A stretch of 64,000 bases of DNA, from the NCBI GenBank assembly GCA_030272155.1, contig CP126201.1, forward strand, positions 4,822,501 through 4,886,500, read 5' to 3'. The DNA is from Tetradesmus obliquus. Its lineage: Eukaryota > Chlorophyta > Chlorophyceae > Sphaeropleales > Scenedesmaceae. Shown here one piece after another: positions 1 to 64,000 of the stretch (positions are counted from its first letter, which is position 1; each line of letters starts with the position of its first letter). Below the pieces are notes generated by a model that made no database searches, had not been told where the DNA came from, and saw only the letters and a list, made by a program, of their open reading frames with translations. A program made the translations under genes and the position numbers.

Positions 1-152
1 TGATGCATTGTGTGCTGCCAGTTGCGCACGGCTGGTAAGCACGTTTTGTGCTGCAGGGATCATGAGGACTGACAGGTGTTAGTTTGACTAGGCTGTTGTC
101 ATCAGGGTTCAAGTGCATGGTAGTGTGATTTCGCTCTGTTAAAGCAGATACA

Positions 153-182
153 GCTTGGCTTGGCTTGGCTTGGCTTGGCTTG
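153..182. repeat. (CTTGG)n pentanucleotide tandem repeat
   Basis: A five-base unit is repeated about six times directly in front of, and overlapping, the first ATG of the recombinase ORF. The repeat supplies two possible start codons in different frames. The true N-terminus of the recombinase is therefore uncertain and probably lay further upstream before the element decayed. Confidence 0.9.
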
Positions 183-1073
183 AATGCCAGCTGTTTGATT
201 GTACGGGAGCAACGTTTGTGCATGCGCGTTTTTTGGGTAGTGGCGTTTTTTGCGCGGTCCGCGTCTTACAAGACCATTGTGAACTACTTGAAGGCTTGGA
301 GATACTTCCTGGGCGTGCATGGCTGGGATGTGAGTGTGTGGCAAGGTTGGCAGCTGCTGCCAAGGCTGTTGAGGGGGGTGAAGCGTGTGAAAGGCGATGC
401 GGCAAAGCCCAAGCTGCCCATCACCCCGGCCCTGTTACTCAAGTTTGTGCGGGCGCTGCCGCTGGGCGGCCCTGCACTTGCTCTGTGGGCAGCAATACTG
501 GTGGGATTCTTTGGCTTTCTCTGCAAAGGGCATTTGTGTGTGGACGGTGTTGGGCTTGGCCCTGTGTCTATGGCAGTGCTGCGGCGCAAAAACTTTGTGT
601 TTGACCATGCGGCTTACTGTGTGCATATCACAGTTACCATGTCAAAGACCAACCAGTTTCGGCAGCGGCAGCAGGTCATCACCATTCAAGGGGTGAAGGG
701 ACACGTTTTGGACCCATACGCCTGGCTGCAGAAGCTGTTCACGTTGCATCCTGCAGATGGAAATGCACCGGCGTTTGGTCATGTGCAGGGTGGTGTGTAT
801 GTGCCCCTGACATACTCTCGTCTGCTGGTGGGTCTGAAGGATTTGATTAAGGCGTGTGGCCTGGACCCCTCTGCATATGGTGGGCACTTGCTGCGGCGAG
901 GCGGCGCCACGTGGGCCTTTCAATGCGGGGTGCATCCGCTGTTCATTCGCATACAAGGTGACTGGCAGTCTGACACGTGGCTGCTGTATGTCGGCATGTC
1001 GGCAGCGCAGAAATGTGCTGTCACGCGCATGATGCAGGAGAAGATCCCAAGCCTGCCTGGTGCAGCAATTTGA
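165..1073 (+). CDS. Tyrosine recombinase, DIRS/Crypton-like, probably inactive remnant
   Basis: The 302-residue ORF has the layout of a eukaryotic tyrosine recombinase, which cuts and rejoins element DNA through a covalent tyrosine. An N-terminal helical core-binding segment (about residues 34-55) is followed by a catalytic domain. Visible residues are Lys161 (SKTNQF), His241-x-x-Arg244 (HLLRRGG), Trp267 (GDW) and the candidate nucleophile Tyr275 (WLLYV). The first catalytic Arg, expected in the GFFGFLxKGHL strand, is Cys120 (TGC), one transition from CGC. The start lies in a simple repeat and no reverse transcriptase or terminal repeats were seen nearby, so I read this as a decayed element or domesticated fragment. 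The family is clear; DIRS versus Crypton assignment is inference. Confidence 0.7.
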   Translation: MAWLGLNASCLIVREQRLCMRVFWVVAFFARSASYKTIVNYLKAWRYFLGVHGWDVSVWQGWQLLPRLLRGVKRVKGDAAKPKLPITPALLLKFVRALPLGGPALALWAAILVGFFGFLCKGHLCVDGVGLGPVSMAVLRRKNFVFDHAAYCVHITVTMSKTNQFRQRQQVITIQGVKGHVLDPYAWLQKLFTLHPADGNAPAFGHVQGGVYVPLTYSRLLVGLKDLIKACGLDPSAYGGHLLRRGGATWAFQCGVHPLFIRIQGDWQSDTWLLYVGMSAAQKCAVTRMMQEKIPSLPGAAI

Positions 1074-1447
1074 GTGAGGTGGGGAGTGGGTTGGGATGTG
1101 TGCTGTGTGCTGCTCAGCTGAGAATGCTGAGCTGTCACTGCTCTGGCGGCTGCTGTGTGCGCGGCACACGCGTAGCCTGCCCGCTTCTGGCCCAACCTCA
1201 CTCATTGCTGGCATGTCTGTTGTTATGTTAAGTCAAGACGGGGATATTGTAACACACCTAAGGCAATCATGATCTGCCAGCCGGCAGTGCAGCAGCGATT
1301 AGCACTGTGACACGTGCAATGCTGCATGCCCAGCTCGGTGTGTTCCTGTGGCTTGCGCAGCAAGTCAAGGGTCGGAGGACGAAGCACAGGTTGAGGTGTC
1401 AACCTCACCACCTTCGTCAAGTTGTGAGTTGAATACTGCATTGAAAG
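1074..1447. other. Gap without a supported gene
   Basis: About 370 bases between the recombinase stop and the next candidate exon. Short open frames exist on both strands but show no domain, splice or composition support. Remaining parts of the mobile element may lie here, but no terminal repeat was recognised. Confidence 0.5.
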
Positions 1448-2021
1448 GTGTACTCCATTGTACTGCCATACGCTGCAGTACCGCCTGGTCCCTTTGACCA
1501 GTACGTCATCCAGTACATCATTGACCCATCAGCTTTCTCCTGCAAGCCCCTGCCAGTGTACATGCAGCAGTGCAGCCCTGCCCCCTGGCTGCACAGCAGC
1601 AGCAGCAGCAGCAGCTCTGACGACAGCAGCAGCAGCAGCACTGATGCCAGCAGCAGCAGCAGCAGCAGTGATGCCAGCACTCGTGATGTCAGCAGTAGCA
1701 GCAGCAGCAGCAGCAGCGAGCCGTTCAATGCAGGCGGGGACTGCCCCGGCCATGGCCCTGGCACCACGGCCAGGAACCGCCAGCAACCGGCCATGATGTT
1801 GGTGGACCTCACAGACACGTGAGTGCTGTGGCTTGGCTGGTGATTGATGACGAGACACCTGAGTCCACCACAGCAGCCTCAGCAGCAGGCTCCCAGCGCC
1901 GCCCCCTCCAAAGACAATTGTGACACACACTGCCAGAGTGGCATGGCTTGTGCCCACTTACTGCGAGTATCACTCCGGCATTGTTGTGGTTGCAGCTTGA
2001 CCATGTATGCATCTGCTGTTG

Positions 2022-2068
<47 letters not shown>

Positions 2069-2223
2069 GCTCCTCCAGGTACACAGGCCCGCTGATTGCT
2101 GGGTCAGGCCTACTGCCTAGCTTTGGGGCAGCACCAGCGCTGCGAGCCACTGTGTGCTACGGCTATGCGCCTGACGGCGGCCGCCAGAAGTTTGTGGACA
2201 ATTTAGCAAAGTGGACCTGGTGA
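1448..2223 (+). CDS. Ser-rich protein of unknown function, two exons (possibly 3' part of a gene)
   Basis: Proposed exons are 1448-1818 and 2079-2223 (171 residues). The donor is GTGAGT after GACAC. The acceptor is TCCTCCAG, preceded by a (CTG)n run at about 2032-2068. Exon 1 has a non-repetitive start (PFDQYVIQYIIDPSAF), a long Ser tract encoded by AGC repeats, then a Pro/Gly-rich stretch. Joining the exons gives a continuous frame that ends in the motif GYAPDGGRQKFVDNLAKWTW. I do not recognise the family. The ATG may be internal, with more 5' exons missed. The last codons, the stop and the start of the 3' UTR are duplicated 128 bases downstream. Confidence 0.4.
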
Positions 2224-2370
2224 CACCACTAGCGAAGTGCAGATGTACTGCGGGGCAGACCCATGATGCAAAAAAAACTAATTGTTGCGGCTATGCGCCT
2301 AACGGCGGCAGCCAGAAGTTCGTGGACAGCCTTGCTGAGTGGAGCTGGTGACACCGGCGCTGATGTGCAA
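2158..2370 (+). repeat. Tandem duplication of the gene's 3' end
   Basis: Positions about 2158-2240 recur at about 2286-2370, offset 128 bases. Both copies encode the same C-terminal motif: GYAPDGGRQKFVDNLAKWTW-stop and GYAPNGGSQKFVDSLAEWSW-stop. Both continue into a matching GTGACACC sequence after the stop. The substitutions are mostly conservative or synonymous, so either the second copy was once under selection or the duplication is fairly young. Confidence 0.75.
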
Positions 2371-3237
2371 ACAAAGTGCAAGGCAGCTACAGCATCAATC
2401 AGCGTGAGGGCATGCCGCATGCACGGCGTGCGTAGGGCTTGTTTGATCCAGGCTGCAACGTTGTTGATGTGCCTCCCGCTTCAAGGATGTTCTTGTAGAT
2501 GTGACTAGCCCACCACAACGTGACACGCTGAGCAGCTGCACGGGAGCATCACACTTCAGAGCCTGTTGACACCACAGCGGCAGTGCTGCTGTTGCGTATG
2601 CACCTAGGTGCAGGGCAGGCCTGCAGCAAACATGGTACGCATGCTTAGCTCAATAACCAGTGTTACAAGTCCCAGCTCACTTGCGTGGCACAGGCTGTGC
2701 TTTGCAGCTGCCAGCAGCAGTGCTGTGTGGTAGCTGGAAGTTCCTCCACCACAAGCATTTCACCGATGTGACGTATCAGTGAAGCAGTGCAACAACCACA
2801 ACTGCCGCGCCACCTTAACCATGTGGCCAGCTTCAAGCGACTCACAGCTGGTTTGGCGTTGCAGCAACTAGCATATGCAGATTGTAGATCGCAGACATCG
2901 TCATGTGTGCTGAAATCATGTGTGACTACAGCCAGAAATTTAAAGGCTGAATCCCACACCAGCCCAGCTGCTGGCTAGTTTACAGCACACAACTGGCGCT
3001 GCAAGCATGCAGCACCTAGTAAGCATTAGCCTCTGCCAGCAGCAGGCTTTTTGGTTACCAGGGGGAGCAAATCCTACTGGCTAGCCAATAAGCATGGCGG
3101 GTACGGAGGGAAAATTACAACAGAAATCAAGCGAACCTGACTACCAGAGGTAAAAGCCACTGCCGCATCAATACCCCTATTGTGAAGGTGCCTGCATGCC
3201 GCTTGAACAGGTACACAGCATGCTGCCGCTAGCGCTG
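2371..3237. other. Intergenic stretch, 3' flank of the LRR gene
   Basis: No convincing coding region is visible. The minus strand carries TGTAA-type signals (TTACA on +) at 2990-2994 and 3115-3119. The second is about 120 bases past the LRR stop codon and is the better polyadenylation candidate. Confidence 0.5.
3115..3119 (-). terminator. TGTAA polyadenylation signal for the LRR gene
   Basis: TTACA on the + strand reads TGTAA on the minus strand, the usual green-algal polyadenylation signal. It lies about 120 bases downstream of the LRR stop. Confidence 0.45.
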
Positions 3238-5169
3238 TCACTGCTGCCGCACTGCCGCCAGCAACCTATTCACGCCCTCTTTTGTCACGGCATTTCCATG
3301 CGCATTCACATCCAGCATCTGCAAACGGCACAGCCGCGTCAGCTGCAGTACACCCTGCTGCGTGAGCCCACTGTTGCCGCGTAACGACAAGTCCGTCAGC
3401 TGCGTAACGCAGCCAATCGCTTCCAAGCACGCCATGTTCTCGGCACTGCCTAGCTGCAGACGACAATCTAAGATCCCCAGAGACCGCAGCTGCTTCAACT
3501 CACGAGCCAGGGCCGTGGCAACAGTGGCACCCAATTCGTGCCTTGCGTGCCACAGGTGCAGCCTTGTCAAGCCAGTGAGCGCCGTCAGCTCCAGGGCATC
3601 ACCAGGCGCCAGTTTCAGTGCGGGGCCGCATCCTATACTGAGGTCCCGGAGGCGTGTTAACCCTGGCAGGCTTGAGAGGCTTACAAATGCTGCAGCTCCT
3701 GGGCCGCCTGACACATATGTGCCAGCATGCAGCATAAGCTGTGTGAGGCTGGTGGCTGCTGCCACGCCTGCTAAAATTGCTGCCATCTGCTGCTCAGTAG
3801 GGTCTTGTGTAAGAAATACGTTGTCACATTCAATCTCCAGCTCGCGCAGCTGCGGCAGCAGTGCCCAAGCCGGCGCAGTGGCTGGTGCTGCTGGCACGGC
3901 AGCAGCATGAGTACGGTCCATAAGGTTGAAGCCGTAGCGCAGCGCCAGGTGCTTCAGGGCTGGCAGCTGCGCCAGCTGCAGCAGCGGCTGCTGCTGCTGC
4001 GTGAACTCGACACGCAAGCTGAGCTGCTGCAGCTGCGTCAGCTGTAGCCTGGTGACTGGCGCAAGGCTGCCAGGGCTGTCCCAGGACTCACATGTTAGCC
4101 GCCGCAGCTGCTGCGGCAGCACTGATTCTGCATCCAGGTAACAGTCGCTGCTGTTGAGCTGAGTCAGCTGCATGAGGCACGCCATGTCCAACGCTGGCAG
4201 GCGGCAGCCCAGCTGCAACTTCAAGTCCTGCAGTGGCAGCGGCTGTGCCAGCAGCTGCGCCAGTGCTTGGTGCCACACCTGACCCTGAGCTGTATCGGCT
4301 GTGGGGCATCTGCCGCTGAGCTTGAGTGAGGTCAGCTGGCTGAGGTGTGCCAAGGCTGTCAATGCACTTCCTTGCCAGGGGTGGTGCACATTGACCAGGC
4401 ACAGCTCCTGCAGGCTGCTGAGCCTCTTCAGCGCCTTAGAAAGCGTCGAGCTGTCTGTGGTGGCTTCACGTAGGTCCAGATGCACACGCGTCAGGCTGTG
4501 TGGATGCAGCACAGCCAGCACGTCCACAGCTTGCGACAAGTTGCTGCTGAAGCTGAGCAAGCAAAGGCATTGCCGCTGGCTCTGCTGCTGCTGCTGCTGG
4601 CTGGCGGAGTGACGGCCAGACCGGCCTTGCTCAGACACTGGCAATGCAGCTGCCGCAGGCGCTGATGCTTCTGCAGTTGCTGGCGCTGCTGCTGGCAGGC
4701 CATCTGCTGCTGGGTGCAGCGTTGCTGCAGCGTGTATGCTCAGCAGCAGAAGCTCCTGCTCTTCTTTGAACGGTGCTTCGCGTGGTGTCCCGTCATTGGT
4801 TGTGCTGCCATACGCCCAGAAGTACAGCCATTCCCGCTGCATGGTGATGCCGCTGAGCAGCGCAGCGTGCTTGGCTAGCCACTGTGCAAAGCTCCGCAGT
4901 CGCGGCAGTGGTGCTGCTGCATCAAGCACCACTTCTGTGTTGCACGCGCTGCACTGCTGCACTGCTTCCCTCCAGCCCTTGCAGACACGCGCTGCTGCGC
5001 ACAGCACCTGGTGATGCGTGCTCAGGTGTGGGTGCTCCAAAGCAACTGACAGGCCTTGCAAGACGTTGCTGCCCCTCTCCTGCAAACACAATGTCCGCAA
5101 CATCACATGTGTGCCGAACTTTTTCAGGCTACTGTAGATGCTGCTGTGTGCTGATCTGCCATTCCCCAA
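3238..5169 (-). CDS. Leucine-rich-repeat protein, F-box/LRR-like
   Basis: A single open frame of 643 residues. An N-terminal helical segment around residues 45-70 (HHQVLCAAARVCKGWREAV) resembles a degenerate F-box helix pair. After an Ala/Gln-rich linker (about 165-205), regularly spaced LRRs run to the end, for example LTSLKLSGRC, LTRLHLWHA, LTDLSLRGN and LQMLDVNAH. Such proteins usually act as substrate adaptors of SCF ubiquitin ligases or as other protein-binding scaffolds. The F-box is too weak to assert, so the ligase role is inference. No intron is needed, which is unusual among the neighbouring genes. The first ATG is used; a later in-frame Met at about residue 23 is an alternative. 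Confidence 0.8.
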   Translation of the reverse strand: MGNGRSAHSSIYSSLKKFGTHVMLRTLCLQERGSNVLQGLSVALEHPHLSTHHQVLCAAARVCKGWREAVQQCSACNTEVVLDAAAPLPRLRSFAQWLAKHAALLSGITMQREWLYFWAYGSTTNDGTPREAPFKEEQELLLLSIHAAATLHPAADGLPAAAPATAEASAPAAAALPVSEQGRSGRHSASQQQQQQSQRQCLCLLSFSSNLSQAVDVLAVLHPHSLTRVHLDLREATTDSSTLSKALKRLSSLQELCLVNVHHPWQGSALTALAHLSQLTSLKLSGRCPTADTAQGQVWHQALAQLLAQPLPLQDLKLQLGCRLPALDMACLMQLTQLNSSDCYLDAESVLPQQLRRLTCESWDSPGSLAPVTRLQLTQLQQLSLRVEFTQQQQPLLQLAQLPALKHLALRYGFNLMDRTHAAAVPAAPATAPAWALLPQLRELEIECDNVFLTQDPTEQQMAAILAGVAAATSLTQLMLHAGTYVSGGPGAAAFVSLSSLPGLTRLRDLSIGCGPALKLAPGDALELTALTGLTRLHLWHARHELGATVATALARELKQLRSLGILDCRLQLGSAENMACLEAIGCVTQLTDLSLRGNSGLTQQGVLQLTRLCRLQMLDVNAHGNAVTKEGVNRLLAAVRQQ

Positions 5170-5597
5170 GTTACCTGCTGCGGCAGCTGCCCTTCCATGC
5201 TATGCATCGTTCGCTATAGCACACACAAAGTAGCGTCGAATGGATGACGAAGCTTCAAGTCAGGAAGGGGCGTCCTTTGAGCTAGTACAGGCGACCGGAG
5301 GGCGTAAGTGCAGCTTTTGTGTTCAAGCTTGAACACGGAAGACTACTGGGCGCAATTCAGCCGATGAGGTAAAAGGGGTAGTTGGGATCGATCGCGGTTG
5401 TCGAGCACAGTGCTTGGGCGCTGTCACTCAACCTGAACCAGTGCTGCAGCTGTCACACCTGGCACTAACACGTTTCAACAGTGTGTTATACCAATAGTTG
5501 TATGGCAATTAATGGGAACTCGTTTCCGACAGCAGATGATACAATGGCTTGTTTGGCGCCATCCAGTGTGCTGCAGGTGTAAGCCCACGGTGGCAGC
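5170..5597. promoter_or_regulatory. Divergent intergenic region between LRR (-) and SRI-domain gene (+)
   Basis: About 430 bases separate two divergent coding starts, so this should hold both 5' UTRs and promoters. No clear TATA box, operator or other named motif was recognised. Confidence 0.4.
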
Positions 5598-6279
5598 ATG
5601 CAGCAGCAACCCAAGCAGCAGCACCAGCATCAAACACCTCCACCGCAGCAGCTTCCAGCAGAATCACCATCACAGCAGCAGGACAGCACAGTGCCTGAGC
5701 TCCAAGACTTGAGGTCCAAGTGTGAACAAGCACCTCGCTACGGGGTCAATGGCAGGTACCTTATCCTGCAAGCAGCAAAGGCTGTCGCAGCGCAGGAGCG
5801 GCAACAGCAGCAAACACAGGGTGAGGCCCTGCCGCTGATGCTGATGTTTCTAGGCTTGTTTTACAGTCCTATTGGGCTGCATTGCTCATGATTTTGGCGC
5901 TGTATGTTGTTGCAGTGGACCCCGGGGCTGCGGAGGAGCAGCAACAGCAGCCAGAACAGGCGCATGAAGAACAGCAGCAGCAGCAGCAGCAGCCAGCTGC
6001 ACCCCCACCGCTTACTGGTGAGCAGCACACCGGCAGCAGTGGCAGCAGCAGCACTGGCATGTGCCAATACATGCATTGGTGGCATGTGCCAAGACATGCA
6101 TTGGTGGCATGTGCCAAGACATGCATTGGTGGCATGTGCCAAGACATGCATTGGTGCTGCTGTCTTGTGCGCAGTTTGCAGGACAACCTCTGCCTCCTTG
6201 CTCCTCTTGCATGTCCCTGGCAGTCCCAACAGCATGAGCTGAAGACTACGCAATAGAAGCCAGCCGCAACCTCTGACAG

Positions 6280-6317
<38 letters not shown>

Positions 6318-7420
6318 GAACACCTGGTTAATGCCACCCTGTTTGTCGCATCACGCCCTTTTTGCACCTCCAAAGGCAACTCGCATGCACCCACACACTT
6401 TGCTATTTTTGTGGCCTCACTGGCTGTATGATTGCACATTGCAGCTGTGCAAGCAGCCGCACTCGTGCCGCCAGCGCAGCGGCCGTTTGTGCCGTACCGG
6501 GCGCGCGCGTTCTGCACGCAGCAGCAGCGGCAGCAGGTGGCCAGCAAGCTGTTTCGTGCAGCACTAGTGCTGCTGCTGCAAGAGCTGCAGGTGCCTCCGC
6601 AGCAACAACAGCAGGTGCGCAGGATTGTGGTTGGTTACGATTGACCACATAGTGACACGCAAGACCCCGCGGGACAACTACCTCAGCTTGCCAGCGCTGC
6701 TGCTGTGCCGATCTCTGAGCACAGGCCAAGCGTGCCTGCACACCTGCTTGCCGCACCTGAAAGCCAGGCTGCCTGCGCGGTTGAAACCATGCTTGCATGC
6801 AATACGCTGCAGCAAAACACACTTCGAATGCTACTGCAGGTTGTGTCAGCCCACCCTGGGCTTGCCAAGGCAGCAGCAGCTGCTGCACTAGCTGGGGAGG
6901 CTGCACTGTACAGCAAGGTCACCAATGCACAGGTGAGCGCATTGCTCTGAAGCTGCCAGTGAACTTTACAAGCAGGTTTGTCATGTGTGTGGAAGGGGCT
7001 GTACAGCAGTAGTGAAAAAATGGCCTGTAGCAGTATGCCTTGCAGGAGCAGTGGGTGCACAGCCAGCCCGCTGTTCCCACAGGTTGCTGCTCTTTTGTGC
7101 AAGAGGGTGTGCATGGTGCCTGCTGCTCCTGCTGCTGCTGACAATCTGGCTGAATGTATACAAGCATGCATGCATCACCCTCTTGCACCCTGTGGCACGC
7201 TGTGCCTGCAGGCTTACAGCAAGGCTGCCAGGCAGCTGGCACCAGAGCTGCAGCATGTGCCCAGCCAGCTGCTGCAGCAGCTGCGGGAGGAGCTGGCGCC
7301 AGCGCCTGCACCAGCTGCACGGCCTGCAGCAGCAGCAGCAGCAAGTGGTGCGGCTGGTGCCGCTGGGCGCCAACAGCAGCAGAAGCGGTCATCGCTGCAG
7401 CCTGCAGGAAAGCTTTCTGC

Positions 7421-7458
<38 letters not shown>

Positions 7459-7511
7459 CAAAGCGCTATCGAACAGCTGGCGGCCCTTCAGAGGCAACTG
7501 CCCGCAGCAAG

Positions 7512-7551
<40 letters not shown>

Positions 7552-9647
7552 TGGATAGCCTGCTAGACAGCTTGTTTGAGGAGGATGCAGCAGCAGCTGC
7601 AGGAGACACAGCAGCGGCAGCAGCAGGAGCAACAGGAGGTGCTGCGGCTGCTGCGGCCAAGCCCTCAGCAGCAGCAGCAGCAGGCAGCAAGGCTGCAAGT
7701 GCAGGCAAGGCACAGGCTGCAGCACCCGGCTCAGCAGCAACGGCAAGCAAAAGTGCCAAGCAACAACCCAAGCAGCAGCAAGCAGTCAGTAAGCAAGAGC
7801 CCAGCAGCAACGCTGCTGCCGTGCCTGCATCAGCAAAGGCAGCAGCAGCTGCAGCAGCAATAGGGAAAGCAGTAGTGAATCAGAAAGGCCAGCAAGCCAG
7901 CGCAGCAGCAGTGGCGTCTGGCAAGGCAAGAGCAGCAGCAGCAGCCGCAGTGCCAGCCCTCAATGAACTTCAGCCAGCTGCAGATGCAGCTGGTGAAGTT
8001 CACAGTGCACCCGCTGCCGCCCACTGCGAAGTTCGCAGTGGTCAGCAGCATGAAGATGATGATGAAGTTGATGAGGAGCAGGAACTTCAGGAGATGCTCG
8101 CTAGGAAGCGCCTCAGGCAGCAGATGCTGGAGCAGGCACTGGCTGCTGCTGCTGGGGCTGCTGCTGCTGCTGCTGCTGCTGCAGCTGGTGCAGGCAGTGT
8201 GGGTGAGGCAGCAGCAGCTGCTGCTGGTGGTGGGCCAGTACCCTACTGCTACTCGCCTACTGCATCACCTGCCCGTGCAGCACATCTGTACTCGCCCCTG
8301 AGAGCAGCGGATGACGAGGTAGCAGCAGCAGCAGCAGTTAAGGGTGTTGATGAAGCAGCAGCAGCAGCAGCAGAAGACATTGTAGTTAGTGAAGTAGCAG
8401 CAGCAGCAGATGAGGCTGTTGACGATGAGCGCGTAGGCGCAGCGGACGACAGCGCAGCAGCAGCAGCACTAGCAGTGGATGAGGCAGACGGCACAGATAC
8501 AGCAGCAGCAGCAGGTAGTGACCATGATGTAGAAGATGACAGTGACAAGGACATGCCATGCTCTGACGACGGTGCAGCAGCAGCAGCAGTGGATGAGGCA
8601 GACCCAGCTGCAGCAGCGGCAGGTGAGGATGCGGATGCAGCACCTACACCAGAAGACACACCAGCAGATGCAGGCGATGATGATGCAGACGGGACACAGG
8701 ATAAGAGCGAAGATGGAATGCAGCCAGATGCAGCAGCAGCAGCAGCAGCGGATGTAGCAGCACATGGTGCGACTGGCGACGACAGCAGCGGCTGTGCCAG
8801 TGATGGTGGAAGCGCTGAGGCAGCAGCAGCAGCAGCAGCAGCAGGCGACCATGCTGAAGCAGCAGCAGGTGGCACAAGGAAGCTGTTAGAGTCTGCTGCT
8901 GAGCTGGCTGGAGCAGCAGATGGCGAGGCAGGCGTTGAACATCTTGCTGCTGCTGAAAAGGGCAGCGGTGCAGAGCAGCAGGAGCAGGAGCAGCACCCTT
9001 GCAGCAGTACACAGCAGCAGCAACAGCAGCAGCAGCAGCAGCAACGGGCTGTTGAGGACTGGGAGCAGTGTCAGCATGGCAGGCAGCACAAGAAGACCAG
9101 GAAGCAGCACAAGCAGCACAGAAAGCAGAAGCGGCGACACTCAGAGGATGAGCGCGAGCAGCGCAAGCGCAGCAAGCGAGGGCGGCAGCAGCAGCAGGAA
9201 GATGACGAGCCGCCGCAGTTACCAGGCACAGCAGCAGCAGTAGCAGCAGATGCAGTTGGGGCTGCAGAGGAAGCAGGGTGCGACCCAGAAGCAGACCTCA
9301 GCAGCTGCGGTGGTGATGAAGACGTGCTGCTGCCTTCACCTGCACCCCCATCACCAGCAGCAGCAGCAGCAGCACCAGATGATATTATTGAAGACGTGGC
9401 AGCTGAGGAGCCTCCTAGCGTAGAGCAGCGCGTGCACAACTTCATCGGGTGTGTGCTGGAGCCTCTGGTCAAGGCAGGAGTTGTGGGCCAGCTGCTGGCA
9501 GAGAAGGTGGCTGGCAAGGCCACTGCAAAGGTCATGAAGCGGCATGCTGATGCGGATGATGTGCAGTTCCTGGTGCGGGAGTATGCAGCTGTGACGCGGC
9601 TGGTGACAGACCTGACAGACCACTACCAGCGGCAGGGCTTTGAGTGA
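5598..9647 (+). CDS. Low-complexity nuclear-type protein with C-terminal SRI-like domain
   Basis: Five exons fit in phase: 5598-5820, 5916-6017, 6445-6614, 6687-6932 and 7212-9647 (1058 residues). The protein opens with Gln-rich sequence and has helical segments around residues 110-165 (RPFVPYRARAFC...) and 185-247. It then carries long poly-Ala, poly-Gln and acidic tracts and a strongly basic block near 864-912 that could be a nuclear localisation signal. The last about 75 residues (VLEPLVKAGVV ... KATAKVMKRH ... FLVREYAAVTRLV) resemble SRI domains, as in SETD2 and PHRF1, which bind the phosphorylated RNA polymerase II tail. No SET, PHD or RING domain is visible, so the molecular role is open. 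The domain call comes from pattern reading alone. Confidence 0.65.
6057..6156. repeat. 25-bp tandem repeat, four copies, in an intron
   Basis: Four consecutive 25-base units at 6057, 6082, 6107 and 6132 sit in the intron after exon 2 of the SRI-domain gene. Only the first differs (CCAATAC for CCAAGAC). Each unit contains the palindromes ATGCAT and CATG. The units are contiguous with no spacers, so this is a minisatellite rather than a CRISPR array. Confidence 0.95.
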
Positions 9648-9898
9648 AGGGGCGTGAGCCGGGAGCAGTTGCTGTGTTACGAGGACCTTTTTTGGCTACA
9701 CGGGTTGTGTGTTCCTGGTGATGTTGTAGATGCAAGTAGCGCAATATCCGTGTTGGCAGGGGTTTTTGGTTTTACGGGGCCGTTGGGTGGCTGTCTTGCA
9801 CTGTGCAAGTTGCACATGCAGTGCAAGTCAAACTTGCAGGATGACATGTCAGACAGTTACCCCGTACTTGCTGACCGACGGAAAGAAGCAATGCACTG

Positions 9899-9903
9899 TG
9901 TAA
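9899..9903 (+). terminator. TGTAA polyadenylation signal
   Basis: TGTAA occurs about 250 bases after the SRI-domain gene stop and about 70 bases before the mTERF start. The 3' UTR and the next 5' UTR are therefore tightly packed. Confidence 0.45.
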
Positions 9904-9973
9904 CAATACTCCGACACTGCTACTCGTTGTTCTTGTTTGCCTAATCGTAGCCTGTGCTTGCACGACCAACATC

Positions 9974-11516
9974 ATGAACGTGCTGCGCAGCCGTTTCGGG
10001 GTCGAAGGGAAGCAGCATGCACGTCCTGCAGTTGCTGAAATTCATAACTGCAGTATACGACACGTTACAAGTGCGATCACCGGAACTACCGGGACAGCTG
10101 CCGGGTGCGTGCAGCAGCAGCAGCACAGCGAGCAGCAGCAGCTGCTGCCAGCACAACCAACCCCGCCGCACATGAGAGCTCTGAGCTTGGCGTGTGCGTG
10201 TCTGGTGGCTATGGACAGTGGTTTGCCACTAGCAGCGCTGGCAGATGTGCCATTGCCACAGCAGCAGCAGCAGCAGCAGCAATCAGAGAAGCATGGCTTG
10301 CTGAGCAGGCTGCGACAGATGGTCAAGCCTGCAGGCGATGGTGAGTGCTCCAAGTGCTACACCTCCTGGACATTACTCGCTTGCCATAACTGAACTGTTC
10401 TGCTGAAATGGTGTACAGTTCGCATTGCCTGAGCGCAGCTGTCACTGCACAGCACGCCTGCTGTAAATCGGCGCAGGACATCAATGCAGCTGGCCGAACG
10501 CTGCATTTGCTCTTGCATTCAAGCATGGCTCCAAACATACCAGCTGTACAGCTGCCTGGGCCCGTATGCAAACCAATGTCTTTCGTCTTTCACAGCAGAC
10601 CATGATGCTGTGCCTCTCTTGCTTGTCGTGCCTGCCTGCCTGCTCGCTGCAGAGGCTCCTGCAGTGAGCAGCCCTCGTTCTTTTTGTGTTGCATCTTTGC
10701 AGTATGCCTGCTCAGCAGACCTATATGCTGTGCCTTTTGAGACTGTCATGCCGTACTGCCTGCCACTGCCTGCCTGCTTGCTGCAGAGGCCCCTGCAGTC
10801 AGCAGCCCGCTGCCTGCCGTGCCTCACGCCAGCAGCGACAAGGTTGCAGAGCTGCAGCAGCTGGTGCAGCAGGACGCGCCAGACACTGCAGCAGCAGCAG
10901 CCAGCCACAAGCAGCAGCAGCAGCAGAAAGGCAAGAAGCAGGACAAGAAGCAGCAGCAGCAGCAGCAGCATGATCCGCAGCAGGCGGCGCAGCAGTTGGC
11001 TGCAGTGCTTGGTGTGGATGGCAGGGCAGCGCAGCAGCTGCTGGAGCAGGAGCCGGGCCTGGCTGGGCTTGGACAAAAGCAGCTTAAGGTGAGCCTGATG
11101 CATGTGTTTATTGAGGGGTGCAAAGCTTGGCTGCCCCACTTGGAGGTGCCAAGCCTTGATTGTGTTGGACAAAAGCAGCTCAAGGTGAGCCTCATGTTCT
11201 GTTGTTGGTTGTGATGGCCGTTAGGGTTTGGCTGCCCCATCTGCAGGAGGCGGGCCTTGCCGGGGTAGGTCAGAAGCAGCTCAAGGTGAGCATAGATCAT
11301 TTGGCGTGGTGAGCTGGCGGTGCTGCGGCACCACCAGGTGAGGGTATGAAGGGGGCTGGACACGTTCCAGGTTATTGTCTCTCTGGCTGCTGCATCTTCA
11401 CAGTGTTGCTTGCTTGCATTGGGTTTGCCTGCATACATTCTGCAAGCAACAGCGGAGCATCAGCATCAGCAGTGCTGCTACTCAAGTTTGTTCTCATCAA
11501 CAGCAGGACCCACTAG

Positions 11517-11551
<35 letters not shown>

Positions 11552-12663
11552 CAGGAGCGCCTGTCCAGCCTCAGCAAGCTGCTGTCGCTCAGCCAGGACA
11601 GCGCAGCAGCAGTAGCTTACCGCATGCCTCGCCTGCTGACGCTGCAGCATCGGGAGCTGAGTCAGCGCCTGGCTGCAGCCGCCAAGCTGCTGGGGGTGGA
11701 GCAGCGGCTGCTGAAAGATGTGGCGGCGCTGCAGCCGGGGCTGCTGGTGCATCAGACTGACGTGCTGAGGTGAGTGTTCGGTTCAAGGTGGTGGGCTGTG
11801 CTGTGAGGTGTCGCGGTGGGCTGCGGTGGGCTCCGACTGCGGTTGGTCAGGATTAGTGTGGCAGCATGATGTGGCGGCGCTGCAGCCGGGGCTGCTGGTA
11901 CACCAGACTGACGTGCTGCGGTAAGTGTGGGGCATCAGATGGTGGGCTGTGGCGGTGGGCTGCGTTGGGCTCCAGCTGCAGCTGGTTTAGGATTTAGTGT
12001 GGCAGCATGTTGTGGCCGCGCTGCAGCTAGGGCTGCTGGTGCACCAGACTGATGTGCTGCGGTGAGGTGTTGGGTGGTGGGCTGTAGTGTGCTGTAGTTG
12101 ACTGTAGATTTGTTGCGGCTGGTGGGGGTGACCTGACATGCGGGTTGTTCTGACAGCATTGTCAAGTTGTGTGCTTTGCGATGCCTCACGCGTGTGGCTG
12201 CCTTTCTGCAGCAGAGTCGAGTCAACAAACCGGGCCCCTTCTGCTGCTGCTGCTGCTGCTGCAGGGTGCGCATCAAGTGCCTGGAGAAGCTGCTCATGCT
12301 GAGCCCGCCTGATGCGACACGCCTGGCTGCTGCAGAGCCGGCGCTGCTCACCTTCAGGTGTGGCTGCATATGCGGCTGTGTACATGTGTGTGTGCACCTT
12401 ATTTCGGGGTGCTGCTGTTGCACTAGCATTTCTGCAGGGTGGAACAAAATGGCAGCATGCTGCTTTGGGCAGGTCCTTATCACATCATGTACACAGTTGC
12501 TGCTGTGCGGTGGTTGCGTTCTTATTTTGTGCACGCATGCCCGCTTGTTAGCAGGTTTCACCTGTCCGCAGCTGCATAATTGCTTGTGCTGTACACCAAC
12601 AGTGTCAGTGGGGCGCCACTCCCATCGGCAAGTTCCATACTGTGCTGGCCTTACAACTGCTGC

Positions 12664-12709
<46 letters not shown>

Positions 12710-13663
12710 CATGAGGACCTGGCGGCGCGGCTGGGTGAGCTAGCCAAGCAGCTGGGCCTCAACACAAACAGGACGGCAGGCCTGGTCTGCAGGAGGCCAG
12801 GTGGGCGTTATATAACATAACATAACACACATGTCACAACACCCACAGTACATGGGACGTGTTTGGCAGCACTACTTGCCTGCCTGCTGCTGCTGCACGC
12901 CAGGACTACAAGGGTTGCACTACTGCCATATTTGGCCAATGCTGCTAACGCACCACAGCAGCGGCAGCACAAGCTAGAGTACCACCCATCAACCACCAAT
13001 CTCTCATCCCCTGCTGCCGCAACTTTACTGGTAAATCTATACCGCCTCATTGCTGCACACAGGCCTGCTGGTGGTGCCGCCAGCAGTTGTGAAGCAGCGC
13101 CTGGATGCTGCAGTGCAGCTGCTGCAGCTGCCTGTGGAGGCTGGCAAGTCATTTGCGCTCCGAGTGCCAGGGGTGCTGCTGCAGCCGCCAGGTGTCACCC
13201 GCAGCCACCTACTGAGCCTGTCAGCGCTGCTGAATATTCCGCTGGATAGGGCTACGGTGGCTGCTGCGGAGGTGCCGCAGCTGCTACTGGTGCCGCCTGC
13301 GGAGGTGCAGGCGCGGCTGGCCACACTGAGTGAGACGCTCAAGGTGCGCCAGCACGGCTTGTTGCATATGTTATCATGATATGTTCGAATTTTTGCTGGG
13401 CTAGCGTGTTCCGTGCTGGTGCAGGCACGGCTAGCCACACTGAGTGAGACACACAAGTCGAGGCGCTGTTATGTAACATGTTATAGTTAGGAGCCCTGCC
13501 GGGCTGACGTGTTGTTGAAATGATGCTATGTGCCGCTGTCTGCCGGCTAGACGTGCAAAGTGACGGCTGGAGGCGGGGCCTGGACACCAAGTGGAAGCAA
13601 GCTGAGCGGCTGCAGTGCTGGACACACATCAGCCTTTGTACATTTTCATCCTCTATAACCCCG

Positions 13664-13694
<31 letters not shown>

Positions 13695-13813
13695 TGCCTG
13701 TGGACAAGGTGCGGCTGATGGCTGCAGACAGGCCGGTGCTGCTTTCACACAACAGCGCCACCATCCGCAGTGCGGCACAGCAGGCAGCCACGAGCAAGGA
13801 GCAGCGGCGGTGA
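9974..13813 (+). CDS. mTERF-family organellar protein
   Basis: Seven exons fit in phase: 9974-10340, 10787-11088, 11555-11769, 12265-12357, 12709-12800, 13063-13343 and 13694-13813 (489 residues). The N-terminal 120 residues are Arg/Ser/Gln-rich and could be an organellar transit peptide. From about residue 200, roughly 30-residue Leu/Pro helical repeats typical of mTERF proteins follow: YRMPRLLTLQHRELSQRLA, KLLGVEQRLLKDVAALQPGLL, KSFALRVPGVLLQPPGVT and AAEVPQLLLVPPAEVQARL. Family members bind nucleic acid in mitochondria or chloroplasts and affect transcription, splicing or ribosome assembly; which process applies here cannot be seen. Four exon boundaries have partial tandem copies in the adjoining introns. 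Internal exons 12265-12357 and 12709-12800 are short but frame-consistent. Confidence 0.8.
10606..10810 (+). repeat. Acceptor-side echo of mTERF exon 2
   Basis: The stretch ending CTGCCTGC-TTGCTGCAG and continuing into the exon start (EAPAVSSP) occurs twice. The exon edge is at 10653 in the echo and 10787 in the true exon, 134 bases apart. The echo has a complete CTGCAG acceptor and the same phase for the first nine codons before diverging. It lies upstream of the true exon, inside the intron. Confidence 0.75.
11040..11291 (+). repeat. Donor-side echoes of mTERF exon 2 (three copies)
   Basis: The exon end encoding GQKQLK plus GTGAGC occurs three times, with donor GT at 11089 (true), 11185 and 11286. 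The last copy also has CTGCAG at 11241-11246. That gives a bounded 39-base segment (11247-11285) of 13 codons in phase 0/0 with no stop. Confidence 0.85.
11696..12068 (+). repeat. Donor-side echoes of mTERF exon 3 (three copies)
   Basis: A unit of about 145 bases carries the end of exon 3 (DVAALQPGLLVHQTDVLR), a donor and the start of the intron. It occurs three times, with donor GT at 11770 (true, GTGAGT), 11921 (GTAAGT) and 12062 (GTGAGG). The third copy carries an in-frame TAG. Intronic GGTGGGCTG-rich sequence is copied along with the coding part. Confidence 0.85.
13302..13460 (+). repeat. Degraded donor-side echo of mTERF exon 6
   Basis: The exon end VQARLATLSETLK (to 13343) recurs at about 13420-13455. 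In the echo the donor GT has changed to TC after CACAAG, so this copy cannot act as a 5' splice site. Confidence 0.7.
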
Positions 13814-14039
13814 CACAGCAGCAGCAGCAGCAGCAGCAGCAATTGGTCGTCAGCGTCTATGTCATCATATCATCACCGTAGTCATGTTATGAAGGAAGCA
13901 ACAGCAGCCCACCAGCTGGTAGAGGCCTGGGTTTTGCTGTGAGGGGTGTGGCTGGGGAGGTGTCATTGCACCAGTGCTGCACATATTTTGAGGCTGATGT
14001 GGCGTCTGCCACTGTTTTGGTTGAACAGCGCCGGTGTCG

Positions 14040-14044
14040 TGTAA
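14040..14044 (+). terminator. TGTAA polyadenylation signal of the mTERF gene
   Basis: TGTAA lies about 225 bases past the mTERF stop. A second copy 26 bases further on (14066-14070) is an equally good candidate. Confidence 0.45.
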
Positions 14045-14577
14045 CAATGTGTGAGGGCATTCATTTGTAAATCGTGACGTTGTGTTCCTCTGAAACCCTC
14101 GTATGCAACTTCTATCCGCATTTTTTCAACCACACGTTTCTGTCCGCCTGTTTACACGTGCTGTCAGTGCACCTGCACCTGCAAAGTATGCAAACATCAA
14201 ACCAGAAACACAAGCAAAGACATGCAGCAGGCCCTATGATACAGCACTCAATCTGGGAGCGGCTGCCATCATGCATTGATGCCAATTGCAAGCTGCACAC
14301 CAGCCATCTGCCAGAAGCTGGAACTGCAGCGGGTGTAGAACAGCGGATGCACGCGCTGCAGTTGGATGAAGGCATGAAGCCCCTACATGGACAAACACTT
14401 GTGTACATGTGCTTGCACGGCAGCGCTTTGCAGCGCTCACTGATCGCGCAGCCATTGCGTGTCAGACACACAGCCAAGCACCGTGCAGCATCCATGTGTG
14501 CATAAAGATAACACAGTGAGCGGCATGGTGCGCGTGCCAGAAGAGCTGCCAGAGCGCGCTTTGCAGGGGACGAACAC

Positions 14578-14661
14578 ATTCGGCGCTGTGCATTGCGCGT
14601 ACGCGCATGTGCAGGCCACATTCGGCGCTGTGCATTGCGCGTACGCGCATGTGCAGGCCAC
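14578..14661. repeat. Perfect 42-bp tandem duplication
   Basis: Two identical 42-base units (14578-14619 and 14620-14661) begin ATTCGGCGCTGTGC. Perfect identity implies a recent duplication. The sequence is open in several frames because 42 is a multiple of three, which inflates the ORFs here. Confidence 0.95.
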
Positions 14662-15299
14662 GAGAGACGCAGCGTGCACGCCGCATGGATGCGGCGCTGA
14701 CAGCCATGCAGTGCGCAGCATGTCAGCGCGCAGCAACAGCCCAGGGCTGGCTTCACGTCACAATCAAAACCAGCAGGCCAGCAGCACAGGCGTAGTCGTC
14801 GGCAGCTCCGCTGCATGTGCAGCAGCTTGCAGGTGCCTTGATGACCAGCGTGACAAGCAAATGAGGAATGAACAAATGTGGGAGGTGCTGTCACAGCACG
14901 GACTGTCCAGTGCTGCAGGTACCAGTGCTGTAGATACCATAACCATACTTGGCGGCAGCGACACACTGCCAGCAGCCTGGCAAACACAGCAACAACGCAT
15001 CAACACTTCCGCGTCAGCGTCAGTCACTGCTCAAGCGCGTACAGCACCACAGAAAATGTATGCAGAACTTTGGGTCAGAACAAACTGCAAAGACAATGCC
15101 GAAACACCACAGCAATGCAACTGCACTAAAAGGCAAACAGAACTCTCCCACTGAGCAATGGTTGTGGCGTGTCAACACCAACACTGCAGCGCACCAACAC
15201 TCCTTAAACAGCGAACAGAATTGCCTGCACGTCAAACTACATCGGGTGTGCCTCTGATGCCCACCAACACTGCCACGCTGTCCTGTCCTGCAAATGCAC

Positions 15300-15490
15300 T
15301 ACACGTACTGCCTGTACTGAGCAATGAGCTGCACATCTGTCCACTGTACTGCCCACTGTACTGCACATCCATAAAGTGTACTGCCTGATGTACGGCACGC
15401 ATGCACTGTACTGCCCACTGTACTGTCCTGTGTACTTCACACACATGCACTGTACTGCCCACTTCACTGTCCAATGTACTGCATGCTGTA
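15300..15490. repeat. Degenerate GTACTG-rich short repeats
   Basis: The motif CACTGTACTGCC and close variants recur many times within about 190 bases at irregular spacing. No coding or structural role is apparent. Confidence 0.7.
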
Positions 15491-17689
15491 CTGAGCATCA
15501 CTGCACTGTGCTGCCTGCTACGATGCCCTTTGTCCCACTGCACCTGACCCAACACTGCACATCCTGTACCTCATCCAACTCTGCACATTCCAACCCTCAC
15601 TGCACCCTGTGCCTGCACCAGACGCGAACACAACCTGAGCCCGCGTCAGCAGGCCAGACACGCCTCACACATACAGTACACTTCTTATAAAGCACAGCAC
15701 GTTTTCCTGCCTGCTTGCTACAGCCGTGTTGTGTCATACCCTTTACTTCCAGGCAGGCGGTACGTCAGTGCCAGCCTCCTGTGGCGGTAAGTCTGCCACG
15801 CAGCCCCTGAGGCTGCTCATATCCACCATCAACTTCCTGCAAGCTGGCAGTGCATGCCTGCTGACCTTCCAACCACGCAACTGCTGCACAACTACCTCAT
15901 GCAGTTGCCTGCATCCACACGCCTCAACACACCTCACCAACTCATTCCTAAGTGTTGCTGTCATCAGGTCAAAGGTGCCAAAGAAAGAAGGCAACATCAC
16001 ACAAGTGCACGTGCCATACTGATCACAGAGCATGTCACTCCTGCTCGCTGTTTGCCACGTAGCAGAAAGGCCAGAGAATCTAACTATACTCTGCAGCCCA
16101 GAGTAAGCCAGGGCTGCAGTGCACAGCCCCAGCAGCTAGCCTGTCCTGCTGTCAAGCAGAATGGCGTCTGTTGCACAAGAGAGCTAACAGCAGCCCACGC
16201 CACATGCAGCACATGGGCAGCCCATCAACAGAGTTGCTTGCGCATCTGCTGCAGCTGTGGCACGTAGGGAGGGGTACAGCATGCAAGTATCATGATAGTG
16301 CTGTCAGTGCAGCTGAAAACAGCTGCTGCATGCGTTTGAAAAAAAAAGTGTGTCATCACCTCGCGCAGCACAGGAGAGGCCTGTGCAGGAGCACCTACAT
16401 GCGCTGTGCTGAACTGCTATCTACTCTGGCATAACTCTACACAACCCCGCACTACATACGAAGGTCACCACGCAAGCACGCATGGCTTACATGCATGCAC
16501 GCGTCATTTCATCCAAGTCAAGGTTCAGATGCTGTCATATCACGATGTGGGCAGATTCAGCACGAATAAACTGCCACGCGGTGCTTGCAGCACCCGTTCC
16601 CTCACGCAGAAGCACAGCAGGTGTGTATAGCAGAGCTTGGCAGCAGCAACAAGCAGCAGGGGCCCATTGGACCACTCCAATAGTTGCGTGAAACAAGCAT
16701 GGTGAGATACCACCCTTACTGCTGAGGGGCGGCACAGCAGCAGACAACTGCCAACTACAGCAGCACACCACCGCACTCCGCAAGCGACGTACTGCAGCTG
16801 CTTGGAAAGCAGCAGGCTTTCCATCCAAGCCCAACGACGGTTCCATGCCTTGGCATGCAATGCGCAGCATGCATGCTGTGATACGCCCACAGCCCATCTC
16901 GGCAAGACTTTTTCACATCTCAGTTGCCTGCTGACCAACAGGAGCACGGCAACTGTACAACCCACACGCATAGATGGTTTTCATCTTAAACGGACGAGGC
17001 TGCAAATCCATAACTGCACGCCTCGCATTTCAAGGCCCGCGTGCAGCGCCATGTGTAGAAAGACAGCAACATACTGACAGTCCAATATGTAAAGGTAAAG
17101 CGACTGTTACGGTGCGCTTGCTGCACTGCGAGCCTCACAAAGTGAGATGCAGCCGCCCTGTACAGCAAGCACCAACGTATGCATCTAGCGATCACAATGT
17201 AACATCAGTGTCGGCTCGCCCCCGCGACACTGCTGCACAATAACAGCATGTGCAATGAGCTGGGCAGCGTGCCTTGTCACCAAAAGGCACCGTCACCCAG
17301 GCGATGATATATTTATCATAACATAACATAATAACATGGGTGGTCAACGCTCACACCACGAGCAGCAGTGCTCTGCAGCAAGTGCCACGCTACTGCAGCA
17401 GCCGTACTGCAGCAGGCACTAGCACATCACCAGCGGCGGATGGTGCACTGTTACTCAACGTGCATCACATCGCAACAATGCGTTTTGTGTACTTTAACAG
17501 CATCGTCACACAAGCTCCAGTTGCGCAGGCTAGAGCTGCTGTCTGCAAGCCAGCACTGCCTTTCCTGCAAGCTGCTGCTGCGTTCTGCAAGCCGTTGCCA
17601 CACATACAGAAACTTGCATCATGTCCCACTGGCAACAGCAGCAACAGCAGAAGCAACAGCTGCTCTCTTCACGCACACACCCTTTCTTC

Positions 17690-20053
17690 TTACACAACCA
17701 GCATCACTGCAAACACCAGGCCTGCAAGCACACTCGCTGCCACAAGCCTCACGCCTGCTGCTACTGCTGCTGCCCCACTGGTGGTCTTTGCAGGAACCTG
17801 GCCCTGCTCAGCACCCATCACCTGCTGACCTGGCATCGCCGCACCCCCCATACCCATCCCAATCATCATGCCTCCATTCATCCCCATGCCCATTGCACCC
17901 TGCTGCTGTTGCTGCTGCATGCCCATACCGTTGTAGGTGCCAGGCAGTGCCTCACCCTGCTGCTGCTGCTGCGGCTGCATGCCCAGGCCCATGCTGCTGC
18001 TGCTGCCGGTGTAGCCGCCTGCTGCATAAGCAGTGCCGGTGATGGTGGTGCTCATGAGGCTGTCCTGTCCCAGGCTGACAATGCCCATGGCTGAGCCAGC
18101 AGTGACCTGCAGGAAAAGGCAGGGCAAGACAACAGCAGTATGCTGTGGGTTCTGCTGTGTGTAGGCGTGATGAGTGACAGCACGACAGCAGGGGTTTCCC
18201 TGTACCAAGAGATTGGATGATGAGAGCCTGTGGGTAGCTGGGAGCTGCTTTATAACTGCTTCACAATCACAAGTGCTTGAATCTGCACTTGCAGTACTGG
18301 CAGGTGAGGTGAGGAAGGTCGACAGCCTCATTTGCCGCCTGCGCATGTGCACAGCATAATGTGCTGCACTGCTGCTTCTGCTGCATAACAACCGGCGCAG
18401 CTCACATTGTAGAGCAGGTTGCAGTCGATTTGTGTTTCACGGCCGCCAGCATCCGGCACCACGCGGCCCTTCAGGTTCATCATCAGCATGGTGGGCGCCT
18501 GCATGCTCTGGGGGTTGGTCACCTGCAGGAGGATTGTGTTATGTAACAAATATGACATAATTTGAAAATGGCAACAGCTGGAGGTCAAGTGATGGTGCTG
18601 CACCCAATGGCAAGAAGGAGCATGATGCTTGAGTCTTGTTCTGCATCCAAGGGATGGCTTCAGCCAGCCGCCTCTGTGCCTGGGGCACTGTATCACCAGC
18701 TGCTTGACCGCATAACGTTATGTGTATTGCTGGTGTGGCTGGCAGATTGCTGCACACCCACCTGGAAAGCGATGTCACTCCTGCCCATGCTGTACTGGCC
18801 ACTTGCCGCTCCTGCGGCAGCACATGCGGCATGCAGCACATACACACCATCAGCAGCTGATGCTTCTTGAGTGCTTTGCCCAGTGAGCCCGTAACATCAT
18901 TCAACCACCTGCGGCAGCAGCGGTGCAAAGAGAGCTTGCAAGGATGCAACGTCAGCTGGACACACATCATATGCACACCCCAACCTGCATCTCAACTCCA
19001 GCTGCACGCAGTACACATGCACCCCTTACAGGGCGACATCACAGGCCTGCTGAAAGTGATTCACAATCAACGATCAGCCTTAAATTACACCTGCTGTTGT
19101 ACAATCTACCATGCATAATCTACCACAGCTCACCTCTGCTGAGCACGCCCTTGCTGACCTCGCAGAATGTGCCATCGCTTGCAATCTTGAGGTTGGGCTG
19201 CAGCTGGATGCTGCACATCGGGGAGGTGGACATCTGCAGCTTGCCCAGGCACTCCACGATGGCAATATTATCACGGCAGGTGTCCAGGTTCAGCAGGCGC
19301 ATGATGCCAGTGCCTGCAGGATGGTGAAGACAGCAGAAACATGGTTGGCATGGTGTGAATGACAGGTGGTGAGGGTGAGCACAGAGGATGCAGAGCACAT
19401 GTGGTGCCGGTGCCTTGCAGGATGATGAAGATGGGCAGCAGCGGCAGCAGGAGCATGGTCAGGGGCAATAGGTAGGGTGCATGCCATGTGCAGGCTTATG
19501 ATTGAGCCAGGCGCAGCATGCCTGCTGGCATGCGTCTGCAGGACAGAAGGAGGAGTGGCACAAAAGATTCAAGTACGCAGCATAAAAACCTATGTGTAGT
19601 GAGGATGGCAGACGTGTCACACCTCAGATCACTACAGTGATCTTCACAGGTGGGATTACACTAGCGTGTACTGTTGCTTGCTGCTGCAGATCATGTGTTG
19701 CATAGCAGCTCTGATCATCTGCGCCGCTGCTGATGTATTCGTTTTGACCATTTCACAGCATCAAAGAGCAGTCACGCCGTGAAAAGGCATACAGTGGCGG
19801 ACAGCAGCTGCCGTGCAGGTACCTCTGCTGCCGGGTGTGCGCCAGCTGGGCATGTACCAGGTGACTCAGCATAACAAGCTGCCTTGGCCGCTAAATAACA
19901 TTGCTAAAATCCCTGAAACTATATGCGCCACTGTACGAGACCCCCAGGGCCTGCTGTGCTCTCAGCGGACTCGAACTTGCCTTGAGTGCACTGCGCCACG
20001 GCGAACGCTGGAAGCGCCATCAGGCACAACATCACAGCGATGCGCGCATTCAT
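17690..20053 (-). CDS. Secreted, probably GPI-anchored protein of unknown function
   Basis: The start at 20053 gives a clear signal peptide (MNARIAVMLCLMALPAFAVA, then QCTQGKF). Four downstream exons fit in phase: 19134-19313, 18762-18865, 18406-18522 and 17690-18106. The join between the first exon (ending near 19937-19942) and 19313 is unresolved; a small exon near 19817-19860 (reading CPAGAHPAAE) may lie between. The mature region has spaced Cys residues (DTCRDN, CSIQL, TFCEV, IDCNLLYN). The last exon is rich in Gly/Met/Gln (GMGMQQQQ, GMNGGMMIGMGMGG) and ends with a hydrophobic tail (LVAASVLAGLVFAVMLVV), as expected for a GPI signal or C-terminal anchor. Family not recognised; a cell-surface location is inferred. 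Confidence 0.65.
19299..19433 (-). repeat. Possible weak acceptor-side echo in the secreted-protein gene
   Basis: About 30 bases spanning the acceptor and first codons of the 19134-19313 exon recur at 19402-19433, upstream on the minus strand. The copy reads TTGCAGG / CCTTGCAGG with several mismatches. It is shorter and less certain than the other echoes in the window. Confidence 0.4.
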
Positions 20054-22429
20054 GATGACTGTATATGGTTGGATGATCCCGGAAGGAGGTAGCCCAGCAA
20101 TGGGTGAAGTTGGCCTGCTTCTGCTGCAACAGACTGGTCTTACTGCCACTCTAGGTTTTGAATACTTATCGGCGTGCTTAAGCGTGATGACAGCATGAGG
20201 CGCCCGGAAGACGCTTGCAACACAATCGGTGTTGTGGCCCGTGTTGTGTGTGTCTGGTGTCACTTCCGGCCTACGAATCAGCTTGTACCTCCCGCCTACT
20301 CCAAACAAACAGCGTTTAATGTTGACATCTAGATACCCAAGCGCCGTATTTCTCACGTGCGGACCTGGGTGCCACCTGCACAGGTTGCGCGCCAAAACTT
20401 GATCACACTCAAACAAGGGGCGACCTCCACCTTTCACCGCTCATCCTACGCTCGGAAGACCCATTCTTGAAAGATTTACATGCCATTATCTAGCAAGCTG
20501 CTGGTGAAGTCCTGACAGCAGCACACCATCCACATCGAGCAGTAGCTCAAAGATGGGCTGAGAAAAACTCATGTTTCCAACCCTCTGATGCCTGCACTGA
20601 AGACCATCCAGAAGGCAATGTCAACATCAAATGGTTTACCGCACTTAAAGGCCAAGCTATGGCAAACCAAACCATGACAATAACCTGCTGTACGGTAATG
20701 CTCAGGCACAAAGTTCAACCAACCACGCACGACCGTCCGTCAGACCAGCATAAACGGGAGGTGCAAGGTAGCAACGTCATACTGCCACTGTGCAACCTTG
20801 CAGACTTGTTGAAAAGTCAACGCAAAGTGTTCAGACCAACGCGCAGTGTCGGCCAAGCCAAGGCACCATGCAGCCAACATAATCCTTTTTTTTCACAAAA
20901 CCCCATGCATGCAGCATCATACACGTGAGGTGCCATTGCTGCTAAGCCAGTGAGGCTTCAACTTGCCCTGGTGGCACCACTTTGTCTGCAGCTGAGCACA
21001 ACACTACAGTTCAGTTCAAACGCCCAAAAGGTAACTCCCATCAAGGGACGGATATCCACACTGCAGCAGCTGCATCAGGGCTGCGTGCGGTGTGCACATC
21101 ACACTCACCCATCACAAAGCTGCGCTGAGTCAGCGCCACAGCACATGAAAACAGAGGAGCAGCGGCTGCCATCATGATGGCATGCATGATCAAGTTGCAT
21201 CATGCATGATGGCATGCACTGTTTGCTGCTGCTGCTGCTGCTGCTGCATCCAGAGGAGCGCCGGCCCGGCGCCCCGGGGAGTGCTCCAAAACTTGACATG
21301 ACACTTGCCACAGCAGCTGTAGACACACCTGGTCGCCTCGGCAGCAGCCGCAACAGCCTGCCCTCCCGCACACCCCACGTAGAAAACTAGCCAGCAGCAA
21401 AGAGGATAGCAAAACTCAACATACCACAGCAAATTACGCAGCACAAGCAGCAAAGTAAGCAGTCAAACACCTCGCTGGGCTGATTGTCAGCCATGCGCCT
21501 GAGCGACTTGGCACATGGCGGGACTCACGGCGATAAAAAAACTGCTATCCAGCGTCCAGCGTGTTATTGACAATCTATTCTGTTAGTGAGCAGTACTAAC
21601 ATCACAACATCATCACCACCACCATCATGTCACCATCATAATAAACCCAGAGTGAGCAGTGCTAACATGTGCATGCCACTCCTGTCGGCACCCATGCGCC
21701 ACATCAGCCATGCATGCGACCTGCAGGGCATGTAATGCAACCCTGTGAGCATTTCTGCGGCTCCACTTGGGATGCCCACCCTTGCGGATGGCGCATGTAA
21801 TGTTGCGTTTCGAGCAAAGAGTACAAGCGTTCACCAGCTGCTGGGGCTCAAACTCACCACACACGCCACCCTGCACCAACACGAGCTCATTGTCTCAACA
21901 CCAAATGTGTAGGCACTCCTCCGCAAGTGTGCTGTGGTTTTGAACTGCTGCGTAGGCTCCATAACCTGTTGGGTTAGCCAACAGCAATCAAAAAACTCTT
22001 TGCAATGCGGCTGAACCTGACAGCTGACTTGCTGTACTGCTGCACGCTCCTGCAAGTGTGACAGCACCTGCCCTACAGCAACCGTAAACGTGCTGAATCC
22101 TCAGCAATGTCTTTATAAAAAAGCATCAAACCAAGGAAGAAGATGCATCTAAAAGCGGCGAGTTGCAACAGCCGCCACCACCTGCAGGCATGTGTGGAGG
22201 CAACCCTCAGCTTGGTCACACATGCACTGCTGGCAGTGCGCATTTTCCCAACCTACAAAATCACAACAGCGCCACGCTTATAGCATTGCGTTTCACCACC
22301 AAACACAGCATGACAGCAGCAAATGCAATATAATGCATACGTCGCAGGAACAATGCAGCATGCCTCGCCCAGCTGGCGCGCCTAATCTGCAGACGTGCTG
22401 CGGCCCAAGGTCACTGACGGCGTCCCAAC
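20054..22429. other. 2.4-kb region without a supported gene
   Basis: This stretch lies between the 5' end of the secreted-protein gene and the 3' end of the CNNM gene, both on the minus strand. It should contain the promoter of the former and the 3' UTR of the latter. Only short unsupported frames are visible. Around 21170-21225 an ATGATGGCATGCA-type sequence is repeated in direct and partly inverted form. CAT/CAC-rich sequence lies at about 21600-21645. Confidence 0.45.
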
Positions 22430-24586
22430 TTAAGCACTGTCACCTTCCTCCTCGTCTGCCCCATTTGCAGACGCCCCAAGCGACCGCAGCGAGACCGATT
22501 TGAATATCTTTGCCTTGCCGCTGCCGCCACCGCTGCTGGCTCGCCCCTCAACTTCCAGCGCTGCTGCTGCCGCCGCTGCTGCTGCTGCTGCTGCTGGCCC
22601 AACCCTGGGAGATGCAGCAGCACGCGATGCTGCTGCTGCTGGCTGTGTGCGGATCCGCGATGGCATCACCAGCGGTGCAGCTGCTGTGGCGGCACCAGCC
22701 AATGATACTGGCGGCCCCTCCACAGAACCAGCAGCAGCAGCAGCAGCAGCAGATCCTGCTGCTGCTGCTGCTCCTGCCGTGCTTCCTGGATCAGATCTCC
22801 TGCTCCACCCCATGATCGCAGCTAGGTTTGGAGTTGACTTGCTGACTGATCCAGACGCAGACGCAAGCGGCCGCACAGCACCTGCATTGCCAGCAGCAGC
22901 AGCATGCGCGTTGGCTGCACTGCCAACCCCAGCTGCTGCCGCCGCTGCTGCTGCCGCTGCTGCCGCGGCCACACTGTTGCCAGCAGCCGCCATGCCGCTG
23001 CTGGCCCGCACGCGCATTGCTGCTGTTGCGCGTATGCTGCTAGGGCTTAGGTCAGAGCCTGGCGGCATCCATGCCGAGGTTTTTATAAAGTGCTGCGCAG
23101 CTGCCAGCATCTCAGCACGCAGCAGCTGCTGCAGGTGGGGCGGCAGGCCACCCTGCAGGGTTGTCCACAGCAGTGCATGGCAGCAGCAGAAGAGGCAGGA
23201 GTCAGATGCAGCATTACTTGGTGCAGGTGTTGCCTCAGCAGGGAAGCGACCGCCTTAGCGCCAGCCCCACACAATACACATGAATGCATTCGTCCACAGC
23301 AGTGCATGTCAGCAGAAGCAAGGCAGGAGTCAGATGCTGCACCAGTAGGCGTGGCTATTGCCTCTGTGCAGAGAGGATGCCCTTGGCTGCAGCTGCCAGA
23401 ACACCACAGGCGTGTGCTGCACACATACGCCTCAAGTTGCAGCAGTGAGCAGCACAAGCTGTGCCTGGGCTCTGCATGCATGCGGGAGTCTGTGCATAAT
23501 GCAACAGGCTGTCATCCTTTTTTTTCTGTGCCTAGTAGTCATCACGGCTGCCTGTCACTGCCTGTCACTGCCTGTCACTGCCTTTCGCTGCCCGCCGAGC
23601 AGCCTGGCCAGATGTGCCAGCTGTGCCTGCCAGATGTGCCTCCGTAATGCAACAGGCTGCCCTCGTCCTGCTGCCTTAAACCATGCACAGTTGTAATTGT
23701 TGCGTGTCACTGCCTGTCACTACCAAGCTGCATGGCAGGCAGCCTTATGAGCAGCAGCAGGCCCCACCCACCATGAGCTGTGTGATGTCCACCTCCCGCG
23801 TCTGCTCGTTGTCCATGAACTTGTCTGTCTCGTCAATGATCTCCGTCTGGGCGGCAGCAGCAGAAGCAGCAGCGGGCAGCAGCAGCGGCGGCACACATGT
23901 TGTTTGATGTATGCGATGCTCGCAGCCAGAAGGCCACAGTCGCAGCACGCACCTCACACCCACAGCAGCTGCTTCGCAAGGTGCTCTGCCGCAGCAGCGG
24001 CGAACCCCAACACACCTCAGGAGAGATGAGCAAAGGCACCCACTCAGGCACCAACGGCTAGCCCTACCCCGACCATGAATAACAGTCCCCCCATAGCCCT
24101 GCAGTTGCCAGCCACAACCTCCCTACCCACCTGCAGCAGCTCCTCTTTGACATCCTCCAGCGTAATGATACCCACAAGCACACCAATACATAACAATGCG
24201 CCAGCCCATGTTATCAACACCAGTCACCCTTTCAAACCCTAGACCTACCTGCAGCAGCTCCTCCATAACATCCTCTAACGTGATGATGCCCACAGGCACC
24301 TCAGGCAGCAGCCCAGCACAACCGCCGCTGCCACCCTTAGCAGCATTAGCGCCGCTGCCCTGGTGGCTCTTAAATGCATGTGCAGCAGCAGCAGCAGCTG
24401 CGGCTGCTCCTGCAGGGCCAGGCGCAGCAGCTGCCGCTGCTGCACTCGGCTGCGGTGCAGTGAGCGCCAATGCGCCGCCTGTGCTGCTGCCGTTCATGCT
24501 GCTGTGGCTGCTGCCGAAGACGTCTGCTGCCGGCGGCTGAATGATGTCCAGCGCAATGTACGCCTGGCCAGCTGTCTGCTGCTCCC

Positions 24587-24624
<38 letters not shown>

Positions 24625-27600
24625 GTGCAACCCAGCTCCTGCAGCTGCTGCTCCGCCTCATCCACCGGTGAGGGGCTGCGGCTGCCTCGCTTCGTGAAGC
24701 CACTAAAGCTGTTCTTCCAGCTCACCCGCTTCTCGCGCTGCTTGCGCCGAGTCATGCTGCTGCTGCTGCCGGGCTCGCGGCCCTCCTCGCTACTCCTTCG
24801 CCTTGTGCCTTGCTCCTCTTCTGGCATTGGCAGCAGCGCACTACTGTCAACGCCAAACAGCTGGCCTACACTGTTGCTGTTGCTGTTGTTGTTGCCGGCG
24901 TCAGTGCTGTTGTCTACGTCCCTGCTGGCCAGGCGCCCCCGTGTGCGTTTGAGCTCTTCTATGTCGGAGCCGCTTGGGGCCATCAGCAACGCCATGTGGC
25001 TGTTGCCGGTCTGCATATACACAGCAGACAAGCAAGCACGTGAGACAATCCAGAGCGGAGCCTGACGACGCATGACGCGTAGCAACTGAGCAATGAGCAG
25101 CACCACGTGGCTAACACCTGAAGCAGCACAATGCTCATGCTCATTACACACAAGAGACATGGGCACACTGACCACCTGGAACAGGCGCAGCACGTCAAAC
25201 ATGGGTGTGTCTGCGGGGATGCGCAGCATCTATCAGCCGCAGACAAAGAAACACATGAATCCGCAGCGCACCTGGAACAGGCGCAGCACGTCAAACATGG
25301 GTGTGTCTGCTGGGATGCGCGGCATGTAGCGCACGTCCAGCTGCCCCACGCGCGGCGTGCCGGGGCTGCGCCAGAACTGCAGCAGCTCCTTCACCAGGAC
25401 GAGGCCGATGATGTCAGTCTGGTTGGACCCCCTGCGGTGCGATTCACAGCAGATGCCAGGGTTTTGTGACCAATTGGTCTCAGCAAGTCACATGCAGCAA
25501 GAACTGCAGCAGCTCCTGCACCAACACCAGCCCGATGATGTTAGTTTGGTTGGAGCCCCTACAGTGCCGCAGTTGCGTGGCGCAAAACACTAGTCAGCAT
25601 GTCCAATGAAAAAAGGTCCAATCTAGAAGGGTCCAATGCAGAAGGGCTGCTGCAGCTGTGCACTGCTGTGACGCTGTTGCACGATGCATAGCAAGCAAGC
25701 TAGCAGCAGCAGCAGCAGCAGCAGATGCGTATGGAGCCGTCATAAGTACGTGTCAGCTGCTGCCTGCTGCTGCAAAGAACACAGCGGCGCACCTGTACAC
25801 GGGCAGTCGGCTGTGCCCGCTCTGCAGCACACGCGTGACCAGCGCCTCATCAAGCTCAGCATCCTCGCTCAGCTTGAACACCTGCAATGCAGCGCAGAGG
25901 AGCATGCATTTGCAGCAGAACAGTCAGCCAACCGGGTCACCCAGTGCGTTGTCAAGCTCAGCTTCCTCACTCAGCTTGAAAACCTGCAATGCAGCGCAGA
26001 CAGTCAGCCAGCACGCCATCAGGGAAATAGGCAATCAGACACCCGCACCTCGTTCAGCTCAAACACCTGCAGTTGACGAACCACAAGCGGCAGCCAAACA
26101 GCTGATCATGCAATCATATCAGCAGCTACATCACACCAGTGCGTGCCCATTGCTTGCAGCGCACCTTGTCAAACGGTGTCATGCTCGACAGCGCCGTCTT
26201 GTTCGTCAGGTCCATCGCGCCATGTATAACTGCCACCTCCTGGTGTGTCAGCCCCCCACCCAGGCCTGCAGCGACACAGAGGCAGACAGGCAGGCGGGCA
26301 AGGATGCCGTCAGCTGCCTCGGCACCGAAGCTACCAGAGCACAGCATGCACAGCTGTGTCACCATGATAAGCACGTCCTGCATGGAGCAACGCATACGCA
26401 CTGACCCTGGGATACGAACCTTTGCTGCAGCTGCACCATGTCCTTGAACTCACTCTGCTCCCTCCTAATCCAGCTGCAAACAACACAAACCAGCTGCAAA
26501 CAACGCAAATAACAGGTAAAGTCCCTCCTGATGCGCACCTGCATTCTCCCCGTGCAGCTGCACCATAGCCTTCAGCTCGCGCCGCTTCATGGCCCAGCTA
26601 CACACAACCTCATGCCCCAGCCTGTGGCCCTGCTGCAGACGAGTCATAACGAGTTGCTATCAACCCTCCAGCGCACCTGAATTCTCCCCGTGCAGCTGCA
26701 CCATAGCCTTCAGCTCGTGCCGCTTCATGGCCCAGCTACACACAACCTCATGCCCCAGCCTGTGGCCCTGCTGCAGACGAGTCATAACGAGTTGCCATCA
26801 ACCCTCCAGCGCACCTGCATTCTCCCCGTGCAGTTGCACCATAGCTTTCAGCTCGCGCCGCTTCCTCATGGCCCAGCTACAGACAACATTTCAAACCAAA
26901 TTAATTCTCCGCCCCGCTGCCCACCTGCATTCTCCCCGTGCAGCTGCACCATAGCCTTCAGCTCGCGCCGCTTCATGGCCCAGCTACACACAACCTCATG
27001 CCCCAGCCTGTGGCCCTGCTGCAGACGAGTCATAACGAGTTGCTATCAACCCTCCAGCGCACCTGAATTCTCCCCGTGCAGCTGCACCATAGCCTTCAGC
27101 TCGTGCCGCTTCATGGCCCAGCTACACACAACCTCATGCCCCAGCCTGTGGCCCTGCTGCAGACGAGTCATAACGAGTTGCCATCAACCCTCCAGCGCAC
27201 CTGCATTCTCCCCGTGCAGTTGCACCATAGCTTTCAGCTCGCGCCGCTTCCTCATGGCCCAGCTACAGACAACATTTCAAACCAAATTAATTCTCCGCCC
27301 CGCTGCCCACCTGCATTCTCCCCGTGCAGCTGCACCATAGCCTTCAGCTCGCGCCGCTTCATGGTGATCTCCTCATGCCCTAACACGCAGTCCAGCAGCT
27401 TGCCCAGAGGCCAGGTGACAGGGCTGCACACAAACATGAGCGCGCGCACCATCGGCGCACAGGCTGCGCCAATCGCCACACCGTACCTGCACAAATGATG
27501 GAGAAAGACACGTGCCGTGGGCGGTCAGGATGCGTTGCTTGCATAGCATATGCATTTGGAGCGGCTGCTGCCAGTGAGCCCGTCGGTGCATGAGAGGAAG

Positions 27601-27675
27601 CTGCATACAACACCGCTGTGCCATCTCGACTGCAAAGATCATTCTGCTGCAGCTGCACCACATGCAGCATGTTCC

Positions 27676-27709
<34 letters not shown>

Positions 27710-28510
27710 GTGCAATGCGCTGCCTGCAGTCACCCGCAACACCAGTTCGAACCCCACCTCGAGCACACTGCCTGCGGGATGATCTCCCCAAAAACCAGGA
27801 TGCACGTCACTGACAGCAGGATAGCTCCAACTGGGTTGAGCAGCCTGTCTAAAAACAGCGGCAGCGCCTCCATGCACACCGCATTGCACAGCAGCAGCGT
27901 GCACAGCAGCCAGTGCGGCTTGCTGACGAGGCGGATGAGCCGCGCTGCTGAATCACGCTGCTTGCGGGTGCCTGACGCGCGGATGACCTGTGGCATTTTT
28001 TTGGCAGCAGCGTATGTAGGAACAGCGTGCACGACATAGCCAGACGGGATGATGTGGTGGTGAAAGAGAGGCAGGGAGTGATAAGGGTCGCAACACCTAT
28101 CAATTGCACCCCAGTACTTGTCCCAGCATCTGCCTTCATACAACCTTAACCTTTGCACGATTTGGCTTGTAGGTTGTGCTGCTGCTTCTTGCACAGCCTC
28201 AGCAGCAATGCAGCAGCTGGTGATGCAGGCATGCTGCCAGCATGGCACTGTCCTGCAAGCTGCTGCACGGCACAACATCACGGCAGGATTGTGAAAAAGC
28301 TGTGCTTGATACTCTTTACTGTAAAATGTCAACTGCAACATGCATCCTTACCTCTAGGTCCATCACGTCCAGTGAGAGCAGGCCCAGAGTAAGGCCAGAC
28401 ATGAGGCCAGCGCCAATCACCAGCCCCACCACTGCAAGCGCATAGCCTGTCTCCACGCCAGGCGACAGGGCCTCATGGCCGTGCTGCATGTCTGATAAAG
28501 GCTCCGCCAT
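22430..28510 (-). CDS. CNNM/DUF21 membrane protein with CBS pair (Mg2+ transporter-like)
   Basis: Nine exons in perfect phase: 28352-28510, 27758-27987, 27311-27486, 26165-26265, 25793-25881, 25272-25431, 24249-25010, 23772-23846 and 22430-23152 (824 residues). The DUF21 transmembrane domain spans about 15-190: GLMSGLTLGLLSLDVMDLEV, LLCTLLLCNAVCMEALPLF, ILVFGEIIPQAVCSRYG and PLGKLLDCVLGHEE. The acidic connector (GLTHQEVAVIHGAMDLTNKT) and CBS motifs (SRLPVYR, DIIGLVLVKELL, GIITLEDVMEELLQ, TEIIDETDKF) follow. CNNM/CorC-type proteins handle Mg2+ or related divalent cations at membranes; the substrate here is inferred. About 220 Ser/Gln/Ala-rich residues are inserted between the second CBS core (NSHMALLM) and VGIITLEDV. 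The C-terminal 200 residues are low-complexity. Five exon boundaries have intronic tandem echoes. Confidence 0.92.
23159..23370 (-). repeat. Intronic duplication upstream of the last CNNM exon
   Basis: About 80-90 bases next to the last exon's acceptor (about 23160-23250) recur at about 23290-23368. Both contain GTCCACAGCAGTGCATG and GGCAGGAGTCAGATG. The copied part here is mainly intronic rather than exon edge. Confidence 0.75.
23549..23590. repeat. 10-bp tandem repeat (TGCCTGTCAC)
   Basis: Three exact TGCCTGTCAC units and a degenerate fourth lie in the last CNNM intron. Related GTCACTGCCTGTCACT sequence recurs near 23705. Confidence 0.85.
24131..24300 (-). repeat. Donor-side echo of CNNM exon 7
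   Basis: The exon end encoding VGIITLEDVMEELLQ (edge 24249) recurs 118 bases downstream on the minus strand (edge 24131) as VGIITLEDVKEELLQ. It is again followed by a GTGGGT-type donor. The peptide is almost unchanged although the DNA has diverged, mostly at third positions. Confidence 0.85.
25176..25330 (-). repeat. Donor-side echo of CNNM exon 6
   Basis: The end of exon 6 (IPADTPMFDVLRLFQ, edge 25272) recurs with edge 25176, 96 bases downstream. Over 50 bases are nearly identical, and a GTGGTC pseudo-donor replaces GTGCGC. Confidence 0.9.
25375..25565 (-). repeat. Acceptor-side echo of CNNM exon 6
   Basis: The start of exon 6 (GSNQTDIIGLVLVKELLQF, edge 25431) has a copy upstream on the minus strand with edge 25559. 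The copy encodes GSNQTNIIGLVLVQELLQF after a CTGTAG acceptor. Exon 6 is therefore echoed on both of its sides. Confidence 0.88.
25833..26070 (-). repeat. Acceptor-side echoes of CNNM exon 5 (two copies plus true exon)
   Basis: The CATTGCAG acceptor plus exon start (VFKLSEDAELDEAL, edge 25881) recurs at edge 25983, with CATTGCAG conserved. A shorter, more diverged copy has its edge at 26066. Copies become shorter and more diverged with distance from the true exon. Confidence 0.82.
26536..27371 (-). repeat. Higher-order array of CNNM exon 3 donor-side echoes (six copies plus true exon)
   Basis: The exon 3 end (MKRRELKAMVQLHGENAG plus donor) recurs with equivalent edges at 27308 (true), 27198, 27060, 26922, 26812, 26674 and 26536. 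The spacings of 110, 138, 138, 110, 138 and 138 bases form two nearly identical 386-base higher-order units. Every copy keeps a GTGGGC or GTGCGC donor, and most also contain an internal CTGCAG acceptor. A further diverged relative (REQSEFKDMVQLQQ) lies near 26430-26470. Confidence 0.93.
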
Positions 28511-29300
28511 GCTGCTTGCGTGCTACTCGCGGCAAGGGAGCGCTGTAAAGCAGCAATGTCCAAGTAGGGCTTGCTGCTGTTGACTTTAAAGCCTTATGCC
28601 TCGACCCACGTCAATGTTGACCTCTATACCAGAACGATCTATCTTTAGGTCTCATTGTTGTTGTGTCTGGCTGAGCAACATGCACGGATCCGCTTCAAGA
28701 AGGCAAGATGACCTGGCTCCGGGAGCGGTGCCGGGCTAGCAACGGCGGGAACAGAAGCAAGCTGAGTAGGCTTTAAAGCACTAAAATGAGCTTTGCAAGG
28801 GCGTTTAAGGTGTCGCCGAGAAACGAAAAGCGGGGCAACAGCACACGGGATTTGGAAGAAGCAACGGAACTCAACCAGGAACGCAAACATAGACTAAAGC
28901 AGAACACCGCTGTGAACTACGAATGGTTTCTTCGGCTGAGATGGTTCCTCTTGTTAGCCCTCACGCAGAAACGTGCGTCCCGTGTCACTTCAGTGACAAC
29001 ACCTGATTTGGCATTGGAAGTGCGCTTGCAGCGCCCGGAACAACGCCATGAGCTGGTGAAAGTAGGCAATGCTTATAAGGATGCAGCTGCTCGCAATGCA
29101 CGGCACCCACGCAGCAGCAACAAGCCACTCGAAGCATGCAGGTACAGGAGCACCTGTACTGCCTGCCAATCCCTTATGGCAGCGATCAAACCTCTGCGAA
29201 GCCCTTTACAACAGCACCACGCATAACCATTTAAACCTGCGGCCAGCCATGCCAGGCCACATCTGGAGCATCCTGCCAACATTGCCATCATAGCGGCTGC

Positions 29301-29388
<88 letters not shown>

Positions 29389-29391
29389 GCC
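28511..29391. other. CNNM 5' flank and 3' flank of the small membrane-protein gene
   Basis: This region holds the CNNM promoter/5' UTR on the right of its start and the 3' UTR of the next minus-strand gene. A (CTG)n/(TTG)n microsatellite covers about 29293-29395 and abuts that gene's stop codon. A 146-residue + strand frame at 28786-29226 is of normal composition but has no recognisable domain. Confidence 0.45.
28786..29226 (+). CDS. Possible small ORF, unsupported
   Basis: This 146-codon frame has an unusual composition for this window, with few Ala/Gln runs and many Arg, Lys and Leu (FKVSPRNEKRGN, LRLRWFLLLAL). It sits in the space between the CNNM start and the next gene's 3' end. No family, splice partner or expression signal is visible, so it may be chance. 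Confidence 0.2.
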   Translation: MSFARAFKVSPRNEKRGNSTRDLEEATELNQERKHRLKQNTAVNYEWFLRLRWFLLLALTQKRASRVTSVTTPDLALEVRLQRPEQRHELVKVGNAYKDAAARNARHPRSSNKPLEACRYRSTCTACQSLMAAIKPLRSPLQQHHA

Positions 29392-30803
29392 TCAAGGATA
29401 TCGCTTCTTGCCCGTCTCTTGGTACTCCCGCACTTTGTCATATATGTCACTGGTCTTGTTCAGGTCTACGTACTTTATGGTCACTGGCCCTTCCTGTTCT
29501 TGCTTCTCCTGCAGCTGCGCATTGTGGATGACCTCCAGGCCTTGGCCCCTGCAGGATACGCCAGAAACAGCAGCAGCAGCAGCAGCAGCAGCGGCAATGG
29601 CAGCAGTCATGTTGGCAGTTGGAGACGTGTGTAGATGCCTTGCGCCCTGCTGGCATGGCAATTCCTACCGCTGCACACATCTGCGCTTTGTCCTCTGGCG
29701 CACTGTGATGGAAGGCAGGCATTTGACAGGCAACGCAGTGGCAACAGCTGCCGCAAGAGCAGCCATGCAGCAGCAAGGCAGCTGCAATAAATCACAGCAA
29801 CTGCCCTTCAACTATGCGCCTGCGCTGCGCTGTGCCATGGCCTGTTGCCAAGCAGTGGAGTCAGCCATTACATATGTGAAGTAAGGTTGAAACATGTACA
29901 TGTCATGCAGCATCCTCCCCGTGTCCTGCACTCACTTGGCTGCTTTCTTAGCTGCCTTCTCCTCCTTGCGCTGCTGCTTGTTGGTCTTTTTCGGGTTGCC
30001 CTTGCGCGCTCCACCAGCCCTGCCTGCTGCTGCTGCTGCTGCTGGCAAGGAGAACGCTGGCGCCTGCTTGCCGCTGCCGGCAATGCGTGCACCGCCTACT
30101 TTGGGTGCTGCTGCTGGGAACCTAAACCCGCTGCGGCCTCCCTTGCTGCCCTGCTGGCATGGTGTACAACGGCAGAATGGCAAGTGTGGGATGATGAGCA
30201 GAGGATGGAGCAGGCTGTATGGACAGAGCAGGTGCCTGGAATGCGCAGGGTTTTGCAGATGGTTACATTGTGCATCTGTACCAGCAGTGCATACAGACAG
30301 CGTGCATGCATGTTGTATAGCTGCAGCATTGATTGCAAGGTTGCTGCTCAACCTTGCAATCGACATCGACACTGCTGTGCACCACCACCACACGGGACGG
30401 CTTGATGAGCTGCTGCTGCAGAGCAAGCAGGACGTCTGCCATTACGCTGTGCTGCAGCACGAAGCATATCCTAACTGCATGCATCCACACCAGGTCGTTG
30501 TACCTGCTGCTTCTTTCCGCTTGCTGCGGCATCCTTTCGTCGGCGCCACCAGAACCAGCCCACTCCAGCTGCTGCCAGCAGCACTACTGCAAAGCTGCTG
30601 GCTTGCCCACCAGTTCTGCTGGTGGTGACAGCTTTACTGCGTTTGCTGCGGCAGCATGGAGATCATCGAGCAGGAGATGAACAGCCAGTACACATAATCC
30701 CCAGCAGCTGCTGTACAGCTGCAGCTGCTGCTGCAGCAGCACTACTGCTGAGCACTTGAGCGCCAGGGCAAGGATCGGGCACGAGCACATCTTACCCGCT
30801 CAT
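29392..30803 (-). CDS. Small single-pass membrane protein with basic tail, unknown function
   Basis: Four exons fit in phase: 30796-30803 (8 bases, ATGAGCGG), 30504-30645, 29936-30150 and 29392-29548 (173 residues). After a short basic start (MSGKRSKAVTTSRTGG), one transmembrane helix (SFAVVLLAAAGVGWFWW) is followed directly by RRRK. That suggests a signal anchor with a cytosolic or stromal tail by the positive-inside rule. The tail is Gly/Ala-rich, then Lys-rich and probably coiled (KKTNKQQRKEEKAAKKAAK). It ends with a conserved-looking segment (VTIKYVDLNKTSDIYDKV REYQETGKKRYP). The family is not recognised. The tiny first exon depends on splice-phase logic and needs transcript support; the other exons are firmer. 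Confidence 0.6.
30331..30361. repeat. Perfect 13-bp inverted repeat with 5-base loop
   Basis: GATTGCAAGGTTG, five bases, then its exact reverse complement. It lies in the intron between exons 2 and 3 of the small membrane-protein gene. The RNA would form a stable hairpin. There is no T-tract, and in an intron a terminator role is unlikely. Confidence 0.9.
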
Positions 30804-31374
30804 TGTCGCGGATGTAGGTGCGATGGGATCCCCCTATTTGCGCGTCAGCAATCAGGCGTCGGGAACAGCTGGTGTGACCTTCTCTTCAGTGTTGCGAACT
30901 ACTGCCTACAGTTATTTGAAAATGTAGTTGCGTAACAGTCAGCAGTACGTGCTTGCCTATCATAGTTGACAAACCATTGTTTCCAGGAGTCCTCAGTTGA
31001 GCACCCTCTCTGGCAGACCCAATGTTCATGGTTTCTCAACGTTACCTTGGTCGGCACAGATTACATCAATTGTTGTGATGTTTCAAGTTTTATCCGTTTA
31101 CGAGCTTCGCTGCAAGTGCTGTCGCCAGTGCCTGCAAGCAACAGTCCACTGTGGTCAGCAATCAACAAGCCACGAATAGTTGTCACCCAAAAGGTCTGAG
31201 ACATCGTTAGTTTGCGCGTTAACGTCAAGATCAAACTATACCGACTGGTACATAGTTCGCCGGCTGTCCCCTTGGTGAAAAACACGCAATCCTTCCCCCT
31301 GCTGCTGGTGCCCTGCACCTGAGACTGCTGATGTGAATAGCATGGACTAAAGCACTGCTTAGCAGTGGCTAGCA
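30804..31374. promoter_or_regulatory. Divergent intergenic region: small membrane protein (-) / CC2D2A (+)
   Basis: About 570 bases lie between two divergent start codons and presumably include both promoters. No specific element was recognised and no coding region is supported. Confidence 0.4.
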
Positions 31375-34300
31375 ATGTCAGAGCACGAGCAGCTGCCTGG
31401 GGGCTCCCCAAGCCTCCTTAGCAGCCTCAGGCAGCGCCTGGAAGCCAAGCATGCTCTGCTTGCCAACGCACAGCAGCAGCCTGAAGATGAGGCTGTCCAG
31501 GATGAGCAGCAGCAAGAGAGTGCTGGGCAGGATGAGGAGGAGAAGGCGCATCAAGGTAAGCACACGTTACAAGCATTATGCACTGATTCCCATATAGTGT
31601 TGAGACGTACATGTTGCTTCACCTGCACAAGAGCTGCACTACCCAGTCCATCACTGCATCCGCACCTCCTGAATCCTGTTACTGCTTGCAGGATTGGGTG
31701 CTCTGGGTGCCGACATGTTGCAGCAGCAGGATGAGATGCAGCTGCTGGATCTGGTATCATTTGACCATTGCAAGGAGGTGCGTGCTACGACAGGCGCCCT
31801 GGAGAGTCATGAAAGCACCAGGCATGTCAGCAGCATGTGGTTTTTTGGCTTCTGCCCGTTTGCAAGCTGGTATTTTGTGCACGTGCAGTGCGTTGCAAAC
31901 ACATGCCACATGCCTCCAAAATGCGGCATGCACCAAGCATGCCACCAGCAGCCTTTCAGCAGATTTGTGTAACTCCGCGCCTGTGCTGCCTTCCGTCTGC
32001 ATCGGCTGATGGCACTGCAGCTGGTGCAAGTGCCTCCTCACATCGAGCAGCAGGTCCTGCAGCAGTTTGCAACTGACTTTCTGGGCCTGCCGCTGCCATC
32101 AGCAGCGCGCCAGCAAGCAGAGCAGCTGCAGCGGCTGCCCCAGGAGTCCCTTGGGCTGTATGTGGCGCCACACCCACGCGCCAGCAGCAGCTCGCTGTTC
32201 AAAATGGAGCAGCGGCTGCAGCACGCAAGGCAGCTAAATGTACAACAGCTTGTTAGGCAGTTGCAAGAGCAGTTTCCTGCAGCTGAGCAGCCGGCAGGTG
32301 CGTGAAAACTGGAAAACAGGGAGTTGCAGCAGTTCCTGCAAGCACCCAGTGTCAGGTGTCTGGCTTGTCCTGCTGCGATGCCCAGCATGTACCACAGATA
32401 TCACAATTGCCGCAGCACATACTTTGTGGTCAGCATGTTTCAAGTCAAGGTTCATCATCTGTCTTCTGCCGCGTGGCTCCTGTCTGCTGTGACAATTACT
32501 GCTGCAGCTGAGGTACCTGCAGACATGCAGCCTGGCGGGCTGTGGCTGGACGAGAATGGCTTGATGCTGTATGAGCCGCACCCGGCAAAGGTGCGTAAGG
32601 GCGACGTAAAAACAGCTGGTAGGGATCCTTGCAGCGCACAGTTGATGGCAGATGATGAACTCAACAGCAGCGCTCCACCAGGCAACCGATTTTGGAACCT
32701 GTGAGCTGCTTACTGCATGCTTGCTGCTGCCATCTCTGACAGCCACTTCCCGCCTTTGTCTTGCAGCCTGGCAAGCAGCGCACGTGGCGGCGGTACGACC
32801 AGAATGACGACGTCACGCAGACGGCGTGGCTGCCGGCTGTGACGGCGCCGTTAACGCTGCTGGAGAGCCGGGGCGTGAGCTACCGGCTGGATGTGGAGCT
32901 GGCGCGGCTGGAGTTTGAGGTGCACCCCTACATGACGCTGGAGCACCAGCTGGTGAGCTGCTCTGCAGCTGCAACCTGCATCCATACAGCTGCCTCAAGC
33001 CACGTACTGTGCAGAAGATGTGCACAGAGACATGAAGCAAGTCAATGCAGATATACTAGAGATGACAGTGGTGTTGGTGAGAGCAGGATGAAGAGCTTCG
33101 TGTGCAGTGCCCAGCATGCATGAAGACGTATTCTGCCAACCACGCTGCACCACATAAGTGTACAACTTTAGCTCAGCTCTGCTGCCATTTGTGCGCATGT
33201 GTGCCTGCAGGCTGCCAGGCTGCTATGCTCGTTCCGGGAGTACCACCGCAGGGCACAGCTGGGCCTTGCCACGTTCTATGCCAATAAGCTGGCAGCACTG
33301 GAAGATGGGCTGCTGAATGCCAGGGAGACCCTCTTTGCAGCACAGGAGCAGGAGCAGGACAAGCCACAAGACCAGGAGCAGGTGCAGGTTGCAGAACATC
33401 TTGCCTGCATGCTTCTGGTGCTTTGGGCATGCACCGCGTCTACCACATAACACGGAAGGGGTTCTGGACGAGGGCTGTACTGAAATTGGCAACAGCATGA
33501 GCAACTCTGCACCTCACCGTCAAGTGGTTGATGCCACGGCTGTGTGTTGCTTGCATGTGCAGGTAGCTGCTGCCCTGCTAGCCATGGCTGCTGCTGAGCG
33601 GGAGGTTGCAGAAGTGCGGCAGCTGCGTGAGGAGGAGGACGCAGCACTGCTGGCAGCGCTTGAGGCAATGGCTGGCCTGTGGCAGCAGCTGGTGGATGTG
33701 AGGGAGCAGCAGGGGGGCCTGCGGCTGACAGATGTTGGCTTCAGCATCTTGCAGCTGCCACAGGAAGACCCCACACCACTACAATCGGTGAGGCAGTGAT
33801 TGCTTATACGACTGTTGTTGCAGTGCATGCGCAGCCCACAAAAGCGTTCATGCCATGTCAAATAGCATGATTAAATTCAATGCAGGTCATCAGGCAGTTT
33901 ATGGCAAAAGCAGCAACACCAACAGCTGACCATGCATATGATAACTCACTGCTGTCCCTGTGTGGTTGTGTCTCATCTTGCAGGACGGCCTCACACGGCA
34001 GCAGCTGGATGTTGCGCTGCTGGTGGCAGAGGCAGAGAACGTTGCAGGGCTGCCAGCATACCCGGCAGCGCTGCCGCTCAGCCAGTCTGATGCTGAGCTG
34101 ACCAGCTTTGGGCTGCGGCGGGTGGAGAGCACCGCCAGCAGCCATGCACTGCTCAGGGCAGAGCTGATGGCACGCCTGGCATTGCTACAGGTGTGCAAGC
34201 TGGGATTGTGTAAGGACTGCCGGGCTAGCTGTGGTTGATGAGTGTAGCTACGTTTTGCAGCATGACAAGTGCCACAGTGCATGCTGGGGAGGGTTTGCTG

Positions 34301-37300
34301 ACTCTGTTATCATGGTGGCCCCGCAGCGCTGTCCCTTGGTTCTGCTTGCTGCTCCAGTAGGCTGATGAAGCCAGACACAGCAATGCTCGTACACTGCCTG
34401 AGCAGCTGACGCTGTATCTCCTGCCACATGCCGCTGCTCTGCCGTCTGCAGGACCGCGTGTCGGCAGACCCGGACGACCCTGAGATGCAGTCGTTGCAGC
34501 AGCAGCTGCAGCTGCTGGGCCCTGCGCCCAGGCGGCAACCGCTGAGCCACCAGCAGGAGATGGAGCTGTGGACCTGGGCGGAGGAGGAGGTGGCTGCAGG
34601 GCGGGTGAGTAAACAGTGACAATATAGTGATATGGTGCCCCTGCAAGGGGCAATATCACGAGTTTGCTGTGCCAAGCAATGTAACATTGCGCGCAGACAG
34701 CAGCTGCATGGGACTGAGCTGCCAGTATGTTTGCTGGATGGCACACAGCCAACATTTGTGGGAACACCAGCGCTGCTCGCACTGCGTGATGGCTCGCCAT
34801 ATTTACCCACACATGCTGCCTGCTTTTGCGGTGTGCAGATTGGCGTGTACCGGCCGCCGCGGCTGCAGCCATGCCTTACAGTGCTGCCGGCTGCTCCAGC
34901 AGGCCCCAGAGCTGCTGCCAGACTCAGCAGCATGGGCGGCGCTGCTGGCATCAGCAGCAAGGCTGGCGCTGCTGCAGCTGGCAGCAGCAGCCCCGGCCCA
35001 CGCAGCAGGCTGGGCTGGCCTGGCTTGGGAGGCGGCAAGCAGCCAGGATCACCTGCGGCACCCTCTGCAGACCAGCAGCAGCAGCAGCCTGCAGCAGCAG
35101 CTGATGGTGTGGTGGGCCTGCGCACTGGGCAGCTGCTGCCGGTGTCTCAGCAGGGTCCTAAGCTGCCTGTAAAGCTGAGCTACTATGCGAGGCTGCTGGT
35201 GAATGACAGGGTGGTTGGCACGAGCGAGGTGGTCACACTGAAGGATGATTACACACTGGACTTCAGAGATGTATTCAGGTAAAGGTGCAAATGTGGCTGC
35301 AGTGCAGTTCCTCTGTCACCCTACAGCATTGTTGCCATGCATGCGCACACCCATCAACTCTTAACCAATCACATCATACGGTGCAATGAAATTCTACTAT
35401 AATATGGCTGGCAACACACTGCTGACATACTGCGTGTACTGTATTGCATTGTGCATCGTGTCCTTCTGCCTGCCAATGCTGCAGCCTGCGCCTGCTGAAG
35501 TGGCCAGCCAGCATGCAGCTGCAGATATGGGAGCAGGGTACCTTCAGAGACACACTGCTGTGCCAGTTCTACCTGGTGGTGCCAGGCCTGGCAGGCACGC
35601 CACATGTAGACCCTCAAGCCAAACCCTACAGCTGGACCTCAACTGAGCCTGTGCCGCACCAGAAGCTGCTGCAGGCTGCAGCTGCTTTGCAGCCGCTAGG
35701 CGTGGTGCCTGCAGTAAATGTAGCAACCCTACAGCAGCAACAGAAGCAGCTTGTCAAGGCAGCAGCAGGCCACAGCATCAGTCAGGCAGGTGGTGCGGAG
35801 GGTGCTTCCAGCCAGCCAGGTGCTGCTGATGCAGCAGATGCAGCTGGCAGCAGCAGTGCAGGGGCCAATCCCAGGGGCAAAAGCGTTGCAGCAGTATACC
35901 CATCTGGACGCTTGTTTGTTCGATGTGGGTGGGTGGCAGACCATGGTGTGGAGTCGCATGTGACGCCTTTTGAGGGCAGCAGCAGCGCTTTTGCAGCGCG
36001 GCTTGCAAGGCAGGCACTGCACGGCGCGCCAGGCATTGCTGAGAATGATGGAATGGTGCGAGTCAGCTTGACTGGCGTGGCAGATGCAGCAACAGCAGCT
36101 GCAGCACCTGGCAGCCCTATGAAGGGCCGCAGTGCTGCACTCAGTGCTGCAGGGTTGGCTGGCAGCCCTCATGCCTCCCCTGAGAGGTCTAGGGGCAAGT
36201 CAGCAGCAGCAGCAGCAGCAGCAGGTGTCACAGCAGAGGGGCCTGACAAGGTGTTTGGCAACCCGCTGGCCCACATAGGGGAGGACGTGGAGGTGGGGCA
36301 GCGCCTGGCACCGCCGCTGCCGCACATGAAGGCCGACAAGGCGCTGCAGAGGGCAGCCATTGGCGGGAACAAGGTGAGCGAGCTGCCTGCAGGCTGTATG
36401 CAGCATGCACGCTTGTCAATTAGTGGGCAAGGCGCCCGGCGGCAACAACCCTGATTATACTTCTTGGCAGCTGGCTAGCGTATCCGGTGCAATGATTGGT
36501 GCACCTACTTTGAAGCACTGCTTGGAGCAGAGCGTGCTGCAGCTTGCATACACCAACGGCTTGCTGCCACCTGCTGCTTGCTGTATGCATGCAGGGCCAC
36601 CGCAGCGCTGCCGCCAAGTGGCTGGCGCAGCAGCTGCTGGACCCCAATGACCCGCGTAACGCAGCACTGCTGGAGCTGCTGCGCACACGCAGCGCGGCAG
36701 CAAGCAGCGGCGCTGGGCCTGGCGGTGTGCCAGATCTGTTCAGGTACGACCACCTGCTTGCTTGCTGGATAGGCCGCCTGCCAGATTGTATATGACAGTC
36801 TTGCAGAAGCGCTGGTAGACTTCAATATTCTCCGGCTTGCATGCAGGAGGCATGAGCTTATTGTATGCCCATGTGCAAGGCGTTCAACACACACTGTTGG
36901 GTACTGCTATGTCACGCTGCTGCAGGCTGGACCTGTCGTCAGAGCTCGCGCTTGCAGTTGACCGCGCAGCAGACCAGCGCCTGTCCTGCATCAAGCAGCG
37001 CTGGCAGTCGGGTCCGTACAGGGGCCCAGCAGGTGCCAGGGGCGGCAGCATGCAAGGTGGGTTGAAGCTGCTGCTATGACAGCTGCTGTGGCGGGCGCCC
37101 TCTGTCAAGGAAACCTTGGATATGTATACCCGCCTGCAGGAAGAATCTCGCTGCCGTGGCCTTGCCCCGTAGTAACCACCTGCGCCTCGGCATCGCCGTG
37201 GGCTAACACACACATATGTACTGCATGCAGGTGTGCGCCAGCTCAGCACCGTCACCCCACTGTCCGCCAAGGACACTCTGGAGCTGCAGGACACCTACAG

Positions 37301-38666
37301 GGAAGCACTGGCACTAGTTGAGGCAGCCAGCCTAGGCCTGGGGGCTGCTGGTGGGGCAGGCAGGGCCTCCTCAGCGCTGGCAGTTGCTGCTGCGCTGAAT
37401 GGACGGCAGGAGCGGGCGCTGAAGTGGGCGCAGGGTGCACTGGCCAAAGCGATTGAGGCACGGGAGGCAGGCATCAGGTGGGGCGGATGGTGACCAGATG
37501 CTGCTGCTGTTCTGATTCGCTTGCACCTCGCTCAGCACTGCATCGAGCTGCTGCAATGGTGCTCGAGTCTTGGAAAGCATGGCTAAACTGCAGGCACTGT
37601 AGCATTATCCATGGCGATGCAGGTGCAGTTTTCATGTGAACACAGCATCGTGTGGCTGTTTGTCCTGCAGGTCGTTTGCGCTGCGCATCCGTGCAGCATG
37701 CAACCAGCTGGGCAGTGGGCGTGGCTTGGGGCGGCACTTCAAGACAGACGATGTGGTGAAGGTGAGCAAGCTGGTGATGCTGCCATGACCTCGTTATATG
37801 TTGCAAGCATCGGCTGGTGCAGCCACAGCACAGCAAACGTCTGTGCTGTAGCTGCAAATTATTGACAGCTGGGATTTGATTAGTGCTTGCCTCTTTGCTC
37901 TTGACATACGGAGTCCTTCTGCATGTTTGATGCACCAGACCAACATAGTGACATTAAACTGATAAAGTGTTCACCCTAATGCTGCTGCTGCTGCTGCGCA
38001 GGATGCACCCCTTCCTGAGTTCAAGCTGGACCTGTCCAGCCTGGCTGCTGCACTGGCGCCGGCACGGCCGCTGCGGCCGCAGCGCAGGGTGATCAAGAAG
38101 CTGCAGGTGATGGTTGCGCCACACAGTCAGATCCTCTGGTTTAACTTGTGCCTCTGACGGTGTGCCAGCAGCCTTGGTTCTAAAGCAATCGAGCAGCACG
38201 CCCATCTAGTCTGACCAGTTGCGCCTGCACATGGGTTGTATATCACGCAGCTGCACCGTGCATGTTGTGCTTGTGTCCTGCCCAGCATGCTGCCCATTTG
38301 CCCGTCCCTTTTGCTTGTCGGCTGTGCAGGCCTGCGTGCCACGTGACACGCAGCTGGTCATCACGCTGCAGCGAGCCAGCAACCTGCCACGGCGGCTGGC
38401 ACCTGGTGGCGGCGGCGTGAGGCAGAGCAGCCCAAACAGGGCCAGCGGTGAGGCCCCTTGCCTGGCTCTGTTGCAGCGCCTGTCTTGCTGCAAAGCCATG
38501 ACATGGCAGATGCATACAGCAGATGCTGCCAGCTCCTGGAGCCTTGAAGGCTTAGATGGCTAATATACTGTACAAACAGGTGTTATTTACAGCACTGCTA
38601 TGCGTATTGGCGTTTATGTAAATAGATTTAACCCAAGAAGAGTGCTGCCGCATCACTGTATCTGGA

Positions 38667-38699
<33 letters not shown>

Positions 38700-40000
38700 T
38701 GCTGCAGGCGCGCGCTTCTCCATGAACAGTCGCTTTGCCAGCAGGGACCGCCCCTTTGGAGGCAGCACTAACGGCAGCAGCAGGCCGAACTACGGCAGCA
38801 GGGACGCCCAGGGCTTCCGCTCCCCTGGCAGAACCACGCGCGAGGGCGCTGCCCTGCCGAGTTGGGAGGAGGCGGCAGCAGCTGCAGAGTTTGAGGATGA
38901 GTTTGGCGGGCCAGGGGAGCCTGGCAGCAGCAGCAGCCTGAGCTGCTTTGTGGAGGTGAAGCTCAGGGGCAGGGTGCAGCGCACTGCTGCTGTGGACAGT
39001 GACATGCCCATGTGGAATGAGCAGGTGGGCAGGGGCTGAGGGCCTGTGCTGGGCCTGCATTTGGCGACATTCCTGCTATCTGCTGCTGCATGGTGTGTAC
39101 CCAGTTGTTCACCATTGTGACAGACCTGTTGTTACTGCAAACCGCAGCATCCTGCTGCAATCGCTTGACCCAACCACAGTGCCTATTCAGCGTCTGATGC
39201 TGCTGCGGCGCTGTCGTGCCCGCTGTTGTCCTGGCTTCGCCGCAGTTGCTGTTCCCTGTGATCGGCCTGGGCCAGGAGGCGTCACCCACAGCGCTCAAGG
39301 AGTCAGACGGGCTCATCACCATCAACCTGTTTGACGAGGTGGTCACGCCAACAGCAGCAGCAAAGGCGGCTCGCAGCGCAGCACGAGCAGCGCAGCCTGG
39401 AGGTGCGTGGCTCACACCCCGCCTTGGTAGTTGCTGTGACGCACGTGCTCCACTTCAAGTGCATGTCACAACCACCCCCAGGACTTGTTGCAACTCGCAG
39501 CCTGATCACATCCTGCCATGACATATGCTGCTCTTCCCACACACAGGCCTGGAGTCCCTGACAGAGGGCGCTGGCCTGCCTGAGCGGGAGCGGCGCTTCC
39601 TGGGCTGCCTGCGCGTGCCGCTGGCAGCAGTGTACCAGGCGGAGGTGCTGGCAGGGGCTTTCAAGGTAGGCAGGCTGCGCTGGTGGGACAGCAGCACAGG
39701 GCTGTATATTTTGAGAGAGAGGATAGTTACATGTGGGTCCTGGCACCATCTTGGATGGTATGAGCCACAACAGGTTGAACACAGGTCTGAGACCAGAAAA
39801 GGAGAGTGAGCACCGTAAAACACACTGCACACCCTTGAGCACCAAATCTCTCATGTTATATCCAGAGACGTCTTACTGCGGTGCGCAACGGCACCCCACC
39901 TCACCGGCAGCTTGCTCTAAGTGCAAACCACACCAACAGATAGCATGTTGTCGCAAATCAATAGCCAGAAGGGTCGGGCAGCAGCTTCTATGGCATGCAA

Positions 40001-40035
<35 letters not shown>

Positions 40036-42569
40036 GACACAGCTGATAATTGTGGTGCTTATGACCTGTTGTTGTCGGAAAGATACACCCCTGCTGTTTA
40101 TGTGATCAGCAAAAACTTGAACTTCAAGTATAGACCCCAGCATGCAATAGTTTGCTGCAGCCACTCACCTGGGCTGTGTGTGCGGCATGCTACACTTGCT
40201 GTGTTGTGTCGCGCCTGCAGCTGGACGTGCTACCGGTGCTGCTGGGCTACGTGCAGGGCAGCTTACTTAGGTCATCCACCATGTTTCCACTTCACACTGC
40301 ATGTTGCATGTGCTGCCCTGCCATCTTCTTGCAGCTGGATGTGCCGCCGGTGCTGCTGGGCTACGTGCAGGGCAGCGGGCGACCGCCCAGCCTGGCGCTG
40401 TACCTCACGCTGCAGCCGCGCCTGGCCCCGCCCCAGGAGCCAGAGGAGGAACGAGTCTCAGGGGAGCAGGAGGATGTGGCCCGCCATGCGCGCAAGTGAG
40501 TGCTGACTTGAAACGTCCCTGCGCTTTGGTAGCCGTCGCATCACTGTTGCGGGTTGCACTGCAGTGATACCTGTATATGGCTGGATGGCTTCTTTGATCT
40601 AGTTCCAGGTGACAACAGCACAACACCACTGTTGAGCAGCACCTGCTTGCTAATCCACCATCCTCCTCCTGCTGCTGCTGCTGCTGCTGAGCCAGGTGGG
40701 TGTCGGGCATCAGCGGGCTGCCGCAGTGCAGGGGCCGCGCCGTCAAGGCGCTGGCTGTTGACCCGGAGGGAGTGAGCACGCTGCTGCCGCGATACCTGGC
40801 GCCGGCGCCGCTGCCACCTGCCCTGGCGGCACGAGCAGCACAGGTGTGTGGTGTTGCCTTGCAGGGAGAGCGCGTTTGAGCTTCTGGTGTTGTGCTTGAC
40901 CTAGGTGGTGTGGCAATGTGTATCAATGCACACGTCTTGATGCAGCGCAGATTTGTTCGTGCCCCTGATTGAGTGAGTGACGACTGCTGCCTGTGCTTGT
41001 TGCACTGCTGCTATGCATCACGGCGGCTGCAGCTGCAGCCAGACGACTCCACGCTGGAGCAGCGTGTGTCTACCTGTAAATGACACTATCAACGACTGTG
41101 GCTCCACTGCTTGCACTGTTGCTGTGCTCAACCTTTGTAGCTGCAGCTGGACGACTCCTCCCTAGAGCAGCTAATGCTGGCTGCTGCGCGCTGGGTGGCG
41201 CACGTGCCGTTCGTTGATGACGCGTCGTTCGGCAAGCAGCGCAGCAACGTGTGGGCCAGCAGTGCAGATTTCGTGGAGCTGGCTGGTGGCGACCATGAGG
41301 AGCATGCACACCTGCTGGCTGGCTTCTTCATGGAGCTGGGCCAGGAGGTGGGTTGGTGAGGGAAGAGGGGTGCAAATGAGAGTGAGTGAGAGAAGATAGA
41401 GCAAGAGCAACATGTGGGTCTGGGCACTATCCGTAAGAAGCTTAGAGGTGTGGGGGCTGTCTGGCTACTTCATGGAGCTGGGCCAGGAGGCGGGTTGAAA
41501 GTTGCTTGGGGAGGCAGGGCGGGCTGGGGGGATGTGGTAGGGTGGTGGCCTGGCGGCGACCATGAGGAGCATGCACACCTGCTGGCTGGCTTCTTCATGG
41601 AGCTGGGCCAGGAGGTGGGTGGGATGGCAAGGGCAGTTGAGATCGGATGAGAGATAAGGAGCGAGAGCAGCATGTGGGTCTGGGCACTATTTGTAAGCAG
41701 CTCAGAGGTGTGGTAGCTGGCTGGCTAGTTCATGGAGCTGGGCCAGGAGGTGGGTTTGTGCTGAGGGTGGAGGGGTAATGATCATTGCATGTGGTTACAT
41801 GGTTCCAGGCACCATCTAGCTGAAGCTGTGGCGGTGTGTTGGCCTGCTGATGCCCGTTGTGAGGAGCTGGCAGAAGCAGGCTACTTCATGGAGCTGGGCC
41901 ATGAGGTGGGTGGGGTGAGAGGGCGTGAATGTCAAAGTGTGGAAGAGAGTGAGGGAGAAGAGCAAGAGCAGCATGTGGGGCTGGGACACAGCTGTCTTCA
42001 AAGCTCAGAGGTAAGGTATCTGGCTGGCTTCTTCATGGAGCTGGGCCAGGAGGTGGGTTGAAAGTTGCTTGGGGAGGCAGGGCGGGCTGGGGGGATGTGG
42101 TAGGGTGGTGGCCTGGCGGCGACCATGACAAGCATGCACACCTGCTGGCTGGCTTCTTCATGGAGCGGGTCCAGGAGGTGGGTGGGATGGGTTGGTGAAG
42201 GCGGAGGCGGGTTTGGAGTGAGAGCGAGTGAGAGAAAGAGCGCGAGCCAAGTGTAGGGGTCTAGGCGCCATTTGTGCAAAGGTCAGAGGCCTGGGGCTTC
42301 TTTGGTGCTTTAGAGCTGGCAGTGGCAGTGTCAGCTTGCATACTTGGTGGATGTGGCTGGCTAGTTCATGAAGACGGGCCAGGAGGCGAATTGGTGGGGC
42401 TGCTGTGGCAGGCAGAAACGAAGGTGGCTGCTGCAGTGTGGTGGCCTTATATAAACCTGAAGCGTGGTGGCTGGGGCTGTGCGTGCTCTCTCCAGCAGGT
42501 GGACAGCCGCCTACATGAGAGGAGTGACTCTCACCTGCTCGCATATCGGCACGGAAGCATAATGTGTGC

Positions 42570-42616
<47 letters not shown>

Positions 42617-43412
42617 CGCTGCAGGCTTATGTTGTGCTGGGCACATCCACTACAGGAGCGCAGGCGGCTTTTGCGCTGACAACAGGCCGGCCCCTGGTTG
42701 CACCAGCAGCTGTTGCGTCCTCTTCTTTGCCAGCTGCACCTGCAGTGCCTGGTAACGCAGAGCCCAGCACAGCAGCAGCAGCAGATGCAACAGCAGGCAC
42801 TGCCAGCAGTCAACAGCAGCCACCACAGCAGCAGCAGCTGCGCGAGCGCCTGCAGCAAGCAGCAGCAGCGGCGCAGGCGCGGCAACGCGCGGAGCAGGCT
42901 GGCACGTCAGCCAACCCAGCAACAGCAGCGGCAGCAGCAGCATCTGCTGCGCAGCGGCCGTTTGATGTGGCAAAGCTGCGGCTGTGGAACCCACTGAGTG
43001 GGCACTGTGTGCCTGTTAGGGACCCTGCCTGTGAGCTCAGGGAGGTGAGCATACGGTGCAGCACTGCTGCTGTGCACTGTACAATGTTGACTGTTGTGCA
43101 ACTGGTCCTTGCAGTGCATAGAGCACCTATCCACCAACGGCTGACCTCCGACATCATCCGCTGCATAACAATCAACATGATGTCAACTTCGGGTGGACTG
43201 CAACGCGTATCAGGCCTGGGAAATTCAACTGTCCCTGCTGCTGCTGGGCCCTGCAGGTGGGCACGCTGTACAGCTGTGACAACGTGTGGGCCAACATCCA
43301 GCTCGGCGGCCACCCCTGGGACATCAGCTGGGCGCTGCCTGATGCCAGCTGCTGGCGGCCCTTCTTCGGGCCGGTGCTGCCTGCACGGGAGATGGCCTGC
43401 ATCCAGGTGCGT

Positions 43413-43451
<39 letters not shown>

Positions 43452-45392
43452 AAGGCTTTTGCTCAGCAGCTGGGCAAGCTTGTGAGTCGATTGCGGTAGC
43501 AGGAGCAAGTTGCTACTGCTCAGCAGCCCAGCCAGCTTGCTGAATCCAACATCTGCCTCTGCGTGGCATGCAGCGTGCCATGTGCGCTGCCGTGTGTTTA
43601 GTGTGCTGGTGATGAAAGCAAAGCAGCTGGTTGCTCTGACGCCTATCATATGGGGCGATGTAGGTGCAGCAGTGGTGACCGCCAGCGCCGCTGCTGCTGC
43701 TGCTGCTGCAGGTGCCTCCCTGCTACGCTGAGCTGGAGCCGCGTGTGTATGAGGAGCTGGAGGCACGCGTGGAGGAGACTGTACGCGACGCGCTGTACGG
43801 TGAGGGCCACTGCATGCTTCTCATTACAGCACTTGACAGCAGCAGTTGCTGCACTTGTGCATGCGTATGTGCATGCGTATGTGCCTGCTGTGTATTGGTG
43901 TCTACACAATGCTCGCTCGGCACGACAGCTGCTGCTTGCGCTGTGCTGTGCGCGCATCCACCTATCCCTCTTTCTGCTACCTTTTCATATCCAGCAGCTG
44001 ATGGCAGCTGAGTCATTCAATGCAGTAATGAATCCAGCACGCCCCCTGCATCTGCCCTCGGCATCCCCACCTCAATGTATCACATCTGCATCTGTGTCTT
44101 CTGTGCTGCAGAGGCTCGCAGCGTGGTGGTCACGCAGCCCAACAACAAGCTGTCCCGCATCCCCAATCTCAACAAATCACATTGCATCTGTCTCTTCTTG
44201 CCCTGCAGAGGCGCGCAGCATGGTGGTCACGCAGCCCAACAACAAGCTGTCCCGCATTTTCACCAAACACAATGCATCTGTCTCCCCTTGTGCTGCAGAG
44301 GCTCGCAGCGTGGTGGTCACGCAGCCCAACAACAAGCTGTCCCGCATCCCCAATCTCAACAAATCACATTGCATCTGTCTCTTCTTGCCCTGCAGAGGCG
44401 CGCAGCGTGGTGGTCACGCAGCCCAACAACAAGCTGTCCCGCATCCCAATTTTCACCAAACACAATGCATCTGTCTCCCCTTGTGCTGCAGAGGCTCGCA
44501 GCGTGGTGGTCACGCAGCCCAACAACAAGCTGTCGCGCATCCTCAAGGCGCTGCTGAAGGAGGTGCCAGGCCAGCTGGCAGCCATCAACGCAGCCAGCAT
44601 GGCAGCAAGCCTGGCCATGGCTGACGTAAGCCTGGCGACAATTGGGGGCCCGGCAGCGGCAGAGGCAGCTAAGGAGCGGCTGCAGCAGCGGCTGCAGCTG
44701 ATACAGGCGCTGCAGGTAGGGTAGGCAGGCGGTGTGCTGGCAGGCATGCCTTACTTGCTCTTTCTCAGGGCAGACTACTCAGCAACAGCTGTCGCACAAC
44801 GGCCTGCTTCATGATTCCTCAGCTGAAGTCCGTGCTCACATCAAATCAAGCATGGCATGCTCCTGTGTCGCCTGGTCCCTGCTGCTGCTGCTGTTCTGCG
44901 CCTGCAAAACAGCTATCGCACGACCGCGTGGCGCGTAATATGCTTAATCACGACACCTTGTGCCTGCTGCCGCTGCCCTGCACCTGCTGCGCAACATCTG
45001 TCGCACAACGACCGCGTGGCGCGTGAGATGCGCGGCTGCCTCATCAACGGCCACATCCTGTGCTCCCTGCTCACTGCCCACCGAGCATGAGCCGCTCACA
45101 CTGTGTCCCGTCTGCTGTTTTGCGCACCTCCCCCTGCTTTGCGCAACAGCTGTCGCACAACGACCGCGTGGCGCGTGAGATGCGCGGCTGCCTCATCAAC
45201 GGGCACATCCTGGCACTGCCTTTCAGCGACAGCTACGCAGAGGCAGTGTCAGAGGCAGTGCTCAACACGGGGCTGCACCGCACAGTAGACCCGCGCGTGA
45301 AGTTTGCCATGGCTGCATATGTGGAGCCGCTGGGATCTGCGTTTGTGTGCTGCCTGTGGATCTACATCGCCGCAATACGCGAGACCAGCTAG
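31375..45392 (+). CDS. CC2D2A: CC2D2A, ciliary transition-zone C2-domain protein
   Basis: I resolve 28 phase-consistent exons: 31375-31555, 31692-31777, 32021-32297, 32508-32590, 32767-32952, 33211-33381, 33563-33787, 33984-34190, 34452-34604, 34839-35278, 35485-36373, 36595-36743, 36926-37056, 37231-37477, 37671-37761, 38002-38106, 38330-38447, 38708-39024, 39246-39402, 39547-39665, 40335-40495, 40696-40843, 41147-41347, 42625-43044, 43257-43406, 43712-43799, 44492-44715 and 45150-45392 (1988 residues). Landmarks: N-terminal coiled coil; LNDRVVG-type N-terminal C2-like region ending LLKWPASMQLQIWE; a C2 domain at about 1208-1475 (CFVEVKL, WNEQLLFPV, INLFDEVV, LDVPPVLLGY); ELAGGDHEEHAHLL; LRLWNPLSGH; CDNVWANIQ; and the C-terminal VKFAMAAYVEPL ... 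LWIYIAAI. This order is diagnostic of CC2D2A, an MKS-complex gatekeeper at the base of cilia. It is somewhat longer than animal forms because of Ala/Gln linkers. Five exon edges are echoed in introns. Confidence 0.92.
40211..40376 (+). repeat. Acceptor-side echo of CC2D2A exon 21
   Basis: The exon start LDVPPVLLGYVQGS (edge 40335) has a copy 114 bases upstream (edge 40221) reading LDVLPVLLGYVQGS. The copy sits behind an intact CCTGCAG acceptor and diverges after 42 bases. Confidence 0.9.
41022..41170 (+). repeat. Acceptor-side echo of CC2D2A exon 23
   Basis: CTGCAG followed by a GACGACTCC-CTGGAGCAG-type exon start occurs at about 41030-41070. It recurs 108 bases later at the true exon (41147). 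The echo has Pro-to-Leu-level differences (CCAGACGACTCC versus CTGGACGACTCC). Confidence 0.8.
41279..42395 (+). repeat. Array of donor-side echoes of CC2D2A exon 23 (true exon plus seven copies)
   Basis: The exon end ELAGGDHEEHAHLLAGFFME LGQE plus GTGGGT (true edge 41347) is followed in the intron by full copies at about 41550-41620 and 42115-42190. Partial copies lie at about 41463-41495, 41716-41755, 41859-41912, 42020-42058 and 42352-42390. Intronic GAGAGTGAGTGAGAG and GTGGGTCTGGGCACTAT sequence is copied with them. A block of about 80 bases after the copies near 41495 and 42058 is essentially identical (offset 563), showing later block duplication. Confidence 0.92.
44095..44540 (+). repeat. 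Acceptor-side echoes of CC2D2A exon 27 (four copies plus true exon)
   Basis: The TGCAG acceptor and exon start EARSVVVTQPNNKLSRI occur at edges 44112, 44209, 44299, 44396 and 44492 (true), spaced 97, 90, 97 and 96 bases. Intron flanks alternate between two types (ATTGCATCTGTCTCTTCTTG and AATGCATCTGTCTCCCC), so a two-unit block was itself duplicated. The 96-base step from the fourth copy to the true exon keeps the frame without a stop. Confidence 0.95.
44784..45215 (+). repeat. Acceptor-side echoes of CC2D2A last exon (three copies plus true exon)
   Basis: The last exon start LSHNDRVAREMRGCLINGHI (edge 45150) is preceded by copies at 44790 (about 17 bases), 44913 (about 30 bases) and 44998 (about 65 bases). 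Match length rises toward the true exon. In the 44998 copy the acceptor CAACAG has become CAACAT, so this longest copy cannot splice. Confidence 0.9.
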
Positions 45393-45891
45393 CCTGCATG
45401 AATGCGTATGCCACTTGTGTGGGCAGCCACTGCATGCACTGCGCAGTGCAGCCGCGGCCCGGTCGGGTCTTACTGCTGTTGACAGTGCATGCAACGATAG
45501 TAGCAAGTCACTTGCCAGCCATAGTCAACCTCAAGTTTTGACACTGTGAGAGTTGGTTGACGTATATCCAGTGGCATAGAGCTATAGCCGGAAGACTGGA
45601 CTAAGGAGGTCGCGGCGTGAAAACCCGCCAGCCTGGCAGGTGACACTGCTCGTACATTGGCAAGCTGCACGCAAGTCCGTGGAGCATCAGCGTGCTCGAT
45701 ATAGCTTCGCTTACTATGATTTGCATAACAAATGATCTTGCAGCAGGGCGATCGCTTGTTGTGCAATGACTGGGTTCCTGTCAGTTCCGGTGGTAGGGTG
45801 CAATCGATCTTTGCAATATCTATAAGCCGTAGCCCCAAATGCAATCTGATAATTTTTCCAAGGTAAAACGTATGTTATTCAGTTCATAAAC
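45393..45891. promoter_or_regulatory. Intergenic region between CC2D2A and the subtilase-like gene
   Basis: About 500 bases between two genes on the same strand. It must hold the CC2D2A 3' UTR and the promoter of the next gene. No TGTAA signal or promoter motif was identified with confidence. Confidence 0.4.
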
Positions 45892-48318
45892 ATGGTACAT
45901 TTCGCAGTGCAGCCCGGAACGCTTTTCAATGTGCTGTCGGTGCTGGTCTGCGTGCTGATCGGCACGGCGTCCTTGCAAACCACGGAAGGAGCAGCTGATT
46001 CAATTATCTACCCTCGTAAGTGTTGAGCTGCGACGATGTCGCTGTTGTCACAAAGTTCATGGTCAGTATAAACTTTGGTCCTATGTTGATCGCAGCGGGT
46101 GCAGGCCCTGTACGCCTGTACACATGAAGAAACGCATTATTAACTGCAATTAGCTTGATTTAAGCGCCGATCGTGCCGACTGTGCCAGTGGTCCGCGTGG
46201 GCAGCAGCTCTGCTGTTGCTGAGCTACTGCATCTCTACTGCACTGCATGATGCGCCAGTGATGCGTGCTATTGCTTACTAGGTAGATGTGCTCCATATGT
46301 GAAGGCATGCCGCTGCTGTACTAGGCTGCAGTGCCACAGCAGCATGCACACCACACGGCAGTGACACTGTGTCTGCTGCAACAAGCCCAAAACAGCACCA
46401 GCGCAAAACAGCCCAAGCCAGCACATGCCCAGCATCGCCAGCAACAGCACATGATTTTGCTGCTGATGCTGCATTGAGCTTGGTGCATTGTTGATTCCCC
46501 TCTTACCCTTTGCGCTCCTTCCAACGTGTCAACACGCTTCCCTGCACTTGCCCTGCTGTTGTTTGCCTGCAGCAGCGCACGCCGCTGCGAGGCTTCTTGC
46601 TGCAGGCCCTGCACAGCAGACACCCGAGCTGCCTGATGAGTGCAGCTCTGGCAGCTGCGCCATTGACGGCGGATGGGGCAACAACAGAGTGGTTACCAGT
46701 AAGTGCCATGCGCTGGGCAGCTGCAACATTGCTGCAGCTTTGATGTCATCCCGTCACAGCGGCAGGCAGTGCAAGTCTGCTGCATGCGCTCTTCATGCAC
46801 AGCAGCAGCAGTGGCGGCAACAGTTTTGGGCGACCTGAAGCCCCACCGAAACTGCTACCAGTGCTTGCGGAGTGACATGCAGCCCGTCTACCAAGATCAT
46901 TCACATGTCAAACATGCAGCTCCCCTCAAGCCTGTCCCTGTGTAGTGCCTGTTTTGCAAAAATAGACAGACCAGCATGGAAAATGCAAAGCTGCGCACCT
47001 TCAAGTTGCCACTTTGTGCTGCCTTGCCTGCAGTCTTGCTTGCAGGGCTGCACACATGATAGAGCAGGGCGTCACATGCGGCTGTTCACCCTTCAAAAAT
47101 GTTTTTGTTTTACCTTGTGCTGCCCTGCCTGCAGGCTTGTGGAGAGCATTGGCAGCCAAGGGCATGATGCCGCTCAGCAGGGCCAACTTCACAAAGAAAG
47201 GCGCCATCATTGGAAGCGTGAGTGGCACTGTGAACTTGTGAATATGCAAGCTAGGCAACACGCAGCTAGTGTCTGCTGCTCAAAATGCGCAGGAGTGGTG
47301 TGTTTAGACAGCAGAACCTGACATCCTTGGTGCAGTGCCTCCTCAAGTTGCTGTGAAAAGGGGGCGGAGACCCTGAAACACAAAACCGAGTGGATCTGCT
47401 GAGCTAGCAATCTGAGTGTCAACCTGCAACACCAGCTAGCTGGCAGCCGATACAGCCAGCGTCGTCAACCCTTCTTACAGCACCTCTTGCAGATGCGCGA
47501 CTCGCTTCTTAGCTGTCGGATATTGTACAACATCGTGTTGCTGCAGGGCGTCGACATGGAGCACAACAATGTGAAGGGTCAGGTGGATGTGGCCAACTCC
47601 GCAACTTTCTCAGAAGCCAGCGACAACCAACCACCTGGCGGAGTTGCGAGCTTTAGCATGGGCACGGTCATATTTGTGAGCAACGCACACACTGGCAGCA
47701 GACGCTCAGCGATATGCGATGCTTGCTGCTGCGCAGTACAGCCCACCAATTGCTGTTTGCGCCTGCAGCAGACAGAGCACCCTCACAACTGTGCCCATGC
47801 TGCATGCGACAGAGCCCAGGCATGCATGCCACAGACCTTGCCGGCTGTCAGCAACAGCATGCAGCACTGCCAGCAGTATCTGATTCTTCTGACAGTTATA
47901 ACAACAAAAATAACATGGCATGCATGCCCGCTTGCTGCTGCCGCCCTGCAGGGCATCATGGCTGCCAACTGGAGCCCATATGACGGCCAGGCAGATGCAA
48001 CAGGCATTGCTGGAGTGGTGGGGCCAGCATACGGCAACATTGTGAGGTGAGCAGCCTGCACTGAGTGCTGTATGACTCTGCACTAGTTGAAGATGAAGAA
48101 TGGTTTGGTGCGGTGTGGTTGTGATTTTTCTACGTGCCACCCCAACCAGTGCTATGCGCTTGGCAGCCGCTGGCTGCTGCTGCCGGCTGCTGTCGCAGTA
48201 CCTGGCTGCTGCTGCCGACAGCTGATGCAATATCTGGCTGCTGCTGCCGGCTGCGGTGTGGGAATTTTGTTGACAGCATTGCAAAACATCAACCTGTGAC
48301 ACCCACCCCAGGGCCATC

Positions 48319-48352
<34 letters not shown>

Positions 48353-49715
48353 GACACCCAAACCTGGCGACGTTGCGGGGGACAGCATCAACTACAATGG
48401 AAGATCAACATCAACACAGGAGGACATCGCCAACAGCTTTGCACATGCTCTGAAAGTCAACGCCCACCATGTCATCAACATGGAGTGAGTGAAGCACGCT
48501 TGTTTGTTATAACACTGTCAAAACAGAAAGTAACAACATTCGAATGCTGGAACGTACACTGCGGGCTGTGGCAGCTGCAAGATCAGTGCATCACATATGC
48601 TAGGCATAGCTGTGTGCACTGCAGTGCGCACATGATTTGCATGGTGATTAATCGGCTGGCAAGCTGAAGGGTGATTTGCACACATTGCTCACTGACTTGC
48701 TGGCAAAGGTCCTAATGTCAAAACATGGTTTGTTTGCTGTGATTGCAGGCAGGGGTATCCCATAACAAAGACAGCAGAGTTTGATGCCCGGTGGATGGAA
48801 ATTTTCGAGCCCATCTGCGCAGCAGGCGGAATCATTATAGCTCCTGCCAGCAATGATGGCACAGAATACATCGAAGCTACCAACGACACCAGGGGCGGTG
48901 ACATTGCTGATGCCTACGGTAGGGTTCAGGGTCTGGAGGTTTAGGGTTTGGACGGTTAGGTTAGGTTTTTAGGGTTTGCCTAAAAAGGGGCGGTGACATT
49001 GCTGATGCCTGCGGTATGGGCTGTGGCTGTTGGATGTTGTGGGTTGCGCATCAGGATTATGAGTACCTCTTACAAGGCGGTTACACACATAAACCAGCAG
49101 CACTATGCCTGCAACGCCACATGCCGCAGGTGATGGCACAGCAGCTGTGTACCCAGCTTCGATTGCAATGAAGCTGCCGGACTGCATGCTGGCAGTTGCG
49201 GCCACCATCCAGCCGGATCCTGCAAGCCAAAACCCCCTCAACCCCAATGGCCAGGACCAGCTGATGCGCGTGTCGAGCTATGGCCAGGGCGTCAGGATTG
49301 CAGCACCGGTGCGCGCCACACGCAGCACCTACAATTTCTTGCTATGCCGGTAGAATGCAATAAACGACCGTGCCATTCAAGTATCCTGCTTGCATGCTTC
49401 CAGGTGCATCGTCTCTGTCGAGACATATCGGGCTGCCGTAAGCTTGCAGCAGCGACGGCTGAAAGCGGCTGCAGTGGTTGTTCATGAGTCATGTGGAGCT
49501 GCTGCTGTGCATGTGCACTCAGCTGCAACGGCTGCTGTACTTTTAATCAACAGACGGGTGTTATAACAGCGGCTCCAGCTGTTGCATTGCAAGCGAGGCT
49601 TCAAAACACAACATCGTTGGAGGTGGCTGCAGCGGTTTCACCAACTGTCCAACAGCACATGCAGGATGCAGTGATTCCACACTGCCAAGGCATCCACGTG
49701 AACGCTGCCCTGGAC

Positions 49716-49772
<57 letters not shown>

Positions 49773-50895
49773 AGGGATCTGAGATCTTGACAATTGGACC
49801 CAGCAATGCTGAGAACCGGTGGCAGAATGAAATGACAACAGGTAAATCCTTAGGCAAGCACTGTGCAGCCTGTTTTGCACCAAACTGCGGCACACCATGC
49901 ATCGCCTGCAGCGCAGAGAAAGGATCTCACGGGCCATGCAGCTGGCAAGTTGATTCAGACGGCAGGGCGCACAACCTGCATTTGCAGCCAACCACCCATC
50001 TGCACCCATGCTGTTTATCTGCGAAGCTCACACATCTCACTGCTGCTGCTTGTGCTGCAGTCGCAAATGGGGAAGGACCTCAGCTTGTGAGTGGCTGTGG
50101 TATTGAAAGCAGCATTTCAGCATGCATGCCAGCATGCCATCAACCGCAACCTGTGTAGCATGCTTTCTTTGCTGCAGAAACCTGTTTTTGTGGTATCCTG
50201 GTTTCAGACTTGCAATGTTGTCTGCCAGCAGGTGTGAAGCAACTCAACCGTGATCACATTGTAGCAGACTCCGATGTGCAGTTTGTGAGCTGCCCCAAAA
50301 CAACGCGTGCCACTGACCTGTTCTGCAGGCCATGCCATGCCACTGTCATGTATCACCAGGCTTGTACTGACTACGCAGCATGCGAAAGTGCATGTAGCTT
50401 TGCAAGCATCTTTCACATGTTAGAAAGATATTTGTCATATTATGGGGAACAAAATGGCTGGGCTGCGAGCCGAGTTGCTGCAGTGCGGAGGGGGCTGTTC
50501 TGCTGCTCGGAAAAACTACACCTTTCAAACATTTGATTTTCAGCCATGTGCAAACCCGAACGTGCACCAACTGCACTGTTTTCGTCTGCAGGCTGCAGCT
50601 TTCGTGTCCGGCACTGCACTGCTGCTGCGCAACCTCTTCCCAGCCGCCACCAACAAGCAAGTTGTGACATGCCTTGTTACATCCGCCGACAAAACGGTCA
50701 CTCCTTCTGAGGCTGGATCAGGCAGGACCATTGGCGGGGGAATGCTGAATGCCCTTGCCGCATACAACTGCCTGGCTGCTGCTGGTCTGGACTGCTCAGC
50801 ACAGCAGCTGCAGGTGCCTGCATGTGTGGACAAGACAGCAGGTGGGTGGTTAGTAATGTTCACTTTATATTGTATTTCCTGTATAATTAATTTTC

Positions 50896-50957
<62 letters not shown>

Positions 50958-52453
50958 GATTATTATTATTATTATTATTATTATTCAAGTTTTGTTTTGA
51001 TATCATGCGCCAGCCCGATTAGCGGGGCTCTTGATCAATCCTGTTGCATGGCAGCTCTATAGCTTCGGGCCTAGAGCCCTTTTGCCAGCCGCACATCAAT
51101 TCCAAAACAGTGGTGGCGGCAATGATTTAAGTGCTGCAGTTGCGAGCCTGGCAGCTGCGCATGCAGTGCACATGCCCCATGGTGCACAGTGACCCATTGT
51201 GCTGGCCGATGTTGCTGCTCACCACTTGCAGCTGCATCCACAATATGAAGGCTGACACATACACCGTCAGTCTCTCGTGTTATGCAAAGCTGCAGCAGCA
51301 GCAACCACAGCAGCAGCAGCAGCAGCCTGGGTGCTGATCACCACCAACAGCAGCAGCACTACAACTCGATCTGCAGCAGCCATGCTTGGCAGCGTATGGC
51401 AGTGCACGTACAGTACACGCTGCTGTGCTGTGACGTATGTAACCACAGGAGAAAACAAACCACCATGCTGCCTGCCACACTGCCGTGCTGCTGTGCCATG
51501 CTGCAGGCAAAGAAGCCAAGGCCTGCACCCCCTCCTCCTCACTGTTCTGCCTGCCTGTCAGCGGCCCAGTGATCAACAGCTTCTGCGCATACCCACTCAG
51601 GCCGGCTGGCGCTGTGTGCGGCAGCGCAACTGTCACAAGCGCCCCACACGTTATAACGCCACAGTCAACGTCACGTGCACCGGTTCGTCTTCTGACTGTC
51701 CCAAGCCATGCACAGCCTTCCCGATTCCTCATGCCGGGCTCGGAGCAGACCCTTCAGGATGGTATCCGACAAGTGACTGGTGAGGAGAATAGATACGCCT
51801 TGCTGATAAACGCCGCTCACTGGCTAATGCAGAGGGTTCATGAAAGAGGACCTACTCAGCAGCTGCAGCGGCCCGGGTGCCAGCGCTGCAGCTTACCCGA
51901 CCCAACGGCATGTTGCTTGCAGCAGAGTGAAGCACAGCTATCAAGAGAGCCGTGCCTGAAGAGATAAATGTTAAGAGTTTCACGTTGTGTTGAACTGCTG
52001 TGCTGCAGTGTGGTAGCTGCTGCAACATCTCCATCTCTGCTCTGGTAAACTTCACGCCCGCTGCTGCTGCTGCTGCTGCTGGTAGGCCTGATGCCTGTCT
52101 AGGCCTCCAGGTGCCAAAGTCCTGCAGCATATCCTGCAGCTACTTTGTTGACTATTACGGCCCTGGATTCACAGCAACCTGCCAGGTAGATGGCACATGG
52201 AGCACGCCTGTTGGCAACTGCACCAAGGCGCAGCCCCTTGTGACGTGCAAGAATCAGTGCAAGCCGTCAGATTGCCAGTGGTGCTATTGCGGCCTTGGGC
52301 AGGGCCCGGAGCCGCGCAGGAAGTGCGAATGCGACGCGCGAAAGGGCTTCAAAGAATACTCTTACACGTGAGTTGGCTTGCGGTAGGGTGAATCCCGACG
52401 TTGGTTTCATGATGACTCGATGGGGGAGCATACTGCAGAGCCCTGGAGCTCTT

Positions 52454-52517
<64 letters not shown>

Positions 52518-53163
52518 CTGTCTTGGACATAATCGGCCTTGCCTTAAAGCCCTGGGGCTAATTCAGCCTGGAGCTGGAGCTCTTGATGCAGTCACCTGCT
52601 CAATTCTGGCACACTTGCACATGCTGCTGTTCTACGCATGCGCGGTTATGTACACCATTGAACAAGATGCCGTATCAACAAATTCCAGCCTTGTCCTGTG
52701 CACTGTTCTCTGCAGAGAGAATGGCCAGCAGTGGACGAGCTGCATCTGGAATTTGAATTGGACCAAAGGCCGCACATTGATTGCAAAGAGGAACAGCAGC
52801 GTCACTCTGGAGGCGTTCCTCGCAGCAGGGCCCGACCCAACCACCGGTAAAATCTTTGGAGCCTGCACGGCTTACAACAGCGTCACTGGCAAGTCCGCCA
52901 AATTGATGACACGTATCAAGTTTGGCGTCATGGAGCGGTGCCCAGCTGGCATGAATTTCAAGAGTTTGCAACTGGCAGGGCAACGGCCTCTGAAGGAGGA
53001 GCAATGTGGCATATCTGGAACGCAAGGCAGGAACTTATCTATGATGTACTCCTTCAATGTGGGGGACCCTGCTGGCACACGCATGGGCTTAAACTGCAGG
53101 AATTTAACTGTGACGACGTCTGATGGCGTGGTGTCAACCCTGCTGCTGCGCCTGGCTCCGTGA
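45892..53163 (+). CDS. Secreted subtilisin-fold (S8-like) protein, predicted catalytically dead, with sushi-like region
   Basis: Fourteen exons fit in phase: 45892-46015, 46573-46698, 47135-47217, 47547-47675, 47952-48041, 48312-48484, 48749-48918, 49130-49308, 49775-49841, 50061-50086, 50592-50841, 51507-51779, 52103-52367 and 52716-53163 (800 residues). A signal peptide (VLSVLVCVLIGTASLQ) is followed by a subtilase scaffold: GVDMEHNNVKGQVDVANS, FGIMAANW...GIAGVVGPAYGNI, HHVINM, CAAGGIIIAPASNDG, YPASI...MLAVAATIQP, SSYGQGVRIAAPGSEILTIG and AAAFVSGTALLLRNLFP. Active-site positions read Gly110 for Asp (AIIGSGVD), Met149 for His (SMGTVIFG) and Gln388 for Ser (GPQLAAAF); the oxyanion Asn277 remains. 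Cys-rich C-terminal exons include a sushi-like segment (CSYFVDYYGPGFTATC...GTWSTPVGNC). Function is unknown; an extracellular binding role is inference. The 26-base exon 10 is the weakest exon. Confidence 0.78.
48886..49018 (+). repeat. Donor-side echo of subtilase-like exon 7
   Basis: The exon end RGGDIADAYG with donor GTAGGG (edge 48918) recurs about 100 bases downstream at 48986-49018 (GGDIADACG, then GTATGG). The two copies are separated by telomere-like sequence. Confidence 0.88.
48918..48985 (+). repeat. Degenerate telomere-like (TTTAGGG) tract in an intron
   Basis: About 65 bases contain TAGGGTTCAGGG, GGTTTAGGGTTTGG, GGTTAGGTTAGG and TTTTTAGGGTTTG, all variants of the plant/green-algal telomere unit TTTAGGG. 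The tract fills the space between the true exon 7 donor and its echo. Confidence 0.75.
49717..49774 (+). repeat. (CTG)n directly at a 3' splice site
   Basis: About 18 CTG units run straight into the CAG acceptor of exon 9 of the subtilase-like gene, so the last repeat unit forms part of the splice site. Confidence 0.9.
50897..50985 (+). repeat. (TTA)n microsatellite
   Basis: About 29 TTA/ATT units with one interruption lie in intron 11 of the subtilase-like gene. It is the only long AT-rich microsatellite in a window otherwise dominated by CAG/CTG. Confidence 0.97.
52454..52517 (+). repeat. (CAG)n microsatellite in intron 13
   Basis: About 21 AGC/CAG units near the start of the intron before the last subtilase-like exon. 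This is a rare case of CAG orientation inside an intron of this window. Confidence 0.95.
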
Positions 53164-56072
53164 GCTGCCAGGTAATTCTGATGCAGAGCTGTGGCGCCTG
53201 CGGTGATGTGCTGCTGTGCTGCGGCTGTGCTGCTTGATGCTTGCATAGCAGTTGCCTGAGGCTCTGAGGTTGATTCAAGGAGGGAGGCGAAATGACAGCA
53301 GTGCATGCTGTAGGCGCCGCATGCATTGCCACAGCCGCCGGATAGCCTTGGTGTGTGTCGCGTTCAACTGCGAGGATGCGCAGGCGGAACTGTTTGCCGT
53401 CAACGCGGCGGCGACATGTGCACGACGGCGGCAACAATCGAGCAGATGTTACTGTGCTGCATATGGCTGTTTTACTTTTCTGCATGGTCGCGCTGCAGAT
53501 CGTTTTTGCGGTTGAGCGCATGGATAATGGCTGACTGTGGTTCAGCTCAGGGATGATGGCTGCACTGCCGTCAATCTATTCAGACATGGCGTGCTTGTGC
53601 TGAGGCGGCAATGCAGCCTGCAGCTGCAGCGTGTCAATTTGGTTCTTTCCGAGCAGCAAGCCTAGGGCCCAAAGCAAGGCTGGCCAGCGCTACCGCAGTG
53701 ATGCTGCAACAGGGGTTGACCAACTCATGTGGTCAGAACCTTGTGGCGGGCATGTGCTTTTCTGACACGAATGCTTTGCAACGCCAATGCTGGATGATGG
53801 GTCGATAAGGAAGGCACCTGACGTGTGTACACACACATGTGATGCTTGAGTGCACAGAACACTACGTACGTGGTATGTGGGGCGTGCTGCTGGGGCGTTG
53901 AACCCAGTACTGGGCTTGGTTGAACCGAGTCGCACAAAGTTGGGTTGTGTCGCTGCAGCAGTACTGCACTAGTAATTGTGGTTGTCAGGTGTACACCACG
54001 TGTGCTCACGCACAGCACGCAATGTGATAGCGCAAAGACATGTTACATCAACATGGGGCTTCAAGGTTATGTATGTTACACCAGCACGGGGCTTCAAGAT
54101 TATGTATGTTACACTACTGAAAGATTGGGAGGAGCATGTTAGCGCTGGAGCTGCAATTCACACCCTGGGAGCTGTTTATATGATGGCGCAACACCAACGC
54201 ATGAAGATTGTCTGTTTCATTTCTGGGCATTATGCGAGTGGCTTTGTGGGCTGCCGTGTCGGCGCATGTTGTTGATTTCTGTTGTTGAGATGCTTCAGCT
54301 TGGAGGGTGCCAGTCACGCCCAGTTCCGGCTCTTTGTCATTGTCGTCAATAATACTGAGCACAGCATGTGTGGCTGTACAGCCGAGCCGCTAGGCCCGTT
54401 GGTGCACCAAACTCAAGGCAGTCAGCAGCTGCCGGCTGGCGCTGTCTTTGGGCTGCATCAATTTTATATGGCCTGGCAGCTGCTGGGCGCACAGGCAATG
54501 CTGGGTGCCGTAGTGTGCTTGATGGCTCTTCACGCTTCCCTCCGCTGCCCTCCGCTTTCCTGGCCTGATCCAGTACTGGCTGCAGGTGCAGCAGTGCTGC
54601 ATGCACTGCTGTGCTTTATGGCTTTTCACGCTGTCCTCCGCTTTCCTGCTTTTGATAGCACTGTACGCATGGGCCGCCCGGCACTGAGTGCTGTGTGCTG
54701 CAGTGTGCTTGGGTGGATGTTCACGTTTCTGTCTGCTTCCAATGCCTGAGCCAACACTGGCTGCAGGCAAGGCCGTGCTGCATGCAGTAGTGCACACCGC
54801 CCATGCGCACGTTGGTGAATAGCTGACTTTGCGGATAGTTACATTTTGTTTTGCCTGAGCCATCACTGGCTGCTGAATTGATGCTGTGTCACTCGAGGGA
54901 CGCGCCAGCTGAGACGTATCTGTTCAGCATCGAGCTTTTGAGTCAAACCAAGTGGAGCAGTGCTCCCTGCTTGTGCTGCTCCATTGCATTATGCTGCGCC
55001 ATATGGGCCGATGGTGTTGTTGCCACGGCTAAATAGGTGATTCGATGCTGATGAGCTTATGGCCCCATCTGAATTCATGTGTGCTTGTCAGCCCTGCTGG
55101 CAGTGGTGGCCGAAGAGGTCTGCTGCATGATGTGATCATGAGTTATTGGCTGCTGAGTCTGTTGTGTGCATGGCGGCATACATCGCATCATGCATCGAGT
55201 GGGACCTACGGTAAAATCGCTGAAAGTCCCAGCAGGGCCACCTGCAAAGTCCTTTACAGCTTGTAGAAATAGACCAGCCACAGTGCCAGAGCCAGTGTCG
55301 AAGCGCTACAACCAACAGTGCGTGCTGCAGTTTGATCATTGCATAAGCTGTGCTACAGCTGTGCGCACAGCATGTGCATCAACGGATGTTCCAGCCAAAA
55401 TCCTTGATTGACTTAGCCACTGGATGGCTCACCCCAAACCCCACGCCGCCGTGGCCAGGCGCTTCCTCTTTGTAGCCACCTTGGAGGAGCGCTGCTACTG
55501 CTGGCAGGAGCAATGCACCTTTCTGTTGCGTGACCGCCGTGACGGATAGGCTTGTAAGCTTCAGTTCAGTAAAAGCACGCACACAACTCATTCTCAGATT
55601 GGTTTCAACACAAGCTGGCACAGGTGACGGGTTGAGCAAGGTGGGCATCCAGCAACTCCTGCTGGCCCAACCAAGGCGACCGGGTAAAGCCTGGCTAGTG
55701 CTTTCAACCTTTAAACGTTCAACAACTCATCAATTTTCTGCGGTGTCGTCGCAGTTCAAGCGGGAGGGTTGTTTGCACAGTCAGGGCTGTCATGGGGTTA
55801 GGGCGTGAGCTGTGCATGACAAGTGTGGCATGCGGCAGGCTTACAACCTGTGTGATCTGCTGTTTGTACATGCATTCGAGTAGTCCAGCGCCTACGCCAG
55901 CACAGACCCAAAAATCAACAACGAAGGAGTTTGATGTGTGAACACACGCGGTTACAGCGGTATCGTAACGAAAGCATTCTTTGAATTCACTTCAACCATC
56001 CGGCACATATCACGACCCAGTGGCACGTGCCACAGCTCCACCTGAACTGTGCTGCCCTGCATGCTGTGAAAC
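53164..56072. other. 2.9-kb intergenic region without a supported gene
   Basis: Only short frames without domain or splice support are visible. A 33-base tandem repeat lies at 54041-54114. A loose three-fold repeat of about 100-base period (GCTTGATGGCTCTTCACG-type) lies at about 54517-54745. The right end should contain the TRF-like gene promoter. Confidence 0.45.
54041..54114. repeat. 33-bp tandem repeat, 2.2 copies
   Basis: Units at 54041-54073 and 54074-54106 share GGGGCTTCAAG and TTATGTATGTTACA with a few substitutions; a partial third unit follows. Confidence 0.9.
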
Positions 56073-59000
56073 ATGCAGTCGCAGCTGGCTGATTTCTGGT
56101 GGTATGAGCACCTCATCAGCCTACCCGACATTCCTGATGAAGTGGTCAACCACTTTGGCGAGTTCCCTGATCTGCCAGGCGGTAGCATGCCTGCTTCTGT
56201 CGCTGCGCGCCTGTTCCTGCGCTACATCCGCAAGCATGGCGCTGCAGTAGAGGACCATGCAGAGATGCTGCAGGTCTTGGGTTTCCTGCAGCTGCTGGCA
56301 GCAAAGCCGGAGCAGTTCAGGAGTGCAGCTGCCGCAGCAGCTGTTGACCCTCCCCTGGAGCTTATGGTGCAGGTAGGGATGCACCAACAGTTTGTAACCG
56401 CTGTCGCTGACATCAGCAGGCGTTAGCAGGTGCTTGCACTGGCAGCATATGCAGTGCAGAGACACTGCTGAGATTTGCGATCCGTTTGCAGTGCTGTTGC
56501 TATTGGCAGGACTGTACATCACAATCTACATGTGGAAGCCAGGGCAGTTACCTGCTGCATGTGAATCGAGCAGCCCACTTTACAGAGCACTTTCGTGTTG
56601 CTGTGCCAGGGGCTGCTTGTAATGCTCGCTGCTCCTCTGCACGCATGCTCAGGAGTTCCTGCAAGCCGTCATCAGCAGCTGCTTGCAGCTGCAGCAGGCA
56701 GGCCAGCTGCTGGATGCAGCGGCAGTGGCGCAGCAGGCAGAGGAGCTGCTGCAGCAGACATCACTTGGCCACCTGCAGGAGGAGCAGCCACTGCGCACAA
56801 AGTGAGCTCGAGCAATGCGGTAACGAATGCCGCTGATGATGATTGTCACCTGTTGCATGCATCCTGGCGCCGCAGCAGTGGCAGCAGCAGTTCAAGTCTG
56901 CTGGACACATGTCACTCATACCCTGGCAAGATACATTGCAGCTGCCGACGCCCATCCAATGCTAACCAGCAGCCGGGCAAGGATATACCACTGACACCGT
57001 TGCTGCTGCTGCACTGTGTATGCCGCGTTCACTGCAGGGTGGCCCAGCTGCAGCAGGTGCTTGCCAGCAGCGCTGCAGCAGCGGCTTGTGGAGGAGGCAG
57101 CTTGCAGCAGCAGCTGGCGCGTGCATTTCCTGCAAGCGTGATGCTCAAGCAGCTGCAGCAGTTTGCAGCAGCAGCATGGCAGGCGCTAGGCCCATCCACC
57201 CTGCTGGTGAGGCGGCTGCCTGGCATGACAGATTGAGCATAAGTGTGCCTGGGCTTGTGCGATGCACTGCCTGCACTCCATAAGCGTGCAGCACCTGGTG
57301 CATGCACGATAGAGCAACAGAAGCAGATAGGGCAGGACTTCCAGCAGCCCATGCCTTGCTGTCTTGCTGCATACACACGTGCATCCCGCTGCTGAGCATA
57401 AACACACTTGCAGCTCTGGACTTTGCCATCCAGGACGCCCTGATGCGACAGGATATCGACCACTACCTTGGCCAAATCATTCCTGCTGTGTGGCTGTTCT
57501 ACCGCTGTCGCAGCTGCACCAGCAGGCTGTTCTGCAGGGCAAGCGGCGACTGCCCGCAGACCCCTGCATGGCTTTCCTGCAGGACAACGACCTGCTGCCA
57601 GAGCAGCAGCAGCCTGCTGTCGCTGTTGCACCTTCTGCGGCCGCAGCTGGGCATGTGTCGGGAGACGCAGCGCCAGGCGCTCAGCAGCAGCAGCAGCAGG
57701 GACGGCTGGCTGCAGCAGCACCTTCCCCTTCACGCCCTGCTGCTGCTGATGGTCGTGCTGGACGTGCAGCAGCAGCAGCAGACGCTGCTGCTGCTGGTGG
57801 TGGTGCTGGTGGCACACAGACCTCCCCAAGCACTCTTCCTTCCATTCCATCCCCCAGGACAGCCTCAGAGGAGCCAGCAGGGGAAGCGGCGCCTGGCTCA
57901 CACACCAAGCCCAGCAAGCATGCAAGGTAACTACGGCTGCACAGTGCAGCTGCAACCTGGTACTCTGTCTCATTCTAAGCATCTGGAATTGAGCGCCTTT
58001 AAATTGGTGTCTCGGGTGTCCTGGGGCGATGCTGCATGCCCCAGCGACAAGCAGACACTGGCACCCTGTGCACCGCCTAACGCCCTGTGGCACTTTGCCC
58101 CCGCTGTTGCAGCTGCATGTTGGCAGTGGTGCCTGCTTGCTCTGACGCTGCCCCTGTGTACTGGATGCTGCTGCTGCCCTGTGCTGTGCAGGCGTGCTGG
58201 TGATGCAGCAGCGGGACCAGGCGTGGTGAGGATGCAGCTCAACTTGGAGCCAACAGCAGCAGGCGCAGCACGCCGCCAGCAGCAGCCGCGCGCTGCAGCT
58301 GCTGCTGCTGCTGCTGCAGGTGAAGACGCCGCTGAAGGCTCTGGTGGCAGGCGCAAGCGTGACAGGCAGGCACAGCAGGAGCTGCCGGATGACCAGGAGC
58401 AGCAGGAGCAGCAGCAGCGGGGCAAGAAGAAGAAGAAATTGAAGGAGAAGAAGAGAGCAGCCAGCAAGAAGGCAGCAGCAGGTGCTGCTGGTGACTCAGA
58501 GGCTGAGGCAGCAGCAGCAGCAGTAGCCGCCAGCAGCGATGATGGCTGGGAGTCTGGCAAGGAGAGGGCAGCAGCTGCTGTCGGTGACTCCTCACCTGAG
58601 CAGCCTGGCAAGACGCCCAGAGCTGAACGGCAACTGGCAGCAGCTGCAGCAGCTGCGGATGGCGACGAGGAAGTGGCTGGCAGCAGCGACGAGGAACGGC
58701 CGCGGCGGCGCCAGCATCGGCAGCAGCAGCAGCAGGAGGAGGAGGAGGAAGAAGCACCTCTAGGCTTGAATGCTGCAATGGAGGCTGCTGATGCTGCAGC
58801 GGCAGCTGCTGCAGAGGAGGAGAGCGAGGAGGACGCAGGCGATGGTGAAGGCGCGCCCAGGCAGCGCAAGCAGCAGCTGTGTGGCAGGGGCGGTGCTGGC
58901 AAGCACCAACCGCGCAGGCGCACTGTCGCGTGGGGTGACAGCATCTCATGCGGCAGCATCGACAGCCCCCAGGTGAGCCGGCGTGGTGTGCAGCGCATTT

Positions 59001-60116
59001 GTATATAGAGGGGCTAAATCGGGGTGTTCATGGGGCTACGCTGCGCAGCGTCACTGCACTTACAGCCGACGTCTGTAACTGTTCCGTAAAGGGTTCGGGG
59101 TGCACTTCTTACGGAACAGTTACCGTTACAGTTACGCGTGGTGTGCAGCGCATATGCTGTTGGCCTGCCCGATGCACCTGCTGATCAGTGTGGTGTTTTG
59201 CTGCTGAAGGAACACTTAAACTCTGAGACGGGGGTGGCTGCGCATGCAGAGCGTGACGCGTCGCAGTGACTGGGATTTTGTCAAGGTTGCCTTCACCTCA
59301 GTATGGCGATATACGCACTATCTGCCTGCCAGGTCTAGGGATGCCGCTGCTGCTGGTGCTGCTGCTTCCTCGTCACTGCATCGCTGCACTGCACTGCTGC
59401 ACTGCTCTGCTTGCAGGACACTCCTGGCGCGCAGGGCCCCAAGAGTAGGGCTGGGGCTGCAGGCGTGGCAGGCCTCAGTGGCACCCTTGCCGCAGCTGCT
59501 GCTGCTGCCAGGCGCCTTGACGAGAAATCCAAGGGTCAGCAGCAGCAGGGCGACGCGTTTGACTTCAGGGAAGCCAGCAGTGACGAGGATGAGGAAGGCG
59601 GAGGTGGCGCACCACCCGCGCGCGGTGCTGCAGGCAGCAGCAGGCCTGCTGCCGCTGCCGCTGCTGCTGCCGGCAGCGGTGGCCGCCAGCAAGCAGGGCC
59701 TGGTGCTGCTGCTGCTGCTGCTGCGCGTCCTCCTGCAGCGCCAGCTGCACGGCCAGCGCCAGCGCCAGGGCCGGCAGGGGGCCATGTGCGGCGCCGCAAG
59801 GTGACGCGCTGGAGCAGGGCTGAGGAGCAGCTGCTAGCGACGCTGGTGGGGCGCTTCGGCGTGGGCAGCTGGAGCGCCATACGCGACGCTGGCGGGGAGG
59901 GCTTTGCCGTGATCAGGACCGCGGTGAGCTGGCTGGCTGGCTTGCGGAGAAGCTTTGCAGATGCTGTGACCAGCGCAGCTTGTATGAGTGCATTGTGTGC
60001 CGGCGTGACACGCGCCACTTTGACATGTAGTTGCATATTGACAGGCGATTGGTATAGACCTCCACCCGCATTCGCACCTTCATGAGTCTGCCCTGCGCTG
60101 AGCAGACTGCTGCTGC

Positions 60117-60151
<35 letters not shown>

Positions 60152-60209
60152 GCAGGTTGACTTGAAGGACAAGTGGAGGAACATGATGAAGGCCAGGGGC
60201 GAGGCGTGA
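56073..60209 (+). CDS. Telomere-repeat-binding-factor-like protein with C-terminal Myb/telobox
   Basis: Seven exons fit in phase: 56073-56372, 56653-56801, 57038-57206, 57514-57926, 58192-58972, 59417-59923 and 60156-60209 (790 residues). The N-terminal about 200 residues are non-repetitive and helical (WWYEHLISLPDIPDEVV, ARLFLRYIRKHG, EMLQVLGFLQLL), possibly a TRFH-like dimerisation domain. A long Ala/Gln/acidic/Lys-rich middle follows. The last 60 residues form one Myb domain (VTRWSRAEEQLLATLVGRFG, then GSWSAIRD) whose third helix is the telobox VDLKDKWRN, split by the last intron. Such proteins bind double-stranded telomeric repeats in the nucleus. The telobox sits at the very C-terminus, as in animal and yeast TRF proteins. 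The start of the fourth exon is uncertain; an overlapping frame at 57414-57480 (ALDFAIQDALMRQDIDHYL) may belong to an alternative exon. Confidence 0.78.
59075..59123. repeat. 15-bp perfect inverted repeat with 19-base loop
   Basis: GTAACTGTTCCGTAA (59075-59089) and its exact reverse complement (59109-59123) lie in the intron after exon 5 of the TRF-like gene. An 18-base direct repeat (GCGTGGTGTGCAGCGCAT) brackets the region at about 58981-58998 and 59136-59153. This could be a small foldback element or a duplication scar. Confidence 0.88.
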
Positions 60210-61512
60210 GGAATGGCATGGTCAAGCTATGGAACCAGTTGCGACACTGATCATTTAATCAGAAACAGACTGAAGTGCGGCAGCTGGTGCAGAGGCAAAG
60301 GTGTTGACGTAACTCTGCACTGGCAAAAGGCTAGCCTGGGTGGGGTTCGACCCGTGTTGCTTGTGCTCGCCAGTCAGGTTGGCCTCCCCTGCACATGACT
60401 GTGCATGCACAGCACGTTGAGGTGCTCGGAAGTAACAAGGACTTGGCGTGATTTCAGGAGGCTTGCAGCGGCATGCAACAGTATGCGGCCGCCGTGATGT
60501 TATGTGATCTTATGTGCGACAATTTTCAGGATGAGATTTGGTAGTGTCTTTCCTGTCAAAAAGGACTGGTTGAGCTTGCCCAATTTTTCTCTGCCCAATG
60601 AGCCTGTCATTGGCTCCCCAACGGGCGAGGTTACTCTTGTAACTTCCAAAATGTGAAAATGTGATGAAGGAGCTCAAGTGTGTTGTTGTTGTCGCCGCAG
60701 TGAGTGATGGTGCCCAGCAGCAGCCTAGCACCTGAGTGTTGCACGGTGTGGCAGCTGCTCAAGTATTAAGTTGGCAGTTGCCAGGCGCACATGACGGGTG
60801 ACACATGCTCATAACAACTCAGTCATTTTTGTTGAACTTGCTCCTTGCCCAGGGTGATTCAGTGAAGGATAAGAACAGGCTATAGCTATGTTGCATGGTG
60901 TAACATTCCAACCGGGTGTAGTGCAAACATGTGAATCCGGATCCCCTGCACCTGCTCACTGAAGCTCCAGGCATATAGGAATGTAACAGCCGACTGCATG
61001 CGTGAGAGCTGCTTTTGCTGCTGCAGTCCGTCCTGCAACTTTTTGGCAGTGCAAGGCAGCTGACCTGCGGCTGACAGCTGCAGGGACATTTAGATTAGCG
61101 TCATTGGGTTTTGAATCCCTTGACCTTGTCATTAAAGCCATACACGGCGCTTGCCGTGAAGATGCTGCGGCATTATCGTCGCTTTATACCTATAGAACGA
61201 GCATATGGACATGGCATGGCCCGCAGTTGCAGTAAGCAAGGGGAGCTGTGCCATCTGACACCAGCAGCAGTGGTGACAGCCTGGGCCAGCTGCATCGAGC
61301 AGTCTAGTGCACGTTGAAAAGCATGGATGCATGTATGTAAGCCTCGCAGCAGGATGAGCAGGCCTGGTAAGCCCGACAGCTCCTGCATATGTATTGAGTT
61401 TGATAACTGAACTGCTATGTTGACTCTGTTTGAACGAAAAGCAGCTGTATGCAGGGGCTTGCGGACGACATTTATGCATCAAATGATGTTTTGCTTGCCA
61501 AATTTGCAGAGA
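60210..61512. other. Intergenic region between TRF-like gene and last gene
   Basis: TGTAA signals at 60638-60642 and 60899-60903 are candidates for the TRF-like 3' end. No coding region is supported. A GGTTCGACCC sequence near 60345 resembles a tRNA B box, but the arms do not fold. Confidence 0.45.
60638..60642 (+). terminator. TGTAA polyadenylation signal of the TRF-like gene
   Basis: First TGTAA downstream of the TRF-like stop, about 430 bases away and in a locally AT-richer stretch. The later copy at 60899 is an alternative. Confidence 0.35.
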
Positions 61513-62325
61513 ATGGGGCGTGACGTTCAGCTCTTGCCGACAAACACCAAGGAGGACAGCTCTCCGAACAAGCTCAAAGGCATCCTCACCAGTCTACTCA
61601 GAAAGGCACACAGCGGCCAGGTATGGCATGATGACGGTTTGATGGGCGCGATGGCTTGCGGCAGCAGTGCTCACTTGCTGCTGCCAGCCTGCTGCTGCTC
61701 CCGGGGCGAAAAGTTTCCAAACCGAATTCAGCTGCCGGTGTTGCTGTCCGCAGGTACCGTCCGCAGATCTGAATTCACCGACACTGCTCACAGAACATGT
61801 GAGTCTGCCGCTGACACGCTAATTATCCTGAGCTTGACAGCTGCAGTACACTCGTACTGCCATTGCACACCATGCCAGGCGCACTGCCCCTGGCTCATTG
61901 CAGGCTTGGTGCAAGTATGGCACAACGTAGCAGTGATCTCTGGCATCATACTACATGCTGTATGCCGACTGATCGCAGGTGCCACCAGACACAGCACCAG
62001 CACTTGCTGCTGGTAATGCAGTTGCAGTCTGCACACCAGCTAGTAGGGACCAGCAAGCCCCAGCAGCAACATTGCAGCAACAAGCTGCAGCAATTGAGCA
62101 ACAGCAGCCCCATGAAAAGGAGCAGCAGGTTAGCAGCCCTGCAGCAGCTGACAATGCTGTCAACAAGTACAGGAGTGGCAGCATCAGCAAGTCTATATCG
62201 GACGTGGCAGCACAAAGTGCAGCAGAGCATTGCCGCAGCAGTGCAGCCACAAACAGCGCAAGGAGCGATGTTCTCTCGGACCCTGGGCTGCCCCCATATC
62301 AGCAGCAGCAGCAGTGCAGGCAGGC

Positions 62326-62356
<31 letters not shown>

Positions 62357-63133
62357 CAGCCAAGAACCACACCTCAGCAGCAGCAGCAGCAGCAGATGCT
62401 GCAGCTGTATGGGCCTGCTGCAGCAGCAGCGGCAGCAGCAGGCGTGTCGGCAGTCGTGCCAGTCATGCCACCGGGGCCGATTGGGCGGCGCAGCAGCAGC
62501 GGCAGCATCAAGGAGCCAGGCGCGTCTGTTTGGCTGCAGGAGCCGTACAGCAACCCGCACAGCTCAGCTGCATCCTCGCCATCGCCGCTGCAGCGCAGCA
62601 GCACAGGCCTGCGGGGCAGCAGCATGATGTCCAGCGGCGGCAAGCTGCGTGGCTCCATGAAGGAGATGTACGACATGATCTTTGACGATGGCCCGGCACC
62701 ATCGACAAGCAATGCAGGCAGCCCGTGCCCCACCGGGCCCATGCCAACACGGCACGGCTCCCTAGCATCAATGGGGTCTTTTGCTTGTGCAGGACCACCA
62801 CAGCGCCCACACTTACTGCAGCCTTTTCTTAGTGTAGGTGCCACACCGCAGGCGGCCAGCGGGCATGGCATTGGCGTAGCAGGGCACGGCGGCAGCAGCA
62901 GTACCACAGCAGCAGATGGCAGCAGCAGCAACGGCGGCTATTGCCAGCTGGACGACCTGATGCCTGCTGGGCTGGCGAAGTTGAAGATCAGCGGCAGGCA
63001 CAGCGGCTGCTCTGACAGCGACTCAGCTGCAGCCGCTGCCACATTCTTCATGGAGGACTCGCCAGGCTGCAGCAGCAGCGGCGGCAACGTAGCTGGTGGC
63101 TGCGGCGGCTGGCCATCGGCATCTGGGCTGCAT

Positions 63134-63164
<31 letters not shown>

Positions 63165-63934
63165 GAGGTGGCAGGGCAAGAGGCAGTCCGCGCTATGGCC
63201 TGCCTGCCTGTGGCAGTGCGCCGCCACGCGCTCCTGCAGCACAGCAGCAGCCCAGCAGCAGCAGTAACAAGCGGCTGTGGGACAGGCGGCAGCAGGCAGC
63301 ACTGTTCAACGGAAGCAGCGGCAGCAGCTCAGCAGCAGCATCGCCGAGTGGCATTGCACCCGCAGGGCCAGCGGCCTGGCGCACACATGGCAGCCACATG
63401 GGCCATGAGGGGCTAGCAGAGTTTGCAGCGCGGCTCAACTCTGACACTGCCTGCGCCTCAGCTGATGGTGATGATGGCACACCATACGGTACAGGCAGCA
63501 GCATCTGCTCCGCGACACCCATGTCGCACAGCAACAGCAACCCAGAGCTGTGCGCAGCAGCATCTGGTGGCTCAACAGCGCCTGCGTGTGCGCGCTCGCT
63601 GTTCGGCAGCGTGCCGCACATGGACCGGCCGCTGCTGCTGTCTGCCGGCGGCAGCGGCAGCTTCACTCACAGCGGCAGCGGCGGCTGGCATGGAGGGCGT
63701 GCAAACAACAGCTTCTTCGGCAATGACAGTTGCGATCACATGTCCATAGCGTCCGATGATGAGTTTATCCGGGAGATCAATAGTGAGAACCCGCTGAGCT
63801 CTGCGTGGGGCCCTGCACATGCCAAGCTGATGGGCTTCAAGTACTGTGATGCCACGTCACCGCTGAACCACCCGGGCAGGGCATCACCCTTCAAATCATC
63901 GCCCTTCTCCTCGCCCCGTGGCGCAAGCAGGTGA
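61513..63934 (+). CDS. Low-complexity protein of unknown function (may continue beyond window)
   Basis: Three phase-consistent exons: 61513-61620 (MGRDVQLLPTNTKEDSSP...), 61754-61798 and 61979-63934. After the ordered first 50 residues the protein is Gln/Ala/Ser/Gly-rich. Short non-repetitive islands are GKLRGSMKEMYDMIFDDGP, LDDLMPAGLAKLKISGRHS and a C-terminal stretch (SIASDDEFIREINSENPLSS, then AWGPAHAKLMGFKYCDA). No domain was recognised. The islands look like short linear interaction or phosphorylation motifs of a regulatory protein, which is inference. The frame ends AGCAGGTGA at 63926-63934. This is either a real stop or a donor (AG|GTGAGG) leading to exons outside the window. Confidence 0.6.
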
Positions 63935-64000
63935 GGGCAGCGCTGCACACACTGCTGTGAAGATGTGAAACGGCGGTGGTGACAGGACACCACTTGTGAC

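Follow-up and report, generated by a model that had tools for sequence, protein, structure and literature searches.

Short copies of coding-exon ends recur in neighbouring introns and beyond stop codons in genes of Tetradesmus obliquus

Internal gene duplication and tandem exon duplication leave coding pieces repeated side by side within a gene. How introns lengthen, and how splice sites and exons are born, is known so far mostly from single cases. In the potato RdRp case, as given in an excerpt of its report, a tandem duplication runs across an intron-exon border (PMC4974935). The genome of the green alga Tetradesmus obliquus, listed with 7.8 introns per gene, 57% GC and 108 Mb (table excerpted from PMC5966456), was sampled here from an assembly of 17 contigs and 104.66 Mb in total, with a GC of 57.4% in the sampled DNA. 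We show that short copies of coding-exon ends in the neighbouring introns, which we call echoes, are real, and that they extend beyond the window, the whole stretch of 64,000 nucleotides in which they had been noticed.

The sample consisted of the window and five 50-kb blocks (contigs 1, 2, 3, 4 and 9), the blocks representing 250 kb of the 105 Mb outside the window. Exon models came from a self-training gene finder written for the analysis, trained on the window and the five blocks with repeat information unused; it returned 476 introns in 49 genes, and the later tests were confined to genes with a minimum of 600 coding bases (463 introns in 45 genes, 314 kb). Loci with a reach above 80 or above 100, exons shorter than 60-80 nt and models with fewer than 600 coding bases were left out. 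Which copy is the true edge and which the echo, that is, which copy is spliced, was assigned from the gene models of this one genome. For the five models submitted, Pfam supports a Clp protease, a fructosamine kinase, ArgJ and a CNNM protein with CBS, and the mTERF match lies under the cut-off (19.4 vs 23.1 bits). The mTERF-like and CNNM models were thus run against Pfam; the names CC2D2A and subtilase are those of a first-pass annotation of the window, given from sequence alone. Tracts of TGC/CTG triplets commonly stand before 3' splice sites (window 11519-11549, 12657-12705 and 13664-13690, and the sample overall), and in the trained consensus the acceptor is a run with TGC periodicity that ends in TGCAG and has a G after it.

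The first-pass annotation had claimed that exon edges are recurrently copied into introns with a consistent polarity, donor-side copies lying downstream of the true exon end and acceptor-side copies upstream of the true exon start, and had proposed to compare introns with their flanking exon edges against random pairings. We ran such a comparison on the 314 kb, setting each exon-edge probe against its own intron and against 200 random intron stretches (threshold z>4). A match to the exon's own downstream intron was found for 40/319 tails, and to its own upstream intron for 32/331 heads, against 4/1,465 for six control comparisons pooled, which rules out chance or base composition as the cause. 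The excess is side-specific, and the polarity is borne out: tails match the upstream intron in 2/256 cases and heads the downstream intron in 0/250. Probes from the middle of exons match the neighbouring intron in 0/149 and 0/160 cases (0/309 together), and reverse-complement controls gave 2/319 for tails and 0/331 for heads. Outside the window, at the stricter z>5, 30/250 tails and 27/259 heads still match; each of the five blocks from other contigs contains echoes, as do 20 of the 33 genes with at least five introns.

Self-comparison of the window gave local direct repeats at the sites of the first-pass annotation, many of them at offsets of ~95-150 (Table 1). Within the CNNM gene, a 386-nt unit fills window positions 26532-27364 in 2.2 copies that match at 99%; the unit contains smaller 138-nt units, and the repeat is a very recent expansion. 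Two repeats of other kinds were also seen in the window, an intergenic array of degenerate CACTGTACTGCC-like repeats (15269-15588) and an almost pure TTA triplet run of ~30 units (50897-50985), the latter in a GC-rich genome.

Table 1. Echoes and echo-bearing edges in the window (positions of the window; gene names CC2D2A and subtilase-like as in the first-pass annotation)
Feature	Position	Strand	Remarks
Copy of coding tail with stop codon, downstream of modelled gene end 2223	2282..2386	+	104-nt match, 75% identity, offset 128
Acceptor-side echo of mTERF-like exon starting 10787	10632..10674	+	spacing 134, exon-part identity 0.91
Echo of mTERF-like exon tail ending 11088	11146..11184	+	from sequence; modelled as exon by the gene finder
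Second echo of mTERF-like exon tail ending 11088	11247..11285	+	from sequence; modelled as exon by the gene finder
Donor-side echo of exon ending 11769	11861..11951	+	spacing 151, exon-part identity 0.90
Second donor-side echo of exon ending 11769	12002..12091	+	spacing 292, exon-part identity 0.83
Donor-side echo of exon ending 13343	13418..13457	+	spacing 114, identity 0.90
Donor-side echo, CNNM gene, edge 25271	25146..25229	-	spacing 96, identity 0.96
Acceptor-side echo, CNNM gene, edge 25431	25497..25567	-	spacing 127, identity 0.85
CNNM echo-unit array including two near-identical 386-nt blocks	26426..27369	-	several copies modelled as exons
Acceptor-side echo, edge 41146, CC2D2A	41000..41063	+	identity 0.80
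Donor-side echo, edge 41355	41456..41497	+	spacing 142, identity 0.93
Array of 97-nt units with acceptor-side exon edges	44061..44546	+	five units; period 97, 5.1 copies
Acceptor-side echo of exon starting 45150	44977..45060	+	spacing 152, identity 0.98
Donor-side echo, edge 48918, subtilase-like	48986..49045	+	identity 0.96
Edges with donor-side echoes, mTERF-like gene	11769, 13343		also an array after the exon ending 11088
Edges with donor-side echoes, CNNM gene	25271, 26538, 26928, 27314	-
Other edges with donor-side echoes	41355, 44289, 48918
Edges with acceptor-side echoes	10786, 25431(-), 26770(-), 27156(-), 41146, 41517, 44208, 44395, 45149

Counted strictly, 82 edges have between them 57 donor and 46 acceptor echoes, a count that may pool some genuine copies within arrays (65 and 55 with some double entries). 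The copies include the splice site. On the donor side, with exons of at least 100 nt, they extend over 14-77 coding bases; acceptor-side copies mostly reach 22-66 coding bases, with six longer ones of up to 150, some within arrays. The median spacing of the nearest echo is 120.5 nt at 44 donor edges and 123 nt at 38 acceptor edges, 39/44 and 35/38 of these spacings lie inside 80-165 nt, and arrays continue at multiples. Identity is ~0.85 beside the edge and reaches background by ~65 nt into the exon. That intron sequence is copied too, as had been claimed, holds in part: the two intron flanks are recognisably related at 28/67 loci (5% expected), and one whole unit has been copied, 84 nt over 83 nt, but once the splice site is passed into the intron, mean identity drops from ~0.8 to 0.55 over the next 5-10 nt, and in many loci homology stops 6-9 nt beyond the donor. 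Where exon identity is at least 0.93, flanks are related (z>3) at only 5/26 loci; some spacers are unrelated next to 95-100% identical coding copies, and some copies are identical across 49-59 coding bases with unrelated flanks. The spacer as a shared element found no support within the 314 kb, and copying of the spacer from another place near the gene was also rejected: matches at z>3 were found upstream for 6/71 and downstream for 10/71, and on inspection they stem mostly from CTG tracts and from arrays whose modelled exon is itself a copy.

Echo-bearing introns are longer than the others, as proposed (median 404.5 nt, n=74, vs 236 nt, n=389), and the intron DNA between true edges and farthest echoes amounts to 14,396 of 142,031 bases, or ~10% of the sampled intron DNA. 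The first-pass annotation further proposed that the copies seed new splice sites and exons. As to splice sites, GT is intact in 43/50 donor echoes and AG in 34/36 acceptor echoes, but the echo acceptor scores lower than the true one in 31/39 cases. The seeding of exons is not borne out, since 24 of the 32 exon-part indels in the 79 nearest echoes break the frame. At the border between spacer and echo no splice signal rises above control (65 donor-side and 48 acceptor-side echoes), including the acceptor sought there for intron gain by duplication, and donor spacing is divisible by 3 in 12/44 cases only. On these three grounds (no border signal, broken frames and spacing) cassette exons or in-frame extensions were rejected.

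Anchoring on splice junctions as such, also claimed at first, did not hold up. Copies of coding tails also lie beyond modelled stops, in 8/37 genes (z>4), and the common anchor is therefore the coding edge and not the splice junction. Among eight gene ends that show such copies, B4 minus 4868 and B5 minus 13930 end donor-like and may be mis-modelled, and the last exon of B3 26823 (31 nt) is doubtful. Two cases are clear: at the end of the Clp-like gene, 111 coding nt and the TAG are copied, with all coding differences at third positions (by eye); at the B4 18974 gene end a 55-nt match, with 52 identical, reaches 5 nt past the TAG. Copies of start codons were found in 2/31 cases, and no conclusion rests on them. 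The Clp-like gene region also contains 159 nt (L011:1691-1849) that are 74% identical to their own reverse complement.

Repeat loci at offsets of 40-300 (n=123) are concentrated at coding edges, with 96 edge, 10 intron-only, 5 intergenic, 5 exonic and 7 mixed loci, where random placement expects 48.8, 24.3, 20.2, 15.3 and 14.4, respectively. The edge excess over intron plus intergenic loci is 5.8-fold overall, 9.0-fold at offsets of 80-170 and 6.7-fold at identities of at least 90% (36 edge, 4 intron, 1 intergenic, 3 mixed). The purging of harmful copies by selection cannot lift edges above intron interiors, and a mutational or survival bias must therefore be at work; part of the excess could come from pairs anchored on an exon staying visible for longer.

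Differences between exon and echo number 155/132/329 at codon positions 1/2/3 (149/132/310 in another count). The 4-fold/0-fold difference ratio is 2.86 (95% 2.19-3.87), the neutral limit being ~2, and the synonymous excess is also seen outside CpG (0.157 vs 0.058); in echoes without a frameshift the ratio is 3.27 (2.45-4.59; n=53), vs 2.11 (1.14-3.53; n=13). Stop codons occur in 3/940 echo codons, not clearly under the neutral 6.0. Indels per substitution are 0.084 in the exon part and 0.116 in the intron part, a near-neutral ratio, and across 398 0-fold sites in 16 arrays two echoes together have 42 private changes and the exon has 9. We read the evolution of echoes as mostly neutral decay with renewal from the exon, beyond which a residual synonymous excess remains; pre-diverged source copies would also give such an excess.

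Arrays have the form edge-(spacer-edge)n-flank, and in several, most clearly B1 19381 and B5 minus 38724, the inner spacers are alike and the outer flank is unlike them. In the B1 array of the Clp-like gene, four spacers are 98-100% alike, indicating whole-unit copies, and two synonymous variants are common to the exon and the echo closest to it but missing from the three farther copies. The nearest echo is more similar to the exon than the farthest in 13/16 arrays, which weakly supports the earlier remark that copies become cleaner as the true exon is approached. Exchange between copies was looked for with a site-pair test of little power; 0/7 testable pairs were incompatible (9 arrays), and exchange thus draws no support from the test.

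We tentatively favour, at somewhat below an even chance, a model of ~120-nt tandem duplications across coding borders with near-neutral decay and some renewal. Such duplications would arise across coding/non-coding borders and would be kept only where the extra coding piece lands in an intron or past a stop, which would give the polarity. The echo would afterwards decay almost as neutral sequence does; further copies may be generated by slippage or unequal exchange that starts on the coding part, and the same events may sometimes renew the echo from the true exon, itself held constant by selection, so that arrays would come to read as they do. Polarity needs no special machinery, because the protein escapes unharmed only when the copy lies where it is spliced out or left untranslated: judging from gene structure, a donor duplication should be harmless only if the upstream copy is used and an acceptor duplication only if the downstream copy is used, which would place echoes on the intron side. 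In favour of the model are the ~120-nt period, the whole-unit copies, the related flanks at 28/67 loci, the polarity, the 0/309 exon middles, the frame-breaking indels and the more numerous private changes of echoes; the shared variants in B1, beside spacers 98-100% alike, and the closer nearest echo in 13/16 arrays weakly support renewal. Against it, a single neutral duplication misfits most loci (related flanks at 5/26 where exon identity is at least 0.93), the synonymous excess of 2.86 lies above the neutral limit, also outside CpG, and the model predicts neither the 6-9-fold edge excess nor why duplications, in their founding or their survival, favour coding edges. It is possible, though rather doubtful, that duplication in this lineage is itself biased to coding borders and, with a ~120-nt ruler, copies the exon edge of the moment again and again into the non-coding DNA beside it, in which case introns would be a rolling archive of nearby exon edges with ready-made splice sites.

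Unrelated spacers and outer flanks beside 95-100% identical coding copies, the abrupt fall in similarity where splice sites and stops are passed, and a synonymous excess that is strongest in echoes without a frameshift would all be expected if the founding duplication had joined two already diverged copies of a locus, from a hybrid or highly heterozygous ancestor, in which coding DNA was alike and non-coding DNA was not, so that only coding edges are visible. We consider this unlikely: 49-59 identical coding bases with unrelated flanks are hard to square with old divergence, the 120-nt spacing is left unaccounted for, and a DNA-level search of the genome with one gene, the Clp-like gene, found no second copy. 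The CNNM gene has weak exon matches elsewhere in the genome. Somewhat less likely again is a copying process that inserts the coding edge itself (~20-85 nt) without a spacer, ~75 nt away, the spacer and outer flank then being adjacent old intron. It fits the unrelated flanks of most loci and the end of homology 6-9 nt past many donors, but flanks are related far more often than the 5% expected, and the narrow spacing is given no reason. Uniform duplication, with edges appearing enriched only because pairs that include a conserved exon can be recognised over a longer time, has slim prospects: selection on the exon side may slow divergence of the pair ~1.5-2-fold, yet the excess is still 6.7-fold at identities of at least 90%. 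That echoes are functional, for instance as decoy or regulated splice sites kept by selection, is very unlikely; intact GT/AG in most, the tight spacing and the third-position bias of differences agree with it, and against it stand the copies at stop codons, frame-breaking indels at a near-neutral ratio, the weaker acceptors and donor spacings that are seldom multiples of 3. An assembly artefact (alternating haplotypes or collapsed repeats) is the least credible, since, apart from one array that holds two variant classes, diverged multi-copy arrays with a regular period are found in all five blocks on other contigs.

Echoes also bear on annotation, and automatic gene models will hold false repeated exons. 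Our gene finder modelled some echoes as exons, and 28 modelled exon pairs look like copies; these were picked for being in frame, and a few of the copies resemble whole exons. Our own models contain an ArgJ segment three times and, in a gene that we take to be Rad54-like, a segment five times. The ArgJ-like model (L029:6004-6708, minus strand), with three in-frame copies of a ~24-residue segment, illustrates how echoes enter models.

How do these copies compare with known systems? In the open-access literature, as far as its accessible parts go, we found single border duplications and introners but no description of a genome-wide coding-edge pattern; this absence is weak evidence. In contrast to tandem exon duplication, echoes mostly comprise part of an exon edge and have one splice site only; a few look like whole exons, and the copies do not each have both splice sites and an intact frame, the exception being the 28 modelled pairs. 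Like minisatellites, they form head-to-tail units of varying copy number; unlike units placed regardless of genes, they concentrate at coding edges (96/123 loci vs 48.8 expected), and their outermost flank is usually unlike the inner spacers. With introners, as portrayed in an excerpt of PMC9860276, they share the many affected introns of one genome, but homologous intron sequence at many unrelated loci was not found within the 314 kb, where spacers match only near themselves and different echo loci have in common only CTG-type tracts and one weak 35-nt match. The potato RdRp case resembles them in its tandem duplication over an intron-exon border with splice signals copied (excerpt of PMC4974935), whereas here the copies lie within existing introns or past stops, in most multi-intron genes sampled. 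A single genome thus offers, in 20/33 such genes, stages from near-identical arrays to faded copies, which makes the process directly testable by strain comparison.
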